Below are positions 1 to 62,571 of a stretch of DNA of 62,571 nt, in pieces. The DNA is from Pseudofrankia coriaricola (GTDB lineage Bacteria; Actinomycetota; Actinomycetes; Frankiales; Frankiaceae), in contig NZ_MBLO01000229.1 of assembly GCF_001854805.1 (NCBI RefSeq), forward strand, positions 1-62,571, written 5' to 3'. The notes under the pieces were generated by a model that saw only the letters and a program-made list of their open reading frames with translations, ran no database searches and had not been told where the DNA came from. Position 1 is the stretch's first letter. Every line of letters begins with the position of its first letter. The position numbers and the translations under genes are program-made.

Positions 1-172
<172 letters not shown>

Positions 173-265
173 ACAAAGATGCTACGCGTCCACTGTGCGG
201 TTCCCGAGGAACGGCAGACCACCCCCCACTCGCCGTGGGGGGAGTGGTGTCGATAACTCGATAGT

Positions 266-384
266 GTTTCGGTGGTTTTGGCGGAGAGGGTACGCCCGGT
301 CCCATTCCGAACCCGGAAGCTAAGTTCTCCAGCGCCGATGGTACTGCTCGGGAGGCCGGGTGGGAGAGTAGGTCACCGCCGAAC
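266..384 (+). rRNA. rrf: 5S ribosomal RNA
   Basis: About 119 nt, starting GTTTCGGTGGTTTTGGCG and ending GGTCACCGCCGAAC, so the terminal helix closes. The conserved internal CCATTCCGAACCCGGAAG segment is present. It lies about 95 nt after 23S, in the normal 23S-5S order, and is the last gene of the rRNA operon seen here. Confidence 0.97.
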
Positions 385-394
385 AATCATTGAC

Positions 395-446
395 GGAAGG
401 CCCGTCGTCCCCCAGAGAACACTCTGGCGCGGACGACGGGCCTTCC
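395..446 (+). terminator. rRNA operon terminator hairpin
   Basis: A perfect 16-bp stem (395-410 pairing with 431-446) has a 20-nt apex that itself folds (CCAGAG with CTCTGG). There is no real T-tract, which is common for strong actinobacterial terminators. It sits 11 nt after 5S rRNA and is expected to end the rRNA transcript. Confidence 0.85.
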
Positions 447-493
447 GCATATCCACCCTTCTACCCAACTGGCGGGTCGACAGGTCGCGGCGT

Positions 494-570
494 CCCAGGT
501 GCCATCGGCGGAGGTCGACCGGCCAGCGACCAGCCCGTCGGCCGCGAGCCCCCAGACGAGTTCCGGCTCT
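494..570 (-). pseudogene. Detached copy of the HAF-repeat lipoprotein tail
   Basis: Read on the minus strand, 494-551 encodes GLAADGLVAGRSTSADGTW, nearly the C-terminal sequence of the lipoprotein gene just upstream (matching DNA 612-669; period about 118 bp, four mismatches in the core). After this tract the frame diverges and no start or full gene is present. It looks like a local partial duplication of the 3' end, or the remnant of a second gene copy. Confidence 0.6.
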
Positions 571-582
571 AGCGGGCTCGGG

Positions 583-1881
583 TCAGCCGATGGGTGGCCA
601 GATAGCGGCGTGCCAGGTGCCGTCGGCGGAGGTCGACTGGCCGGCGACCAGCCCGTCGGCCGCGAGTCCCGTCGGATCGACGGCGAGGCCCCCGAGAGTC
701 CCGAGCACGACGATCCGGCCGTCGTGCCACAGGTAGCCGCCCGGTGAGGCGGTCGGACCCGTCAGGGCGGACACGAGAACGTCGCCGCGGTCATCGATGT
801 CGACGACGAGGTCGGCGTCGGCGATTCCGAGCCGGGTGGGCTTGGCGTCCGCCGTCGCGGACCACACGACGACGTCGCGGGAGGAGCCGGACGGGTCCGC
901 GACCACTCCGGCGACCTGGCCGGAATGGTTGATTCTCACCGGTCCAACGCCGTCGGCGCCCGCGGCGAGCGCGGTCATGGTGCCGGACTGCCAGCGGAAC
1001 GCCGGTCGGAAGATGGGATGGGCGCCGGACGGGGAGTCCTGGTCGTCCAGCACCAGCCCGGCGATCTGGCCCGCGTCGTTGATTCCCGTGACCACGGGAT
1101 GCGTCGTGGGCCCCGTGTCGAATGTCGTCAGCCTGCCCTGGTCCCAGAGAAAGCCATGCGGGCTCGTCCCGGAGTCCTCGAACGCCAGTCCCACGACCTG
1201 CCCGGCCTCGTTCAGATAGAGGTTGTGCTCGTTGAGGTCGGGGTCCACGCCGAGATCGACGGTCGTGGTCCCGTCGGTCAGGTAGGCCCGGGCGGTCGTC
1301 GCGCGGTCGGTCCCCTGGGCGGTGCCGGGCCGGCTGGCCACGGCGACGGCGGTGACCTGGCCGCGGTCGTTGAGGTCCTCGGGGATGACCTGGCCGCCGT
1401 GTACCGGCAGGACCGTGCTGTGCCCGTCCTGCCAGCGCACCAGGCTCGGGGGCTGATGCCCGGCCGGATCCGCCACGACCCCGACGACCTGGCCGGCGTT
1501 GTTCAGCAGGCTCGGCTCGATCGGCGCGCCGTCGTGCGTCAGCGGGATCGGCCGGGCACCGTGGGCCAGGTAGTAGAACTCGGCACCGGCCGGGCCGGCG
1601 CGTCCGACCACCATGGCACCGCTGTCGTTGACGGCGCTCACGGACATGACCGTGGCGAGATCCGGCGCCGCCGCGACAGCCGGCCGCACCGCCGGTGTGG
1701 CCTGGCTCGGTGACGTGGCTGGTGGTGGCGTCGCGGTATCCGTGTCCGCGCCGCAGGCCGCCAGGACCACGACGGCCACCAGTGCCGGGAGCGCCAACGC
1801 GACGCGTGGCCCGCCGGACGCGCATTCCCATTCGGTTCGAGCGGGACGGCCCCGCGGTCCAGGAACGGTCGCCATGGGCAT
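583..1881 (-). CDS. Secreted HAF-repeat lipoprotein
   Basis: 432 aa. A hydrophobic stretch ends in a lipobox (LAAC, Cys about residue 43), so it should be a membrane-anchored extracellular lipoprotein. The rest is a series of degenerate ~45-residue repeats with the signature (I/L)N(D/N)xGQVxG and FLW/VRW-type strands, as in the extracellular HAF family thought to form a beta-propeller-like fold. Biochemical role is unknown. The start at 1881 is chosen because GAGAGG lies 7 nt upstream; a second ATG at 1875 is possible. A Pro/Thr-rich linker follows the lipid-attachment site. It stands alone between the rRNA operon and the dehydrogenase pair. Confidence 0.8.
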   Translation of the reverse strand: MPMATVPGPRGRPARTEWECASGGPRVALALPALVAVVVLAACGADTDTATPPPATSPSQATPAVRPAVAAAPDLATVMSVSAVNDSGAMVVGRAGPAGAEFYYLAHGARPIPLTHDGAPIEPSLLNNAGQVVGVVADPAGHQPPSLVRWQDGHSTVLPVHGGQVIPEDLNDRGQVTAVAVASRPGTAQGTDRATTARAYLTDGTTTVDLGVDPDLNEHNLYLNEAGQVVGLAFEDSGTSPHGFLWDQGRLTTFDTGPTTHPVVTGINDAGQIAGLVLDDQDSPSGAHPIFRPAFRWQSGTMTALAAGADGVGPVRINHSGQVAGVVADPSGSSRDVVVWSATADAKPTRLGIADADLVVDIDDRGDVLVSALTGPTASPGGYLWHDGRIVVLGTLGGLAVDPTGLAADGLVAGQSTSADGTWHAAIWPPIG

Positions 1882-2160
1882 TGCCTGACCTCTCGCGCGG
1901 CCGGACTCGCGTCGACGTCCCGGTCCCACCTCCGCCTCGGGAACTGTCGGGCCATGCTCAGCCCGCCAGGTCGAGGGCCGGTACGGCCGCCGGCAATCGC
2001 GGTCACGGCGTCGAGCCCGGTGGCCACATTGTGCCCGGCGGGCGGCGCGGGCGGCGCGGGCGGCGCGGATCTGTGTCGGGTGACGGCGGGTGTCCCGCGG
2101 CCGGGCCGAACCCGCACGAGAATCACGCGAGAATCGCACCGGTCCGCGGGACGGCCCCGG

Positions 2161-3141
2161 TCACGCGATGGTGACGACCACCTTGCCCCGGGTGTGGCCG
2201 CCTTCGACGTGACGCAGGGCTTCCGCGGCGTCAGGGAGCGCGTAGGTACGGTCGAGTACCGGAGCGAGCTTCCCGCCCTCGATGAGCTCGGTGAGGGCCT
2301 CCAGGTCGGCTCGTCGAGGTTTCCAGATGAACGGTCGGATCCGCTGGCGGACGACCGTGTTGAGCGCGAACCCGCGCGGGAAGTTCGTGACGGCGCCGAA
2401 CACCTTGCCGGGTTTCCCACCGCTGTTGATGACAAGCGTTCCCGTCGGCGTCAGCACGCGCCGCAGCCGACGCAGCGGCCGGTTGCCGACGTTGTCCAGG
2501 ATGGCGTCGTAGCGTTCGGGCTGGTCGAGGAAGTCCTCGGCGGTGTAGTCGATGGCACGTACGGCTCCCAGGGAGCGCACCAGCTCGGCGTTGCGGCCGC
2601 TGCACACGCCGGTGATCTCCGCGCCGAGCGCGGCCGCGATCTGGACCGCGAACGTGCCGATGCCGCCCGCGGCGCCGTTGACGAGCAGGCGCTGCCCGGC
2701 CCGCAGCCGGGCGATGTCGCGGACCGCCTGCAGGGCCGTCAGGGCGGCCAGCGGGACGGCGGCCGCCTCCTCGAAGGTGAGGCCCGCGGGCTTGGGCACG
2801 AGTGCCTCGCGTGGCGCGGCCAGCGCATACTCGGCGAGCGCGCCGGCGCACAGACCGAGCACCTCGTCACCGGGCCGCAGGTCGCGCACGTTCGCCCCCA
2901 CCACCTCGACGACTCCGGCCGCGTCGATCCCGGGAACCCGGGACTTCGGCCGTCGCAGGCCCGTGCCGCCCATCAGACGCGCGAAGTACGGGTCGCCCCG
3001 CAGCATGTGCCAGTCGTAGGGGTTGAGCGCCGCGGCACGTACCCGTACCAGCACGTCGTCGGGGCCAACCCTCGGCACGTCGACATCGGCGAGCCGCAGG
3101 ACCTCGGGCGCGCCGAACCGTTCCTGGACGATCGCCTTCAC
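2161..3141 (-). CDS. NADPH:quinone oxidoreductase-like dehydrogenase (MDR family)
   Basis: 326 aa, full length for the zinc-independent medium-chain dehydrogenase/quinone reductase family. An N-terminal GroES-like domain (residues about 10-125; PGIDAAGVVEVVG) is followed by a Rossmann domain with GAAGGIGTFAVQIA at about residue 150. The cysteines and histidine of catalytic-zinc alcohol dehydrogenases are not obvious, so a quinone/enone reductase is the better guess. The GTG start overlaps the stop of the upstream membrane-protein gene in a GTGA junction, so the two are translationally coupled. The substrate cannot be read from the sequence. Confidence 0.85.
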   Translation of the reverse strand: MKAIVQERFGAPEVLRLADVDVPRVGPDDVLVRVRAAALNPYDWHMLRGDPYFARLMGGTGLRRPKSRVPGIDAAGVVEVVGANVRDLRPGDEVLGLCAGALAEYALAAPREALVPKPAGLTFEEAAAVPLAALTALQAVRDIARLRAGQRLLVNGAAGGIGTFAVQIAAALGAEITGVCSGRNAELVRSLGAVRAIDYTAEDFLDQPERYDAILDNVGNRPLRRLRRVLTPTGTLVINSGGKPGKVFGAVTNFPRGFALNTVVRQRIRPFIWKPRRADLEALTELIEGGKLAPVLDRTYALPDAAEALRHVEGGHTRGKVVVTIA

Positions 3142-3791
3142 CGGCCGGCTCCGGCGACGGACACCCGGCGCGTGGCGGCCCCATCCGGGCGGGCGCGCAG
3201 GGCCACCGACCCGCCGAGCATGACGGTGCTGATCAGGGACTGGGCGACCCACCACCCGCCGACCTGGTGGTGTTGCCAGGCAGGGCACAGCGCGCAGAGC
3301 GCGACCAGGCCGGCGCCTCCGTAGGTGGCCGGGCCAAGTCCCCAGCGCCGTCCGGCCAGGAGGGCGGTGACCGCGACCGCGAGCAGCCCCAGGGAGACGG
3401 CGGCGGCGACGTCGGCCCAGGCCGGCTGCGTCGGCGGCCGTGCCTCCGGACCTGGCTGGATCGCCGCGATCACCGCGAACCCGGCCACCAGCGCCGCGCC
3501 CCACAGCCGTGTCCGAACGGTCGTCGCGCTGGCTTCGCGCGCCACCGGACGCCGCGGCACCGACTCGGCCGTGTACCAAGGCTCGGCCGCTCGTCCCGGT
3601 TCGGCCAGTCGCTCGGCTCCGGCTGGCCGCTCGACGGCGTGGTGCGTCTCGTGCGCCCTCGCTATGGGCTCGGTCTGGATCTCCTCGGTCCATGTGGCGG
3701 GCCGGGCGTCCATCCGCGGGTCGCGGCGTGTTGCCTGGAATGGCAGCGTCACCACGTTCGTTCGTAGCCTTGCCGCTGTCGGCCCTGTCAT
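3138..3791 (-). CDS. Small integral membrane protein
   Basis: 217 aa. About 110 N-terminal residues are hydrophilic and rich in Arg/Glu/Ala. Four hydrophobic segments follow, beginning near residue 115 (LWGAALVAGFAVIAAI). The start at 3791 is chosen because AGGAGG lies about 10 nt upstream; an internal ATG at 3713 is less well placed. It has no family I recognise. Coupling to the downstream dehydrogenase and the divergent SARP gene suggests a small regulated operon, possibly a membrane partner of the reductase (inference). Confidence 0.65.
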   Translation of the reverse strand: MTGPTAARLRTNVVTLPFQATRRDPRMDARPATWTEEIQTEPIARAHETHHAVERPAGAERLAEPGRAAEPWYTAESVPRRPVAREASATTVRTRLWGAALVAGFAVIAAIQPGPEARPPTQPAWADVAAAVSLGLLAVAVTALLAGRRWGLGPATYGGAGLVALCALCPAWQHHQVGGWWVAQSLISTVMLGGSVALRARPDGAATRRVSVAGAGR

Positions 3792-3849
3792 TGGTGTCCG
3801 CCTCCTGCACTTGGCTGGCTGTGCCCTCCTATGACCGTCCTCTGTCGAC

Positions 3850-3889
3850 GTCGAGCCATCGTTGAAGATCTGTTGAGCTACGGTTGAAG
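3850..3889. promoter_or_regulatory. Four direct heptamers with exact 11-bp spacing (putative SARP operator)
   Basis: Heptamers GTCGAGC (3850), GTTGAAG (3861), GTTGAGC (3872) and GTTGAAG (3883) begin exactly 11 bp apart. SARP-family activators are known to bind heptameric direct repeats with one-turn (11 bp) or two-turn spacing near the -35 region. The array lies in the 209-bp gap between the divergent membrane-protein/dehydrogenase operon and the SARP gene, so autoregulation or control of the operon is likely. Confidence 0.65.
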
Positions 3890-3954
3890 GGGCCAGCTCG
3901 TTGGCGGGCGGAAGACTCGGTGGGCACCGCGTCGGCGAGCACTGCGTACGCCAC

Positions 3955-3994
3955 GACGGTGCGGCGCACAGGAAGACGGTGCGGCGCACATGAA
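3955..3994 (+). repeat. Tandem 20-bp direct repeat before the SARP start
   Basis: Two adjacent copies, GACGGTGCGGCGCACAGGAA and the same with one G-to-T change. The second copy supplies part of the ribosome-binding region. It may be an operator or simply a recent duplication that places a second GAA-rich segment before the start. Confidence 0.6.
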
Positions 3995-4000
3995 GGAGCG

Positions 4001-7000
4001 GTGAGCACGGTGACGGCCCAGGCCCACGAAGGCCAGCCTGATGCGCGGGTCCACCTGCTCGGCGGGGTCCGCGCCGTGACCGGCCGAGGCGAGCCGGTGG
4101 CGGTCGGGCCGCCGATGTGCCAGACGCTGCTCGCGGCGCTCGCTCTCTCGGCCGGGACGGCGGTACCGGTGTCCCGGCTGGTCGACCTGATGTGGGGCGC
4201 GGACCGCCCGCGTACCGCCGAGAGGACCCTGCACTCCTACATCACCCGCCTGCGCCAGGCGCTCGGCGCCGGGACGATCGCGACCGTCGGCGCGGCCTAC
4301 CGTCTCGACCTGCCGGCTGACGCCGTCGACGCGCTCCGCTTCCAGCGGCACGCCGACGCCGGTGACGCCGCCGCGGCGCTCGCGGAGTGGACGGGCCCGC
4401 CGCTCGCCGGCCTGCACGTCGCCCCCGGGCTGGCCGCGGTCCTGGACGGGCTGGAGGAACGCTGGCTCGCGACCGTGGAGCAGGAGCTCGCGGGCCGCGT
4501 CGAGACGGACCCGGTGGCGTCGGTCGGGCGACTGACCGAGCTGACCGCCGGCCACCCCACCCGTGAGGGGCTCTGGGCGCTGCTGATGACGGCGCTGTAC
4601 CGCGCCGGCCGGCAGACCGACGCGCTCGCCGCCTACCGGACCGCCCGCCGCCACCTGGTCGAGCACCTCGGTGTCGAGCCGGGTCCGAGGCTGCGCGAGC
4701 TCGAGGCGATGATCCTCGGCCAGGACGACCGGCTGATCGCGCGCGGGTCCCCCGGGGGGCCACGCCTTCCGGCCGAGGACGGCCGCCCCGGGAACCTCCC
4801 GCTTCGGCTCGGTCGGCTGATCGGCCGTGACCAGGACCTCGAGACCGTCCGCCTGGCCCTGTCCGCCTGGCCGGTGGTCACGCTGATCGGGCCGGGAGGC
4901 ATCGGCAAGACTAGGCTGGCGGTCGCCGCGGCCAGCCGGGAGGACGATGAGGACGGCGTCTGGCTCGTCGACCTGGTCGAGGTCGGTTCGTCCGTCGACG
5001 TGCCGCGTGCCGTCGCCGGAACCCTTGGTGTCAAGGAGAAGGCCGGGCGAGAGCTGACAGAGGCCATCGTCTCGGCCCTGCGCCCGCGCCGGGCCCTGGT
5101 CGTCCTGGACAACTGCGAGCACGTCCTCGACGGCGCCGCGGCCCTCGCCCAGGCCCTCGCCGACGGCTGCCCGGGCACGCGGGTGCTCGCGACGTCACGG
5201 GAGCGCCTCGGCCTGCGCGACGGCCACGAGAAGATCGTCCCCGTCGGCCCGCTCGAACCCGACGGCCCTGGCGTCGAACTGTTCCGGGAACGCGCGGCCT
5301 CGCTCTCACCGGGCTTCGGCCCGGCGGCCACCGACGGTGTGGTCACCGCGATCTGCCGGCGTCTGGAGGGAGTTCCGCTCGCCATCGAGCTCGCCGCCGC
5401 CCGGACGACGACGCTCGCCCCGACGGAGCTGCTGAACCGGCTCGACGACCAGCTTCGACTCCTCGTCGCCGTCGGCGGCGGTGGGCGTGCCAGCGCCCGC
5501 CGGCACCGCGCGATGCGGGCGACCGTCCAGTGGTCGTACGACCTGCTCGCCCCGGCCGAGCGGCTGTTGCTGCGCCGCCTGGCCATCTTCGTCGGCACGT
5601 TCGACCTGGCCGCGGCCGAGGCCGTCGCCGCCGACCCCGAGACGGCGCGGACCGTGACGGCCGACCCCGGGACGGCGGAGCGCCTGACGGCCGGCCCAGC
5701 CCCGGCCGAGGAACTGCTGGCCGGCCTGGTCGCCCGTTCGATGGTCGTGGCCGAGCCGGGTGTGGCTGGCCGGCGTTTCCGGTTCCTCGAGCCGATCCGC
5801 CAGTTCGCGGCCGAGAAACTGGCCGAGGCCGGCGAGACCGACCTGATGGCCGCGCGTCACGCCGCCTGGTGCGCCGAGCGGGTGGGCGTCATCCACCGGC
5901 TGCTGACCGGTCGCGGCGAGGCGGCGGGCACCACGCACCTGGACGACCTCTGGCCGAACCTGCGGGCGGCGTTCGACTGGGCCGGCGGCCATGCGGACCG
6001 TCATCTCGCGCACGCGCTCGTCCGCCCCCTCGTCACCGAGATCCCGCGCCGCAACCGGGCGGAGCTGGGGGACTGGGTCGAACGTCTGCTTGCCATGACC
6101 CCGTCGCACGACGCCGACCTCGTCGCCTTCGGACTGACCTGGGCCGGCCAGCGCCACAAGCTCGCCCAGGACCCGGTCGCGTTCGAGCGCCTGGTCGCCC
6201 GGTACGGCCCGGGAGGCACCGGCGCCGCACCCGGCGTCTCCGGCGTCTCCGCTGACGGCGTCTCCGCTGACGTCGACGCCGCTGACGTCGACCGCGCTGA
6301 CCGCGCCGTCGTCGTCGCCGACGGGTTCGTCGACGTCGCCGTGCGGCACGCGCTGGCGTCCGTGCACCAGGACTTCCGCGTGCTCGGGGAGCTTGCCCCG
6401 GTGGTGATCGCCCGGCTCCGGGCCCGCGGCGAGGACGACCTCGCCGAACACTTCGAGCTCGACGTCGGCGCGTCGATGATCTTCGGCGGCCGGTTCGAGG
6501 ACGGTGACGCGTTCGTCGACGCGCTCGCGAAGCGCTACGGCGCCGACGGTCCACCGACGCTCCTGAACATGGCGCTCGTGCTGCTCGGCTACTCCGCCCT
6601 GCTCCAGCGCAGGCAGGAACGCGCCGAGGCGCTGCTCGCCGCGGCTATCGCCGTCGAGGTGCCGGAACGCACCCACTCACCGAACCGGTGCGTGGAAGCC
6701 CGCGCCTACTTCCGCCGCGGCGAGACGGCCCGGGCCTTCGCGATCCTGCGCGCTCACATCGACGAGCTGCTCGACACCGGCAACATGCAGGGCATCTGCG
6801 TCACGGCCGTCGAGTTCGTCAACATGATGGTCCAGGCCGACCGCGTGGCCGACGCCGACCGCGTCCTGCGCCATCTCGACCGCACCGCGCCCTACTGGGC
6901 CACCCTGGTCGCCGACGCCCGCCACACCATCGCCACCACCCTCCGGGCGGCCCCATCCCGGGCCCACCTGCCCACGCCCGACCTCGACGACCACCAGGCC

Positions 7001-7054
7001 CTCGAGTACATGCGCTCGGTCCTCACCGAGCTCGCCCCGGCCGCCCGGGGATGA
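4001..7054 (+). CDS. AfsR/SARP-type transcriptional regulator with NB-ARC ATPase
   Basis: About 1017 aa. The N-terminus holds a winged-helix trans_reg_C domain (residues about 15-90; RLVDLMWGADRPRTAERTLH) followed by a bacterial transcriptional activator domain (to about 230). An NB-ARC/AAA-type NTPase follows with P-loop GPGGIGKTRLA near residue 297 and LVVLDNCEH as Walker B. The C-terminal half is helical and TPR-like. This is the AfsR layout: DNA-binding activator with an ATPase switch. GTG 4001 lies very close to GAAGGAG; GTG 4010 has better spacing and may be the true start. A four-codon ATG ORF ends across 4001. Codons for residues ~745-770 hold short internal repeats rich in Asp/Ala. 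Confidence 0.9.
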   Translation: MSTVTAQAHEGQPDARVHLLGGVRAVTGRGEPVAVGPPMCQTLLAALALSAGTAVPVSRLVDLMWGADRPRTAERTLHSYITRLRQALGAGTIATVGAAYRLDLPADAVDALRFQRHADAGDAAAALAEWTGPPLAGLHVAPGLAAVLDGLEERWLATVEQELAGRVETDPVASVGRLTELTAGHPTREGLWALLMTALYRAGRQTDALAAYRTARRHLVEHLGVEPGPRLRELEAMILGQDDRLIARGSPGGPRLPAEDGRPGNLPLRLGRLIGRDQDLETVRLALSAWPVVTLIGPGGIGKTRLAVAAASREDDEDGVWLVDLVEVGSSVDVPRAVAGTLGVKEKAGRELTEAIVSALRPRRALVVLDNCEHVLDGAAALAQALADGCPGTRVLATSRERLGLRDGHEKIVPVGPLEPDGPGVELFRERAASLSPGFGPAATDGVVTAICRRLEGVPLAIELAAARTTTLAPTELLNRLDDQLRLLVAVGGGGRASARRHRAMRATVQWSYDLLAPAERLLLRRLAIFVGTFDLAAAEAVAADPETARTVTADPGTAERLTAGPAPAEELLAGLVARSMVVAEPGVAGRRFRFLEPIRQFAAEKLAEAGETDLMAARHAAWCAERVGVIHRLLTGRGEAAGTTHLDDLWPNLRAAFDWAGGHADRHLAHALVRPLVTEIPRRNRAELGDWVERLLAMTPSHDADLVAFGLTWAGQRHKLAQDPVAFERLVARYGPGGTGAAPGVSGVSADGVSADVDAADVDRADRAVVVADGFVDVAVRHALASVHQDFRVLGELAPVVIARLRARGEDDLAEHFELDVGASMIFGGRFEDGDAFVDALAKRYGADGPPTLLNMALVLLGYSALLQRRQERAEALLAAAIAVEVPERTHSPNRCVEARAYFRRGETARAFAILRAHIDELLDTGNMQGICVTAVEFVNMMVQADRVADADRVLRHLDRTAPYWATLVADARHTIATTLRAAPSRAHLPTPDLDDHQALEYMRSVLTELAPAARG

Positions 7055-7100
7055 CGGAACGGTCCGACGTCCGGCCCGGCCGTCGGCCTGGCAGGTCCGG

Positions 7101-7697
7101 TCAGGTGGCCTGGCGGACCTTGGCATAGTGGCGGGCGGCTCGGGCCCGGTTGCCGCAACCGGCCGAGCAGTAGTCCCGCCGCGGCGCGCCGTGGACGAAG
7201 TAGAGCACGCAGCCCGGGCCCTGACAGGCCCGTACCTCGTCGCGGGCGGGTCCGCCGAACAGTGCCACCGCCTCGTCGGCCAGCGCGGTGAGCACGAACG
7301 CGACGGATGGGCCCGCGCAGCTGGCCACGACCCGGGGCTCGGGGTCTACGCGCAGCTCGCGCCACCACGGGGTTCGTCGGGCGAGCCGGTTGAGGGCCGC
7401 GACCGCGTCAGGATCAGGCTCGCGGCCGTTCGCCGCCGCGTCCGCCAGCGACCGGACCGTGTCGCGTAGCTCGCGGGCTGTCCGAAGGTCGTCCTCGCCG
7501 ATGCCGACCAGGTCCTCGTCGGCCAGGACGACCGGGAGCCGTGGACGGATCGCGCGCAGCCAGCCGACCAGGTCCGGCACCGTCCGCAGGCCGTCGCGTG
7601 GACGGCCCCGCACGGCGAAGGTCGTGTTGCCCAGCTCGATCACCGGCGGCTCGCCGAGCATCGGAGCGCCGCCGGGCGCGGGACTGGCCTGTTCCAT
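7101..7697 (-). CDS. CGNR zinc-finger/ABATE-domain putative regulator
   Basis: 198 aa. The N-terminal ABATE-like region (GNTTFAVRGRPRDGL) is followed by a C-terminal CGNR zinc finger: CQGPGCVLYF, then YCSAGCGNRARAARHYAK. This is the usual architecture of actinobacterial CGNR proteins, which are presumed DNA-binding regulators. ATG 7697 is used; a TTG at 7700 is also possible. GGAGG lies 13 nt upstream. It is divergent from the VOC-protein gene, and the shared 110-bp region contains inverted CGTTAGA motifs that are good candidate binding sites. Confidence 0.85.
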   Translation of the reverse strand: MEQASPAPGGAPMLGEPPVIELGNTTFAVRGRPRDGLRTVPDLVGWLRAIRPRLPVVLADEDLVGIGEDDLRTARELRDTVRSLADAAANGREPDPDAVAALNRLARRTPWWRELRVDPEPRVVASCAGPSVAFVLTALADEAVALFGGPARDEVRACQGPGCVLYFVHGAPRRDYCSAGCGNRARAARHYAKVRQAT

Positions 7698-7700
7698 CAA

Positions 7701-7754
7701 TCTAACGCTACCTCCGGGTTGACGCCGTTAGAAAACTGGGTCATCTTCTAACGG
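7701..7754. promoter_or_regulatory. Inverted-repeat operator between CGNR and VOC genes
   Basis: A perfect 9-bp inverted repeat, CCGTTAGAA (7725-7733) and TTCTAACGG (7746-7754), is separated by 12 bp. A third half-site, TCTAACG, sits at 7701-7707 next to the CGNR start. The placement in a divergent promoter region suggests autoregulation by the CGNR protein. Confidence 0.55.
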
Positions 7755-7806
7755 TGGTAGCACGGCGGTGCCGTGAGAACGGTCGATCAACGCGTCGGAG
7801 GTATAC

Positions 7807-8259
7807 ATGGGCAACCCTGGGCCGCAGACCGGCCACGTCGGTCTGAACGTGACCGACCTGACCCGCTCGACCGCCTTCTACCAGCGGGTTCTCGGGCTCG
7901 AGCGGATGGGCGGGCAGGCCGACGGCGACCGCAGGTTCGCGTTCCTCGGCCGGGACGGCACGCTCGTCCTCACCTTGTGGCAGCAGAGCGAGGGGGCGTT
8001 TCCGACGGGGCTGCCCGGGCTGCACCACCTGTCCTTCCAGGTCGCCGACCTCGACTCGGTCCGCGAGGCGGAGGCGGTGCTGCGCGAGATCGGCGCCCGG
8101 CCCTTCCATGACGGCGTCGTCGCGCATGGCGAGGGCGCCTCCTCCGGCGGGGTCTTCTTCGCCGACCCCGACGGCATCCGGCTGGAGATCTTCGCGCCGG
8201 TCGGTGTCGAGGCCGCGCCCGTGCCCACCCAGGGTGCGCCGACCTGCGGCTTCTTCTAA
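7807..8259 (+). CDS. VOC (glyoxalase/bleomycin-resistance) family protein
   Basis: 150 aa, one vicinal-oxygen-chelate unit pair: HVGLNVTDLTRSTAFYQRVLG at the N-terminus and HHLSFQVADLDSV in the second module, ending FFADPDGIRLEIFAP. Metal ligands His10, His76 and Glu near 136 are visible. These proteins act as dioxygenases, lyases or drug-binding proteins; the substrate is unknown. GGAGGT lies 5 nt before the ATG. It is divergent from the CGNR gene and followed at 39 nt by a flavin-type oxidase gene, probably in the same transcript. Confidence 0.85.
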   Translation: MGNPGPQTGHVGLNVTDLTRSTAFYQRVLGLERMGGQADGDRRFAFLGRDGTLVLTLWQQSEGAFPTGLPGLHHLSFQVADLDSVREAEAVLREIGARPFHDGVVAHGEGASSGGVFFADPDGIRLEIFAPVGVEAAPVPTQGAPTCGFF

Positions 8260-8298
8260 CAGCGGCGAACCAACCCGACCAGGCGGAAGGAGCCGGTC

Positions 8299-9186
8299 AT
8301 GCTCCACTCGGGCGAACGCGCGGTCCAGGCACGCGTGGGCCTGCCCCCCGACCCGCGCGGATCGGCCGTCGTCGGCGCCACCATCCCGACGGTGGCCGCG
8401 GACTTCCTCGGGCAGCAACGGATGCTCCTGCTCGGAGCCGCTGACGAGGCAGGCGCCGTCTGGGTCAGCCTGCTTACCGGCACGGCCGGTTTCGTCGCGG
8501 CGGTGGACGAGGAGACCATCGTCGTCGACGCCCTGCCCGCGGCCGGGGATCCGCTCGTGGGCGCCTTCGCCACCGAGCGGGACGTGGGCCTGCTCGCCCT
8601 CGACCCGGCAACCCGCAGACGGATGCGGGTCAACGGGAAGGCCCGCCGGGACGGAGGCCGGCTGATGGTCCACACGGAGCAGGTCTACGCGAACTGTCCG
8701 AAGTACATCCAGCTCCGTCACCTCGCGCGGGACGACGTCGCGGCGCCGCGCGGGCCCGTCTCGGTGAGCCCCGCGCTCACCGCCAGCCAGCGGCGCTGGC
8801 TCGCCGAGGCCGACACGTTCTTCGTCGCGACCCGGGTCGCCGGCCTGGGCGCGGACACCTCACACCGGGGCGGGAACCCGGGCTTCGTCACGGTCGCCGA
8901 CGACCGGAGGCTGACCTGGCCCGACTACCGCGGCAACTCGATGTACATGACGCTGGGCAACCTGGACCTCGATCAGCGCTGCGGCCTGCTCTTCCTCGAC
9001 TGGAACCACGGCCACACCCTGCACCTCACCGGCCGCGCCCGGGTCGACTGGGACCCCGTGCGGGCCGCGGCGGTGCCCGGCGCGCAGCGTCTCGTCGACT
9101 TCGAGGTGGAACGGGTCGTCGAGATCGCCGCGGCCAGCCCGCAGCGCTGGTCGTTCGACGGCTACTTCCGGCTCAACCCTGCCTAG
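8299..9186 (+). CDS. Pyridoxamine 5'-phosphate oxidase-like flavin protein
   Basis: 295 aa. Two split-barrel FMN-binding-like segments can be seen: MLLLGAADEAGAVWVSLLTG near residue 42 and, in the second half, FFVATR and GNSMYMTLGNLDLDQRCGLLF. VYANCPKYIQLR in the centre is typical of this larger PNPOx-like subfamily. Expected to bind FMN or F420; the reaction is not known. GGAAGGAG precedes the ATG. It follows the VOC gene closely and may belong to the same detoxification-type operon. Confidence 0.8.
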   Translation: MLHSGERAVQARVGLPPDPRGSAVVGATIPTVAADFLGQQRMLLLGAADEAGAVWVSLLTGTAGFVAAVDEETIVVDALPAAGDPLVGAFATERDVGLLALDPATRRRMRVNGKARRDGGRLMVHTEQVYANCPKYIQLRHLARDDVAAPRGPVSVSPALTASQRRWLAEADTFFVATRVAGLGADTSHRGGNPGFVTVADDRRLTWPDYRGNSMYMTLGNLDLDQRCGLLFLDWNHGHTLHLTGRARVDWDPVRAAAVPGAQRLVDFEVERVVEIAAASPQRWSFDGYFRLNPA

Positions 9187-9222
9187 CGGTCGGAGGTGAG
9201 GTGCGCCCCAGCCCAAGCCCGG

Positions 9223-10044
9223 TCAGGTGATCCGGGCGCGGTCACGCCAGAGGGCGAGAACGGAGCGGTCGCCGACGACCTCGATCCGGTCGGTGTCCCG
9301 GCGGTTCCACAGGAACAGGTAGAGATCGGAGGCGGCGCCACGGATCGTGCACTCGGCGTCGGCACCGGCGTCAGCGGTGGGGGAGGTGGCGTCGGCGGGC
9401 TGGCGGCTCACCTCGCGCGTGTCGGGCCCGATCCGGATCGTCCAGCCCGCGTCGGCGTCCGTGCAGCGCACCGCCAGCGCGACGGGCCGGGGCGAGACCA
9501 GTCCCCGGTGCCGCCGGGCGTAGAACCCGGCCAGCAGCTCGTCGATCCCGTCCGCCCCGAAGCCCGGCGGTACGGACGGCCCGTCTACCGGCTCGGCGCC
9601 CGCGGCACCCTCCGCGCCCGCCCGCCTGGCGGTTGCGAGCGCCAGCTCGGCGTCGACCCGGTGCACGGCCGTCTCGTGGGCCTGCCGGCGCGCCCAGAAA
9701 GCCAGCGGTGACGGCGCTGCCGGCCACAGCGTCCAGCAGGACAGGCCGGGGCCGGCGCCGTCGAGCGCGTCGACGAGCGCCGCGTGCCCATAGCGGAACC
9801 AGCCCAGCAGGGCGTCGTCCGGCTCGGCCGGCATGCCGTCCCCCTCGATGTGGGCGGGTGACGGGTTGCCGGTGCGCAGGTAGGACGTCGCCCAGCGGTG
9901 GACGCGGCCGGTGTGGGCCAGCAGGTCGCGCACCCGCCAGCCTGGCGCCGGGGGCACCTCGGCGTCGAGCCCAGCGGCGGACGCCGCGGCGGCCATCCGG
10001 TCGCCCTCCCGGCTCAGCGCGTGGATGTGTTCGCTGATCCGCAC
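9223..10044 (-). CDS. Maleylpyruvate isomerase family (mycothiol-dependent) protein
   Basis: 273 aa. The N-terminal DinB-like four-helix domain has the MDMPI pattern (GWRVRDLLAHTGRVHRWA; a further His in RRQAHETAVHRVDAE), giving the His triad used for metal binding in mycothiol-dependent enzymes. The C-terminal domain ends AASDLYLFLWNRRD, also typical of the family. GTG 10044 is chosen because GGGAGG lies upstream with good spacing. The substrate cannot be assigned. It points to a mycothiol-using host. Confidence 0.85.
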   Translation of the reverse strand: MRISEHIHALSREGDRMAAAASAAGLDAEVPPAPGWRVRDLLAHTGRVHRWATSYLRTGNPSPAHIEGDGMPAEPDDALLGWFRYGHAALVDALDGAGPGLSCWTLWPAAPSPLAFWARRQAHETAVHRVDAELALATARRAGAEGAAGAEPVDGPSVPPGFGADGIDELLAGFYARRHRGLVSPRPVALAVRCTDADAGWTIRIGPDTREVSRQPADATSPTADAGADAECTIRGAASDLYLFLWNRRDTDRIEVVGDRSVLALWRDRARIT

Positions 10045-10121
10045 CTCGTGCTCCCTCCCGCCCTCTCGCCGCCCTTCCAGACGAGCCACCGTGTGACCTG
10101 GCCGTGCCGGCACTGGCGAGT

Positions 10122-10955
10122 TCAGCCGCTGATCGTGGGGATCTCGGCGCGGCGGCTGGCCAGCCGGGCGGCGGCCCGCGAGACCGCGGCGGTCGCGAAG
10201 GCGCGGATCACCGGGTGGACGCGGGCGGCGTCGGCGGCCAGCTCCGGCTGGAAAAGGGTCGCGAGGAAGAACGGGTGGTCGGCGAGCTCCAGGACGCGCA
10301 CCTCGCCGTCGTCGTCGATACCGGTGAAACGCAGGCCGCCGGCGCGCAGCCGGTCGAGATAGTCGTCCGAGACGCCGTAGGAGCAGTAGTAGCGCTCCGT
10401 GCTGCGCTCCACGCCGAGCACCCACTCGGCCAGCGAGCCGCGCTCGATCCGCACGCCGCCCTCATGCCCCCGCAGCGAGCAGGCCAGCGGCACGATGACC
10501 AGGTCGGCGGCGTCTGGCGTCACCTCGGCGTGGGCTACGTGGCCGAGGCCGCAGACGTTGCGGGCGAACTCCAGCACCGCGTGCTGGAAGCCGCCGCAGG
10601 TGGCGAGGAACGGCACACGGGCCTCGCGGGCGAAGCGGACCGCCTCGACGGCGCCCGCCTCGCTCGCGTACGGGCTGCCCGGCACCAACCAGATCGCGTC
10701 GAAGCCGTCGAGCGTGCCGGGACGCTCCGTGTCGGTGGTCGGGACCCAGTAGGCGTCGAAGGCGAGCCCGTCACGGGCGCGCAGCTGGCGGATGATCGTC
10801 GGGATGCGGCCGTGCGCGGCGACGTCGGCCGAGCGGTCACCGACGAGGGCGACGCGGGCCGAGGCGGCGACGACGGCCTGAGTGGCGGCCGGGGTGGCGG
10901 CCAGAACGACGGTCGGGGCGGCGGTCGGGGCGGCGGTCGGGGCGGCGGAGGTCAT
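10122..10955 (-). CDS. CTP-synthase C-terminal-like glutamine amidotransferase-fold protein
   Basis: 277 aa. After a low-complexity Ala/Thr/Pro N-terminus, the class I GATase-like fold is seen: VALVGDRS, DAIWLVPGSPYAS, and a nucleophile-elbow-like FLATCGGFQHAVLEFARNV with Cys near residue 120. A HPFFLATLFQPEL block carries the later His. It resembles the stand-alone relatives of the CTP synthase GATase domain, some of which carry selenocysteine at the elbow; here the codon is Cys. No synthase domain is present, so the role is unknown. It is divergent from a LysR gene. Confidence 0.75.
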   Translation of the reverse strand: MTSAAPTAAPTAAPTVVLAATPAATQAVVAASARVALVGDRSADVAAHGRIPTIIRQLRARDGLAFDAYWVPTTDTERPGTLDGFDAIWLVPGSPYASEAGAVEAVRFAREARVPFLATCGGFQHAVLEFARNVCGLGHVAHAEVTPDAADLVIVPLACSLRGHEGGVRIERGSLAEWVLGVERSTERYYCSYGVSDDYLDRLRAGGLRFTGIDDDGEVRVLELADHPFFLATLFQPELAADAARVHPVIRAFATAAVSRAAARLASRRAEIPTISG

Positions 10956-10987
10956 GTATCGATCGTGACCAGCTGTCTGATTCAGGT

Positions 10988-11004
10988 CCAACGATAATTG
11001 TTGG
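10988..11004. promoter_or_regulatory. LysR-type operator candidate
   Basis: CCAAC-GATAATT-GTTGG is a 5-bp inverted repeat in an AT-richer core, in the 106-bp gap between the divergent GATase-like gene and the LysR gene. LysR proteins usually bind such T-N11-A-like dyads in divergent promoters. Confidence 0.6.
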
Positions 11005-11061
11005 TATATGGATAAGGAACCCTGATACTGGCGGCGCGGGCGGACGGGACGGAGGAGTGGC

Positions 11062-11949
11062 ATGGACCTGACGCTGCTGCGGACGTTCACCGCGGTGGCG
11101 CGCGCCGGCTCGTTCTCCGCGGCGGCGCGTGAGCTCGGCTACACCCAGAGCGCGATCTCCCAGCAGATCGCCGCGCTCGAGGCCTCGCTCGGCGGCATCC
11201 CGCTGCTGACCCGCCGGCCCGTTGCCCCCACCGGTGCCGGCGCCCGCCTGCTCGAGCACGCCGAGCCGCTGCTGCTGCGAGCCTCCGCCGCCCGGGCGGA
11301 CGTCCTACGGGCCGCGGGCGGCCCGCCGGACCATCTGCGGGTCGCGGCCTGCCCGCTGGCCATGCCGCGGCTCGCGGCCGCCTTCGGCGAGATCACCGCG
11401 ACGATGCCGCGCCTCGACATCACGATCTCGGTCGCCGCCCGCGACGACGTCGCGACCGAGGTCGCCCGCGGCGCCTGCGAGCTCGGCCTCGCGGTCGGCC
11501 TCGCCGTCCTCGGCGACCCGCTGCGGCTGCCCGACGTCGGCCCGCTGCGGTCGGCGCTGACCGGCACCGAGCCGGTCAGCGTCATCCTGCCCGCCGACCA
11601 TCCGCTCGCCGGCCGCCCCGGCCTGCGCCTGGCGGACCTGGCCGACGCCCGCTGGTTGGACGCTCCCGCGGCGGCCACCCCCGCCGACGACGTGCGCCGC
11701 GCCGCCAGTGCCGAGAACCTGCTGCACTGCGCGCGCTACACCGGCACGGACCTGGCCGGGCTCGCCGCGCTGGTGGCCGCCGGCGCAGGCCTCACCCTCC
11801 TGCCCGCCTGGGCCGTCTCCGGCCACCCGGGCCTCGCCGCCGTCCCGGTCACCGCGCCTCAGCTCGTCTACCGCACCGAGCTCCTCTCCGGGGTCACCGT
11901 CGACAACGGCCCCGCGGGCCGCGCGCTGGCCACCCTCCTCGGCGGCTGA
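11062..11949 (+). CDS. LysR-family transcriptional regulator
   Basis: 295 aa, full length. The N-terminal winged helix is classic: MDLTLLRTFTAVARAGSFSA with the recognition helix YTQSAISQQIAALEASLG. The effector domain runs from about residue 90 to 290. GGAGGAG lies 7 nt before the ATG. Divergence from the GATase-like gene makes that gene its probable target. Confidence 0.93.
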   Translation: MDLTLLRTFTAVARAGSFSAAARELGYTQSAISQQIAALEASLGGIPLLTRRPVAPTGAGARLLEHAEPLLLRASAARADVLRAAGGPPDHLRVAACPLAMPRLAAAFGEITATMPRLDITISVAARDDVATEVARGACELGLAVGLAVLGDPLRLPDVGPLRSALTGTEPVSVILPADHPLAGRPGLRLADLADARWLDAPAAATPADDVRRAASAENLLHCARYTGTDLAGLAALVAAGAGLTLLPAWAVSGHPGLAAVPVTAPQLVYRTELLSGVTVDNGPAGRALATLLGG

Positions 11950-12111
11950 CGCCCGGTCCGCTCTCTCCGACGCGCCCGGTCGGGCCTGGTGGGCGGGCAC
12001 CAACGTGCCTACCGGCGGGCAGGCGCGCGGCGCGCCGCCGGGCTGTTCGTAGGATCGGGATCCCCGGCGGGGCAACGATGACCGCGGCGACGACAGCGGA
12101 GAGGTCCACGG

Positions 12112-12327
12112 ATGTTCGACAACCTGAAGGATCTGGCGGGCAAGGCCGGCGACCTCAAGGAGAAGGCGGAGGACCTCGCCGACGAGCACGGCGACCAGAT
12201 CAACGACGGGCTGGAGAAGGCCGGGGACTTCGTCGACGACCGGACCGGCGGCAAGCACGGCGACAAGATCGACACGACCGTCGACAAGGCGCAGGACCTC
12301 GTCGACAAGCTCGGCGGCCAGGACTGA
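12112..12327 (+). CDS. MT0933-type antitoxin-like protein
   Basis: 71 aa, highly charged and helical, with the pattern LxxLAGKAGDLKEKAEDL and DKIDTTVDKAQDLVDK. This matches the small antitoxin family typified by Rv0909/MT0933. In mycobacteria the partner toxin is encoded alongside; no candidate toxin gene is adjacent here. GAGAGG precedes the ATG. Two strong terminators follow, so it is transcribed alone. A CsbD-like stress role is an alternative reading of so short and charged a protein. Confidence 0.7.
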   Translation: MFDNLKDLAGKAGDLKEKAEDLADEHGDQINDGLEKAGDFVDDRTGGKHGDKIDTTVDKAQDLVDKLGGQD

Positions 12328-12330
12328 TCT

Positions 12331-12369
12331 CCCGCCTGGCGACCGCCGCCACGGTCGCCAGGCGGGTTT
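12331..12369 (+). terminator. Intrinsic terminator after the antitoxin-like gene
   Basis: A perfect 14-15-bp stem (12331-12345 with 12352-12366), a 6-nt loop and a following TTT, starting 3 nt after the stop codon. Confidence 0.85.
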
Positions 12370-12395
12370 GGCCGAACGGCCGGCGGTCGGCGGTC

Positions 12396-12425
12396 GGCGG
12401 GTGGTTCTCCGAACCACCCGCCTTT
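12396..12425 (+). terminator. Second tandem terminator hairpin
   Basis: GGCGGGTGGTTC (12396-12407), loop TCC, then GAACCACCCGCC (12411-12422), followed by TTT. A perfect 12-bp stem that backs up the first terminator. From here to about 12700 I see nothing coding. Confidence 0.75.
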
Positions 12426-12705
12426 CGCCGTCTCCGGCTCCAGGCGCCCCGCATTCCACCGGCGAACCGCCGCGTCTTGCGCGACCCCTCGTTTGGCGGC
12501 CGCGGCGGTGGTTCGCACTCTCGATGACGTGACACTCACGATGCTGCGCGGTCTGTTCGCTTCAGCTGAGGCCGACCGCTAGACGACGCGGCCCCTGCGT
12601 CACGGGGACCTGCGGAGACCCGTCGCGTCCGTCGCCTCGGGTTCCCGGCGGAGCCGCCGCCGTTCGTGGTTCCGGCTCCGATCGTGGCCTTGGGGGCCAC
12701 GCGCT

Positions 12706-12912
12706 ATGGTTCGCATCGTCCTGGTCCGGTACGATGACCATGTGGGCCTTATAGTGCTCCTATTGCGGTTCATCGGCAGCGTCTGCGTATTTTCTGGCCT
12801 CTACTTCCTGGTTGAAACCCGCTTCGCCCTGGGGATTCCAATTTTCTTGCTCGGCCTCGCGCTTGGAGTTGCGGCGGGCTTTCTGAACGCGGCGAGGGAA
12901 GCGGGAAGGTGA
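12706..12912 (+). CDS. Small two-helix membrane protein
   Basis: 68 aa with two hydrophobic segments (VGLIVLLLRFIGSVCVF and LGIPIFLLGLALGVAAGFL) joined by a short charged loop. Base composition is less GC-rich than the neighbours. No clear ribosome-binding site is seen at ATG 12706; GTG 12742, directly before the first helix, is an alternative start. A terminator-like hairpin follows. Family not recognised. Confidence 0.5.
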   Translation: MVRIVLVRYDDHVGLIVLLLRFIGSVCVFSGLYFLVETRFALGIPIFLLGLALGVAAGFLNAAREAGR

Positions 12913-12946
12913 TTTCTTGTGCCCCGCGGAAAGACGGGTGATTGTG

Positions 12947-12978
12947 CGGTCCGGGTTCGGGCCACCGAACCCGGACCG
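12947..12978 (+). terminator. Strong hairpin after the small membrane protein gene
   Basis: Perfect 14-bp stem CGGTCCGGGTTCGG with a GCCA loop, no T-tract. It lies 34 nt after the stop codon. Confidence 0.65.
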
Positions 12979-13347
12979 AGGGACCGAGGGACGGCGGGTC
13001 GACGGTTTATCCTGCGTGTTCGATGCCCTGCCGCGCCCGACTGATGAAACCTGACCCGAGTTCGAGGCGCCACCCCTGAATCCGGACGAGGCGGCTGGCG
13101 GTTTTGGCCCACCGCGCCACCGGTTTCGCGCACGGTTTCCAGGACAAGGTCCGCCGCACAAAGAAGTTTCATCGCCGGCGGCTGTGCGCGGCCCCATGTC
13201 CCTTGCGGCACGAATGGTCGACATCGTCGAGCCCGTGCGCGCGCTCCCGGTGCTCCTCGCCATCGGTGCGTGAACCGGACCCCGGCCGTCCCGCCTCGGG
13301 AGGGCGGATGAGCCAACCGGAGGGGCCCGTCGGTCGCGTTTGGTTCG
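12979..13347. other. Non-coding stretch before marR
   Basis: About 370 nt with no reading frame that shows coding-type third-position bias from a credible start. I see no RNA gene. The right end merges into the marR promoter. Confidence 0.5.
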
Positions 13348-13360
13348 TTAGTCGAACTAA
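13348..13360. promoter_or_regulatory. MarR operator candidate
   Basis: TTAGT-CGA-ACTAA, a perfect 5-bp inverted repeat with a 3-bp centre, 18 bp before the marR ATG in an AT-richer patch. MarR regulators normally bind such short dyads over their own promoter. Confidence 0.55.
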
Positions 13361-13378
13361 ACTGGTAGCGTCGGGCGC

Positions 13379-13888
13379 ATGGAGACGCCCACCGAAGCCG
13401 CCGCGCCTACCGGTGTGGTCGAGTCCGCCGAGGTCCGGATGCCCGTCGAGGCCGTCCGTGCGCTCGTCAGCGTGGCCCGGGTGCTCGAACGGGCGTCCGG
13501 CGAGCTGAGCCTGGCTCAGTACCGCGTGCTGGCCGCCGTCGCCGCCGGCGACGAGCGGGCGTCGCGGATCGCCACCCGGCTCACGCTCGGCAAGCCGGCC
13601 ATCAGCGCGACCGTCGAGTCGCTGCGCCAGCGCGGGCTGCTGACCCGCGGGACGGTCGACGACGATCAGCGCGCCGCCGCGCTGCGGCTGACCGACCAGG
13701 GCCGGGCCGCGCTCGACGTGGCCGAGCGGGCGATGCTCGACCGGCTCGACCGGATCACCGCCCGCGCGCCCGATCCCGCCGCGATGGCCCAGGCGCTCGC
13801 CTCGCTGGATGGGGCGGTCAACGGCTACCTGGCCGATCACCTCGCGGCCTATCTCGCCAGCCGGGCAGCCGCGAAGGAACGCCGATGA
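13379..13888 (+). CDS. MarR-family transcriptional regulator
   Basis: 169 aa. The winged helix is visible: LSLAQYRVLAAVAAG, ASRIATRLTLGKPAISATVE as the recognition helix, and the wing GTVDDDQRAAALRLTDQG. No ribosome-binding site precedes ATG 13379, so a leaderless transcript is possible. The stop overlaps the exporter start in an ATGA junction, making the exporter its probable target: a self-contained efflux module. Confidence 0.92.
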   Translation: METPTEAAAPTGVVESAEVRMPVEAVRALVSVARVLERASGELSLAQYRVLAAVAAGDERASRIATRLTLGKPAISATVESLRQRGLLTRGTVDDDQRAAALRLTDQGRAALDVAERAMLDRLDRITARAPDPAAMAQALASLDGAVNGYLADHLAAYLASRAAAKERR

Positions 13889-16800
13889 CCATGCCCCCGC
13901 ACCTCCCGCTGCCCGCGAACGACCGCACGTCGCCCGACGCCCCCGCGGCGAGCCCGCCCGGCCGTGACGCCCGGACCTCGGACGGCCCGCCCCCGGACGG
14001 TCAGGGCTGGATCCGGCGGCTGGCGGGGTGCCTCCTGCGGCACAGGGGCGCCGTCGTGCTGGCGCTGCTCGGCTCGCTGTTCGGCAGCGGGGCGCAGGCC
14101 GTCGTCCCGCTGATCGGGCGCCAGATCGTCGACGGGGTCATCATCCGGCGGGACGCGGCGCTGTGGCCGTGGCTGCTGCTTCTGTTGGTGGCGGCGGTGG
14201 CGAGCTTCGGCTTCGCCCACCTGCGCCGCTACCACGGCGGCCGGGCGGCGCTGCTCGTCCAGTACGACCTGCGCAACGCCATGCACGACCACCTGCTGAC
14301 GATGGACCAGGACAACCTGAGCCGGATGCCGACCGGCCAGCTCGTGGCCAGGGCCAACTCGGACTCGGCGCTGGTGCAGGGGCTGCTGATGTTCCTTCCG
14401 CTGCTCACCGGCAACCTGCTGATGATGGTCGCCGCGCTGGCCGTCATGTTCGTGCTGGCCCCAGGCCTGGCCGTCGTCGGCCTGGTGGTCGCGCCGGCGC
14501 TGGTGGCCGTCTCCTACCGGCTGCGTGTCCGGGTGTTCCCGGCGAGCTGGGACGCCCAGCAGCGCGAGGGCGACGTGGCGCAGATCGTCGACGAGGACGT
14601 GAACGGCGTCCGGGTCGTCAAGGCGTTCGGACAGGAGGAGCGAGAGCTGCGCCGGCTCGCCGACGCGACCGGCACTCTCTACGGCACGAAGATGCGCGCG
14701 GTGCGGCTGCGCTCCCGCTACGGCCCGCTGCTGGAAGCGGTCCCCGGTCTCGCCCAGGTCGCGATCCTCGCCCTGGGCGGCTGGCTAGCCGTCCGCGGCT
14801 CGATCACGATCGGCACGTTCCTCGCGTTCTCCACCTACGTCGCCCAGTTCACCGCCCCCGCCCGCCAGCTCGCCGGGGTGCTCACCATGGGCCAGCAGGC
14901 CCGCGCCGGCTGTGAGAGGATCTTCCAGCTCCTTGACCTGCCGCCCGCGATCGCCGACCGGCCGGGCGCCGTCGACCTGTCCGAGCACGGCGGGCTCCGT
15001 GGCGAGATCGTCTTCGAGGACGTCGAGTTCTCCTACCCGGGCGGCGTGCCGGTGCTGCGCGGCTTCGACCTGCGCATCGCCGCCGGCGAGCGGGTGGCGA
15101 TCATCGGCCCGAGCGGTAGCGGCAAGTCGACGGTGGCGGCCCTGCTCGGCCGCTTCCACGACCCGAGCTCCGGCCGGGTGACCGTCGACGGGCACGATCT
15201 GCGTGACGTGCGGCTCGCGTCGCTGCGCCGGCAGGTCGGGTTCGCCTTCGAGGAGAGCTTCCTGTTCTCCGACACCGTCCGAGCCAACATCGCCTACGGC
15301 CGCGTGGGTGCCGTGGGTGCCGTGAGTGCCGCGGGCGGCCTCGGTGCCGAGGCGTCCCAGGAGGAGATCGAGGCGGCGGCGCGGGCCGCCGGCGCGCACG
15401 AGTTCATCCTCGGCCTGCCGCTCGGCTACGACACCGTCGTCGGCGAGCGCGGGCTGTCGCTGTCCGGGGGGCAGCGCCAGCGGGTCGCGCTCGCCCGCGC
15501 GATCCTCGCCGACCCGCGTGTCCTCGTCCTCGACGACGCGACCAGCGCCGTCGACGCCCGCACCGAGCAGGTGATCCACGACGCGCTGCGTGACGTCCTG
15601 CCCGGCCGGACCACGCTGCTGGTCGCCCACCGGGTGTCCACGCTGCACCTGGCCGACCGGGTCGTCGTCCTCGACGAGGGCCGCGTCCTCGACCAGGGCA
15701 CCCACGAGGAGCTGACGGAGCGCAGCGCCACCTACCGCACGCTGCTCTCGGGCCTCGACCCGGCGCTCGCGGCCCAGCTCGGCGACAGCGCTGAGGCCTT
15801 CGCCGAGATCGCCGAAGCGGCGGGCGGGCCGGCCGCCACGACGACCGAGGCGTGGGACGCGGCCAGGGCTCGGCAGGCGGCGGAACGCGCCGGCGGCGGG
15901 CATGCCCAGGCGGCGGGCGTGGCCAGCCTCGGCGCCGGGCTCGGCGGTGGCGCCTCGCGCGGCGGCGGGGTCGGCGGCGGCACGTGGCGGCTGAACCTGG
16001 CGCCCACGCCGGAGCTGCTGGCACGGGTCGCCGCGCTGCCGCCGGTGCGCGACGAGGCGGACATCGACCTGGCCGTGGAGAGCCGGCCCGAGCCGCGGTT
16101 CAGCCTGCCTGGGCTGCTGCGCCGGTTCCGCCGGCCGCTGTCCGTCGGTCTGCTGCTGGTCGTCATCGACGCGGCCGTGGGGCTGGCCGGCCCGACGCTC
16201 GTGAAGACCGGCATCGACCGGGGCGTCACCGACGGGACGACCGCCGTGGTGTGGGTGGCGTCCCTGGTGTTCCTGGCGCTGACACTCGTCGACTGGGTCA
16301 ACCAGGTCGGCGAGACGTTCGTGACCGGGCGGGTAGCCGAGCGCATCATGCTCTCGCTGCGGATCCGGATCTTCGCCCAGCTGCAGCGGCTCTCGCTGGA
16401 CTACTACGAACGCGAGATGTCCGGCCGGATCATGACCAGGATGACGACCGACGTCGACCAGTTCGAGTCGCTCATCGAGAACGGCCTGCTCTCGGCCCTG
16501 GTCGCGTTCGTGACGTTCGTCGGCGTCGGCGTCGCGCTGTTGCTGATCAACCTCGACCTCGGCCTGCTGACGCTGACCGTGGTGATCCCGTTGGTGATCG
16601 CGACCGTGCCGTTCCGCAGCCGGGCGGCGAAGCTGTACGAGCTGTCCCGGGAACGGATCGCGATCGTCAACGCCGACTTCCAGGAGAGCATCTCCGGGGT
16701 GCGCGAGGCGCAGGCGTTCGTCCACGAGGCCCGCACCGTCGAGCACTTCCACGGCCTCGGCCGGGCCTACCTGGACTCCCGGGTCGCCGCGCAGCGGGTG

Positions 16801-17991
16801 GTCGCGACCTACTTCCCGTTCGTGCAGTTCCTGTCGGCGGTCGCCGACGCGATCGTGCTCGGCGCGGGCTCGGCGCTCATCGCGCACGGCCAGCTGACCG
16901 CCGGCGCGCTCATCGCGTTCCTGCTCTACATCGACATGTTCTTCTCGCCGATCCAGCAGCTGTCCCAGGTGTTCGACGCCTGGCAGCAGACCAGGGTGTC
17001 GGTCGGGCGGATCGCCGAGCTGATGCGGCTGGAGACACTGACCCCGCCGCCGGCCGAGCCGCTCGCCCCCGGCCGGCTGCGCGGCGAGCTGGTGCTCGAC
17101 GACGTCCGGTTCGCCTACCCGGCCGGCCCGGTGTCCGCCGCGTCGGCGTCGGTGGCGGCCGGGCTCGCCGCCGCCCGCGGCCGCGACCGCGGCTGGGCCG
17201 ACGCCCGGACCACGGTCGCGGGGAAGGACCCGCGGACGATGGCGGCCGCGGCGGCGGCGCGGGCGGCGAAGCCGCCGGAGGCGCTGCGCGGGGTCGACCT
17301 GCGGGTGCGCGCCGGGGAGACGGTCGCGCTCGTCGGGGAGACCGGCGCGGGCAAGTCGACGGTGATGAAGCTGCTGGCCCGGTTCTACGACCCGGACACC
17401 GGCGCGGTCCGCGTCGACGGCCAGGACCTGCGAGCCTTCGACCTCACGGGGTTCCGCCAGCAGCTCGGCTACGTGCCACAGGAGGCGTTCCTGTTCACCG
17501 GCACCGTCCGGGACAACATCGCCTACGGCCGTCCCGGCGCGACGGACGCCGAGGTGGAGGCGGCGGCGCGGGCCGTCGGCGCGCACGACTTCGTCGCCGC
17601 CCTGCCCGGCGGCTACCTGCACGAGGTGGCCGAACGCGGCCGGTCGCTGTCCGCCGGCCAGCGCCAGCTCATCGCCCTGGCCCGCGCCGAGCTGGTCGAC
17701 CCGGCGGTCCTCCTGCTCGACGAGGCGACGTCGAACCTGGACCTGGCGACGGAGGCCCGGGTGAGTGCCGCGATGCAGCGCATTTCCCGGGCGCGCACGA
17801 CGATCCTCATCGCCCACCGCCTCCAGACCGCCCGCGGCGCCGACCGCATCGTCGTCCTCGACCGCGGCCGGGTCGCCGAGACCGGCACCCACGACGAGCT
17901 CCTCTGCGCCGCCGGCCGCTACGCCGCCATGTGGCGCGCCTTCGAACTCGTCACCACGACGGCCACCACCACCTCGGCGGCGGCAGACTGA
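13885..17991 (+). CDS. Fused heterodimer-type ABC multidrug exporter
   Basis: 1368 aa carrying two complete TMD-NBD halves in one chain. NBD1 has GPSGSGKST (about residue 409), LSGGQRQ (525) and LVLDDATS (548); NBD2 has GETGAGKST (1150), LSAGQRQ (1254) and LLLDEATS (1277). The catalytic Glu of Walker B is Asp in NBD1, and the signature in NBD2 is altered. Together these define one degenerate and one working ATP site, as in heterodimeric exporters and the fused mycobacterial Rv0194 type. Extra Ala/Gly-rich insertions occur in NBD1, in the linker between halves and inside NBD2 (about residues 1080-1130). Coupled to marR by ATGA. Confidence 0.93.
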   Translation: MTMPPHLPLPANDRTSPDAPAASPPGRDARTSDGPPPDGQGWIRRLAGCLLRHRGAVVLALLGSLFGSGAQAVVPLIGRQIVDGVIIRRDAALWPWLLLLLVAAVASFGFAHLRRYHGGRAALLVQYDLRNAMHDHLLTMDQDNLSRMPTGQLVARANSDSALVQGLLMFLPLLTGNLLMMVAALAVMFVLAPGLAVVGLVVAPALVAVSYRLRVRVFPASWDAQQREGDVAQIVDEDVNGVRVVKAFGQEERELRRLADATGTLYGTKMRAVRLRSRYGPLLEAVPGLAQVAILALGGWLAVRGSITIGTFLAFSTYVAQFTAPARQLAGVLTMGQQARAGCERIFQLLDLPPAIADRPGAVDLSEHGGLRGEIVFEDVEFSYPGGVPVLRGFDLRIAAGERVAIIGPSGSGKSTVAALLGRFHDPSSGRVTVDGHDLRDVRLASLRRQVGFAFEESFLFSDTVRANIAYGRVGAVGAVSAAGGLGAEASQEEIEAAARAAGAHEFILGLPLGYDTVVGERGLSLSGGQRQRVALARAILADPRVLVLDDATSAVDARTEQVIHDALRDVLPGRTTLLVAHRVSTLHLADRVVVLDEGRVLDQGTHEELTERSATYRTLLSGLDPALAAQLGDSAEAFAEIAEAAGGPAATTTEAWDAARARQAAERAGGGHAQAAGVASLGAGLGGGASRGGGVGGGTWRLNLAPTPELLARVAALPPVRDEADIDLAVESRPEPRFSLPGLLRRFRRPLSVGLLLVVIDAAVGLAGPTLVKTGIDRGVTDGTTAVVWVASLVFLALTLVDWVNQVGETFVTGRVAERIMLSLRIRIFAQLQRLSLDYYEREMSGRIMTRMTTDVDQFESLIENGLLSALVAFVTFVGVGVALLLINLDLGLLTLTVVIPLVIATVPFRSRAAKLYELSRERIAIVNADFQESISGVREAQAFVHEARTVEHFHGLGRAYLDSRVAAQRVVATYFPFVQFLSAVADAIVLGAGSALIAHGQLTAGALIAFLLYIDMFFSPIQQLSQVFDAWQQTRVSVGRIAELMRLETLTPPPAEPLAPGRLRGELVLDDVRFAYPAGPVSAASASVAAGLAAARGRDRGWADARTTVAGKDPRTMAAAAAARAAKPPEALRGVDLRVRAGETVALVGETGAGKSTVMKLLARFYDPDTGAVRVDGQDLRAFDLTGFRQQLGYVPQEAFLFTGTVRDNIAYGRPGATDAEVEAAARAVGAHDFVAALPGGYLHEVAERGRSLSAGQRQLIALARAELVDPAVLLLDEATSNLDLATEARVSAAMQRISRARTTILIAHRLQTARGADRIVVLDRGRVAETGTHDELLCAAGRYAAMWRAFELVTTTATTTSAAAD

Positions 17992-18087
17992 CCGGTGAGC
18001 CCGTCCTCGCGGACCGCCATCCTGCTGGTGGCGAGCTCATGAGGCCTCGCGCGATGTCCCGTTGGCCCTTTCTGGGTTGGTCCGATA

Positions 18088-18118
18088 CTGTCGGGTCAGT
18101 CACTGGCTGACCCGACAG
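18088..18118 (+). terminator. Perfect 12-bp hairpin between the exporter and the Rpn-like gene
   Basis: CTGTCGGGTCAG (18088-18099), 7-nt loop, CTGACCCGACAG (18107-18118). It could end the marR-exporter transcript. It also sits only 13 bp before the next ATG and could instead be an operator or attenuator for that gene. Confidence 0.55.
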
Positions 18119-18131
18119 GGATGGACGAGCT

Positions 18132-19076
18132 ATGCCAAGCGGTGAGCATGAATCGGCGGTTGCGGCCTTCGCAGCCTTTCCGGACGCGACGGCCACGTTG
18201 CTGGATCGGATGTTCCGTATCGGCCTTCCCGCGCACGATGACGCCCATCGGGGCCCCACGGTCTTCCAGAAGCTCGTACCGACCAGCTACCACGCCGACA
18301 ACACGCTGGTGTTCACGTGTGCTGGTCAACGGGTGTACGCCGTCGTCATCGAGGTGCAGCTTCGATGGGTGCCAAAGAAGTGGTTGAGCTGGAAGATCTA
18401 CGCCGCCTCGCTTGAAAAGGAGCTGGGCGTCGGCGTGATTTTGGCGGTCTTCTGTCCGGAAATCGAGGTCGCCGCGAAGTACCGCGGCCTGTCCGGAGCG
18501 GACAAGTTCAGCGTGCGGCTGTGGCCCTATGTGCTGAGCCCCGGCGACCTGCCGTTGGTGGAGGAAGCCGTATATGCGAGGGCGAACATCGCGCTTGCCG
18601 CACTGTCGCTGGTCTGCCACGGCGGCGACGACCCGGCGACGCTCGAACCCTCGTTCGCCGCGTTGTACGAGGCGATGCACGAGGTTGACTGGGAGCTGGC
18701 CCGCAGGATCTGTGACATGTTGTTCGCCGGGTTGTCGAAGGCAGCGCGGGCACGATGGGAGGAACATATGACCGTGGTCGACTCCGAGTACCGCAGCGAG
18801 CTCTTCAGAGAGATCGAGGCAAGGGGCCGGACCGAGGGGCTGACCGAGGGCCGGACCGAGGGCCGGGCTGAGGGCATGGCCAAGGCCAAGGCGGACGCTG
18901 TGCTGAGGATCCTGAGCCAGCGCGGTGTTCCCGTTCCGGATGTGGCGCAGGAGAAGATCCGCTCCTGCACCGATCTTGACCTGCTGGACACCTGGCTCGA
19001 CCGGGTGCTGACCGCCACCAGCGCCGAAGACGTCATCGCCCCGCCGAGCCGAGGCGCGCGCCGTGTCGATCTTTAG
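18132..19076 (+). CDS. Rpn-like PD-(D/E)XK-fold protein, copy 1
   Basis: 314 aa. I see a nuclease-like core: KLVPTSYHADNTLVF (Asp), VVIEVQ (Glu-x-Gln) and SWKIYAASLEKE (Lys), the pattern of Rpn/YadD-type PD-(D/E)XK proteins. A later EG-rich segment (TEGLTEGRTEGRAEG) is also common in that group. The C-terminus SCTDLDLLDTWLDRVL is shared with the paralogue at 56894-57760, as is the start MPSGEHES. Residues after about 303 (APPSRGARRVDL) are absent from the paralogue and read through sequence antisense to a broken ABC ATPase, so the original stop seems lost. Biochemical activity is inferred, not shown. Confidence 0.65.
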   Translation: MPSGEHESAVAAFAAFPDATATLLDRMFRIGLPAHDDAHRGPTVFQKLVPTSYHADNTLVFTCAGQRVYAVVIEVQLRWVPKKWLSWKIYAASLEKELGVGVILAVFCPEIEVAAKYRGLSGADKFSVRLWPYVLSPGDLPLVEEAVYARANIALAALSLVCHGGDDPATLEPSFAALYEAMHEVDWELARRICDMLFAGLSKAARARWEEHMTVVDSEYRSELFREIEARGRTEGLTEGRTEGRAEGMAKAKADAVLRILSQRGVPVPDVAQEKIRSCTDLDLLDTWLDRVLTATSAEDVIAPPSRGARRVDL

Positions 19077-19077
19077 C

Positions 19078-19306
19078 GAGGACGCCGACGTAGGCGTCGC
19101 GGACGCGCCGACCAGCCCGGCGCAGACCCGCAGGAAGGTGCTCTTTCCCGAGCCGTTGCCGCCGACCACCGCGGCGATCTGGCCCGCGCGGACCGTCAAC
19201 GAGACGCCGGAGAGGACAGTGCGCCGCCCGTAGCGCTGATACCTGGCGCCGCCGAGCCCGCACAGCCACCAGCGTCGAGGCCGTCCGGGCTCCAGGCGGG
19301 CGGTAC
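19078..19306 (-). pseudogene. Truncated ABC transporter ATPase
   Basis: On the minus strand the frame reads YGRRTVLSGVSLTVRAG, then VVGGNGSGKSTFLRVCAGLVG, a good A-strand and Walker A region of an ABC ATPase. After about 20 further residues homology stops, and the sequence runs antisense into the Rpn-like gene. Q-loop, signature and Walker B are all missing. It lies directly after eutC in the same direction, so a gene once stood there and lost its 3' part. Confidence 0.75.
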
Positions 19307-20200
19307 TCAGCTCGTCAGGGCGGACGGTCCGGCGGGATCCTCCTTGACCAGGACGCCGGAGGTGTTCGCTGCCCGCATGGCGGTGGCCAGAGCGAGGATG
19401 CGGGCCACCGCCTGGGGGATGTCGACGCCGCGGGCGTGGATGTTGGAGATGAGGTTGCGGTCGGCGTCGGTGTGGCCGGGGCGGGGGCGCCAGGCCAGGT
19501 AGGCGCTCAGGCTCTCGGCGGTGACCAGGCCGGGGCGTTCGCCGATGAGGAGGACCGAGGCCGCGGGGTCGAGAAGCTCGCCGATCTCGTTGAGGAGACC
19601 GACGCGGGCGTTGCGGACGGCGAAGACCTGGCCGACGCTCCAGCCCGCCTCGCGAGCGGCATCGAGCAGGGCCGGCAACAGGGCCGGGACCTGAGCGTCC
19701 ACGGCGGCGACGGACAGGCCGTCGCCGACGACGACCTGCAGGTCGGCGCCACGGGGGCAGCGGCGGGCTACCTCAGCGCGGCCCTCGGCCGAGAGGCTCC
19801 GGCCGAGGTCGGGCCGGCGCAGGTAGGTCGCCCGGTCGGGAGCGGCCGAGCCGACGGCGAACAGGCCGAACCGGTCGCCCAGCGGGGCGAGCAGGCCTGT
19901 CTCCAGGTCGAGCGCGGCGTGGACGGCATCCTGGGCGGCGGCGTGGTCGGCGCGCAGGGCGAGCTGGTCGGCGGTGCGCAGCGACGTGCCGGAACGGCCC
20001 AGGAACAGCCTGGCCGGAGTCACGGCCCGCACCCGGCGCTCGAAGGCGCCGCCCTGGCCGGGGCTCGTGGCCGGGACAGCCGGTTCCGCGGAACCGGCGC
20101 CGGCCGGGATCGTCGGCCCGGTGCCGGCCAGGGGCTCGGGCGTGGGTTCGACCATGGGCTCCGGCATGGGCTCGGCTGTGGGCTCGGGCATGGAGGTCAT
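19307..20200 (-). CDS. eutC: Ethanolamine ammonia-lyase small subunit EutC
   Basis: 297 aa. The family blocks are present: TPARLFLGRSGTSLRTADQL, DLQVVVGDGLS, VRNARVGLLNEIGELL, VLLIGERPGL and NLISNIHARG. With EutB it forms the adenosylcobalamin-dependent lyase that turns ethanolamine into acetaldehyde and ammonia in the cytoplasm. The first ~50 residues are a Pro/Glu/Met-rich low-complexity extension with repeating EPMPEPM units, not part of the conserved fold. The start overlaps the eutB stop (ATGA). Confidence 0.95.
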   Translation of the reverse strand: MTSMPEPTAEPMPEPMVEPTPEPLAGTGPTIPAGAGSAEPAVPATSPGQGGAFERRVRAVTPARLFLGRSGTSLRTADQLALRADHAAAQDAVHAALDLETGLLAPLGDRFGLFAVGSAAPDRATYLRRPDLGRSLSAEGRAEVARRCPRGADLQVVVGDGLSVAAVDAQVPALLPALLDAAREAGWSVGQVFAVRNARVGLLNEIGELLDPAASVLLIGERPGLVTAESLSAYLAWRPRPGHTDADRNLISNIHARGVDIPQAVARILALATAMRAANTSGVLVKEDPAGPSALTS

Positions 20201-21639
20201 CGGCCGCTGGTCAGCGCGCGGGCGGGGGAGGGGACGTCGAGGACGGCCCTGTCGAGATCCGCCAGCAGCGCCGCGGCGACATCCGGGTCGGGGTCGGCGA
20301 GGCGGCCACCCCGGATCAGGCCGCGGTCGTGCAGCCAGGTGGTGTACTCCGGCGTCGCGGACAGGCCGAACAGGTCACGCATGCCGGCCGCGTCGTGGTA
20401 GCTCGTCGACTGGTAGGAGAGCATGACGTCGTCCGCGCCCGGAACACCCATCACGAAGTTGCAGCCGGCGGCGACCAGCAGGACGAGCAGGTCGTCGTTG
20501 GTGTTCTGGTCGGCGTCGACGTGGTTGGTGTAGCAGACGTCGATTCCCATCGGCAGGCCGAGCAGCTTGCCGATGAAATGGTCCTCGAGGCCGGCGCGAG
20601 TGATCTGGCGGGCGTCGGCGAGGTATTCAGGCCCGATGAAGCCGACGACGGAGTTCACCAGGAATGGCTGGTACGCGCGGGCGACGCCGTGCGCCCGGGC
20701 CTCGACGGTGAGCTGGTCGAGACCGCCGTGGGCGTCGGCGGAAAGGGCGCTGCCCTGCCCGGTCTCGAAGTACATGACGTTGTCACCGACGAACTCGCCG
20801 GACCGGTCACGGTGGTGCGCGAGCACCGCGTCCCGGCCTTCGGCGAGCATCTCCAGACTGATCCCGAACGAGCGGTTCGCCGCCTCCGTCCCGGCGATCG
20901 ACTGGAACAGCAGGTCGACAGGCGCGCCGGCGGCGAGCGCTGCGAGCTGGGTGGTGACGTGGGCGAGCACGCAGGTCTGCGTGGGCAGCGAGAGCTGGCG
21001 GATCAGGCTCTGCAGGCCGTGCAGCACCGCGCCGACACGGGCGACGGACTCGTTCACAGGATTGACGCCGAGGACGGCGTCGCCGCATCCGTAGAGAATG
21101 CCGTCGAGGGCGGAGAGCAGAATTCCCTCGACGTCGTCAGTGGGATGGTTCGGCTGAACGCGCACGCCGAGCACCCCGGCCTCGCCCATCGTGTTGCGGC
21201 AGCGGGTGACGGTGCGCAGCGGCTTCGCGCCGACGATGAGGTCCTTGTCGCTCATGAGCTTCGCGACGGCCGCCGCCATCTCCGGGGTGATGGCGCCCGC
21301 GAGCCCCGCAGCCGACCATGCGTCGGCGAAGCCGGGGGAGAGGACCAGCTCGCGGAACTCCCCGACCGTGAGGCTCGCGAGCCCCGCGTCGGCGAACGCC
21401 GCCGCGTCGTGCTCGCGCAGGATCAGCTCGGTGACGGCGTCGTCGAGCAGCGGGGTGGCGAGAATGTCGCCCAAGCGCACGTCGGCGAGCGCGAGCTTCG
21501 CCGCGACCCGCTCGGTGGCGGACACGGCGGCAACGCCGGCGAGCTGGTCGCCGGACTTCTCCTCGTTCGCCTTCGCGAGCAGGGCCGCGAGGTCGGGGAA
21601 GACGTAGCTGGTACCTCGCACCGTTGCCCGGAACGTCAT
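20197..21639 (-). CDS. eutB: Ethanolamine ammonia-lyase large subunit EutB
   Basis: 480 aa, normal length. Recognisable blocks include RCRNTMGEAGVLGVRVQPNH, LYGCGDAVLGVNPVNES, QSIAGTEAANRSFGI, NVMYFETGQGSALSADAHG and MGIDVCYTNHVDADQNTNDD. It carries the TIM-barrel active site and binds the cobalamin cofactor with EutC. GGGAGG lies before ATG 21639. No cobalamin riboswitch is seen upstream, and no carboxysome-type shell genes are in the window, so this is the free-enzyme form of the pathway. Confidence 0.97.
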   Translation of the reverse strand: MTFRATVRGTSYVFPDLAALLAKANEEKSGDQLAGVAAVSATERVAAKLALADVRLGDILATPLLDDAVTELILREHDAAAFADAGLASLTVGEFRELVLSPGFADAWSAAGLAGAITPEMAAAVAKLMSDKDLIVGAKPLRTVTRCRNTMGEAGVLGVRVQPNHPTDDVEGILLSALDGILYGCGDAVLGVNPVNESVARVGAVLHGLQSLIRQLSLPTQTCVLAHVTTQLAALAAGAPVDLLFQSIAGTEAANRSFGISLEMLAEGRDAVLAHHRDRSGEFVGDNVMYFETGQGSALSADAHGGLDQLTVEARAHGVARAYQPFLVNSVVGFIGPEYLADARQITRAGLEDHFIGKLLGLPMGIDVCYTNHVDADQNTNDDLLVLLVAAGCNFVMGVPGADDVMLSYQSTSYHDAAGMRDLFGLSATPEYTTWLHDRGLIRGGRLADPDPDVAAALLADLDRAVLDVPSPARALTSGR

Positions 21640-21777
21640 CGTCCGCCGCCTCCCTTGTCATCACGACATTGCGTCATCGTCCTGTGCGCCGTCGACCGGG
21701 TGGCGGAAGACTGCTGGTGGCCGGCTGGGCCGGAGCCCCGGTGATCTGGTGGACTCTTCGGCGCTGGAACTCCGAAC

Positions 21778-21817
21778 ATCCCACCGGATCATGGGACCAG
21801 CCATGATCCGGTGGGAT
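21778..21817 (-). terminator. 17-bp perfect inverted repeat between permease and eutB
   Basis: A 17-bp stem (21778-21794 with 21801-21817) with a 6-nt loop GACCAG, in the 221-bp gap between the permease stop and the eutB start. No T-tract. It may partly terminate or stabilise permease mRNA, or act as an operator site for eutBC. Confidence 0.6.
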
Positions 21818-21860
21818 CGCCGGCGCCCGCCCGCCCACTCGCCGGCGGGTGGGCCTCCCG

Positions 21861-23498
21861 TTATGCGGTTGTCGCCGTCTCGCCAGCAGGCTGGGCGGGA
21901 ATGGCTCCGGCCGGTGGCAGGGCGTCCTCGGGCGCCCGCTCGTGGCTTTCCTCCATGACCATCCGCCCGATCGTCGCGTACTTCTCCGGGTTCCTGAACC
22001 GGATCCCGAGCGCCACCGCGAGACCGATCACGAACACGCCGAGCGCGATGTACGGCGACGCCTTGAACACCGGGCTGTCGGAGGCGGCGCCGGCGGCGAA
22101 GTCGAGGTTCTGGAACAGCAGGACGATGACGTAGATCTGCAACGCGGCGCCGAGGACCGGCGCGACAAGGGTCCGCCACCAGGAGGCCGTCTCCGGGTGC
22201 ATCTTGCGGACGTGGAAGTAGCCGATGACGGCGATCGACGAGATGGACTGCACGAACAGCAGTGCCATCGTGCCGAGGATCGCCATCAGGCCGTACAGGT
22301 ACACGTACGGGACGTCGGAGACCGTGTCGGTCGGCTTCTGCAGGAAGAAGAACAGCAGCACGATGACGAGGGTGATCGCCGTCTGGACGACCGAGGAGAT
22401 GTGCGGCGAGCCGTGCTTCTTGTGGGACGCGCCGAGCGTCTTCGTCAGCCCGCTCGACAGGCCCTCCCGGCCGATCGCGTACAGGTAGCGCGAGGCGGCG
22501 TTGTGGAACGCCAGCGCGCAGGCGAACGAGCCGGTCACCGTCATGACCTTGTAGAGGTCGACGAAGAACGAGCCGAGCAGGTCGCCGGTGGGCGTGTAGA
22601 ACAGCGAGAACGCGTCCGTGCGGGAGACGTCGACGGCGCCGGTCTTGCCGGAGTAGGCGACCGCCATCCAGGAGACGAACGTGTAAAAGACGCCGAGCCC
22701 GATGACCGCGATCATCGTCGCCCGGGGGACGATCTTCTTCGGGTTCTTCGACTCCTCGCCGTAGACCGCGGTCGTCTCGAAGCCGACCCAGGACCACAGG
22801 GCGAAGAAGATGCCGAGGCCGGCGACGCCGACGATGGCGCCGTCGGAGCTGGTGGGCACCGACTTGAACGCGCCGACCGGGTTGATGGCGTCGGGGAGCA
22901 GGCCGTCGGGGCCGCCGCCGGTGAAGAGCACGCCGAACGACATGACCAGCAGCAGGATGACCTCGGTGACGAGGAAGACGCCAAGGATCTTGCCGGAGAT
23001 CGCGATGTTGAAGTAGCCGAGCACCGCGATGACCGCGATGCTGACCAGTGCGTACCAGACCCAGGAGACCGACGGCGCGCTGAACACCGTCTCCATCGTC
23101 GTCTTCGCGAACGACGAGAGAATGCCGATCAGCGAGCCCTCGAAGACGATGTAGCACATCGTCGCGAGGAAGCCCGAGGCCATACCGGCGGCCTGGCCGA
23201 GTCCCTGGGAGATGAAGCCGTAGAACGCGCCCGTCGCGGTGATGTGCTTCGTCATCGCGACGTAGCCGACGGAGAAGATCGTCAGAATGATGGTGGCGAC
23301 AAGGAACGCCGCCGGGCCGTGGATGCCGTCGCCGTAACCGACGGCGATCGGCAGGTTGCCGGTCATCGCGGTGATCGGTGCGGCGTTGGCCGTCACCATG
23401 AACAGGACTCCGAAGAGGCCGATCGTGCCCGGCCTGAGCCGCTGCACGCTGCTGGTGCTGGCGGCTACTGGAACCGCGGCCTCGCTCTGCACGCTCAC
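21861..23498 (-). CDS. APC-superfamily amine/amino-acid permease
   Basis: 545 aa with about 12-13 hydrophobic segments. The first begins GTIGLFGVLFMVTANAAPIT, and FFALWSWVGFETTAVYGEES is the typical APC helix-6 region. GTG 23498 is used because GGGAGGTAG lies upstream. Standing just before eutBC on the same strand, it most likely imports ethanolamine or a related amine (inference from context). Its promoter region faces the divergent PLP-enzyme gene. Confidence 0.88.
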   Translation of the reverse strand: MSVQSEAAVPVAASTSSVQRLRPGTIGLFGVLFMVTANAAPITAMTGNLPIAVGYGDGIHGPAAFLVATIILTIFSVGYVAMTKHITATGAFYGFISQGLGQAAGMASGFLATMCYIVFEGSLIGILSSFAKTTMETVFSAPSVSWVWYALVSIAVIAVLGYFNIAISGKILGVFLVTEVILLLVMSFGVLFTGGGPDGLLPDAINPVGAFKSVPTSSDGAIVGVAGLGIFFALWSWVGFETTAVYGEESKNPKKIVPRATMIAVIGLGVFYTFVSWMAVAYSGKTGAVDVSRTDAFSLFYTPTGDLLGSFFVDLYKVMTVTGSFACALAFHNAASRYLYAIGREGLSSGLTKTLGASHKKHGSPHISSVVQTAITLVIVLLFFFLQKPTDTVSDVPYVYLYGLMAILGTMALLFVQSISSIAVIGYFHVRKMHPETASWWRTLVAPVLGAALQIYVIVLLFQNLDFAAGAASDSPVFKASPYIALGVFVIGLAVALGIRFRNPEKYATIGRMVMEESHERAPEDALPPAGAIPAQPAGETATTA

Positions 23499-23643
23499 CT
23501 TGTGGCTACCTCCCGCTGTGCGCGGCCGCTGCGGCGGCTGGCGCGTATCGGGGCGATCGTGGCCCCTGCGCAGGGGGCGCCACAAGGCGGGGTCAGACCT
23601 TTTCACACGCCGAAACAGGCCACAACGTGGCGGAAACGTAAAC

Positions 23644-23653
23644 GGTACGTACC
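23644..23653. promoter_or_regulatory. GGTACGTACC palindrome in the divergent promoter
   Basis: A perfect 10-bp palindrome in an AT-richer patch 42 bp before the PLP-enzyme start and 146 bp before the permease start. A GntR/UTRA regulator is encoded 4 kb away and could bind here (inference). Confidence 0.4.
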
Positions 23654-23694
23654 TTTACCAGACCACTGGCCTCGGGCCACGCTACGGTCGACCC

Positions 23695-25119
23695 GTGGGC
23701 AACCGTGACCTCGCCGTGGGCACCACCGTGGACTCCGACAACCCGGTCAGTAACCCCGCGGGCAACCTCGTCGGCGGCGCCGCTCCGGCCGTTCCCGGCG
23801 CGGCCCGCGACGATCTTGTCGACCGGCTGCTGGCGACACCGAAGGCCGACGTGCTCGCCACGAGCGAGCGCTACTGGAACCCGAGCAAGACGAGGTTCTG
23901 GACCGACGCCGGCACCCCGCTCGTGATCGGGGAACGCGAGGGCTACCTGCTGCACGACCTCGACGGCAACACCCTCGTCGACGTCCATCTCAACGGCGGT
24001 ACCTACAACCTCGGCCACCGCAACCCCGAGGTCATCGCGACGCTCGTCGCGGCGCTGGAGCATCTCGACATCGGCAACCACCACTTCGCCGCGCTCGGCC
24101 GGGCGGCGCTGGCCGAGGCGCTGGTCACCTCGGGGCCGATCCCGGACGGCAAGGTCACCTTCGGCGTCGGCGGCGGCGAGGCGGTCGACCTCGCGTTGAA
24201 GTCCGCCCGCTATGCCACCGGCCGCCTTAAGATCATCTCGGCGGTCGGCGCGTTCCATGGCCACACCGGCCTCGCCGTCGCCGCCGGCAACGACCGCTAC
24301 GCCGAGCGCTTCCTCGCCGGCCGCCCCGACGAGTTCCTCCGGGTCCCGTTCAACGACCTCGACGCGATGGCGGCCGCCTTGGCCGGCGGCGACGTCGCCG
24401 CGGTGCTGCTGGAGACGATCCCCGCGACCTCCGGGTTCGTGATGCCCGAGCCCGGCTACCTCGCCGAGGTCGCCAAGCTGTGCGCCGCCGCCGGCACGCT
24501 CTACATCGCGGACGAGGTGCAGACGGGCCTCGGCCGCACCGGCGAGCTGTGGGCCATCACCAAGCACGGCGTCACGCCCGACATCCTGGTGACCGGCAAA
24601 GGCCTCTCCGGCGGCGTCTACCCAGTGTCGGCGACGATCCTCGGCCCGGCCGCCGCGGGCTGGCTGGAGGAGGACGGCTTCGCCCACATCTCGACGTTCG
24701 GCGGCTCGGACCTGGGCTGCGTGGTCGGCCTGCGCACCCTGGAGATCACCCAGCGGCCGGCGACGCGGGACCGGGTCGACACGCTGATCAAGACGTTCGC
24801 CGAGGGCCTCACCGCCATCGCCGCGGACAACCCGGACTGGCTGGTCGAGATCCGCCAGGATGGCCTGGTCATCGGCCTGCGCTTCGACCACCCGCAGGGC
24901 GCCCGGTTCGTCTCCCGCCGTCTCTACGAGCACGGCATCTGGGCGATCTTTTCCGCCCTCGACCCGCGGGTGCTGCAGTTCAAGCCGGGCCTGCTCCTGT
25001 CCGACGAGCTGGCCGGCGACCTGCTCGAACGCACCGCCACGGCGGTTCGGCTGGCGCATCAGGACGCGCTGTCCGGGGCGGACCTGGCGCCCGACCGGGC
25101 CCCGGCGCCGCCCCGGTGA
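23695..25119 (+). CDS. Class III PLP-dependent aminotransferase or amine phospholyase
   Basis: 474 aa. Fold type I, class III blocks: LDGNTLVDVHLNGGTYNLGH, GGGEAVDLALK, AFHGHTG, LYIADEVQTGLGRTG and the PLP lysine in LVTGKGLSGGVYP. Members of this class include omega-aminotransferases and ethanolamine-phosphate or phosphohydroxylysine phospholyases. Its place between eutBC and an APH-fold kinase gene makes a phospholyase acting on a phosphorylated amine attractive, but a transaminase is equally compatible. GTG 23695 has no clear ribosome-binding site; translation may be leaderless or start at a nearby GTG (23716 or 23728). Confidence 0.85.
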   Translation: MGNRDLAVGTTVDSDNPVSNPAGNLVGGAAPAVPGAARDDLVDRLLATPKADVLATSERYWNPSKTRFWTDAGTPLVIGEREGYLLHDLDGNTLVDVHLNGGTYNLGHRNPEVIATLVAALEHLDIGNHHFAALGRAALAEALVTSGPIPDGKVTFGVGGGEAVDLALKSARYATGRLKIISAVGAFHGHTGLAVAAGNDRYAERFLAGRPDEFLRVPFNDLDAMAAALAGGDVAAVLLETIPATSGFVMPEPGYLAEVAKLCAAAGTLYIADEVQTGLGRTGELWAITKHGVTPDILVTGKGLSGGVYPVSATILGPAAAGWLEEDGFAHISTFGGSDLGCVVGLRTLEITQRPATRDRVDTLIKTFAEGLTAIAADNPDWLVEIRQDGLVIGLRFDHPQGARFVSRRLYEHGIWAIFSALDPRVLQFKPGLLLSDELAGDLLERTATAVRLAHQDALSGADLAPDRAPAPPR

Positions 25120-25184
25120 CCCGCTGAGGCAGCCTGCCGGGGCGGCCCCGGCGAGGGCCGGGCGCCCGCGAGGGCGGGGCGCCA

Positions 25185-25250
25185 CGACAAGGACGATGGC
25201 GAAGCCTCGCGTGAGCGGAGGCCCAGACCCAGGCGGGAGGGCCCCGGCGG
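25185..25250 (-). repeat. Degenerate copy of the dispersed hairpin element
   Basis: On the minus strand this shares CGCGAGGCTTCGCCATCGTC and a preceding CCTCCG with the copy at 37791-37840, but the outer stem and CCTTTGGCC flank are poorly kept. It lies between the PLP-enzyme gene and the kinase gene. Confidence 0.4.
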
Positions 25251-25319
25251 GCGGAGCCTCCTGACGGAGAGCTCGGGCGGAGGCCCAACGGAGACAGTGG
25301 TGGACGGGTGACTGAGTAG

Positions 25320-26429
25320 ATGACGACGACCGAACCGGCAACCGCCGGGGGCGCGGCGGCGGCGGACGTCGCCGTCACCGGCGAGCTGCGGGCGCTGGAC
25401 GCGCTGCTTCCGGAGGTGCTGGCCGCCTACGACCTCGGCACGCGGCCAGAGGTCGCACTGCTGAACCTGTCCGAGAACGCCACCTACCGGGTCGAGGACC
25501 CGGCCAGCGGCCGGCGGTTCGCGCTGCGGCTGCACCGCCCCGGGTACCACAGCCCGGCCGAGATCCACGGTGAGCTGGCCTGGGTCGCGGCGCTGCGTGC
25601 CGATGGGGTCGTGCCGACCCCGCCGGTGATCCCGAACCGGGCCGGCGAGGTGCTCACCACGGTGCGGCCGCCGGGCGTCGGTGACCGGCAGGCCGTGTTG
25701 TTCGCCTGGGTCGACGGCCGTGCGCCGGAGCCGGACGACACCGCCGAACTGGTCTCCTCCTTCGCCACCCTGGGCGACATCGCCGGCCGGATGCAGCTGC
25801 ATGCCCGCGGCTGGGGCCGTCCGCCGGGCTTCGCCAGGTTCGAGTGGAGCCTGCCGACGACCATCGGCCCCGACGGCCGCTGGGGCGACTGGCGGAGCGG
25901 CCTGGCCTGGGCACTCGCCGGCGGTGGCGACGCCCGGCCGTCCCGGGCCGGCGCGCCCGCGGCCGAGCGTGAGCTGATGACCCGCGCCGCCGTGACCGTC
26001 GAGGGACTGGTCGAGGAGTTCGGCGCCGGCCCGGACCGGTATGGCCTGATCCATGCCGACATGCGGCTGGCGAACCTCATGGTCACCGCTGACGACGCGA
26101 TCACCGTCATCGACTTCGACGACTGCGGCTTCAGCTGGTACCTCTTCGACCTCGCCGCGGCGCTGTCGTTCATCGAGCACCATCCGGCGATGCCCGACCT
26201 GGTCGCCGCCTGGCTGGCAGCCTATCGCCGCCACGTCCCGCTGACGGCTGACGACGTGGACATGGTGTCGACATTCATCCTGCTGCGGCGGCTCCAGCTG
26301 ACCGCGTGGCTGGGCACCCACCCGCACGCCGACGCCGTCGACGACGTCGCCGCGTTCGCCCGCGCGACCCTCGGCCTCGCCGACCGCTACCTCTCCGGAA
26401 CCCTGCTGCCAAAGGGGACCGCCGGGTAA
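25320..26429 (+). CDS. APH-fold phosphotransferase (ethanolamine/choline kinase-like)
   Basis: 369 aa. Nucleotide-binding N-lobe ([12 protein letters not shown] and [12 protein letters not shown]), then the catalytic loop [13 protein letters not shown] and the metal-binding [17 protein letters not shown]. This is the aminoglycoside/choline/ethanolamine kinase-like fold, also found in homoserine kinase II and in proteins next to class III PLP enzymes. The substrate is unknown; the locus suggests a small amino alcohol. ATG 25320 follows GACTGAGTAG with no strong ribosome-binding site. Confidence 0.82.
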
Positions 26430-26482
26430 GCCATTTCCTTCCCCCACTCGTCACCGGATCGTCCAGTGATCCTAGAGACGAC

Positions 26483-26536
26483 GGCCGCCGGGTATGCGAA
26501 GAAAGATCATTTTCGCATACCCTTTGGCCCTCCAGC
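26483..26536 (+). repeat. Dispersed hairpin element, copy A
   Basis: GGCCGCCG, then GGTATGCGAA (26491-26500), loop GAAAGATCATT, TTCGCATACC (26512-26521), then CTTTGGCCCTCCAGCC. A second copy at 59005-59058 keeps the flanks and loop while the stem bases are different but still pair. It lies 47 nt before the SDR start and could act as an RNA leader or be a REP-like element. Confidence 0.65.
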
Positions 26537-26567
26537 CGAGCAGTTCACGTTGGAAGGAAATGGCTCA

Positions 26568-27350
26568 ATGTTCACGCCCGTTGACGGTCGCACGGTCGTC
26601 GTCACCGGCGGCACCCGCGGAATCGGGAAAGGCATCGCCCGGGTGTTCGCTGGCGCCGGCGCGAACGTCGTCATCACCGGCCGCGACGCCGGCGTCGCCG
26701 AGGCGGCGGCGACGGAACTCGCCAAGGCAGCCGGCGGCACGGTCTCCTTCGTCGTCGCGGACGTGGCGTCGGCCTCCGACACCGCGCGGCTGGCCGCCGA
26801 GGTGCTGGAGCGCCACGGCGGCGTCGACGTCGTCTGCGCCAACGCCGGTATCTTCCCGAGCGCCCCGCTCGCGACGATGACCGAGGGCGACATCGACGAG
26901 ATGCTCGGCACGAACGTCAAGGGTGCGATCCTCACCGTCCAGGCGTTCCTGACGGCGCTGAAGGCGTCCGGCCATGGCCGGGTGATCCTCACGTCGTCGA
27001 TCACCGGCCCGCACACCGGGTATCCCGGCTGGTCGCACTACGGCGCGTCGAAGGCAGCCATCCTCGGCTTCATGCGGACGGCCGCGATCGAGCTCGCCCC
27101 GCACCGGGTCACTGTCAACGCGATCCTCCCCGGCAACATCGTCACGGAGGGCCTTGCCGACCTCGGCGAGGACTACCTGCGCTCGATGGAGGCGGCCATC
27201 CCGATGCGGCGGCTGGGCGAGGTCGAGGAGATCGGCCACGCCGTCCTGTTCCTCGCCACCGACGAGGCCGCCTACATCACCGGCCAGTCCCTGGTGGTCG
27301 ACGGCGGCCAGATCCTTCCCGAGTCGCCCGCCGCCCTGGAAGAGATCTGA
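26568..27350 (+). CDS. SDR-family oxidoreductase (FabG-like)
   Basis: 260 aa, classical SDR. Cofactor site [19 protein letters not shown], catalytic Ser in LTSSITG, YGASK (Tyr-x3-Lys) and [10 protein letters not shown]. Preference between NADH and NADPH is not clear. ATG 26568 follows GGAAGGAAATGGCTCA. It sits at the end of the amine locus, just before its GntR gene; it may reduce or oxidise a pathway intermediate, but nothing in the sequence fixes the substrate. Confidence 0.9.
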
Positions 27351-27472
27351 GCCCACCCTGGGGCGACGAGGCCCTTGCCGGCCAGACCTGGACCGATACC
27401 CGGCCGCTGGAGCGTCGGACCGAGACACCATGCCAGGTTCGCCAGGCACCGGCTTTCGGCCAGACTGGAGCG

Positions 27473-28252
27473 GTGGTGCTCCAGTTCGACCAATCCGGCT
27501 CGCTCGACCCGTCCAGCTCGCTCGGTCCGACCGCGGCCGGCGCCCGGCGCCGGCTGCGCCAGCTGGTAACCGACGGGACACGCGGCCCCGGGGAGCGCCT
27601 CGGCGGCGAGCGCGACCTCGCCGCCGCGCTCGGCGTCAGCCGCGCGACCCTGCGCCAGGCGCTGACGGCGCTGGAGCGGGAGGGTGTCATCCTGCGGGTC
27701 CGCGGCCGCGGAGGCGGCACCTTCGTCGCGCCTCGCAAGGTCGAACGCGACCTGTCCCGGATCGTCGGCGTCCCCGAACTGTTGCGCGCCCAGGGCTTCA
27801 CCGCCGGCTCGCAGGTGGTGAGCGCCGGTCTCGAGCCAGCCGACGTCGTCGTCGCGACGGCGCTGGCGCTCGCCCCCGGCGATCCCGTGGCGCGGATCGT
27901 GCGGATCCGCCTCGCCGACGGCGGGCCGATCTCCCTGGAGAACGCCTGCTTCCCCGCCTACCGCTTCCCCGGCCTGTTCAACCGGTCGCTGTCCGGCTCC
28001 CTTTACGAGCTGTTCGCCGACGAGTACGGCGTGCGCCCGGGTGAGGCCGTCGAACAGATCGAGGTCGTCGTCGCGGGCGACGAGGAGGCCGCGCTGCTGC
28101 GCACCCCCGCCGGGGCCGCGCTGCTCGCTTTGCAGCGCACGACCTACGACCCGGCGGGCGAGCCGTTCGAGTACTCGCACGACCTCTTCCGCGCCGACCG
28201 CATCCGCATCGTCGTCCGCTCCGCTGGCGCGACGGTCGCCACCACCCGCTGA
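27473..28252 (+). CDS. GntR-family regulator with UTRA domain (HutC/FarR type)
   Basis: 259 aa. The N-terminal winged helix is clear (GERLGGERDLAAALGVSRAT, then RQALTALEREGVI with wing RGRGGGTFV). The UTRA effector domain follows (VARIVRIRLADGGPISLENACFP, ALLALQRTTYDPAGEPFEYS). Translation may begin at GTG 27473 or GTG 27476; GGAG lies just upstream. UTRA proteins sense small ligands. As the last gene of the amine locus it is its likely regulator. Confidence 0.92.
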   Translation: MVLQFDQSGSLDPSSSLGPTAAGARRRLRQLVTDGTRGPGERLGGERDLAAALGVSRATLRQALTALEREGVILRVRGRGGGTFVAPRKVERDLSRIVGVPELLRAQGFTAGSQVVSAGLEPADVVVATALALAPGDPVARIVRIRLADGGPISLENACFPAYRFPGLFNRSLSGSLYELFADEYGVRPGEAVEQIEVVVAGDEEAALLRTPAGAALLALQRTTYDPAGEPFEYSHDLFRADRIRIVVRSAGATVATTR

Positions 28253-28263
28253 CCCAACTGGTA

Positions 28264-28336
28264 GATCACCGCCAAGGTGTCGTCGTAGTCGCGAATCTGG
28301 CCAGATCGCGACGGCGACAACACGTTGGCGGTGATC
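28264..28336. repeat. 73-bp near-perfect palindrome between convergent genes
   Basis: Outer arms GATCACCGCCAA (28264-28275) and TTGGCGGTGATC (28325-28336) pair perfectly. The inner arms pair with a few mismatches, and the centre ATCTGGCCAGAT (28295-28306) is itself a palindrome. The whole is symmetric about 28300. It lies between the GntR stop and the MFS stop, so a bidirectional terminator is the simplest reading. Confidence 0.7.
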
Positions 28337-28378
28337 ATGAATGCTGCTGGGCAGGGCGGGATCTACGCTGCCACGGCA

Positions 28379-29995
28379 CTACGTCGTGGGGGCGGCGGGT
28401 TCGGGCGTCGCCGCGACCGGGGCCTCGGTCTGGGCTGGGGTCTCGGTCTGGGCTGGGGCTGGGCGGGCGTCCGTCGGCGGGGCCTGCTGGGGGACGGCGG
28501 CGAAGTCCTTGCCGCGGATGAGCGCGAGGGCGAGGACGCCGCCGACGAGGCCGAGGATGCCGGCGGTGACGAACAGGTCGTTCAGCGCGCCGGCGAAGCT
28601 GGCGTGGATCGCCTCGGTGAGCGGGCCGCGGGCCGCCGGCGGCGCGGCGCCGATCGCCTGGCCCGCGGCGCCGGCGTGCACCGCGTCGGCGATCTGCCCG
28701 TCGCGGCCGGCCAGCTCCGGGATGCCGTCGAGGCGCCCGCTCAGGCCGTGCGCGAGGCGGCCGGTGAAGATCGAGCCGTAGGCGGCGGTGCCGACCGCGA
28801 TGCCGACCTGCCGGAACGTGGTGTTCACCCCCGATGCCATCCCGGACCGGAACGGGTGCACGACGCCGACCGCGGTGGAGGCCAGGGGCGGGTTCACCAG
28901 CCCGGATCCGACGCCGGCGACGACGAGACCGGGAATGAGGTGCGTCCAGCCGGAGCCCGCGCTGAGCCCCGCCATCAGCAGCAGCCCGGCGCCGACGAGC
29001 AGGAGGCCAGGACCGATGAGCCAGCGGACCGGCACGTGGGTCGAGAGCCGGCCGGCGACGGTGGAGACGACCATCGCGGTGGCGGACAGGATCAGCAGGC
29101 GCACGCCGGCCTGCAGCGCCGAGTAGCCCAGGTCGTTCTGCAGGTAGACCGTCAGGTAGAGCAGCATCGCGTACAGCGAGCCGTTCATCGCGAACGCGGC
29201 GACCGAGCCGCCGAGGAACGTCGGGATCCGCAGCAGCGACAGGTCGAACATCGGGTGCGCCACCCGCGTCTCGGCCACGACGAACGCGGCGAGGAGCAGC
29301 GCCGCCAGGACGAAACAGATGATCACGCCGCCGTCGCCCCAGCCGTCCTCGCTGGCTCGGATCAGCCCGTAGACGAGCGCGACCAGCCCGGACGTGAGCG
29401 TGGCGAACCCGGCCCAGTCCGGCCGGTGGGCGTGCGGGGCGCGCGACTCGGCGACCTTCCGCAGGGTGATCGCGATGGCGGCCACCCCGATCGGCAGGTT
29501 CACCCAGAAGATGCCGCGCCAGCTGACCCCGCTGGTGATCAGCCCGCCCAGGATGGGGCCGAGCGCCGTCGAGACGCCGGCGACCGCGCCCCACGCCCCG
29601 AACGCGACGCCGCGCTCCCGGCCGTGGAAGTTCATGGCGAGCAGCGCGAGCGAGGTGGCGAACATGATCGCCCCGCCGATGCCCTGCAGCGCGCGGGAGA
29701 CGATCAGCATCATCGGGGTCTGCGCGGCCGCGCACAGCGCGGACCCGGCGGTGAAGATCCCCAACCCGATGAGGAAGAGTCGCCGGCGGCCGTACCGGTC
29801 GGCCAGCGAGCCGGAGGTCAGCAGCAGCGCCGCGAGGGTGAGGGCGTAGGCGTCGACCACCCACTGCACGTCACTGAAGCTGGTGTGCAGCTCCCGCTGG
29901 ATGTCGGGCAGCGCCACCACGACGATCGTGATATCGAGCAGCAGCATGAACGTCGCCGCCAGCACCGCGACCAGCGTCCACCACTTGCGTTCCAT
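28379..29995 (-). CDS. DHA2-family MFS drug exporter (EmrB/QacA type)
   Basis: 538 aa with about 14 predicted membrane helices. Helix 1 motif LLLDITIVVVALPDIQ, motif A GSLADRYGRRR and motif C region GPILGGLI mark a drug:proton antiporter of the DHA2 group. The C-terminus is a Pro/Ala/Thr-rich tail. ATG 29995 is chosen because GGGAGG lies 5 nt upstream. Divergent from an Lrp/AsnC gene that may control it. The substrate is unknown. Confidence 0.93.
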   Translation of the reverse strand: MERKWWTLVAVLAATFMLLLDITIVVVALPDIQRELHTSFSDVQWVVDAYALTLAALLLTSGSLADRYGRRRLFLIGLGIFTAGSALCAAAQTPMMLIVSRALQGIGGAIMFATSLALLAMNFHGRERGVAFGAWGAVAGVSTALGPILGGLITSGVSWRGIFWVNLPIGVAAIAITLRKVAESRAPHAHRPDWAGFATLTSGLVALVYGLIRASEDGWGDGGVIICFVLAALLLAAFVVAETRVAHPMFDLSLLRIPTFLGGSVAAFAMNGSLYAMLLYLTVYLQNDLGYSALQAGVRLLILSATAMVVSTVAGRLSTHVPVRWLIGPGLLLVGAGLLLMAGLSAGSGWTHLIPGLVVAGVGSGLVNPPLASTAVGVVHPFRSGMASGVNTTFRQVGIAVGTAAYGSIFTGRLAHGLSGRLDGIPELAGRDGQIADAVHAGAAGQAIGAAPPAARGPLTEAIHASFAGALNDLFVTAGILGLVGGVLALALIRGKDFAAVPQQAPPTDARPAPAQTETPAQTEAPVAATPEPAAPTT

Positions 29996-30143
29996 CGAGC
30001 CTCCCATGTCCCGCGGCCGGGCGCGCTGCGCGGCCGGGACGACCAGGGCGGCGGGACCCGCCCCGCGGCGCCGGGTACCACTCTGCCCACCGCCATCCGA
30101 GGATCGGCCCCACAGCCTGGCCCGGTGTAGATTCCGGTCCGTG

Positions 30144-31232
30144 ATGGCCACTGTGATTCGGGAATCCGACAGGGCGCGGGCTCAACGCGTGGTTTCCGAC
30201 CCGGACGATCTGCGGATCATCCGCGCCCTGCAGCTGGCGCCGAGGGCCCCCTTCGCGCGGGTCGCCGCGGTGCTCGGCCTGCCCGAACGCACGGTCGCGC
30301 GGCGTTACCGGACGTTGCGGCGCGACGGGATCCTCCGGATCTTCGGCATCGTCAACCCGGTCACGGCCGGCGAGCACCCGTGGATGGTCCGGGTGCAGTG
30401 CCGGCCCGACAGCTCCGAGGCGCTGGCCGTCGCGCTGGCGCGGCGCGACGACATCGCCTGGGTGGTCCTCGCCGCGGCGGGCTCCGAGGTGACGTTCTCG
30501 ATCCGGTCCCAGTCCGCCGAGCAGCGTGACATACTCCTGACCCGTCGGCTGCCACGCGCGGCCCACGTCCTGAACGTCGAGGCGTCCGTCCTGCTGCACG
30601 CCTTCGTCGGCCACCACTCCGACGACTGGGGCGGGCTGGTCGGCAACCTCACCACCGACGAGACCGCCCAGCTCCAGGCCGCCGCGCCGGCCGAGGCAGC
30701 CCCAGTGGCGGCCGGGACTGTGCCGTTGGATCCCGCCGACGACGCGATCGCCGCGGTCCTGGCCCGTGACGGCCGCGCCAGCTACGCCGAGCTCGCCGCC
30801 GCGGCCGGGATCAGCGAGGGCCGCGCCACCCGCCGGCTCGCCGCGCTGGTTCAGAGCGGCACGGTGTTCTTCGACGTGGACCTGTCGATGTCCAGGCTTG
30901 GCTTCACCGCGCTCGCGCGCCTCTACATGCGGGTCAGCCCATCGCGGCTGCACGCCACGGGGAAGGCACTCGCGCATCTGCCGGAGGTCGCCTTCGCGGC
31001 GGCGCTGTCCGGCCCGCACAACCTGGTGGCCGTCGTCGTCTGCCGTGACCTGAGCGACCTCTACACCTTCACCACCAGCCGCATCGGCGCGCTCGACGGC
31101 GTACAGACGCTGGAGATCTCGCCCGTGTTCCGCACCATCAAGCAGGCCGGCGCCATGACCGGCGACGGCCGCCTCCTCGACCCCCTGCCCGGCGCCCGCC
31201 CGCCCTACCGGCCGGCCGGCCGCGAGGACTAG
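30144..31232 (+). CDS. Lrp/AsnC-family regulator, two-module form
   Basis: 362 aa, about twice the usual size. It has two winged-helix/RAM-like units: LRIIRALQLAPRAPFARVAA at the start and AAVLARDGRASYAELAAAAG near residue 205, each followed by an alpha-beta effector segment. Tandem Lrp proteins of this kind are common in actinomycetes. The start may be GTG 30141 or ATG 30144; TAGATT lies about 7 bp before, suggesting a leaderless transcript. Its stop overlaps that of the convergent DsbA gene at CTAG. Confidence 0.88.
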   Translation: MATVIRESDRARAQRVVSDPDDLRIIRALQLAPRAPFARVAAVLGLPERTVARRYRTLRRDGILRIFGIVNPVTAGEHPWMVRVQCRPDSSEALAVALARRDDIAWVVLAAAGSEVTFSIRSQSAEQRDILLTRRLPRAAHVLNVEASVLLHAFVGHHSDDWGGLVGNLTTDETAQLQAAAPAEAAPVAAGTVPLDPADDAIAAVLARDGRASYAELAAAAGISEGRATRRLAALVQSGTVFFDVDLSMSRLGFTALARLYMRVSPSRLHATGKALAHLPEVAFAAALSGPHNLVAVVVCRDLSDLYTFTTSRIGALDGVQTLEISPVFRTIKQAGAMTGDGRLLDPLPGARPPYRPAGRED

Positions 31233-31891
31233 GAGGCCGCCGCGGCGTCGACGGTGACCAGGTCCCAGGCCTTGGCCAGGGCCTTCTCGAAGGTCTCGCG
31301 GGGCTGGGCGCCGCTGATCGCGTACCTGGACTGGACGAGGAAGTAGGGGACGCCGCCGATGCCGAGCTGGCGGGCGCGAGCCTCGTCAGCGCGTACCTCG
31401 TCGGCGAACTCGCCGCCTGCGGCGACCTCGCGGACCCGGGCGCGGCCGAGGCCGAGGACGGCGACCGTGTCGGCGAGCACGTCGGGGTCGGCGAGGTTGG
31501 CGCCCCTGGTGAAGTAGGCGGCGAACAGCTCCTCAGCGGCCGCGGCCTGCAGGTCCTCCGTCGCGGCGTACCGCAGGATGCGGTGCGCGGCGAAGGTGTT
31601 GGTGGGTTTGAGGGCGGCGAAGTCGAAGGTCAGGCCGACGGTCGCCCCCATCGCCGAGACCCGCTCGTTCATCGCGATCGCCTGCTCGAGGGAGACGCTG
31701 TACTTGGTGGCGAGGAGCTGGTAGATACCGCCGGGGAACGTCGCCGGCGCGTCCGGGTCGAGCTCGAAGCTGTGCCAGCGGACCTCGACCTCGTCGGCGT
31801 GCTCGAAGGTGGCCAGCGCCCCCTCGAAGGACCGCTTGCCGATGTAGCAGAACGGGCACGCGACGTCCGACCAGATGTCGATCTCCAGCAT
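31229..31891 (-). CDS. FrnE-type DsbA-family oxidoreductase
   Basis: 220 aa, thioredoxin fold with a helical insertion. The active site is CPFC at residues 12-15 (SDVACPFCYIGK), and the cis-Pro loop is GIGGVPYFL. No signal peptide, so it is cytoplasmic, as expected for FrnE-like disulphide isomerases or 2-hydroxychromene-isomerase relatives. Some members serve polyketide pathways, but no polyketide genes are here. Convergent with the Lrp gene, overlapping by 4 bp. Confidence 0.92.
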   Translation of the reverse strand: MLEIDIWSDVACPFCYIGKRSFEGALATFEHADEVEVRWHSFELDPDAPATFPGGIYQLLATKYSVSLEQAIAMNERVSAMGATVGLTFDFAALKPTNTFAAHRILRYAATEDLQAAAAEELFAAYFTRGANLADPDVLADTVAVLGLGRARVREVAAGGEFADEVRADEARARQLGIGGVPYFLVQSRYAISGAQPRETFEKALAKAWDLVTVDAAAAS

Positions 31892-32090
31892 GGCCTCTCC
31901 TGTTCTCCCTGAAGCCAGAGGCCAGTCCGGCCCCTCGCCGGTTGACCGTTACAGCCGCGCATGTCTCTCAACAGGACCGCTCGACTCAACCACGACGGGT
32001 GACGGCGCATCGGCGCTGGCGCCAACGCACCCACCTCACCGACCCGGGATCAGCCGGGCCACCGCCATGCACGCCGGCCCGGAACCACCC

Positions 32091-32143
32091 GTCGGGCGCG
32101 GAGCGTCCGAAGGCGGTGCCCGGTGTCGGGCGCGGAGCGTCCG
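32091..32143 (+). repeat. Two 19-bp direct repeats
   Basis: GTCGGGCGCGGAGCGTCCG occurs at 32091-32109 and again at 32125-32143, period 34, just past the stop of the phosphofructokinase gene. Each contains a CGGAGCGTCCG-type dyad, so these may fold as weak hairpins. The rest of the 31892-32156 gap shows nothing further. Confidence 0.5.
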
Positions 32144-32156
32144 GCACGGGACCGCC

Positions 32157-33515
32157 CTATTGGAAGCGGGGCGGCTGGCCGGTGGCTTCGAGGACCGACA
32201 TCCACAGGTCGCCGGACGGGTCGACCTGGTTGCGGTAGCCGATCGCCAGCGGGAGCGGGATGTGGATGAACCGGCGCCGCCAGCGGCCGACGACCATCTC
32301 GGTGCGGCCCGCCATCGCCGCGTGCACGGCGGCGTGCGCGAGCCGGATGCAGTACACGCTGTCGTATGGGTTCGCCGGCACGCTGCGGATCACGTAGCTC
32401 GGGTCGATGTACTTCAGGTTCATCTCGACACCGACGGACTGGAAGTGGTCGGTGATCCGGCGGCTGAGGAACTGGCCGACGTCGTGGAGCCTCCGGTTGC
32501 CCGACGCGTCGGTGCCGGTGAGGTGGCCGCCGTTCTCCGCCGCGGACAGCTCCTGGCCCGCGCCCTCGGCGGCGACGACGACCGCGTGGCCGGTCTCCTC
32601 CACCCGCCGGCGCAGGTAGCTCAGCAGGCCGCCCTCGCCGTCGAGCGTGAACGGGACCTCGGGAATGAGCACAACGTCGGCGTCGGACTTCGCCAGCGAC
32701 GCGTAGCAGGCGATGAACCCGGAATGGCGGCCCATCAGCCGGACCAGCCCGATGCCGCCGGGCGCGCTGGTCGCCTCCGCGTGGGCCGCGGCGATCGACT
32801 CGGAGGCCTTCGCGAACGCGGTCTGGAAACCAAAGCTCTGGTCGATGAACGGGATGTCGTTGTCGATGGTCTTCGGGATGCCGACGACGGCGATCTTCTC
32901 GCCGCGCTCGGCCGCCACCCGGGCTATCTCGCCGGCGCCGCGCAGCGTCCCGTCACCGCCGATGACGAACAGAATGCTGATGTTCATCCTGGACAGGCAG
33001 TCGACGATCTCCTCCGGGTCCTGCTGGCCGCGGGAGGTGCCGAGAATCGTGCCGCCGTCCTCGCCGATCGTCGCGACCTTCTCCGGGGTGAGGTCGAGCA
33101 CGTCGTGCCCGTACCTGGCGATGAACCCCTGGTAGCCATTGCGGAAACCGAAGATGCGGGTCACGCCGTAATGCGTGGTGAGCTCGGTCACCACGCCGCG
33201 GATGACGTTGTTCAGGCCGGGGCACAGACCGCCGCAGGTGACGATGCCCACACGGGTTTTCGCCGGGTCGAAGTAGATCTTCCGGCGGGGCCCGGCCGCC
33301 TCGAAGCTGGGTAGTTCCTCGATCGGCACTTTTCGTGCCGACACCATGGCCAATGTGTCGTCGAAGAGGACCTTGTCGGCCTCGTCGATGTAGTGCTCCG
33401 TCGTCGGCCGTTCGCCGAGCAATGGGAGCAGCGGGGATGTCACCCGGCACGGCCCGAGCGTCCGGACCGCCAACGCCTCATGATCGACGTTCAGTGGTCC
33501 GCCCAGCGTAGCCAC
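32157..33515 (-). CDS. ATP-dependent 6-phosphofructokinase (plant/spirochaete-like clade)
   Basis: 452 aa. Key blocks: GIVTCGGLCPGLNNVIRG, VIGGDGTLRGA, GIPKTIDNDI and VRLMGRHSGF. The GGDGT (not GGDDT) sequence at the phosphoryl-donor site predicts ATP rather than pyrophosphate as donor. The ~100-residue N-terminal extension and PKTIDND motif place it with the longer plant/Borrelia-like enzymes. It catalyses the committed glycolytic step. GTG 33515 has GGAG 4 nt upstream. No neighbouring glycolytic genes. Confidence 0.9.
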   Translation of the reverse strand: MATLGGPLNVDHEALAVRTLGPCRVTSPLLPLLGERPTTEHYIDEADKVLFDDTLAMVSARKVPIEELPSFEAAGPRRKIYFDPAKTRVGIVTCGGLCPGLNNVIRGVVTELTTHYGVTRIFGFRNGYQGFIARYGHDVLDLTPEKVATIGEDGGTILGTSRGQQDPEEIVDCLSRMNISILFVIGGDGTLRGAGEIARVAAERGEKIAVVGIPKTIDNDIPFIDQSFGFQTAFAKASESIAAAHAEATSAPGGIGLVRLMGRHSGFIACYASLAKSDADVVLIPEVPFTLDGEGGLLSYLRRRVEETGHAVVVAAEGAGQELSAAENGGHLTGTDASGNRRLHDVGQFLSRRITDHFQSVGVEMNLKYIDPSYVIRSVPANPYDSVYCIRLAHAAVHAAMAGRTEMVVGRWRRRFIHIPLPLAIGYRNQVDPSGDLWMSVLEATGQPPRFQ

Positions 33516-34161
33516 CGTGCTCCGACCCTCTCCTCGCCCGCTCCGCCCGATGACCCCGGGCCACCTCACGGCTGATCTGATGACCGTGATCCCGCTAACC
33601 GTCATCCTGGCTGTCGTGGTCCTGGCTGTTCGGAGATCCTCGGCTGTTCCAGGACTTTCTCCGAGCCTACCGCCTCACCGCACCGCCAACCGGTCACTGC
33701 CGGAGCGCACCGGGTACCCCGCGTGAACGGCCACACAGCGTCACCGTCTGGCGTCGTTCGGCCGCGCCGAGAACACGACGGTCGGCCCGCCGGCCGTTAG
33801 GGAAAGTGATGCGCGAGATCGGCCGGACATGCCACGGTAACGAATAGCGGTATTCGCGGCCTCCCGTTGTGGAGTGGGTAGCGGTGGGAATGGGCCAATG
33901 GGTGCCGTGGCGGCGGTGAAGGTTCTCCGCGCCCGCCCTCGATGGAAGCCAAGATTCCTGGCCGTGGATGCCGGGGGCAGGTGAACTCACCCCACGTGGC
34001 GATAGGCGGCCTCGTCGACCCGCGCGATCGTCCAGCCTTCTCCGGGCTCACCTTCGCGAGGTGGTGGCACCCGGCGACCACGCCTTGAGTGATGGTTCGG
34101 ATGCATGCTGTGATGGTGTTGGCAGCCGAGCGCGGAGCGGTCCTGGTCCACGGAGGCTCCG
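33516..34161. other. 646-bp gap with no convincing gene
   Basis: Short reading frames exist on both strands but none has a good start plus coding-type bias. CGAATA-GCGG-TATTCG (33841-33856) is a small dyad in an AT-richer patch that could be a promoter site for the DoxX gene. No RNA gene recognised. Confidence 0.5.
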
Positions 34162-34755
34162 GTGACCACGTCGGGTGACGATCGGCGGCGCGCCCCGGCG
34201 GCGCGGACCAGGCCGGCCGTGGGGAAGCGGCCGGTAGGGGCGTGGCCAGGAGTACGGGCGATGCCGACGGCGTCCGGGCGCGACGTCGGCCTGCTCCTGC
34301 TCCGCGCCACCATTGGCGTGATCATGTTCGGTCACGGCACGCAGAAGCTGTTCGGGTGGTTCGGCGGTGGCGGCCTGGACGCCACCGCGGCGTCGTTCGG
34401 CCGGCTCGGCTACCCGGCGGCCCGGGTGTGCGCGGTCATCGCCGGGCTGACCGAGGCCCTGGGCGGGGCCGGCCTCGCGCTGGGGTTCCTCACCCCGCTC
34501 GCCGGCGCCGCCATCCTCGGCATCATGATCAACGCGATGGCGGTCGTCTGGCACGGCAGCCTGTACGGGTCGGACGGCATCGAGTACGAGGTCCTCCTCG
34601 CCGTGACCGGCGCGTCCCTCGCTCTGACCGGCCCCGGCCGTTACTCGATCGACGACTACCTCGGCGGGCTGCGCGAGCCCCGCTGGCCCGTCGGCGCCGC
34701 CGCGATCATTCTCGGTTTCGTCCTCGCCGCCGTCGTACTGCTCATCCGAGCCTGA
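34162..34755 (+). CDS. DoxX-family membrane protein
   Basis: 197 aa. Helix 1 carries the DoxX signature LLLRATIGVIMFGHGTQKLF, followed by GGGLDATAASFGRLGYP and three more hydrophobic segments. Proteins of this family are small quinone-linked membrane proteins, some involved in thiol/oxidative stress in mycobacteria. GTG 34162 has GGAGG 5 nt upstream; ATG 34261, with AGGAG 8 nt upstream, would remove a basic 33-residue extension and is also plausible. Confidence 0.85.
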   Translation: MTTSGDDRRRAPAARTRPAVGKRPVGAWPGVRAMPTASGRDVGLLLLRATIGVIMFGHGTQKLFGWFGGGGLDATAASFGRLGYPAARVCAVIAGLTEALGGAGLALGFLTPLAGAAILGIMINAMAVVWHGSLYGSDGIEYEVLLAVTGASLALTGPGRYSIDDYLGGLREPRWPVGAAAIILGFVLAAVVLLIRA

Positions 34756-34800
34756 CGGCGCCCGGCTCTGCCGTGACGATGCCGGCGGGCGGCCCTCGTG

Positions 34801-34870
34801 GTGTCACAAGGCCGATCTCGGCGTCGCAAGGCCGACCTTGATGTCACCAGGCCGACCTTGATGTCGCAAA
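34801..34870. repeat. Tandem 20-bp repeats (3.5 copies)
   Basis: Units GTGTCACAAGGCCGATCTCG, GCGTCGCAAGGCCGACCTTG, ATGTCACCAGGCCGACCTTG and a half unit. Each includes a CAAGG-CCGA-CCTTG-like dyad. They lie between the convergent DoxX and permease stops and could give serial hairpins that end both transcripts. Confidence 0.65.
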
Positions 34871-34889
34871 ACGGTGCCCTGCCCAGGCC

Positions 34890-35831
34890 TCAGCGCAGGC
34901 CGGAGCGGACGAAGGCGTCGATGACCTGGCGCTGCAGCACCACGTAGAGAGCGAAGATCGGTAGACAGGCGAGGCCGGAGGCGGCCATGATGGCGCCCCA
35001 GTCGCTGCCCTCCTGGGTCAGGTAGCCGCGGATCCCGAGCTGGATCACCGAGTTCGCGCGCTGCAGCACCAGCGCGGGCCAGAAGTACTCGTTCCAGGCG
35101 GTGATGAACAGCAGGATCCCCAGGGACGCGAGCACGGGGCGGATGTTCGGGACAACCACCGTCCACAGCGTCGTCCAAGACCCTCGTCCGTCGATGCGGG
35201 CGGCATCGAGCAGCTCGCGAGGGAATGCCTGCATGTGCTGGCGCAGCATCAGCACCGCGAGTATCGCGGCCGTCGAACACAGGCTCGGCACCACGACGCC
35301 TGCCAGCGTGTTCAGCAGGCCCAGCTTGTTGAGTACCAGGTAATTGGAGATCATCGTCACCTGGAGCGGGACCAGCCAGGCGGCGACGAACAGCAGGAAC
35401 AGGATGTTCTTGCCGCGGAAGTCCCAGACCCCGAACGCGTAGGCGGCCAGCAGACACACCAGCAGCTGGCCGACGGTCGACCCGGCCGCGATGACGAGCG
35501 TGTTGAACAGCAGCACCGGGACGTCGAGGGTGTCCAGGACGTGGCTGTAGTTGCGCAGGGACAGCGGCCACGGCAGCGGGTTCTGGCTGAGGATGTCGGC
35601 TGGCCGGCGGACCGACCCGGCGTACATCCAGTAGATCGGGAAGACGCTGGCCAGGCTCAGCACGACCATCACCGCGTGCCGGCCGGCCGTGGCGGCCCAG
35701 GCCCTCCCCGGTGTCGACGCCGCGCGGACGACGGGCCCGCCCTCCGTCGCGCCGCCGCTGGCGGCGCTTGCGGCGCCGGTATCGCCGCCGGGCTGCCGCG
35801 CCCCGCCGGCCTCGGCCGAGATGGTGCTCAT
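34890..35831 (-). CDS. Sugar-type ABC transporter permease (MalG/UgpE-like)
   Basis: 313 aa with six hydrophobic segments after a 45-residue low-complexity N-terminus. The EAA loop that docks with the ATPase reads ELLDAARIDGRGSW and is followed by VVPNIRPVLA. MalG-like proteins pair with a MalF/UgpA-like partner, here the gene immediately upstream. Last gene of the Ugp/Msm-type operon. Confidence 0.92.
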   Translation of the reverse strand: MSTISAEAGGARQPGGDTGAASAASGGATEGGPVVRAASTPGRAWAATAGRHAVMVVLSLASVFPIYWMYAGSVRRPADILSQNPLPWPLSLRNYSHVLDTLDVPVLLFNTLVIAAGSTVGQLLVCLLAAYAFGVWDFRGKNILFLLFVAAWLVPLQVTMISNYLVLNKLGLLNTLAGVVVPSLCSTAAILAVLMLRQHMQAFPRELLDAARIDGRGSWTTLWTVVVPNIRPVLASLGILLFITAWNEYFWPALVLQRANSVIQLGIRGYLTQEGSDWGAIMAASGLACLPIFALYVVLQRQVIDAFVRSGLR

Positions 35832-35889
35832 GGTCGCGCGCTCCTTGTGGTCGTCTCCCGCGGTGGTCTGGCGGCCGGCGGAAAATGGA

Positions 35890-36855
35890 TCAGTTGTCGT
35901 GGAAGCTGAAGCGGTCGGCGAGCTTGACCAGCACGGCGGCGATCAGGCCGAACACGACGAAGAACACGATCCCGGCCGCCGAGGCGAGGCCGGAGTCGAA
36001 GTTGCGGAAGCCGAGTTCCCAGAGCAGGTAGTAGACGTTCGTCGAGCTGTCCGCCGGGCCGCCCTGGGTGAGGGTGTCCAGCAGCGGGAACGACCACTGC
36101 CCGGACAGCAGCACGGTCGTCAGCACCAGGAACAGCAACGTCGTGCGCAGCAGCGGCAGCGTGACCCAGCGCAGGATCTGCCAGCCGTTGGCGCCGTCGA
36201 TCGCGGCGGCCTCCGCGTAGTCGCCACTGATGCCGGTCAGGCCCGCCGAGACGATGAGCATCGCGAAGCCGCACATCGACCACGCGGTGATCGCGAGGAT
36301 GGCCAGCAGCGCCGTCGACTCCTCGCGCAGCCAGTTGTGCGGCGCCAGGCCGAAGGCGCCGAGCACCTGGTTGGACAGTCCGGTCGGGTCCAGCAGCCAG
36401 CGCCACACCGTCGCCGCCGCGACCGGCGCGACGAGTATCGGGGTGAAGACCAGCGCCCGGTAGACGTCGCGCGAGCGCCCGCCGAGCCGGCGGGTGACCA
36501 GTGCGATGACGGTTGGCAGCACCACCGAGAACGGCAGCAGCAGGACGACGTAGACCACGGTGTTGACGGCCGCGTTGCGCAGGCTCGGCTGGGTGAACAC
36601 CTGGCGGTACTTGTCGAGGCCCACGTAGGTCATCGGCGAGGTCGGCAGCAGGTTCCAGTCGTAGAACGACAGCTGCACCGCCTCGACCAGCGGCTTGTAC
36701 GTCCACAACACCAGGCAGGCGAGGGCGGGCAGCAGGTACAGGTAGGGCGGGGTGGCCGCGAGCAGGCGCCGGGCCAGCGAGGGCCGGGCCGCCTGGACGG
36801 CGGCCCGGCCCTCGTCGGCGAGGAGCGTCGCGGGGGCGGCGAGCTCGACGAACAT
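35890..36855 (-). CDS. Sugar-type ABC transporter permease (MalF/UgpA-like)
   Basis: 321 aa, six hydrophobic segments. EAA loop: YAEAAAIDGANGWQILRWVTLPLL; the preceding FTPILVAPVAAATVWRWLLDP is typical of UgpA/MsmF proteins. ATG 36855 starts only 2 nt after the metallophosphoesterase stop, so translation is coupled. It forms the membrane channel with the next gene product. Confidence 0.92.
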   Translation of the reverse strand: MFVELAAPATLLADEGRAAVQAARPSLARRLLAATPPYLYLLPALACLVLWTYKPLVEAVQLSFYDWNLLPTSPMTYVGLDKYRQVFTQPSLRNAAVNTVVYVVLLLPFSVVLPTVIALVTRRLGGRSRDVYRALVFTPILVAPVAAATVWRWLLDPTGLSNQVLGAFGLAPHNWLREESTALLAILAITAWSMCGFAMLIVSAGLTGISGDYAEAAAIDGANGWQILRWVTLPLLRTTLLFLVLTTVLLSGQWSFPLLDTLTQGGPADSSTNVYYLLWELGFRNFDSGLASAAGIVFFVVFGLIAAVLVKLADRFSFHDN

Positions 36856-36859
36856 CGGC

Positions 36860-37765
36860 CTACGCCTGGGTGAGCTTCTCGAGGTCACGCGCCGCGGTCT
36901 CGGCCTCGGCGTTGAACTCGGCGGCATAGCGGGCCAGCGTCTCCGGCTTCAGCTCGTAGATCCTGTCGCCGACCGTCACCGGGATGACCGTGGCGACGGC
37001 CTGACCCGGGTAGACGTCGATCCGGGTGAACAGGCCGCCGGTCACCCCGGCGTAGCCGCCGGCCGGGCCGAGCGTGCGCGCCGCGTAGGCGACGGCGCCC
37101 GCGACCAGGACCGGCACGCCGCCGAGCATCCCGGCCGAGGCGTGGTGCGCGTGTCCGGCCAGCACGATCCGCACGTCGGTCCCGGTGATGACCTTGGCGA
37201 GCCGCTCCGGCTCGACCAGCACCATCGTGTTGAGCATCCCGATCGGCGACGGCACCGGCGGGTGATGCAGCGCGAGGATCGTGCCGGCGGGCGCCGGGGT
37301 GGCGAGCTCGGCGGCCAGCCAGTCCAGCTGGGCGTCGGTGAGCTCGCCGAGGACCTCGCCGGGCTCCGTCGAGTCGAGCGCGATGATGCGCAGGTCGCCG
37401 GCCCAGTGGACGTAGTCGCACGGCTCGGTGGTCGGCTCGGCACCGAGCAGGCCCTCGCGGAACGGCCCGCGGCTGTCGTGGTTGCCCATCATGTACAGCA
37501 CGGGCAGGCCGAGCGCGCCGGCGCGCTTCTCGACGTAGGCGCGCAGCCGCTGGTAGGAGGCCAGGTCGCCGGCGTCGGCCAGGTCACCGGTCAGCAGCAG
37601 CGCCGCGACGTCGAGGCCCGACTCCTCGATCTGGTCGAAGGCGGCGGCGACGTTGGGCAGCGTGTCGAACATCCCGTGGTAGAGCTCGCCCTCGGGGACG
37701 ATGTGGGTGTCCGAGAACTGGATGACGGTGTGCGTCGGAGTCGGGGTGTCGGTGATGAGGCGCAC
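36860..37765 (-). CDS. Metallophosphoesterase (Icc/GpdQ-like class III phosphodiesterase)
   Basis: 301 aa. The calcineurin-like metal motifs are complete: FSDTH (site 1), TGDLAD, MGNHDSRG, LALHHPPV and LAGHAHH. The group includes cAMP phosphodiesterase CpdA and glycerophosphodiesterase GpdQ. Being embedded between transporter genes, it probably hydrolyses the imported phospho-compound. GTG 37765 has AGGAG upstream. Confidence 0.9.
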   Translation of the reverse strand: MRLITDTPTPTHTVIQFSDTHIVPEGELYHGMFDTLPNVAAAFDQIEESGLDVAALLLTGDLADAGDLASYQRLRAYVEKRAGALGLPVLYMMGNHDSRGPFREGLLGAEPTTEPCDYVHWAGDLRIIALDSTEPGEVLGELTDAQLDWLAAELATPAPAGTILALHHPPVPSPIGMLNTMVLVEPERLAKVITGTDVRIVLAGHAHHASAGMLGGVPVLVAGAVAYAARTLGPAGGYAGVTGGLFTRIDVYPGQAVATVIPVTVGDRIYELKPETLARYAAEFNAEAETAARDLEKLTQA

Positions 37766-37790
37766 GGTGGGCTCCTAGTCTCTAGGCGGG

Positions 37791-37840
37791 GGCTGGCCAA
37801 AGGGGGCGCGACGATGGCGAAGCCGCGCGCCCTCGGAGGC
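37791..37840 (-). repeat. Dispersed hairpin element, copy B
   Basis: On the minus strand: GGGCGCG (37832-37826), a loop containing GGCTTCGCC, CGCGCCC (37810-37804), then CCCTTTGGCCAGCCCC. It shares the stem-then-CCTTTGGCC layout of copies at 26483 and 59005 but has a different loop. It fills the gap between the phosphatase and phosphoesterase genes. Confidence 0.55.
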
Positions 37841-38734
37841 CTAGGCGGGATCGTCGGCGACGAGCAGGGCTTCGGTCAGCGCGTCGAGCTGCTCGGCCGT
37901 CGCGCCGTGGGCGAGCAGGTAGCCGCGGGCGCCGCCGTGGCTCGCCCGAACCCGGTCCAGTGCCGCGCGGATCAGTTCCGGTGGGGCCTCCATGAGGTTG
38001 GCCGGCAGCTTGCGCGCGTCCCCTGCGCCGCTGGTGACCGCGGTGAGCCTGCGCAGGGCGGCGATCGCCTCGTCGTGCAGGAGCTCGGCGGTGAGCGCGT
38101 AGTCCCTCACGATCACCTCGTCCGGGACACCGAGCAGGTCCAGCACCAGCATGATCGTCAGACCGGTCCGGTCCTTGCCGGCGCTGCAGTGCACGATCGC
38201 CGGCAGCGCTTTCGGCTCGGCCAGCGCCAGCACGGCGGCGGTGAGCCTGTCACCCTTGTTGTCGAGGATGAAGGTATAGATCGCGCCGAGGTCCATCTCC
38301 AGGCCGGCCGCCTGCGCGGCCCGCACCCCCTCGGCCGCCGCCGCGCCCGTGCCCGGCGCGTTCTCGCCCGCCTCGCCCGTCCCCGCATCCGTGGCGGCGT
38401 CCGTCGCCGGCAGCGGCGAGCCGCTGGAGTACAGCGGCATCCGGACCGTGGTGATCGGCAGCCGGCCGAGCGCGTTCGGCTCGTGCGCGACCTCCGTGTC
38501 CTCGCGCAGGTCGACGACCGTGCGCACCTGGATCTGCGCGAGCGTCGCGCGGGCCTCGTCGCCGAGGCCGTGCATCGCGGCGGAGCGCAGCAGCGTACGG
38601 CGGCGGACCCGGCGCTCGCCTGCGGCCGGGTAGCCGCCGACGTCGCGCAGGTTCAGCGCTCCGGGCAGTCTGAGCACCCGGTCGGCGTCCGCCGGATTGT
38701 CGAGATCGGGGATCGCATCAAGTTCGAGAGTCAT
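37841..38734 (-). CDS. Tyrosine-type phosphatase (Y_phosphatase3 family)
   Basis: 297 aa. The CX5R phosphatase loop is AIVHCSAGKDRTGLT near residue 183. The N-terminal RDVGGYPAAGERRVRRRTLLRSA is characteristic of the bacterial MptpB-like group, which act on phosphotyrosine and phosphoinositides. An Ala/Gly-rich insertion lies at about residues 108-142. Its position in the importer operon suggests a role in removing phosphate from the imported molecule rather than in protein signalling (inference). Confidence 0.9.
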   Translation of the reverse strand: MTLELDAIPDLDNPADADRVLRLPGALNLRDVGGYPAAGERRVRRRTLLRSAAMHGLGDEARATLAQIQVRTVVDLREDTEVAHEPNALGRLPITTVRMPLYSSGSPLPATDAATDAGTGEAGENAPGTGAAAAEGVRAAQAAGLEMDLGAIYTFILDNKGDRLTAAVLALAEPKALPAIVHCSAGKDRTGLTIMLVLDLLGVPDEVIVRDYALTAELLHDEAIAALRRLTAVTSGAGDARKLPANLMEAPPELIRAALDRVRASHGGARGYLLAHGATAEQLDALTEALLVADDPA

Positions 38735-38976
38735 GGTCCTCAGCGTTCCAGAGGCCCGCGCTGGCGGGCGGTCGCTGTTTCGTAGAAGTCAGCCGCCGGT
38801 GCCGGCCGCCGCCCGGGCGGGTGGGTGGTTGGGTGGGCAGAGGGTTCCCACCTCGCGCGCCCTCCGTCCGGGCCGGCGCCGGCCGGCCGCGCCCAGCGGT
38901 GGGCCCGGACGCGGCCGGCAGACGACGCGGATCTGGCCATCGGGGCCGGGTTCGTCGGCCCACGGCGCGCGGGTCG

Positions 38977-40359
38977 TCAGGCCTTCGGCAGCAGGTCGGT
39001 CGCCTGCTTCTGCGCGTCGGCCATCGCTGTCCGCGGGTCCTTGCCCTGGTAGATGGCGCCCTCGGCGGCGGACATCATCAGGTCGGTGATCTGCTGGTAC
39101 CCGTTGCCCGGGAAGGACACCCATGGCTGCAGGCGGGTCAGCTGATCGAGGTTCGGCTTGATCAGCGGGTGCTGGTCCGCCCACGGCTTCAGGAAGGCCG
39201 GGTCGTCGACCAGGCCGGTACGCAGCGGCAGGTAGCCGATCTTCGAGGAGATCTCGGTGTAGGCGTGGTCGCCGGTCAGGTACTTGATCAGCTCCCAGCC
39301 GGCGCGCTGCTTGGCCGGGTCGTTCGAGAAGATCGACAGCCCGGACCCGGAGTTGGTCGGGACCGGCGGCTTGGCGCCGAAGCCCGGCTCCGTGGCGGCG
39401 GTCAGCTCCCAGCCGCCCGACTGCGCGCCGCCGATGAACAGGCCCTGCAGGGCGGATGTCTCCAGGATCATGCCGATGTTGCCCTTGGAGAATGCGTCGA
39501 GGGCCTGCGCCTGGGAGAAGTTCGGGGAGAGGCCGGCCTTGTACAGGTCGGCGGCCATCGAGACCGCGCCGACCGCGGGCTCGTCGGCGAAGGTCAGCTT
39601 CTTGCGGTCGGTCGAGATGACCTGGCCGCCGTTGGAGCGGACCAGGCTCTGGAAGCACCAGTCACCCGAGCCCTTGGTGGTGCAGTCGATGTAGACGCCG
39701 TCCTTGCCGGCCTTCTGCTTGATGGCCGTGGCGGCGGTCTTGACCTCGTCCCAGGTCTTCGGCGGGTTCGCCGGGTCGAGGCCCGCCGCCCTGAACAGCG
39801 TCGAGTTGATCCACAGCACCGGCGTCGAGAACACGTACGGCATCGTGTAGGTGTGGCCGTTCAGGTCGCCGAGCGTCGTCGCTGCCGCGGCGAACGGGTG
39901 GGCACCGGCGAAGTTGGCCGTCACGGCGTCCTTGCCGACGAGGGTGTCGATCGGCTTGGCGGCGAGCGCGGTCGCGGCAAAGTCGAGCGCGTTGAAAGTG
40001 ATCTGGGCGACGTCCGGCGGGTTGCCGGCCAGCGCCTGGGTCTTGATGGAACTGGTGAAGTCACCGGCGGTCGCGTTCTGCGGCGGCTGCGCCTTGACCG
40101 TGATGTTCGGGTGCTGCTTGGCGAAGTCCGCGAGCAGCCCCTCGATCACCGGCTTCCAGGTGCCGGTGTTGGAGAGGTTGTAGCTCTCGAAGGTGATCGT
40201 CACCTTCTGGTCGGGCTTCAGCTCGGGAATCGTCGCCGCGGCGGCCGATGAGGCGTCGGCGGACGTGGGCGAGGTGGATCCGCCGGTGGCGCATGCTGCC
40301 ACCAGCGTCGAGAGCAGCGCGATGCCGACGGCCGCGCGCGCGAGGCGTGGACGTGCCAC
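38977..40359 (-). CDS. Family 1 solute-binding lipoprotein of the sugar/Ugp-type importer
   Basis: 460 aa. Signal peptide ends in a lipobox (STLVAAC), so it is anchored outside the membrane. The mature part has the family 1 pattern ITFESYNLSNTGTW, HPNITVKAQPPQN and YGYLPLRTG-type C-terminal lobe segments (ISSKIGYLPLRTG). GTG 40359 has AGGAG upstream. The 38735-38976 gap after it shows no gene. It delivers substrate to the two permeases encoded downstream. Confidence 0.92.
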   Translation of the reverse strand: MARPRLARAAVGIALLSTLVAACATGGSTSPTSADASSAAAATIPELKPDQKVTITFESYNLSNTGTWKPVIEGLLADFAKQHPNITVKAQPPQNATAGDFTSSIKTQALAGNPPDVAQITFNALDFAATALAAKPIDTLVGKDAVTANFAGAHPFAAAATTLGDLNGHTYTMPYVFSTPVLWINSTLFRAAGLDPANPPKTWDEVKTAATAIKQKAGKDGVYIDCTTKGSGDWCFQSLVRSNGGQVISTDRKKLTFADEPAVGAVSMAADLYKAGLSPNFSQAQALDAFSKGNIGMILETSALQGLFIGGAQSGGWELTAATEPGFGAKPPVPTNSGSGLSIFSNDPAKQRAGWELIKYLTGDHAYTEISSKIGYLPLRTGLVDDPAFLKPWADQHPLIKPNLDQLTRLQPWVSFPGNGYQQITDLMMSAAEGAIYQGKDPRTAMADAQKQATDLLPKA

Positions 40360-40370
40360 GTCAGGGCTCC

Positions 40371-40404
40371 TAACTTTGTGCGTTCCGTAACTCTGTGCGT
40401 TCCG
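40371..40404 (-). promoter_or_regulatory. Tandem 17-bp repeat before the binding-protein gene
   Basis: TAACTTTGTGCGTTCCG followed directly by TAACTCTGTGCGTTCCG, immediately upstream of the AGGAG of the binding-protein gene. On the coding strand each unit starts CGGAACGCACA. A GAACGTTC palindrome (41834-41841), sharing GGAACG, lies before the ATPase gene, so this may be a regulator site of the locus. Confidence 0.5.
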
Positions 40405-40525
40405 CGTGCCCGGGGACCGCGGGCACGCCTGGCAGCCGCGCGGCCCAGGCACGGGCCGCCGGTGCGTGGACGTGGGACGGGAGCCGGCGGGCGTCAGGCG
40501 CCGGCTCCGGAGCCGCTGTCGGGTG

Positions 40526-41728
<1,203 letters not shown>

Positions 41729-42028
41729 AACCGTGCTCCTGTGTGACGTGGCACCTCCGCCGGCTCCGCCGGAAGGGCGCTGGACGCGGCCCATGCCCGT
41801 CGACGGAACTGGTGGAGATCCCTGGCTATGTACGAACGTTCCATGAATCGGAGATCCATGGATCGCTGTTACAAGCTCAGAGTCCGAGATCCAGGTGAAC
41901 GGTCCAGGTACTCCCAACGAAGCCACACGGACGGCTAGGGCAACGCTGTCCATGTCGCCGGGGACGCGGGAATCCGCAGATGGCGGGTCTGTGAGCGCCG
42001 TCTCACGGGCGGGCGCCGCCCGGTCCGC

Positions 42029-42976
42029 CTAGTCCGCCCGGTCTGCCCGGTCCGGGCTGACGATCATGCTGTCGAGCAGTTCCCGCTGCTGCTCGAGCTG
42101 GTGCGCGAGCGACGTGCCTGGCGCGTCCTCGCCGCGCAGCATGACCGCCTGCTGCAGCGCGGTGATCAACAGCAGCGACGGTACCCGGCTGCCGATCGTG
42201 TCGCTGCCCAGCGGCCAGTGCGGCGAGCCCACGACGAGGAGCGCGTCGGCGAGTGCTGGCAGCGGGCCACCGGCGTAGCTGGTGATGGCGACGATCGACG
42301 CGCCGCGGCCGCGCGCGATCTCGGCCACCCGGATCGTCAGGTCGTTCACGCCACTGCCGGTGACCAGCAGGCAGACGTCGCCGGCGGACAGCCCGTTCGC
42401 CGCCAGCTGCTGCACGAGCGCGTCCGCCGGGGCCTCGACCGCCCGGCCGGCCGCCAGGAACCGCAGCGCCGCGTCCTGGGCGACCGGCGACGAACCGCCG
42501 TTGCCGACGAGGAGCAGCCGTCGCGCGCCGATGAGCAGGTCGACCGCGGTGGCGAGCTGGGCCCGGCCGAGGCCGGCCAACGAGTCCGCGAGCACGGCGG
42601 CGGCCGCCTGGAAGACCGTGTCGACGATCAGCTCCGGCGGGTCGCCGGCGCGCGGCTCGCGTAGGCCGCGGCGACCGCCACCGGGCGCGCCAGCGCCAGC
42701 GTCCTCGGCATCGCGGGCGAAGACGCCGGCTTCCCTGGCGAACGCCACCCGCAGCTGTTGGAAGCCGCGGAAGCCCATCGACTGGCAGGCGCGCACCACC
42801 GTCGCCGCCGACACGTCGGCCGCCGCCGCCAGCTGCGCGGCAGACCACTCGACCACGTCGTCCGAGCGCAGTAGGCATACCTCCGCGACGCGCCGCTCGC
42901 TCGGGATGAGCGTCGGCAGCGCTGCCCGGATGCCGGCGAACAGGCTGCCGGTGCGCGGCGGCGATGAGCTGACCAT
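42029..42976 (-). CDS. RpiR/MurR-family regulator with SIS domain
   Basis: 315 aa. The N-terminal helix-turn-helix reads SERRVAEVCLL, AADVSAATVVRACQSMGFRG. The SIS sugar-phosphate-binding domain follows: RLLLVGNGGSSPVAQDAALR, LLVTGSGVNDLTI and SIVAITSYAGGPL. Such regulators sense phosphosugars, in line with the phosphatase-bearing importer operon that it precedes. ATG 42976 is preferred; a TTG at 43015 would extend it. Confidence 0.9.
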   Translation of the reverse strand: MVSSSPPRTGSLFAGIRAALPTLIPSERRVAEVCLLRSDDVVEWSAAQLAAAADVSAATVVRACQSMGFRGFQQLRVAFAREAGVFARDAEDAGAGAPGGGRRGLREPRAGDPPELIVDTVFQAAAAVLADSLAGLGRAQLATAVDLLIGARRLLLVGNGGSSPVAQDAALRFLAAGRAVEAPADALVQQLAANGLSAGDVCLLVTGSGVNDLTIRVAEIARGRGASIVAITSYAGGPLPALADALLVVGSPHWPLGSDTIGSRVPSLLLITALQQAVMLRGEDAPGTSLAHQLEQQRELLDSMIVSPDRADRAD

Positions 42977-43087
42977 GCGTCCGTTCTTACCCGACCAGCG
43001 CGCCGTTCGGGCCAACTCGTAACAGGCATGCTGCGCGCGGATGTCGGGGAACTTCCGGCGCCCTGCGTGCGATGCGGCCTGGCTGGG

Positions 43088-43591
43088 CTACGCCGTCACC
43101 TTCGGCTTGAGCACGTACCAGCAGACCGTGGCCCAGCCCGGGGTGGTCGGCTCGCCCAGGTAGTACCAGCCCGCGGGCAGGAACGTGCCCCAGGTGGGCG
43201 GCGTGATGTCGGTGTAGGCGGCGGGGGAGGCGTCGGGGATCAGGAACGGCAGGGCGCTGGCGTCGCAGCCGCCCTGGCCGATCCTGATCAGCGGCTGGCG
43301 CAGGTCGGGCGCGGTCTTGCAGACGGCGGCCGTCGCCGGCGGCCAGAACAGGCCGGCCTGGGCGTAGTAGCCGCCGGCCAGGTGTGCCGCCGAGACCGGG
43401 TAGTCGTGGTTGGACGGGATGTTGGCCCTGGCGCCTGGCAGGCAGTCGCGGGTCGGGTCGCCGCCGGCCACGGCGGGGGTGGCCTGGCCGAGGACCGCGC
43501 CGCAGGACGCGGCGGCGGCCGTGGCCGTGACGAAGGCGGCGATCCGGTGGCCGAGCCGCCGGTGCCGTGCATGGGGTGTCCGCTCTTTCAC
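43088..43591 (-). CDS. Secreted protein of unknown function
   Basis: 167 aa. A basic N-terminus (HARHRRLGHR) is followed by a hydrophobic stretch and an AxA-type cleavage site (ATPAVA-GG), a typical Sec signal peptide. The mature part has four Cys and many Trp/Tyr (PPTWGTFLPAGWYYLGEP, WATVCWYVLKP), suggesting a small disulphide-stabilised extracellular domain. Family not recognised. GTG 43591 is chosen over GTG 43612; neither has a strong ribosome-binding site. Confidence 0.6.
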   Translation of the reverse strand: MKERTPHARHRRLGHRIAAFVTATAAAASCGAVLGQATPAVAGGDPTRDCLPGARANIPSNHDYPVSAAHLAGGYYAQAGLFWPPATAAVCKTAPDLRQPLIRIGQGGCDASALPFLIPDASPAAYTDITPPTWGTFLPAGWYYLGEPTTPGWATVCWYVLKPKVTA

Positions 43592-43816
43592 GGAAAGCAA
43601 CTTAGCGACCACGCAGGTGTATCCGGTGGCTGTGCGGCGGCATGTCGGGATCGTGGCGTGGTCCCCCTGTCGCGCACCGGCGCGGCTCGCGACGATGCCG
43701 AATGGACAGGGCCGGCTGGGTGGCTGAGGCTGGAGCCGTGCCGGTGGGGACACCGCCAGTGACGACGCCCACGCCGGTACGGCGCGGCCCGCGCCACGAC
43801 CGCGAGGAGGCGTCGG

Positions 43817-44746
43817 ATGATCCGTGGGGTGCTGCTCGCCGCGTCCCGCAGCGCCAGGGCGCGGGAGCTCGTGGTCGCCACCAGGCCGACCCGCCGCGTG
43901 GTCGACCGGTTCGTCGCCGGTGAGCGGCCGGTCGACGCCCTCGACGCGGTCCGCGGGCTCGCCGCCGACGGGATCGCCGCCACCGTCGACCGGCTCGGTG
44001 AGAGCGGCGTCGACCTCGCCAGCGCGCGCGAGTCGACCGACGGCTACCTCGCGCTGCTCGACCTCGCGGAGGACGCGGGGCTCGCCGCCGGGCTGGACGT
44101 CTCGGTGAAGCTGTCCGCGCTCGGCCGGCTGGTGCCCTACGGCGGCCTGAAGATCTGTTACGAGAACGCCGCGGAGATCTGCGCCCGCGCGGCCGCCGTG
44201 GGCGCCACGGTGACCATCGACGCCGAGGACCACACCAGCGTCGATGCGAGCCTGGCGGTGCTCGCCGACCTGCGCCGCGACTTCCCGGCCACCGGGGCGG
44301 TGCTGCAGTCCTACCTGCGCCGCGCCGAGGCCGACTGCCGCCGCCTGGCCGTCGCCGGCTCGCGGGTGCGGCTGTGCAAGGGCGCCTACCGCGCGGCGGG
44401 CGACGTCGCCTTCACCCGCCGGGCCGACGTCGACGCGTCCTATGCCCGGTGCCTGGGCATCCTGATGGCCGGCGACGGCTACCCGATGGTCGCCACCCAC
44501 GACCCACGTCTGTTGGCGCTCGCGGGCCGCCTCGCCGACGCGCGCGACCGGGACCGGGACGACTTCGAGTACCAGCTGCTGCACGGCGTGCGACCGCACG
44601 AGCAGCTCAGGCTCGCGAGCCTCGGCGCCCAGGTCCGGGTCTACCTGCCCTATGGCCCCGACTGGTATGCATATCTGCTTCGCCGGATGGCCGAGCGCCC
44701 CGCCAACCTGGCCCTATTCCTGCGCGCCCTGCGCACCCGCTCCTGA
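43817..44746 (+). CDS. Proline dehydrogenase
   Basis: 309 aa, stand-alone monofunctional form. FAD/substrate motifs: DVSVKLSALG, VTIDAEDH, RVRLCKGAYR, MVATHDPRL, EYQLLHGVR and LPYGPDWYAYLLRRMAERPAN. It oxidises proline to pyrroline-5-carboxylate and passes electrons to the respiratory chain. GAGGAGG lies just before ATG 43817. The P5C dehydrogenase partner is not adjacent. Confidence 0.95.
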   Translation: MIRGVLLAASRSARARELVVATRPTRRVVDRFVAGERPVDALDAVRGLAADGIAATVDRLGESGVDLASARESTDGYLALLDLAEDAGLAAGLDVSVKLSALGRLVPYGGLKICYENAAEICARAAAVGATVTIDAEDHTSVDASLAVLADLRRDFPATGAVLQSYLRRAEADCRRLAVAGSRVRLCKGAYRAAGDVAFTRRADVDASYARCLGILMAGDGYPMVATHDPRLLALAGRLADARDRDRDDFEYQLLHGVRPHEQLRLASLGAQVRVYLPYGPDWYAYLLRRMAERPANLALFLRALRTRS

Positions 44747-44834
44747 CGCAGCCCGGCGCAGTGACGCCGGGTTGGGCGGTGAACGGTCATGCCCCGTTCG
44801 GCCGCGCCGTTCGGGCACGCCGAATTCACCGAGA

Positions 44835-44864
44835 AGTGAGGTTTACCTCAGTGAGGTTTACCTC
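44835..44864. promoter_or_regulatory. Tandem palindromes AGTGAGGTTTACCTC x2
   Basis: Two contiguous identical 15-bp units (44835-44849, 44850-44864), each holding GAGGT-TT-ACCTC. They lie about 215 bp before the bacterioferritin start and just before an IdeR-like box, so they probably belong to its control region. Confidence 0.55.
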
Positions 44865-44867
44865 CGC

Positions 44868-44886
44868 GAAGGTTAGGCGGGCCTGA
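44868..44886. promoter_or_regulatory. IdeR/DtxR-like iron box
   Basis: GAAGGTTAGGCGGGCCTGA matches 13 of 19 positions of the IdeR consensus TTAGGTTAGGCTAACCTAA, with the left half-site AGGTTAGGC intact. IdeR is known to activate bacterioferritin genes in mycobacteria, and bfr is the next gene. Confidence 0.5.
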
Positions 44887-45079
44887 ATAATGCCGCCTTG
44901 GTGGCTGTAATGCCCGCCCATACCACCTGTGTCATTTCTGTGGTTTGCTGTCTGTTGGGTGGAACTGGCGGCGGTCGCGCGTCGTCTTCGCTGGTCACGG
45001 ATCGTGGCCGGACAAGTGCTCCGCCCTCGGATAACCTGCCCGCCCGCGACGGCGGGGTGATGGCGGAAGGTGCATGAAC

Positions 45080-45550
45080 ATGCGCGGGGACACGGAGATC
45101 ATCGAGCTGTTGAACGCGGTGCTCACCGACGAGTTGACGGCGGTGAACCAATACTTCCTGCATTCGCGTATGCAGCGTAACTGGGGGTACAAGCGGCTTT
45201 CCGAGCATTCCTACCACGAGTCGATCGACGAGATGAAGCACGCCGACGAGCTCATCGAGCGGGTGCTCTACCTCGGTGGGCACCCCAACCTCCAGCGACT
45301 GCACACGCTGGCCATCGGCGAGGACGTGCCCGAGCAGCTCACCCTCGACCGCAATCACGAGGAGCGGTCGGTCGACGTGCTGCGCCCCGGCATCGCGCTG
45401 TGCCGAGAGCGCGGCGACATCGGTTCCGCGCTGCTGCTCGAGCGGATCCTGCATGACGAGGAGGAGCACATCGACTGGCTCGACGCCCAGCACGACCTGA
45501 TCGCGCAGATCGGAACCGAGAACTACCTGGCTCAGCAGATCCACGACTGA
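45080..45550 (+). CDS. bfr: Bacterioferritin
   Basis: 156 aa. Starting at ATG 45080, every ferroxidase residue falls at the Escherichia coli Bfr number: Glu18, Glu51, His54, Glu94, Glu127 and His130, with the haem-ligand Met52 also kept. GGAAGG lies 9 nt before this ATG but only 3 nt before ATG 45074, which supports the later start. The protein forms a 24-subunit haem-containing iron store. No bacterioferritin-associated ferredoxin gene is adjacent. Confidence 0.97.
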   Translation: MRGDTEIIELLNAVLTDELTAVNQYFLHSRMQRNWGYKRLSEHSYHESIDEMKHADELIERVLYLGGHPNLQRLHTLAIGEDVPEQLTLDRNHEERSVDVLRPGIALCRERGDIGSALLLERILHDEEEHIDWLDAQHDLIAQIGTENYLAQQIHD

Positions 45551-45608
45551 GCGCCGGCCGGCGGCCGCGGCCCGCCAGCCCGCGTGCCCGGCGCGGGCCG
45601 CCGGACCC

Positions 45609-45640
45609 TCTCATATCTCAGAATATGAGATAGTAGTATC
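45609..45640. promoter_or_regulatory. Operator dyads before the MFS gene
   Basis: TCTCATAT (45609-45616) and ATATGAGA (45623-45630) form an 8-bp inverted repeat. It is followed by GATAGTAGTATC (45629-45640), a second short dyad ending 5 bp before the GTG start. It is a clear AT-rich island; a leaderless promoter with a repressor site is likely. No regulator gene is adjacent. Confidence 0.6.
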
Positions 45641-45645
45641 AGGGT

Positions 45646-47196
45646 GTGAGAAGCATGGGTGCGGGCTACCGATGGGTGGTGCTCGCGGTCGGGACCGTGG
45701 CGCAGGCGACCACCAGTGCGTACTTCCAGGGGCTCGCCGGGATCGGGCCGGCGCTGCGGGCCGAGCACGGGCTGACGCTCGGGGGGCTGGGACTGCTGCT
45801 GGCCTGCCCGACTGCCGGCATCCTGCTGACGCTGCTCGCCTGGGGGCCGGTGGTCGACCGGTACGGGGAGTGCCCGGCGATGACGGCCGGGCTCGCCGGT
45901 GCGGCGGCGTGCCTGTTCGGCGCCGGGCTCGGCCACGATCTTGCCACCCGGGCGGTGCTGCTGGCGCTGGCCGGGGCGGCCGGGGCCAGCGTCACGACGG
46001 CGAGCGGCCGGGCCGTGCTGACCTGGTTCCCCGGCGCGCGCCGGGGCGTCGCGATGGGGATCCGCCAGTGCGCCGTACCGGCCGGCTCGGGGCTCGCCGC
46101 CGCCGGGCTGCCGGCGGTGACCGGCCGGTTCGGCGTCGCCGCCGCCTTCTACGCCCTCGCGGCCTGCTGCCTGGCCGCGGGCATCGCGGTGCTCGCGTTC
46201 ATCCGGGAACCACCGGAGGCCGTGCGCGCGGCCGCCCCCCGGCCCGCGGCCGCGGGGCCGGCGGTGTCCGCGGGGCCGGTGGGGCCGGACCTCACAGGCG
46301 GAAGGGCGGCGTCGACCCGGGACGTACTGCGTGACCGGCGGCTGTGGCGGCTGAGCGTGGCCGCGGGGCTGCTGGTCGTGCCGCAGTTCACCATGGTCGC
46401 GTTCCTGGTGGAGGTGCTGCACGACGGCCGGGGGATGAGCGCCCAGCGCGCGGCCGTCGTGCTGACCGTCGCGCAGGCGGCGGGCGCGCTCGCGCGCATC
46501 CTGGTCGGCGCCTGGAGCGACCGGGTGGGGGCCAGGCTGCGCCCACTGCGGGTGCTCGCCGTCGCCGCCGCGGCGGGGATGGTGGCCGCCGCCGCGGCGA
46601 CCGCCACGGCGCCCGTGGGCCTGCTCGTGGCGGTGCTGGTGCTCGTCACGGCCCTGACCGTCTGCTGGAACGGGCTGGCGTTCACCGCGGCCGGCGAGCT
46701 CGCGCCACCCGGCCGGGCGGCGACCGCGATGGCCGCGGAGAACACGCTGAACTTCGTCGCCGCCGCCGCGACCCCGCCGCTTGTCGGCCTGCTCGTCACG
46801 GGGACCGGCTGGTCGCGCGCGTTCCTGCTGGTCGCCGCCGCGCCCGTCGTCGCCGCTGTCGCCCTGCGCCCCATCCTCGAGCGCAGGCCACCACGCCCAC
46901 CGCACCCACCAGGCACCCGACCAGACGCCGTGACCCCGGTGCCCAACCCGGCGCCACCGCCCGCGCGCCTCGCCGCCGACAGCCTCCTCTGCACCGACCC
47001 CTCCGCGGGGTCCCGCCGATTGGCGGCCGAGCCTGACAAGGCGGGACGTCCTGGCAGGCGTCGACCCCCTGCATCGCCGATCGGTGGGGAAGGGGCAATC
47101 GGTGGGGGAGATGCCCGTTCCGCAATGCGCCCGCTGGCCTTCATGTTCGCGACGTCCGGACGGGCTAACAGGCGACCGGTTCCGCCGCTATCGTGA
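45646..47196 (+). CDS. MFS transporter with long low-complexity C-terminal tail
   Basis: 516 aa, of which about 400 form 12 membrane helices (RWVVLAVGTVAQATTSAYFQ first; motif A-like WGPVVDRYGE). The pattern resembles CynX/NarK-like or OFA-type MFS carriers; the substrate is unknown. From about residue 415 a Pro/Arg/Ala-rich hydrophilic tail of about 100 residues runs to the stop; it may be poorly conserved. GTG 45646 or ATG 45655 could be the start. Confidence 0.85.
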   Translation: MRSMGAGYRWVVLAVGTVAQATTSAYFQGLAGIGPALRAEHGLTLGGLGLLLACPTAGILLTLLAWGPVVDRYGECPAMTAGLAGAAACLFGAGLGHDLATRAVLLALAGAAGASVTTASGRAVLTWFPGARRGVAMGIRQCAVPAGSGLAAAGLPAVTGRFGVAAAFYALAACCLAAGIAVLAFIREPPEAVRAAAPRPAAAGPAVSAGPVGPDLTGGRAASTRDVLRDRRLWRLSVAAGLLVVPQFTMVAFLVEVLHDGRGMSAQRAAVVLTVAQAAGALARILVGAWSDRVGARLRPLRVLAVAAAAGMVAAAAATATAPVGLLVAVLVLVTALTVCWNGLAFTAAGELAPPGRAATAMAAENTLNFVAAAATPPLVGLLVTGTGWSRAFLLVAAAPVVAAVALRPILERRPPRPPHPPGTRPDAVTPVPNPAPPPARLAADSLLCTDPSAGSRRLAAEPDKAGRPGRRRPPASPIGGEGAIGGGDARSAMRPLAFMFATSGRANRRPVPPLS

Positions 47197-47201
47197 GGCC
47201 C

Positions 47202-47258
47202 ATGCGAGGCGCTGACGGCGTGTTCACCGCCGCCGGGGCGTCCCGCCCACCGTGCTGA
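47202..47258 (+). CDS. 18-codon leader ORF overlapping the DMT transporter start
   Basis: ATG 47202 opens an 18-aa frame (MRGADGVFTAAGASRPPC) that stops at 47256-47258, just past the GTG start (47252) of the next gene, a 7-nt overlap. GTGAGG lies before this ATG, while the GTG itself has no ribosome-binding site, so the transporter may be translated by coupling from this leader. Confidence 0.35.
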   Translation: MRGADGVFTAAGASRPPC

Positions 47259-48229
47259 TCGTCGTCGCGCTCAGCCTCCTCGCCGCGTTCCTGTGGGCGT
47301 GGTCGGCTGTCCTGCAGCAACGGGCCGCGATGCGGGCGAGCCGCCGTGGCTCGCCCGCGCTCGACAGGGTCGTCCCCGGGCACGGCCTGATGCTGGCCCT
47401 GATGCGTGACCCGCTGTGGTTCGCCGGCTGGCTGGCCAACCTCGGAGGCTTCGTCGTCCAGGCGGGAGCGCTCTATCTGGGCTCGGTGGCGGTCGTGCAG
47501 CCGCTCATCGTGGCGCAGCTGCTGTTCGCGCTGCCGCTGTCCCGGGTCGGCTCGGGCCGCCCGCTGCCGCACGGGGCCTGGTGGGCCGCCGGTGCGGTGT
47601 CCGCGGGGCTCGCCGTCCTGCTGACGGTGCGCGGCAAGCCGCCCGCGGTCGTGCATGTGGACGACGCGCGTCTCATCGCCGCCATCGTGGTCACGGTCGC
47701 GGTCGCCGTCACGATCACGATGGTGTCCCTCGGCCAGCCCCCGTCGCTGCGGGCGCCGATGTTCGGCATCGCCGGTGGGTTCTTCTACGCGCTCAACGCG
47801 GTGCTCATCAAGCGCACCGTCGGGCTCGCCGTCGACCACGGCTTCGTCGCGCTGGCGACCTCGTGGTACGTCTACGCGCTGATCGTGGCGATGATCACGA
47901 GCATGACGCTCAGCCAGACGGCCTACGCCTCCGGGCCGTTCGCCGGCGCGGTGACCGGCATGAACATCACCAACCCGGTTGTGTCATACCTGCTCGCCGT
48001 GCTCGTCTACGGCGTCCCGGCGCCGACCGCGCCCCACCAGGTCGTCGGGATCACGGCCGCGGCCGTGCTGGTCGTGGTCGGCGTCATCGGCCTCGCTCGG
48101 ATGCTCCCGACGCCGCGCCCGGCAGGCCCTCCGGTTGTGGTGCCCACCCAGGAGCCGGCCCGGCGCCGCCGGGTGGGCGGCGCCGGACGGCGGCCCCAGG
48201 CTCAGGCGTCCCGGCGGACCATCGTGTAG
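47252..48229 (+). CDS. DMT-superfamily (NIPA/EamA-like) transporter
   Basis: 325 aa with nine to ten hydrophobic segments. LLAAFLWAWSAVLQQRAA at the start and GGFFYALNAVLIKRTVGL in the second half reflect the duplicated DMT fold. Similar actinobacterial proteins are annotated DMT transporters; metabolite or magnesium export are both possible. The basic C-terminal tail overlaps the convergent ABC permease gene by 28 bp. Confidence 0.8.
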   Translation: MLIVVALSLLAAFLWAWSAVLQQRAAMRASRRGSPALDRVVPGHGLMLALMRDPLWFAGWLANLGGFVVQAGALYLGSVAVVQPLIVAQLLFALPLSRVGSGRPLPHGAWWAAGAVSAGLAVLLTVRGKPPAVVHVDDARLIAAIVVTVAVAVTITMVSLGQPPSLRAPMFGIAGGFFYALNAVLIKRTVGLAVDHGFVALATSWYVYALIVAMITSMTLSQTAYASGPFAGAVTGMNITNPVVSYLLAVLVYGVPAPTAPHQVVGITAAAVLVVVGVIGLARMLPTPRPAGPPVVVPTQEPARRRRVGGAGRRPQAQASRRTIV

Positions 48230-49077
48230 GCGGCCGCGCCGAGGCCGACGACGATCCAGGCGAGCAGGACGACCAGGCCGCCCAGCGGCGTCATCACGTC
48301 CGAGTCGCGGACGACGGTCACCAGCGCCTCACCGCCGCCGTCGGGCACGAACTTGTGGATGCTGCCCCAGTCGCCGGGCAGCAGGCCGGTGATGATCGGC
48401 ACCACGAAGATCAGGCCGAGCAGGGCGGCGATCGAGCCGCCGGTGCTGCGGATCAGGGTTCCGAGCGCGAGCCCGAGCAGGCCGATGGTGGTGACGAAGA
48501 ACGCCCCGCCGAGCAGCACCCGCACGACGTGCGGGTCGCCGATCGAGACGCCGAGGCCGATCTGATGGAGGATCGCCTGCCCGCAGAAGAACGCGGTGAG
48601 GATCGAGACCAGGGACAGCGCGAAGCTGGCCACGCCGAACACGGCGGCCTTCGCGAACAGCACCGGCAGCCGGTGCGGGACCGCGCCGAGCGACGTGCGG
48701 ATCATCCCGGTCGAGTACTCGCCGGTGATCAGCAGCACGCCGAGGACGCCGATGGCGATCTGGGAGAAGTATCCGCCGGCGAGGCTCGTCATCACCGGCT
48801 CGGTGAAGTTCTCGGCCCGCTCCTGCGGAGTCGAGTTGTGCCACTCGCTGACGGTGATCGCGGGAATGAGGCAACCGAAGCCGACCGTGACGACGAGCGC
48901 CGCGAGCATCGTCCACATCGTGGAGCGCAGCGACGTGAGCTTCGTCCACTCGGAGCGCAGGACCCGGGAGATCGTGACCTTCGCGGTCGTGTGGAACGCG
49001 GCCGGCTGCCGAACGGGTGCCGGCGCCGCTATCCGCGGTTGGAGGGTCTCGCCGGACCCGAGTGGTGTGGTGGTCAT
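48202..49077 (-). CDS. ABC-2 type transporter permease
   Basis: 291 aa. After a cytoplasmic segment containing RVLRSEWTKLTSLRSTMWT, typical of this family, six hydrophobic segments follow, with ITGEYSTGMIRTSL between helices 2 and 3. It pairs with the ATPase encoded just upstream (ATGA overlap). Exporters of this kind often move drugs or peptides; the cargo is unknown. Confidence 0.92.
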   Translation of the reverse strand: MTTTPLGSGETLQPRIAAPAPVRQPAAFHTTAKVTISRVLRSEWTKLTSLRSTMWTMLAALVVTVGFGCLIPAITVSEWHNSTPQERAENFTEPVMTSLAGGYFSQIAIGVLGVLLITGEYSTGMIRTSLGAVPHRLPVLFAKAAVFGVASFALSLVSILTAFFCGQAILHQIGLGVSIGDPHVVRVLLGGAFFVTTIGLLGLALGTLIRSTGGSIAALLGLIFVVPIITGLLPGDWGSIHKFVPDGGGEALVTVVRDSDVMTPLGGLVVLLAWIVVGLGAAAYTMVRRDA

Positions 49078-50078
49078 GCCCGCCCCCTCGCGGTGGTCGC
49101 GCCGGCCCCGACGGAGCCGTCGTCTACGGAGCCGCCGGCAGCGGTCGCGGAGGCCGGGACGCGTGCCTGCTGCGGCTGGCCGTGGTTGTACTCGACGGCG
49201 TCACGGGTGATGTCCATGAACGCGTCTTCCAGCGACACCTGCCGCGGGGTGAGCTCGTGCAGCGGGACGCCCGCCTCGAACGCCAGGTCACCGATCCGCT
49301 GCGCGGTCAGGCCGTTGACCGCCAGCGTGTCCAGCCCGGTGGGCGTGGTCTTCGCGTTCTCGCGGTCGAGCACCTCGGCGAGCCGGTTGGCCTCGGGGGA
49401 GCGCACGTGCACCAGGTCGCCGGAGGCGGACCGGATGAAGTCCTCGACCGACATGTTCGCGATCAGCTTGCCGCGCCCGACGACGATGAGGTGGGTGGCG
49501 GTCAGCGCCATCTCGCTCATCAGGTGCGACGAGACGAAGATGGTCCGGCCCTCGGCGGCGAGCGTCTGGAGCAGGGTGCGGATCCAGCGGATGCCCTCGG
49601 GGTCAAGCCCGTTGACCGGCTCGTCGAGGATGAGCACCCCCGGGTCGCCGAGCATCGCCGACGCGATCCCGAGGCGCTGCCCCATGCCGAGCGAGAAGCC
49701 GCCGACCCGCTTGCCCGCCACGTCGGACAGGCCCACCAGGCCCAGCACCTCGTCGACCCGCCGGCGGGGGATGCCCTGCGTCTGCGCGACCGCGAGCAGG
49801 TGCTTGTAGGCCGACCGGCCGGTGTGCACGGCCTTCGCCTCGAGCAGCACGCCGACCTCGCACAGCGGGGCGGAGAAGTCCCGGTAGGCGCGGCCGTTCA
49901 CGGTGATCTTGCCCTTGGTTGGCCGGTCGAGCCCGATGGCCACCCGCATCGTAGTGGACTTCCCAGCGCCGTTCGGGCCCAGGAACCCGGTGACCACACC
50001 CGGCTGGACGCTGAACGTGAGGTCGTCCACAGCTGTCTTGCTGCCATACCGCTTTGTCAGGCTGCGCGCCTCTATCAT
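49074..50078 (-). CDS. ABC-2 type transporter ATPase
   Basis: 334 aa. Walker A GPNGAGKSTT, signature FSLGMGQRLG (LSGGQ variant LGMGQ usual in this drug-exporter class), Walker B VLILDEPVNGLDPEG and H-loop FVSSHLM. An ~80-residue C-terminal region follows the NBD. ATG 50078 follows GAGGTGGGCGG. It is co-translated with the permease. Confidence 0.94.
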   Translation of the reverse strand: MIEARSLTKRYGSKTAVDDLTFSVQPGVVTGFLGPNGAGKSTTMRVAIGLDRPTKGKITVNGRAYRDFSAPLCEVGVLLEAKAVHTGRSAYKHLLAVAQTQGIPRRRVDEVLGLVGLSDVAGKRVGGFSLGMGQRLGIASAMLGDPGVLILDEPVNGLDPEGIRWIRTLLQTLAAEGRTIFVSSHLMSEMALTATHLIVVGRGKLIANMSVEDFIRSASGDLVHVRSPEANRLAEVLDRENAKTTPTGLDTLAVNGLTAQRIGDLAFEAGVPLHELTPRQVSLEDAFMDITRDAVEYNHGQPQQARVPASATAAGGSVDDGSVGAGATTARGRA

Positions 50079-50307
50079 CCGCCCACCTCGCGGTCTGTCG
50101 GCTGTCCGTCCCGTCCACCTTAGGGGTACCGCGTGGGCCCTCCTGACCCCGGAGGTAGCGACATGCCGGCCTTGACATGTACGCCGGGTGACATCGCGTC
50201 GGGCCGGGAACACACGGCCGCGCCACCTGGATGCTCGACGTCACCATTCGCGCAGGTCAGTTGCGCGGCACCCTCGGCCGGTCGGCGCGGGCGCGGCCGG
50301 CGCGCGT

Positions 50308-50354
50308 CCCGTGGGCCTGGGCCCTGTCCGCTATCCGACAGCCGCGCCCACGGG
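50308..50354. other. Two-part stem-loop in the 50.1-50.5 kb gap
   Basis: CCCGTGGGC (50308-50316) pairs with GCCCACGGG (50346-50354) and encloses CTGTC (50324-50328) pairing with GACAG (50337-50341). It is the only notable structure in the 405-bp gap between the ABC ATPase start and the next small gene; its function is unknown. Confidence 0.4.
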
Positions 50355-50483
50355 TAGGGCGGTCGGCCCGGGCGGGAATCGGGCACCTGCCCGATGCCCT
50401 CACCCCCGTCCGACGGTGATCGTAGAAAGCGGCACACGAAGACGGGGACACGCGCCGAGGGGCGCGAGAGGACGTGACAGACG

Positions 50484-50702
50484 ATGTTGTCCTGGCAGAT
50501 AGCCGCGGCGGCGGCGGGCGAGCACGGAGACCAGCTACGGCGGGACGCGGCGGCGGCCCGGTCAGCCCGGGCGGCGCGGGCGAGCGCCGACGAGACACCG
50601 GCGAGCGGGCGGCTGGCGCTCGACCCGGAGGACGTCTACCCCGACGAGCCGGCCGAAGGCCGCGGCGCCCGGCGGCGGGCGTCGAGCGGCCGGCGGCGCT
50701 GA
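50484..50702 (+). CDS. Small Arg/Ala-rich hypothetical protein
   Basis: 72 aa (MLSWQIAAAAAGEHGDQLRR at the start), helical and basic with an acidic centre (LDPEDVYPDEPAEG). It resembles many short actinobacterial proteins of unknown role. GAGAGGACG lies 9-16 nt before the ATG. It precedes the LuxR-type regulator by 85 nt. Confidence 0.5.
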   Translation: MLSWQIAAAAAGEHGDQLRRDAAAARSARAARASADETPASGRLALDPEDVYPDEPAEGRGARRRASSGRRR

Positions 50703-50787
50703 AAGTAATGCTGAAAGTGATGAGGACTGCCGGCCGGTGGCCGAAAACCGGGTGGAGTTGTCGCAGCTGTCAGCCAGACTAGGAGTC

Positions 50788-53700
50788 ATGACGCAACTCG
50801 CCAGCTCGGTGTTCGTCGGCCGCGCGGCCGAGCTCGCCCGGCTTGAGGGCGCGCTGCGGCGCGCGGCCGACGGCGACGGCGCGGGCGTCATCATCGGCGG
50901 CGAGGCCGGCGTCGGCAAGACGCGGCTGGTCGAGGAGGTTGCCGCCCGGGCGGCCGCGGCGGGGCACACCGTGCTCGCCGGCGGCTGCGTCGAGCTCGAG
51001 GGCGACGGGCTGCCGCTGGCCCCGGTCATCGAGGCGTTACGCGGGCTTGCCCGCCGGATCGGCCCGGAGGCGCTCGCGCGGCTCGCGGGCGGGCGCCGCG
51101 ACGAGCTGGCCCGCCTTCTGCCCGAGGTCGCGGGCCCCGCGGCCATCCCCGCGGCCGCGGGTGACGACGCCCAGGGGAACGGCATAGGCAACGGCATAGG
51201 CCGGCTGTTCGACCTTGTGCTCGGTGTCGTCGAGGCACTGTCGGCCGAGCAGCCGGTGCTGTTCGTCATCGAGGACCTGCACTGGGCGGACCATTCGACC
51301 CGGGCGCTGGCCGCGTTCCTGCTGCGCAACCTGCGCGGCTGCCGGGCGACGCTGGTCCTGACCTACCGGGCCGACGGCGTCGGGCCGGGCCACCCGTTGC
51401 GGACGTTCCTGGCCGAGTCCGAGCGACTGCGCTGGATGTCCGGCTCGGAGCGGCTGCGCTGGGTCGAGCGGATCGAGCTCGCCCGGTTCGGCAGGGCCGA
51501 GGTGGCCGAGTTGGTCGCGGCCGTCCTCGGCGAGGCGCCTCCGGACGACCTCGTCGACGCCGTCATGGCCCGCTCGGACGGCAACGCGTTCTTCGTCGAG
51601 GAGCTGGTCTGCGCCGCCGGCGCGGGCGGGGTCGACACGATCAGCCCGACGCTGCGCGACGCGCTGCTCGCCCGGATCGAGGCGCTGCCGGCAGCGACGC
51701 GCCACCTGCTGCGGGTCGCGGCCGCCGGCGGCCAGCGGGTCGAGCACCAGCTTCTCGCCGCCGTCCTGGGCCTGCCCGAGGAGCAGCTGTGGGATGCGCT
51801 GCGCGCGGCCGTAGCCACCGGTGTGCTGATGGTCGCCCCGGCGGACGACGCCTACTGCTTCCGCCACGCGCTGACCCGCGGCGCCCTGCGCCACGAGGCG
51901 CTGCCCGGAGAGCTGTCCCACCTGCACCGGCGCTACGCGCAAGCGCTGGAGGCCGACCCCGGCCTGGTCGGCGGCGGCGCGCGGGCCGCGGCGGCGGTCG
52001 CCTACCACTGGTACGCGGCCTGCGAGCATCCCAGGGCGCTGCCGGCCCTGCTGACCGCCGCCCGCGCCGCGGCCTGCGCCTATGCCTTCGCCGAGGCGCT
52101 GCGGCACTACGAGCGGGCGCTCGCCAGCTGGGACGAGGTGCCCGACGCGGCGGACCGGGCGGGCCTCGACCATCTGGGGGTCCTGGAGGCCGCGATCACG
52201 GCGGCGAAGATGGCCGGCGAGCTGCGCCGCGGGCTGGACCTCGCGAACCGGGCTCGCACCGAGGCCGCCCTTCTCGGGGACCCGGTGCGCCTGGCTCTGG
52301 CACTGACGGAGCAGAGCTTCCTGCTGCGCATGCTCGGCCATTCGGACGGGGTCGAGGAGGCACAGGAGGCCGTCCGGCTGATGCCCGCCGAGCCGCCCAC
52401 GCCGACGCGGGCGAAGGTGCTCGTCTCGCTGGGCAAGGCGCTGTCGATGGTCCCGCGGCGCGCCGCGGCGCTGCAGGCGATCGAGGAGGCGCTGGCGGTC
52501 GCCCGTGCCACCGGCGCGCGCCGGGTGGAGGGGACGGCGCTGATGAGCACCGCCTGCCTCGCCAGCGCCTGGACCCTGCCGGAGGACGCGCGCCTGGGCC
52601 GGGCGATCGCCCACGAGCTGGGCGACGACGACCTGCTGCTGTCCAGCTACACCAACGAGTCCGACACCTGGCTCGGCGGCTGCCGGTTCGACGAGGCGAT
52701 CGCCGCGGGGCATGAGGGCCTGCGGCTGGCCCGCCGGCTCGGCCAGGAACGCACCCACGGTCTGCTCCTCGCCGGCAATGTGATCGAGGCACTGTTGGGC
52801 GCGGGCCGCTGGGAGGAGGCCGAGAAGCTGCTCGCCGAGACGACGGAGCTCGCCCCGATGGGGATCCACGCGCTGTTCCTGGAGCAGCTGCGGGGAGACC
52901 TGGCGCTCGCCCGCGGCCAGCTCGACGAGGCGGGGACCGCACTGGCCGCCGCCGAGGGCACGCTCGCCTACCGTTATCTCGGCAGTCAATACACGATGCC
53001 GCTGCTGCGGCTGCGCATCGACCTGGACCTGCGCCGCGGCGAGCCGGGCGCGCTGACCGACGGCGTCGCCGACGCCCTGGCGGCCGTGCGCGCCGTCGAG
53101 GCGTTCGACTTCACCGACGTGGTCCGCTACGCCGCGCCGTTGCTCGCGACCGCCATGGGTGCCACCGCCGAGGCGGCGGGCGTCGCCAGAGCCCTGCGCG
53201 CCCAGGACGACCTGCGCCACGCCCTCGAGGCGGCCGGCAGGGTCGCCGCGCTCGCGGCCGAGATGCCGTTCGAGCGGGCCGTGTCCGGCGAGGCCTGCCG
53301 CGCGGTGATCGCCGGGGAGCTGGCCAGGGCCGAGGGCCGGCCGGACCCGGAGCCGTGGGCGAGCGCGGCGAAGGCCTGGTCCGCGCTCGGCGTCCCCTAT
53401 CAGGCGGCCCGGGCGCGCTACCGGCGGGCGGAGACGCTGCTCGCCGTCGGCGACCGGGCGGCGGCCGGCGACGAGCTGCGCGCCGCCGCGGCCGCCGCGG
53501 CCGCGCTCGGCGCGCACCTGCTGCGCCGTGACCTGCGCCTGCTCGCCGCGCAGGGCCGCCTGGCGCTGCCCGGCCCGGAAAGCGGGCAGGCACCGGCCGA
53601 GGACGAGTGCGAGGCCGCCACCGCGGACGGCCCGCCGCTCGGCCTGACCGCGCGGGAGCTGGACGTGCTGCGCCTCGTCGCCGCCGGCAGCACCAACCCG

Positions 53701-53886
53701 CAGATCGCCGCGGCGCTGTTCATCAGCCGCAAGACCGCGAGCACCCACGTCTCGAACATCCTCGGCAAACTGGGTGTCACCAGCCGCGGTGAGGCCGCCG
53801 CCGTCGCCCACCGCCTGCGGCTGTTCGACGACACCGACGTCGCTGATGCCGCCATCCCCGACCACCGTCCCGTCGCGCGCCGCTAG
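50788..53886 (+). CDS. Large LuxR-family (MalT/LAL type) ATPase regulator
   Basis: 1032 aa. FVGRAAELARLEGALRRA leads into an AAA/STAND ATPase with Walker A GGEAGVGKTRLV (about residue 37) and Walker B LFVIEDLHWAD (about 160). A long TPR-like helical sensor follows, and the C-terminus carries a LuxR helix-turn-helix: LTARELDVLRLVAAG, NPQIAAALFISRKTASTHVS. ATG 50788 puts FVGR at residue 9, as usual in the family; AGGAG lies 2 nt upstream and a GTG at 50737 is an alternative. Likely activates a target operon on ligand binding; target not evident. Confidence 0.92.
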   Translation: MTQLASSVFVGRAAELARLEGALRRAADGDGAGVIIGGEAGVGKTRLVEEVAARAAAAGHTVLAGGCVELEGDGLPLAPVIEALRGLARRIGPEALARLAGGRRDELARLLPEVAGPAAIPAAAGDDAQGNGIGNGIGRLFDLVLGVVEALSAEQPVLFVIEDLHWADHSTRALAAFLLRNLRGCRATLVLTYRADGVGPGHPLRTFLAESERLRWMSGSERLRWVERIELARFGRAEVAELVAAVLGEAPPDDLVDAVMARSDGNAFFVEELVCAAGAGGVDTISPTLRDALLARIEALPAATRHLLRVAAAGGQRVEHQLLAAVLGLPEEQLWDALRAAVATGVLMVAPADDAYCFRHALTRGALRHEALPGELSHLHRRYAQALEADPGLVGGGARAAAAVAYHWYAACEHPRALPALLTAARAAACAYAFAEALRHYERALASWDEVPDAADRAGLDHLGVLEAAITAAKMAGELRRGLDLANRARTEAALLGDPVRLALALTEQSFLLRMLGHSDGVEEAQEAVRLMPAEPPTPTRAKVLVSLGKALSMVPRRAAALQAIEEALAVARATGARRVEGTALMSTACLASAWTLPEDARLGRAIAHELGDDDLLLSSYTNESDTWLGGCRFDEAIAAGHEGLRLARRLGQERTHGLLLAGNVIEALLGAGRWEEAEKLLAETTELAPMGIHALFLEQLRGDLALARGQLDEAGTALAAAEGTLAYRYLGSQYTMPLLRLRIDLDLRRGEPGALTDGVADALAAVRAVEAFDFTDVVRYAAPLLATAMGATAEAAGVARALRAQDDLRHALEAAGRVAALAAEMPFERAVSGEACRAVIAGELARAEGRPDPEPWASAAKAWSALGVPYQAARARYRRAETLLAVGDRAAAGDELRAAAAAAAALGAHLLRRDLRLLAAQGRLALPGPESGQAPAEDECEAATADGPPLGLTARELDVLRLVAAGSTNPQIAAALFISRKTASTHVSNILGKLGVTSRGEAAAVAHRLRLFDDTDVADAAIPDHRPVARR

Positions 53887-54166
53887 TCCTCTCACGACGA
53901 CCCTGGTCCTGCTCGGCTTTGCCTGCGCGTTGCTGGCGTCGCTGGCGTTCGAGAGCCGGCTGGTCATTGGCTCGCAGCCTGCCCGCAACCAGATCCCGGC
54001 ACTGGCGGCGCTGGCCGCCGGCGCCGCGGTCGGGCTCGGGCTGAGCGTCGTTGTGCTTCCGACGACGCTGGTCGGCCTGAGCTGTGCGTTGCTCGCGGGC
54101 GCGACGACCGCCTTCGGTTTGATCACCGGGCTGGGACCGGTGAGCCCAGAGAGGGGAGCTCGACTC
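53846..54166 (+). pseudogene. Membrane-protein-like reading frame without its own stop
   Basis: From ATG 53846, within the end of the LuxR-type gene, the frame codes for hydrophobic segments (TTTLVLLGFACALLASLAFES; LGLSVVVLPTTLVGLSCALL) with good third-position GC until about 54150. Coding character is then lost and the frame runs on antisense to the cas6-like gene without a nearby stop. It may be a truncated or frameshifted two- to three-helix protein. Right boundary approximate. Confidence 0.35.
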
Positions 54167-54168
54167 CG

Positions 54169-54237
54169 ATGGCCACGGCCATGGCCTCGCCGGCCGCCGC
54201 GCAGACGGCCACCGCGGACTCCGAGAACCCGTCCTAA
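54169..54237 (+). CDS. 22-codon ORF with a ribosome-binding site
   Basis: ATG 54169 is preceded by GAGAGGGGAG and encodes MATAMASPAAAQTATADSENP plus Ser, stop TAA. It could be a small peptide or the surviving 5' end of a lost gene, as it ends 100 bp from the cas6-like stop in a disturbed region. Confidence 0.3.
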   Translation: MATAMASPAAAQTATADSENPS

Positions 54238-54337
54238 ACTCCCCTGGGCACGTAGGGCAGCCGGCTGCCGCGAGTGCATTGCGGTACCTCGCGGCCGACG
54301 TCAGGCACCTCACCATCCCGGATACCGGGGTGGCCGG

Positions 54338-55261
54338 TTACCGCCTGACGGTCCTGGCGGCGGGGGAGGAGACCGGGGCGCGGCCCGAGCGCCGGCTCGG
54401 TGGGACGGCGACCGGCGCCATCTGCCGCGGCGCGCGCACGACGTCGACGACATCGACAACGTCGACGTCCACCGCGCCGAAGCCGTGGGCGGTGCGCTCT
54501 CCTACGCCGGCGAACGCGGCGAACCGGGCGAGCGCGGCGAACATCGTCGCGGTGTAGTCGGACGTGGCCGCGAGCAGGCGCAGGTCGGCCTGCCCGACGA
54601 ATCCCACCTGGCGCAGCCCGTGGCCGAGCTCGACCTCGGAGCTCGCGCCCCAGACGCCGTCGAGGAAGACCGCCTCGACGAGGGCCCGCGCGTCGTCGGC
54701 GCCGATCCGCAGCGGCCCGGGCGCATAGGTGTTCCAGCGGGCGAGCAGCCCGCCGATGGCCAGTGCCGGGTCGGGCAGCGGCAGGTCGCGCCCGTCCCGG
54801 GAGAAGAACGTCGGAGTGTTCATCGTCAGCCGGGCGCCGCGGGCCGGCCGGCCCTGCGCGAGCTCGGCGTAGGAGTACCGGTGCAGGTCGGCGCCGACGA
54901 CCGGGAGTACCTGGGAGCCGAACCGGACCGTGTCCGGCTGCCACCCGGGCAGCGGCGCGTCGTCCGCGAGCCAGCCCAGCCGCCAGGTCGTCACGGCGCC
55001 GCCGCGGCCCGGCGTGCCGCACGTGGACGGCTCCCACGCGCCGGCCAGGCCGGCATCGCCGCGCCCGCCGAGCCCGGTGCCGCCGAGCCCGGTGGCGTTG
55101 GGTCCGGCGTCGGGCACCAGCGGGCCGACGCTGAACGGCCTGGCCTCGTCGGCACGCGCCCCGTCGGCGGGGTCGCAGATGGCGCTCGCCGCGGCAAGCA
55201 GCCAGCGAGGGGCCGCATCCGGAATGGCGCCCGCCATTCGGACGAGAAGTATCGACGGCAT
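54338..55261 (-). CDS. Cas6-like CRISPR RAMP endoribonuclease, solitary
   Basis: 307 aa. The C-terminal half matches the Cas6 pattern: LTMNTPTFFSRDG, LPLPDPALAIGGLLARWNTY, VGFVGQADLRL, then FAALARFAAFAGVGERTAHG, the glycine-rich loop of the second ferredoxin-like fold. The N-terminal half shows RPFSVGPLVP and SYAELAQGR, also usual for Cas6. No catalytic His is evident near residues 25-50, so cleavage activity is uncertain. A 35-residue basic tail follows the fold. ATG 55261 has GGAGG 5 nt upstream. No repeat array and no other cas gene are in the window. Confidence 0.75.
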   Translation of the reverse strand: MPSILLVRMAGAIPDAAPRWLLAAASAICDPADGARADEARPFSVGPLVPDAGPNATGLGGTGLGGRGDAGLAGAWEPSTCGTPGRGGAVTTWRLGWLADDAPLPGWQPDTVRFGSQVLPVVGADLHRYSYAELAQGRPARGARLTMNTPTFFSRDGRDLPLPDPALAIGGLLARWNTYAPGPLRIGADDARALVEAVFLDGVWGASSEVELGHGLRQVGFVGQADLRLLAATSDYTATMFAALARFAAFAGVGERTAHGFGAVDVDVVDVVDVVRAPRQMAPVAVPPSRRSGRAPVSSPAARTVRR

Positions 55262-55532
55262 CCGAGCCTCCGCCATCATCCCGCGCGGTGGGCAACCAGC
55301 CGAGCACAGTCAGCTGCCCTGCAGCGGGGAGTGTAGCCGACGGCGCCGTCGACAATGTGGCCTGGGTCACTCTGGTGTTACGTCGAAACCGATTTCCACC
55401 GGGGAACGGCTGCTTCGTCCGCTATTGCGCCGCAGGTCGCGGTCGAGTGACCCTCTCGGGAGGGTATCTCGGGAAATTTTCGGCCCGACGGGGGATGTCC
55501 CACCGCGAGGCATCTGCCGTGCGAAGGTGCCG

Positions 55533-55928
55533 TTAATAGTGGATGACCGACTCGCGGCTGAGGAGATCGGCGTAGTCGGCGGGCAGTTGGCCGGCGACAT
55601 CCTCGAACTCCGACGGCGAGACGCTGGCCTTGAGCGCCGCGACGACGGCGCGGGCATGGCGGCGGGCCTTGGGCTCCGTGCAGGCGTCGCCTTCGAGCTG
55701 GGCGACCCGGCGATAGAACTCCTGGACGTCGAACCGCTCGCCGCCGCCCCTGGGTGGCAGCGCCTCGGCGAACGCCGCCGGCAGCTGGGAGGCGAGGTTC
55801 CGCGTCTCTCCGCCGGAGATCCGTTCGCCGAGCACGGTAAGGGTGGCGCGCATCGCCGTCTCCGCCTGCCGCGCGGACTCGAATCCGCCGGTGACGCGGA
55901 TCGCGGACACAAGCTGGTCCTGCTTCAT
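55533..55928 (-). CDS. DUF2267-family protein
   Basis: 131 aa. Pattern SARQAETAMRATLTVLGERI, ETRNLASQLPAAFAEAL, FDVQEFYRRVA, then ARAVVAALKASVSPSEFEDV and QLPADYADLL: the two-repeat helical DUF2267 fold. Function unknown; often linked to stress or envelope loci in actinomycetes. GAGAGGG precedes ATG 55928. Confidence 0.85.
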   Translation of the reverse strand: MKQDQLVSAIRVTGGFESARQAETAMRATLTVLGERISGGETRNLASQLPAAFAEALPPRGGGERFDVQEFYRRVAQLEGDACTEPKARRHARAVVAALKASVSPSEFEDVAGQLPADYADLLSRESVIHY

Positions 55929-56222
55929 CTCGGCTGCCCTCTCACTCGTGACCCGGAGCGGTCTCGGGCCGGACCGGCTTGAGACCGACAACCCCTGCCC
56001 GTCCCCAGTCCGCCACGGACAAAACGCCAGGTGACGGCCCCATGGTGTCCACCGTCGCGCGAGGGACGTACGACGCGAGGGGCGCACGGGTGGCGGAGAG
56101 TCATGAGGCAGGCGGCCGTGGCGGTGGGCCGAGGCGGACGGCGACCGATCCCCGGACGGCGACCGACCGCCGGACGGCGCGCTCCTGCCTGGCTGGACGC
56201 GGTGGCCTCTGATCCGGGGGCA
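55929..56222. other. Gap without a gene before the broken permease
   Basis: About 290 nt with no convincing coding frame. The right end meets a 14-bp palindrome and the permease remnant. Confidence 0.45.
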
Positions 56223-56236
56223 GATTACATGTAATC
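56223..56236. promoter_or_regulatory. GATTACATGTAATC perfect palindrome
   Basis: A 14-bp perfect AT-rich palindrome in GC-rich surroundings. It looks like a regulator site whose target gene has been lost: the permease remnant begins about 50 bp downstream. Confidence 0.5.
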
Positions 56237-56275
56237 GACGGAGGGCCGCTCTCTCGTCTCTCGGATCATCTCGTC

Positions 56276-56539
56276 GTTGCAGACAGTTTCACCCTGCGCG
56301 TCCCCGGCAGCCTCGGCCATCTGTTCGCCGGCGCGAAGATCGCCGTCATGATGGCCATGATCGGCGCGATCGTCTCCGAGTTCACCGGCACCAACAAGGG
56401 CCTCGGCGCGGTCGTCGTCCAGGCCACCACGTACATGAACCTCGTGCAGATGTAGGGCGCCATCTTCGTCTCGGCCTTCGTGGCCCTGTTCCTGCTCGGC
56501 CTGGTGAACCTGGCGGAAAGGCTCGTCGTCCGCTGGTGA
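56276..56539 (+). pseudogene. Remnant of an SsuC/TauC-type ABC permease
   Basis: The frame reads FTLRVPGSLGHLFAGAKIAV, IGAIVSEFTGTNKGLG, then TTYMNLVQM, a TAG stop (56453-56455), and continues in the same frame GAIFVSAFVALFLLGLVNLAE to a natural TGA at 56537-56539. This is the C-terminal third of a nitrate/sulfonate/riboflavin-type permease, with the EAA loop intact. The N-terminal two thirds are missing and the TAG breaks the rest. Partner genes are absent. Confidence 0.85.
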
Positions 56540-56893
56540 CGCGGGCGCGCCCGGCGGCGTTCCCGACGCGAGGGGCGCCTGCGGTGGAGGAGGTCAGCCC
56601 GGAGAGCGGGGGCTGCGTGGGGTAGGAGGCAGTCCGGGTCGCGGCGAGTCCAGCGCTGCCGCGCGGCCGGCGGTCGTCCTCCCCGCCGGCTCCCGTCCGC
56701 GGCGGCGCGGAAACACGACTCATCCATTGCCCTCTCCCGCTGCCCCGTTGTGCTTCGGTCCCTGCGCGCCCCGGCTTCGGTGAGCTCGCAAAAAATCCGC
56801 AGGGATCAAGGAACCCGGTCACGTTGACCTCGGCCGGTCGGGCCGCCGACGCGGTTTATGCGGCCGTGTGCATTCTTGCCGGCCGTACCTGGG
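56540..56893. other. Gap between permease remnant and Rpn-like copy 2
   Basis: No coding frame or RNA structure is convincing here. It separates two convergent partial units in the plasticity zone. Confidence 0.45.
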
Positions 56894-57760
56894 CTATTCG
56901 TGGATGACGTCGTCGATGGTGGTGGCGGTGACCGCGCGGCGCAACCAGGTGTCGAACTGGTCCAGGTCCGTGCAGGACCGGATCCGATCGCGGACATCTT
57001 CAGTGACGTGCACCCCACGGGCATCGAGTGCGGTCAGCAACATTCGCGCCGCACTCTCGGCGTGGGCGCGGGCGGCGGTCTCGCCGAGCAGCTTGCTGCG
57101 GTATGGACGACCAAGGGCGCTATTCATATGCGTCTCCCAACGATCCCAGAGCGCCGCTGGCAACCCAGCCAGCACGATCTCATGATATAAGGGACCCTTC
57201 CTCGGACCGAGCGCTCGCAGTGCCTCCGTCAGCGCGGGAAAGGACGCCTCGATGCCGGCGTCCCCACCGTGGCAGAGCACGGAGAACATCGCCAACGCCG
57301 GCTCGACCCGCGCCCGCTCGACGTCGACGACCAGCGGCACGTCCCCCGGCGTGAAGACGAGCGGGCGCAGATGCAGGCTGACGCCCTCCGACTCGAACAT
57401 TTCCCGGTAGCGGCGGGCAACCGCCGCGCTCGGGCAGTAGACCAGCAGCGCAGCGTTGACCTCCAGCTCGGCCTCCAGGTGCGCGACGTAGGTCTTCAGG
57501 GTCCAGCGCTTGCCCGGGTCCCAGGCGCGCTGGACCTCCAACACGACCGACATCAGCGACCGGTCGGCGGCATCGCACAGCAGCATCATCCCGTCGGCGC
57601 GGTAGGTGCTGGGCACCAGTTTCCGGACCTCGGTGGGCTGCGGCCGGGCGTGATGATAGCCGGACACCTTGACGTCGAAAAGTTTCTCCAGCAACCAGAC
57701 GAGGACCTCCGGATTCTGTTCGGCCAGCTCCAGCGGCGACTCGTGTTCCCCGCTCGGCAT
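56894..57760 (-). CDS. Rpn-like PD-(D/E)XK-fold protein, copy 2
   Basis: 288 aa, paralogue of the gene at 18132-19076. Shared features: MPSGEHES start, KLVPSTYRADGMMLL (Asp), VVLEVQ (Glu-x-Gln), LKTYVAHLEAELEV (Lys), LVFTPGDVPLV, SVLCHGGD and the end SCTDLDQFDTWLRRAV. It lacks the EG-repeat segment of copy 1 and ends properly at DDVIHE. Upstream DNA (57761-57860) is AT-rich. ATG 57760 is chosen by matching copy 1; in-frame upstream ATGs exist. Nuclease activity is an inference from the fold pattern. Confidence 0.65.
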   Translation of the reverse strand: MPSGEHESPLELAEQNPEVLVWLLEKLFDVKVSGYHHARPQPTEVRKLVPSTYRADGMMLLCDAADRSLMSVVLEVQRAWDPGKRWTLKTYVAHLEAELEVNAALLVYCPSAAVARRYREMFESEGVSLHLRPLVFTPGDVPLVVDVERARVEPALAMFSVLCHGGDAGIEASFPALTEALRALGPRKGPLYHEIVLAGLPAALWDRWETHMNSALGRPYRSKLLGETAARAHAESAARMLLTALDARGVHVTEDVRDRIRSCTDLDQFDTWLRRAVTATTIDDVIHE

Positions 57761-57989
57761 GCTGCCAACCATAAAGAACGCGGACAGGAAATAGCAAACA
57801 CGTAAGAAGCCCATTAATGCCGATTCAATAACCGGACTGAGTTACGCTCGTCTACCCGCTCTCGGGCAAGAAATCGGCCCGAAGAGTCTCCCCGTGAGCC
57901 TTCCGGCGGCTAGAGGCGGCCATGGGCGCGAAGTAGCGAGACGGCGTGCGGTGTTCGCGACGCGAGGTGGCGACGGCGGGCCTGGGCGT

Positions 57990-58976
57990 TCAGGCCGTGA
58001 GGTAGCCGTTGCGGACGAGGTAGGCGACCAGCGCGTCCGCGGCCTGCCCGGCGTCCGTCGGGCCGATGATCGTGGGCGGATCGTGGGCGACGAGGGCGCC
58101 GGTGAGCGCCAGCAGCCGGTCCCGCGGGGTCGCCCCCGCCGGCGGAGGCACTACCCGGGCCCGCGGGCGGTAGGCACGGACGTCCACGACCTCGACCGCG
58201 CCCACCGCGGGCCGCGTCGGGCGGGCGGCGGGGACCGGCGCGTCGCCGGCGGCGAGCAGGGCTGGCAGCGCGGCACGCCGCAGCCGCAGCCCGGCGGCCT
58301 CGGCCGAGCAGACCGCCGGGGTCGGCACACGCAGCCGCTCGCGGCGGCCGCCGTCGAGCCGGCGCTCGGCGAGCAGCCAGCCGTCGTCCGTCGGCGTCAG
58401 GCTGACCAGGCCGAGGGCCTGCGCGGCGCCGAGAGCGTGCGCGAGCTGCGCGGGCAGCGCGCCGGTGCCGCGGTCGGGGGAAAGGTCGCCGCAGAGCACC
58501 AGCGTCGGTTCGCCGACCGTCCGGATCGCGTCGACGAGGACCTCGGCGAGCGCGCGCGTGTCGCCCGCGAGGTCGGCGAGGTAGGCCGCGCGCGGCCCGA
58601 ACGGCTCCGGGTCGACCGCCGACGCGGCGTTGACCGCCGAGGCGGCACCGGGAGCGGCGCCGTGGCCGTCGGCCTCGTCGTGCGGCGGCCAGGCGACGCG
58701 CAGGACCGCAGCGCCCAGCGCCGCCGCGGCGCGCAGCGGGCCCTCGACGATAGGCGAGCCGGCGGCGACCGCGAGCACCCGCCCTGACCAGGCCCGCGCG
58801 ATCGCCAGCGCGCGCTCCAGCGCCGCCTCGTCCGCCGCCGAGAGCCCGGCGCCGTGCGCCGAGCGTGTCACCACGCCGGTCAGTGGATCGACCTCGGGCC
58901 GCAGATCGGTGACCCGCAGGCACACGACGACCAGCGGCCCGCCCCCACGGGCCCCGTCACCTGTCGCGTTCGTCAT
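57990..58976 (-). CDS. Electron transfer flavoprotein beta subunit-like protein (FixA/EtfB)
   Basis: 328 aa, longer than the usual 250-260. It follows the EtfB pattern: VVVCLRVTDLRPEVDP at the start, LSAADEAALERALAIA, EPTLVLCGDLSPDRGTGALPAQLAHALG and GLVSL. It forms a heterodimer with EtfA and carries electrons to the FixC/FixX quinone-reductase branch. AAGGAGG lies 6 nt before ATG 58976. Ala-rich insertions near residues 100-115 and 240-270 are unusual. A divergent, actinobacterial-type ETF, possibly linked to mycofactocin-dependent dehydrogenases. Confidence 0.82.
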   Translation of the reverse strand: MTNATGDGARGGGPLVVVCLRVTDLRPEVDPLTGVVTRSAHGAGLSAADEAALERALAIARAWSGRVLAVAAGSPIVEGPLRAAAALGAAVLRVAWPPHDEADGHGAAPGAASAVNAASAVDPEPFGPRAAYLADLAGDTRALAEVLVDAIRTVGEPTLVLCGDLSPDRGTGALPAQLAHALGAAQALGLVSLTPTDDGWLLAERRLDGGRRERLRVPTPAVCSAEAAGLRLRRAALPALLAAGDAPVPAARPTRPAVGAVEVVDVRAYRPRARVVPPPAGATPRDRLLALTGALVAHDPPTIIGPTDAGQAADALVAYLVRNGYLTA

Positions 58977-59004
58977 CGCCGTCCTCCTTTTGACTTCGGG
59001 ACAA

Positions 59005-59058
59005 GGGCCGCCGGGCGCGCGAAGGAAGATCATTATCGCGCGCCCTTTGGCCCTCAGC
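59005..59058 (+). repeat. Dispersed hairpin element, copy C
   Basis: GGCCGCC, then GGGCGCGCGA (59013-59022), loop AGGAAGATCATTA, TCGCGCGCCC (59036-59045), then TTTGGCCCTCAGCC. Compared with copy A, almost every stem pair is replaced by another Watson-Crick pair, while loop and flanks are nearly identical. It lies between fixX and etfB, antisense to them. Confidence 0.65.
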
Positions 59059-59422
59059 CCTGGCGGAAGACGACGCCCTGGCCGCCGTCGGGGTAGGTCC
59101 AGGTGAGCGCGCCCTCGCCGTTGCAGACCATGTAACAGGTGCCGCACTCGAAGCACTGCTCGTAGTTGAACAGGATCCCGCCGTCCGCCGTCGGCGCGAA
59201 CAGGTTCGCCGGGCAGGCGGTGACGCAGGCGCGGGTGGTACAGGAGCGGCAGACGTCCGAGTCGACGACGATGTGCGCCCGCTCGCCGACCCGGAAGTCG
59301 ACCGTCGCCATCCGGTCCTCGAACGCGATGTCGCCGAGCCGCCCGCCGCCGCCTTCCGCGGCCTCGGTGGCGGCGGGCGCGGTGGCGGCACCCACCGGCT
59401 TCCTGAAACCGAACCGGCTCAC
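59054..59422 (-). CDS. fixX: FixX-like ferredoxin
   Basis: 122 aa. Cys motifs CRSCTTRACVTACPANLF and YEQCFECGTCYMVC are typical of FixX/ETF-QO ferredoxin domains, giving at least one 4Fe-4S cluster. The GTG start overlaps the fixC stop (GTGA). It passes electrons between FixC and the quinone pool or another acceptor. The first ~35 residues are an Ala/Gly/Glu-rich extension. Confidence 0.9.
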   Translation of the reverse strand: MSRFGFRKPVGAATAPAATEAAEGGGGRLGDIAFEDRMATVDFRVGERAHIVVDSDVCRSCTTRACVTACPANLFAPTADGGILFNYEQCFECGTCYMVCNGEGALTWTYPDGGQGVVFRQG

Positions 59423-60786
59423 CGGAATACCTTCCCGATCCTTAGTCCGTCGCGGGCGAGCTCGCGCAGGCTGACGCCGTTGCGCTTGGCGGCCCGGCGC
59501 AGCAGCGCCAGCGCCCCCGGCTTCGGTTCCGGGTTCGTCACCGTGAACAGGCTCTCGACCAGGTCGGCGACGAGCCCCGGGTAGCGGCGCTGGATCCGCT
59601 CCGACAGGATGATCTCGGGTGCGCCGCGCAGCCGCTTGTGGTCGGCGAGCACGAACTGCTTCTCCAGCTCGTCCCGGTAGCGGGCCAGCCGCTTCTTCGA
59701 CGCGTCGCCGGCGGCGGCCGCCTCGGCGGCGACCCGGCCGGCGACCAGGCCGGAGCCGATCGCGAAGTTGACGCCCTCCAGCCAGATGCCGGCGGCGAGC
59801 GTCATCCCGGCGGCGTCGCCCGCGATCAGCAGGCCGTCCGTGGCGAGTGCCGGCATGTGGTCGTAGCCGCCCTCGGGGATGAGGTGCGCGGCGTACTCCT
59901 TCACCGTCGCCCCGCGCAGGTAGGGCGCGATCGCGGGGTGCGCCTTCAGGTCGGCGATGATCTCCTCCGGCCGGACCTTCGCCGCCGCCAGGCCCGGCAG
60001 GGCGAGCACCGCGCCGATGCTGACCGTGTCGCTGTTCGTGTAGAGGAATCCGCCGCCCGGGATGCCGCGGGTGTTGCCGAGCATCTCGATGTCGAGGCCC
60101 TCCTGGCCGCGCAGCCCGAAGCGCTCGTCGATCACCTCGCGCGGCAGCGACAGCACCTCCTTGACGCCCAGGGTGTGGTGCTTCGGGTCGGCCTTCGGCA
60201 GCAGGCCGGACTCCTTGGCCAGGAACGAGTTGACGCCGTCGGCGGCGATCACGACCCTGGCACGCAGCTCGCCGTCGGTCCGATCGGTGCGCACACCGAC
60301 GACCCGGCCGGCCGCGTCGCGCAGCAGCCCGGTCGCGACCGTCGAGGTGACCAGCCGCGCGCCGGCGGCGGTCGCCTTGCCGGCGAGCCAGCTGTCGAAG
60401 TCGGCGCGGTACGCCGTCATGCCGTTGTACGGCGGGCCGGCCCAGGTCTGGGTGCGGAAGTCGACGGTGAGCGCCTGCGTCTCGGTGAGCACCATGGTCG
60501 AGCGGCGGACGACCCAGCGCTCGACCGGCACCTCCTCCCACCAGTTCGGCAGCACCGCGTCGAGGATCCGGCCGTAGATGACACCGCCGTAGACGTTCTT
60601 CGAGCCGGGGAACGGGCCGCGCTCCAGCAGGACGACGGACGCGCCGGCGCGGGCGGCGGCCAGCGCGGCCGCGGCGCCCGCGGGCCCGGCGCCGACGACG
60701 ATGACGTCGACGTCCGCCGGCCGGTCCCCAACGGCCGTGCCGGGGGAGGTACCCGGGCCAGCGTATGGGGCCTGCTCGTCAGCCAT
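59419..60786 (-). CDS. fixC: FixC-like ETF:quinone oxidoreductase flavoprotein
   Basis: 455 aa. FAD-binding GAGPAGAAAALAAARAG, then GSKNVYGGVIYG, GLLIAGDAAGM and MTLAAGIWLEGVNFAI are hallmark FixC blocks. It accepts electrons from the EtfAB pair and, with FixX, reduces quinone; in diazotrophs FixABCX can send electrons to ferredoxin. The start ATG overlaps the etfA stop by 8 nt (ATGGCTGA). No nif genes are in the window, so a catabolic role is as likely. Confidence 0.93.
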   Translation of the reverse strand: MADEQAPYAGPGTSPGTAVGDRPADVDVIVVGAGPAGAAAALAAARAGASVVLLERGPFPGSKNVYGGVIYGRILDAVLPNWWEEVPVERWVVRRSTMVLTETQALTVDFRTQTWAGPPYNGMTAYRADFDSWLAGKATAAGARLVTSTVATGLLRDAAGRVVGVRTDRTDGELRARVVIAADGVNSFLAKESGLLPKADPKHHTLGVKEVLSLPREVIDERFGLRGQEGLDIEMLGNTRGIPGGGFLYTNSDTVSIGAVLALPGLAAAKVRPEEIIADLKAHPAIAPYLRGATVKEYAAHLIPEGGYDHMPALATDGLLIAGDAAGMTLAAGIWLEGVNFAIGSGLVAGRVAAEAAAAGDASKKRLARYRDELEKQFVLADHKRLRGAPEIILSERIQRRYPGLVADLVESLFTVTNPEPKPGALALLRRAAKRNGVSLRELARDGLRIGKVFR

Positions 60787-62026
60787 GGGTGATCTCCGCA
60801 CGCGGGTTGGGAACGTCGGCGGCCAGGCTGGCCGGGCTGGCCGGGGGACCGGCGGGGCCGGCGGATCCGGTAGGACCGGGGACGCCGAGACGGCGGGCGA
60901 GCTCGACGAGCAGGTCGCCCGCGTCGGTGACCAGGCCGAGGTCCGCCATCGCCGTCATCGGGCAGCTCGGGTCGGTGTTGACGGACACCACGTGGCGTGG
61001 CGCGCCCAGGCCCCCGGTGTGCTGGCTCGCGCCGGACACACCGAACGCGATGTAGAGCTCGGGGTCGAGGGTGACACCGGTGGTGCCGATCTGGCGGTCG
61101 TAGCCCATCCAGCCGGCGTCGGTGACGACCCGGGTGGCGCCGGCGGACGCGCCGAGCGCCGCGGCCACGCCGGCGAGCAGCTCGAACGCGGCGGCCGGCC
61201 CGACACCCGCGAGGCCGCCGTCGCGGGCGACGAGACCGGCGCCGCCGCCGAGCACCCGGCGCGCCTCGCCGAGGTCCATCGTCGCCGGGTCCGGCTCCAG
61301 CACTTCGACCACCTCGACGTCGACGATGCCGCCGGGCGCGGCGGGCAGCGCCACCTCGACCGGCACCAGGGCGCCCGCGGACGCCTGCTGGGGAATCTGG
61401 CCCGGGCTCGTCGCCGCCCGCGCCGTCGGTTCCGCCGCCGCTGGCGCCCCCGCCTCCACCGGTTCCGCTGGACCGTCGTACACCGACCGCGCACCTGGCA
61501 GCAGCGTCGCGACGGCGGGCGCCGCGCACGTCGCCGTGACGAGCAGCCGGCCGTCGACGCGGGCGAGCTCCGCCCGCACCTGACCGTCGCCCGCCAGCCC
61601 GGCCTGGACGGCGCCGGCGAGCAGTGGGACGTCGAGCGCGGCGGCCAGCCGCGGCGCGAGGTCGCGGCCGTCCGCGGACGCGGGCAGCACGACGAGGTCC
61701 GCGGCGGCGAGCAGCGGGGCGAGCGAGCACGCGAGGGCTCCCGCCCGCAGGCCCGGCCCGGTGTCGGCCCACCAGACCTTGGCCGCCGGGCCGCCGCCGG
61801 TGGCCCGGTGCAGCGTCACGGCCGCCTCGGCCGCCCCGGAGCCGACAACCAGCACCTGCCCGCCGGCCTCCGCCACCGCCTCGGCGCCGCCCGGCGGCAC
61901 CTGCCCGCCGCGCGCGACGACGACCGCCACCGTCCCGGTGACCGTCAGCCCCGGCAGGGGCGCCGGCGTCGTCGCCAGTGCGTCCGGCGCGACGGGTGCC
62001 GTCTGGGAAAGCACGGTCTCGGTCAT
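60779..62026 (-). CDS. Electron transfer flavoprotein alpha subunit-like protein (FixB/EtfA)
   Basis: 415 aa. The C-terminal FAD domain is clear: VTDAGWMGYDRQIG, TLDPELYIAFGVSGASQHT, VVSVNTDPSCPMTAMADLGLV. The N-terminal domain is divergent and Ala-rich, with a long low-complexity linker near residues 195-235. First of the four coupled fix/etf genes after a 52-codon ORF. The divergence of both ETF subunits suggests a specialised partner dehydrogenase. Confidence 0.88.
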   Translation of the reverse strand: MTETVLSQTAPVAPDALATTPAPLPGLTVTGTVAVVVARGGQVPPGGAEAVAEAGGQVLVVGSGAAEAAVTLHRATGGGPAAKVWWADTGPGLRAGALACSLAPLLAAADLVVLPASADGRDLAPRLAAALDVPLLAGAVQAGLAGDGQVRAELARVDGRLLVTATCAAPAVATLLPGARSVYDGPAEPVEAGAPAAAEPTARAATSPGQIPQQASAGALVPVEVALPAAPGGIVDVEVVEVLEPDPATMDLGEARRVLGGGAGLVARDGGLAGVGPAAAFELLAGVAAALGASAGATRVVTDAGWMGYDRQIGTTGVTLDPELYIAFGVSGASQHTGGLGAPRHVVSVNTDPSCPMTAMADLGLVTDAGDLLVELARRLGVPGPTGSAGPAGPPASPASLAADVPNPRAEITHG

Positions 62027-62069
62027 CGCGCGAGGTCCCGGGCGGACGGCGCGGGCATGCCCGCGACGA

Positions 62070-62228
62070 TCAGCAGAACTCCCGCCACAGACGATCACTC
62101 TCCATCACGATGTCGTCGAGGATGCCGTGTGCCTCCTCAAGACTGCCCGCTTCGATCTCGGCGGTGAACAGGGCGAGGAACCCCGGCACGACTTCTTCGC
62201 CCATGGTCCACTCGATCTCGTAGATCAC
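62070..62228 (-). CDS. Small acidic hypothetical protein before etfA
   Basis: 52 aa (VIYEIEWTMGEEVVPGFLAL at the start), acidic and predicted helical, ending in DRLWREFC. It starts at GTG 62228 with a GGGG-rich upstream sequence and ends 43 nt before etfA, so it is probably cotranscribed. The composition is protein-like. Family not recognised. Confidence 0.55.
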   Translation of the reverse strand: MIYEIEWTMGEEVVPGFLALFTAEIEAGSLEEAHGILDDIVMESDRLWREFC

Positions 62229-62370
62229 GCCGCACCCCCTACCCGTGCGCCGTTCTGGCGGGTGCCCACCTGGTGACGGCGCGCCAGCCGGGCCGCCGTT
62301 GTCCGCGTCGGCCCGTAACCACGTATGGAGGGCGTCCAGAGCCCTCTGGGCTGGCGCTTCAGCAGCCGCC

Positions 62371-62571
62371 TCATGCGAGCGCCACCGCCGCGCGCTGGCC
62401 CTCGACGACGGCGGCGTGAGCGCGGCGGGGGGACAGGCAGTCGCCGACGCGGTCCAGCGTGAACGGCAGGCCACCCGCTGTGTCGCCTTCGGAGCCCTCC
62501 GCGACTGGCCTTCGGCCAGCCTGCCAGCCGCTTTGGGCTGTGTCGCCTTCGGAGCCCTCCGCGACTGGCCT
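62371..62571 (-). CDS. FadH/OYE-type oxidoreductase, C-terminal end (partial)
   Basis: The last 66 codons are in the window; the 5' part lies to the right. The end LPFTLDRVGDCLSPRRAHAA followed by VVEGQRAAVAL matches the FAD-domain C-terminus of 2,4-dienoyl-CoA reductase/old-yellow-enzyme-type proteins. Just before it, a 20-residue unit (VAEGSEGDTAQSGWQAGRRP) occurs in tandem, encoded by a 60-bp repeat that reaches the window edge. Same strand as the fix/etf operon. Confidence 0.65.
   Translation of the reverse strand, partial: RPVAEGSEGDTAQSGWQAGRRPVAEGSEGDTAGGLPFTLDRVGDCLSPRRAHAAVVEGQRAAVALA
62478..62571. repeat. 60-bp tandem repeat, cut by the window edge
   Basis: The 34 bp at 62478-62511 recur exactly at 62538-62571, giving a 60-bp period. 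The unit contains CTGGCC-TTC-GGCCAG, a small hairpin. As 60 is divisible by three, the repeat stays in the frame of the partial oxidoreductase gene. More copies may follow outside the window. Confidence 0.8.

What the first reader, a model, noticed from the sequence alone, without database searches (positions are those of the whole stretch)
26483..59058. Dispersed hairpin element with compensatory stem changes and conserved loop
Copies at 26483-26536 and 59005-59058 share GGCCGCCG before the hairpin, the loop core GAAGATCATT or GAAAGATCATT, and TTTGGCCCTC-AGCC after it. Their 10-bp stems are almost wholly different yet both pair perfectly. A third copy (37791-37840, minus strand) keeps the stem plus CCTTTGGCC with another loop, and a degenerate one lies at 25185-25250. 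Covariation of this sort implies selection on the structure. All four are intergenic, and orientation relative to genes is mixed, which favours a REP-like mobile or DNA/RNA-structural element over a cis riboswitch.
Basis: seen in the sequence. Interest (0 to 1): 0.75.

Follow-up and report, generated by a model that had tools for sequence, protein, structure and literature searches.

The report
Jumping hairpins that target gene ends
The repeated hairpins are copies of a tiny (69-base) mobile DNA element of Frankia-like soil bacteria that has spread recently, often landing exactly on the stop signal of genes and leaving it intact; the enzyme that moves it is not yet known.

Summary
The hairpins are real and belong to a large dispersed family. 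In the window's genome (G000, a Pseudofrankia) a strict family motif occurs 199 times against 1 for the reversed control. The full unit is 69 bp: 16-nt leader, 47-nt hairpin, 6-nt tail, usually CTCTAG. Sixteen of 42 single 69-bp copies are identical. Relatives show contiguous empty sites at 6 of the 8 sites aligned, so it moves. It inserts directly 3' of CCC-N-Y-Y-A-G, with nothing conserved downstream; its tail also obeys YYAG, which explains tandem arrays. Twenty-five of 50 insertions sit exactly on a stop codon (12 same strand, 13 opposite), and a stop is kept either way. Stem covariation exceeds controls. In the genomes sampled the family is confined to Frankiaceae. The REP/RAYT reading fails its main test in Pseudofrankia: no Y1 transposase in G000-G006, though some copy-bearing genomes of other genera have one. 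Best explanation: a non-autonomous element moved in trans, probably through a folded single strand nicked at YYAG; the enzyme is unknown. Closest analogues: REPs and mycobacterial MIRUs. The proposed copy at 25185-25250 is not real.

The parts
26467..26535 (+). Copy 1: full 69-bp unit (leader 26467-26482, hairpin 26483-26529, tail CTCCAG 26530-26535), 3' of ...CGTCCAG; between an APH-family gene (25320-26429 +) and an SDR gene (26568-27350 +)
   Evidence: sequence; CM hit 75.3 bits (used in the model); DNA fold z -4.19; genes
58990..59057 (+). Copy 2: older unit (leader about 58990-59005, hairpin 59006-59052, tail CTCAG 59053-59057); the tail contains the stop codon (TGA on the minus strand, 59054-59056) of the Fer4 gene 59054-59422 (-), in a run of ETF, Fer4 and FAD-oxidoreductase genes
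   Evidence: sequence; CM hit 72.4 bits (used in the model); gene families
37795..37841 (-). Copy 3: distant relative with another loop (GGCTTCGCCATCGT, like AGCTTCGCCATAA in L133/L148 of G016); starts in the G of the TAG stop of gene 37841-38734 (-)
   Evidence: CM hit 30.3 bits, E 2e-5; loop likeness by eye; its own fold is not better than shuffles (z -0.29 DNA, -1.30 RNA)

Best explanation
The hairpins are copies of a tiny non-autonomous mobile element of Frankiaceae. SHOWN: the youngest subfamily is a 69-bp unit, leader (16 nt) + imperfect hairpin GGCC-GCC-11 bp-loop-TTT-GGCC (47 nt) + tail (6 nt, ending YYAG). It is present in many identical copies at unrelated sites, and relatives have uninterrupted empty sites. 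Insertion is directly 3' of CCC-N-Y-Y-A-G, with an exact 69-bp gain, no deletion, no regular target duplication (apart from a 2-bp AG ambiguity) and no downstream requirement. The tail is itself a YYAG site, so insertion next to an existing copy would give the head-to-tail arrays seen. Half of the insertions fall exactly on stop codons. If the gene lies on the same strand, its TAG stop is left untouched; if on the opposite strand, the element's own CTAG tail supplies a TAG stop. Two of the three forward frames are open, and in two checked cases near a gene start the element simply adds 23 codons in frame. INFERRED: an enzyme supplied in trans recognises the folded single-stranded hairpin and nicks 3' of YYAG at the left junction, the right junction and the target, i.e. 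peel-and-paste logic as in IS200/IS605. In Pseudofrankia this enzyme is not a recognisable Y1 transposase; it remains unidentified.
For: Copy number: GAAGATCATT 124 vs 0 control; TCGCNNNNCCTTTGGCC 199 vs 1; 24 of 55 matches are 100% identical over 71 bp (40 of 190 candidates scored); 16 of 42 single 69-bp copies identical, 28 of 42 within one mismatch. Empty sites: of 12 sites queried, 8 were aligned with 12 relative loci; 6 of the 12 loci (6 different sites) have no gap within 6 bases of the junction, and 4 of these carry YYAG. Target: 50 sites, A 47/50, G 50/50, exact YYAG in 41/50, C at -7 in 47/50; right flank at most 0.23 bits at any of 12 positions; tail YYAG in 49/50. Stops: 25 of 50 in exact register (12 same strand, 13 opposite), one more 3 bp away, against 4 of 46 motif-matched background sites, p 1.3e-5; among non-genic sites 25 of 46 against 4 of 20, p 0.015. 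Structure: 53 two-sided changes vs 14.3 shuffled on 48 hairpins, 62 vs 21.0 on 33 from several genera. No Y1 in G000-G006. Two 23-codon in-frame insertions read open, one with an orthologue lacking it.
Against: No enzyme was found, so the single-strand mechanism rests only on insertion logic shared with IS200/IS605. A possible guide pairing (leader CTGGGG with tail or target) was near independence over 68 units. Nine of 50 left flanks are not exact YYAG. Six of the 12 relative loci were gapped or diverged at the junction. In the covariation tests the number of pairs with two-sided change was not beyond shuffles (5 vs 4.0, 65 of 500) and the number of further pair types not (15 vs 13.9, 136 of 500). 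The stop-codon excess may come from selection removing other insertions. Genes were called by my own codon-usage caller. Strand bias on the G006 chromosome, which lagging-strand insertion would predict, was not significant (10+/2- vs 7+/8-, p 0.11, 27 listed hits, origin not fixed).
Confidence: 0.62

Rival explanations
1. A REP element mobilised by a RAYT (TnpA-REP, Y1 HUH transposase).
For: Short imperfect hairpin, mostly extragenic, high copy number, conserved loop and internal bulge; nicking-type insertion logic. Y1 genes exist in some copy-bearing genomes outside Pseudofrankia: G024, G021 and G015 one each, G016 four, G014 three.
Against: No PF01797 match in G000-G006 although G000 copies are young. 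Of 17 Y1-positive family genomes, 12 have no strict-pattern copy. In 10 fetched Y1 loci (about 1.5 kb each side where the contig allowed; the G015 gene was not fetched) the hairpin pattern hit once, weakly, without the family's frame (L178). No GT[AG]G at the foot in the consensus (feature as given in passages of PMC6006769 and PMC8266576). Arrays are direct.
Confidence: 0.09
2. A unit moved as a small double-stranded circle by a serine or tyrosine recombinase with an AG core: circle ...CTCT-AG-TGATCC... recombines with CCCGYY-AG targets.
For: The AG on both sides, the exact 69-bp gain and tandem arrays fit a circle with a 2-bp core equally well.
Against: Only the left half of the target is constrained, whereas a recombinase site would normally need both halves; it gives no role to the covarying hairpin.
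Confidence: 0.2
3. An RNA-borne insertion (group II-intron-like reverse splicing or reverse transcription) of a transcribed 3'-UTR hairpin.
For: Precise insertion with only upstream sequence recognised resembles intron IBS recognition (recalled); RNA fold -33.3 kcal/mol, z -3.63.
Against: Equal use of both gene strands (12 vs 13); no GUGYG/AY intron ends (recalled consensus); no Rfam match at a copy in the window or in four loci. Reverse transcriptases were not searched for.
Confidence: 0.08
4. A selected cis-acting RNA or DNA structure (terminator, mRNA 3' stabiliser, protein-binding site) multiplied by selection, not by its own mobility.
For: Covariation, position at gene ends, strong fold.
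Against: Identical leader, hairpin and tail at unrelated sites, empty sites in sister species, constrained insertion motif, no consistent orientation, no U-tract in the consensus. Functions may be acquired later.
Confidence: 0.07

Closest known systems
REP sequences / REPtrons (TnpA-REP, RAYT)
   Same: Short imperfect hairpin with an internal bulge, conserved loop, mostly extragenic, many copies, non-autonomous.
   Different: No Y1 transposase found in G000-G006, no GT[AG]G foot in the consensus, constant leader and tail in the young subfamily, insertion 3' of YYAG, direct tandem arrays, stop codons as a main site.
MIRU (mycobacterial interspersed repetitive units)
   Same: Short, apparently mobile repeats of actinobacteria that insert at gene-boundary codons with little damage; a 2025 review (PMC12548453, one passage read) says they insert at start codons so that an internal ORF is coupled to the gene. 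Their tandem arrays are recalled.
   Different: Here stop codons are the site, on either strand, and the element has a covarying hairpin. No MIRU sequence was compared.
IS200/IS605 ends and their non-autonomous derivatives (PATE type, recalled)
   Same: Insertion 3' of a short motif, no regular target duplication, subterminal hairpin, right end cut at a similar motif.
   Different: Y1 gene not found in Pseudofrankia; one hairpin in the short form (some copies have two); guide-target pairing not supported.
Rickettsia palindromic elements
   Same: Palindromic elements that can insert in frame in coding genes (PMC10969869, passages).
   Different: About 150 bp there; here in-frame insertion is the exception (two checked cases) and gene ends are common.

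Membership tests
REP/RAYT (REPtron) | Y1 HUH transposase (RAYT) in the genome | tested here: not met
   PF01797: 0 in G000-G006; 17 of 35 family genomes positive, including copy-bearing G024, G021, G015, G016, G014; 5 of 14 controls
REP/RAYT (REPtron) | GTAG or GTGG at the 5' foot of the hairpin | tested here: not met
   foot is GACAAC in the consensus and varies in other subfamilies
REP/RAYT (REPtron) | imperfect palindrome, extragenic, high copy number | tested here: met
IS200/IS605-type non-autonomous element | insertion 3' of a short motif without target duplication | tested here: met
IS200/IS605-type non-autonomous element | TnpA (Y1) available in the cell | tested here: not met
   not found in G000-G006
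IS91-type (Y2) element | Y2 transposase present | tested here: inconclusive
   PF04986 0 of 35 genomes, but no control rang
Classical MITE | terminal inverted repeats and target site duplication | tested here: not met
   exact 69-bp gain; left 5 nt equals tail 5 nt in 3 of 50, shuffled mean 1.0, reached in 5.8% of shuffles; the unit's two ends are not inverted repeats of each other (sequence)
MIRU | sequence homology to MIRU | not tested
   no MIRU sequence was fetched or recalled
Described Rfam RNA family | match to an Rfam model | tested here: not met
   no match at the copies in the window (gathering scores); loose search of 4 loci gave none at a copy

The most novel reading that the evidence does not exclude
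A new class of mobile hairpin that moves without a Y1 transposase. One nicking rule, YYAG^, defines left end, right end and target, and a stop codon is kept or rebuilt at either end, so that it can land on gene ends of either strand without breaking the gene. Frankiaceae would then have their own REP-like system with an undescribed mobilising enzyme.
Probability: 0.4. Interest if true: 0.78.

Novelty: new variant of a known kind. Interest (0 to 1): 0.62.

Why it matters
REP-like repeats are usually explained by RAYTs. This family has spread recently in a genome where no RAYT was found, with a clear target rule and empty sites, so a mobiliser can be sought directly. The stop-keeping ends are a clean example of how a small repeat can fill a gene-dense genome at little cost. 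The arrays also seem to break the assembly and could serve as strain markers in Pseudofrankia.

Tried and rejected
RAYT/Y1 link: rejected for Pseudofrankia. IS91/Y2: no hit, but the control did not ring, so weak. Linked transposase: 148 of 158 distinct proteins within 600 bp of a hairpin (10 left out by the size limit; only 60-900 aa considered) showed none among the 25 families listed of 170. Autonomous copy with the same left end: of 72 exact left ends I inspected 11 in 8 loci that looked odd; 10 lead into a hairpin within about 200 bp, one is truncated, and none has a gene inside. The other 61 were not each inspected for this. Loop-leader pseudoknot (GATCA with TGATC): dropped, other leaders keep the loop without the complement. 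Leader-tail guide pairing: near independence in 68 units. Replication-strand bias: not significant. Right end as target duplication: 3 of 50. Phage or plasmid carriage: none at the sensitivity used; 9 viral hits to a loose motif do not form the hairpin. The left-flank table (63 sites) includes units inside arrays and is replaced (50 sites, arrays merged). In one search one of 14 opposite-strand stops (L043) is 3 bp off; the p values counted it and are replaced. Two of the 20 sites labelled intergenic (L114, L117) are the in-frame cases. A weaker window hit at 12389-12429 (22.1 bits, E 0.003) was not followed.

Rows dropped: A2 uses 48 of 59 distinct hairpins (11 with another left arm or length left out). 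A3 uses 25 of 29 hairpins from relatives plus 8 from G000, window included. Insertion-site tables use the 50 sites of the TGATCC subfamily with at least 300 bp on both sides, not all copies. One search aligned 12 of the 30 loci brought.
Full report
Observation. The hairpins at 26483-26529 and 59006-59052 are real; a covariance model to which both contributed scores them 75.3 and 72.4 bits. The minus-strand copy at 37795-37841 scores 30.3 bits (the wrong strand of copy 1 scores 29.9), and nothing scores at 25185-25250. Independent support comes from the genome: GAAGATCATT occurs 124 times against 0 for the reversed string, AAAGATCATT 16 against 0, and TCGCNNNNCCTTTGGCC 199 times against 1. The stems of the two window copies differ in 3 of 10 pairs, all two-sided, not 'almost wholly'.

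Source. The window lies in G000, 11.2 Mb in 280 contigs. An exact loop pattern found one named record, Pseudofrankia asymbiotica NRRL B-16386, whose contig has the length of G005:C121, so G005 is taken to be that species and G000 a congener. Pseudofrankia belongs to Frankiaceae; 'Frankiaceae' below means the tool's family f1.

Unit. The youngest subfamily is 69 bp: TGATCCTGGGGACAAC, then the hairpin GGCC-GCC-GGGTGTGCGAA-GGAAGATCATT-TTCGCACACCC-TTT-GGCC, then CTCTAG. Sixteen of 42 single 69-bp copies are identical and 28 of 42 differ by at most one base. Some copies carry an extra hairpin between leader and main hairpin (L041, L042, L044, L045). Tandem copies repeat every 69, 66 or 63 bp in many loci, with other spacings elsewhere. 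At least nine contigs of G000 end inside a 69-bp unit or array.

Mobility. Twelve insertion sites of G000 were joined in a script without the element and sought in seven congeners. I aligned 12 of the 30 loci returned, covering 8 of the 12 sites. Six loci, each for a different site (L180, L188, L195, L201, L208, L209), have no gap within 6 bases of the junction. Four of these (L180, L188, L208, L209) carry YYAG there; the other two read CTAT and CCCG. The remaining 6 loci (for sites L060 and L033) are gapped or diverged at the junction. The element cut out was 69 bp at each site, so the gain is exactly 69 bp.

Target. Over 50 sites (arrays merged) the majority bases before the element are C-C-C-G-T-T-A-G: C 47 of 50 at -7, T or C 48 of 50 at -4 and 46 of 50 at -3, A 47 of 50, G 50 of 50; exact YYAG in 41 of 50. 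The 12 bases after the element show at most 0.23 bits. The tail ends in YYAG in 49 of 50. Thus left junction, right end and target obey one rule, and a copy's own tail is a target, which accounts for arrays (slippage or unequal crossing-over would also lengthen them).

Stop codons. With genes called by codon usage on the joined empty sites, 12 of 50 insertions follow directly on a TAG stop of a same-strand gene. Thirteen fall in exact register on the stop of an opposite-strand gene, one more is 3 bp off, 20 are labelled intergenic (two of these are the in-frame cases below) and 4 lie inside called genes. Motif-matched sites elsewhere in these genomes lie on such stops in 4 of 46 (strict) or 20 of 418 (looser) cases. 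The excess holds among non-genic sites alone (25 of 46 against 4 of 20, p 0.015; against 20 of 117, p 4e-6). In the opposite-strand case the element's CTAG tail supplies the stop. Window copies 2 and 3 also touch stop codons in these two ways. Two forward frames of the unit are open. In L036 and L037 the element adds VILGTTAAGCAKEDHFRTPFGPL near the start of an open frame, and the G006 orthologue of L037 reads straight through. Whether the stop preference is targeting or selection is open.

Structure. On 48 distinct hairpins 95.7% of cells pair; 53 cells have two-sided changes against 14.3 in shuffles, and slid controls give 1-8. On 33 hairpins from several genera it is 62 against 21.0, and two pairs show all four Watson-Crick types. 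Not every measure is beyond shuffles: pairs with two-sided change (5 vs 4.0) and further pair types (15 vs 13.9) are not. The changes concentrate in four adjacent pairs between constant GG and GCGA. Shuffles do not remove relatedness, and template switching within palindromes could contribute, so selection on the fold is likely, not proven.

Distribution. Own genome included, 17 of 58 genomes match model R1, all in family f1 (at most 106 candidates scored per genome). With R2, 10 of 296 class genomes match, all f1 (21 candidates scored per genome). With the strict pattern, 12 of 35 family genomes match (199, 82, 42, 23, 20, 17, 9, 5, 5, 4, 4, 1 hits). In a class sample of 393 genomes, 23 of the 358 outside the family have 1-2 hits, no more than the reversed control gives. 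Other genera carry the same frame with other loops, such as CCATAA, CATGAT or a short A-rich loop.

Mobiliser. PF01797 is absent from G000-G006 and present in 17 of 35 family genomes. Twelve of those 17 have no strict-pattern copy, but five do: G024 (82 hits), G015 (23) and G021 (9) with one Y1 gene each, G016 with four and G014 with three. So a Y1 enzyme is excluded only for Pseudofrankia. PF04986 gave nothing anywhere, controls included. Neighbouring genes are ordinary metabolism, transport and regulation as far as listed. An enzyme in trans is inferred, not shown.

Literature. No title or abstract start in these listings names such an element in Frankia or Pseudofrankia; many subscription papers are not in the library. 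Passages only were seen in PMC12306157, PMC8049555, PMC12548453, PMC10969869, PMC6006769 and PMC8266576. The features of REPs and of IS200/IS605 guides are taken from the last two, and the MIRU comparison from PMC12548453.

Verdict. A real, recently active, non-autonomous mobile hairpin family of Frankiaceae. It works like a REP or MIRU but, in Pseudofrankia, fails two defining tests for a REP; MIRU membership was not tested.

Noticed in passing
G000 contig ends (C255, C265, C40, C106, C57, C264, C135, C191, C56): Contigs end inside 69-bp units or arrays, so arrays probably break the assembly and copy number is underestimated.
   Followed up: partly
L041, L042, L044, L045, L076, L102: Longer variants with a second hairpin (CCAGATCGCTTCGCGATCCGG type) between leader and main hairpin; L041 is expanded further.
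   Followed up: partly
L036 and L037, around position 1502: In-frame insertion of 23 codons near the start of an SDR-like and another open frame.
   Followed up: yes
L150 4629-6627 and L154 9671-11882: Similar ABC-transporter locus of G005 and G000 flanked by inverted old copies in both species, with different array sizes: long-lived copies.
   Followed up: partly
L162 456-522 (-): Rfam Transposase-2 RNA (RF03015, 71.4 bits) in the family genome G016.
   Followed up: no
window 57990-60786 (-): ETF, ferredoxin-like and FAD-oxidoreductase genes in a row, as in a fix-type operon, with copy 2 between the ferredoxin-like and ETF genes.
   Followed up: partly
window 42268-42366 (+): ARAGORN predicts a 99-nt tRNA-Arg with anticodon gcg inside a called gene; probably a false call.
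   Followed up: no
window 12389-12429 (+): Weak match to the hairpin model (22.1 bits, E 0.003), possibly a fourth, very diverged copy.
   Followed up: no
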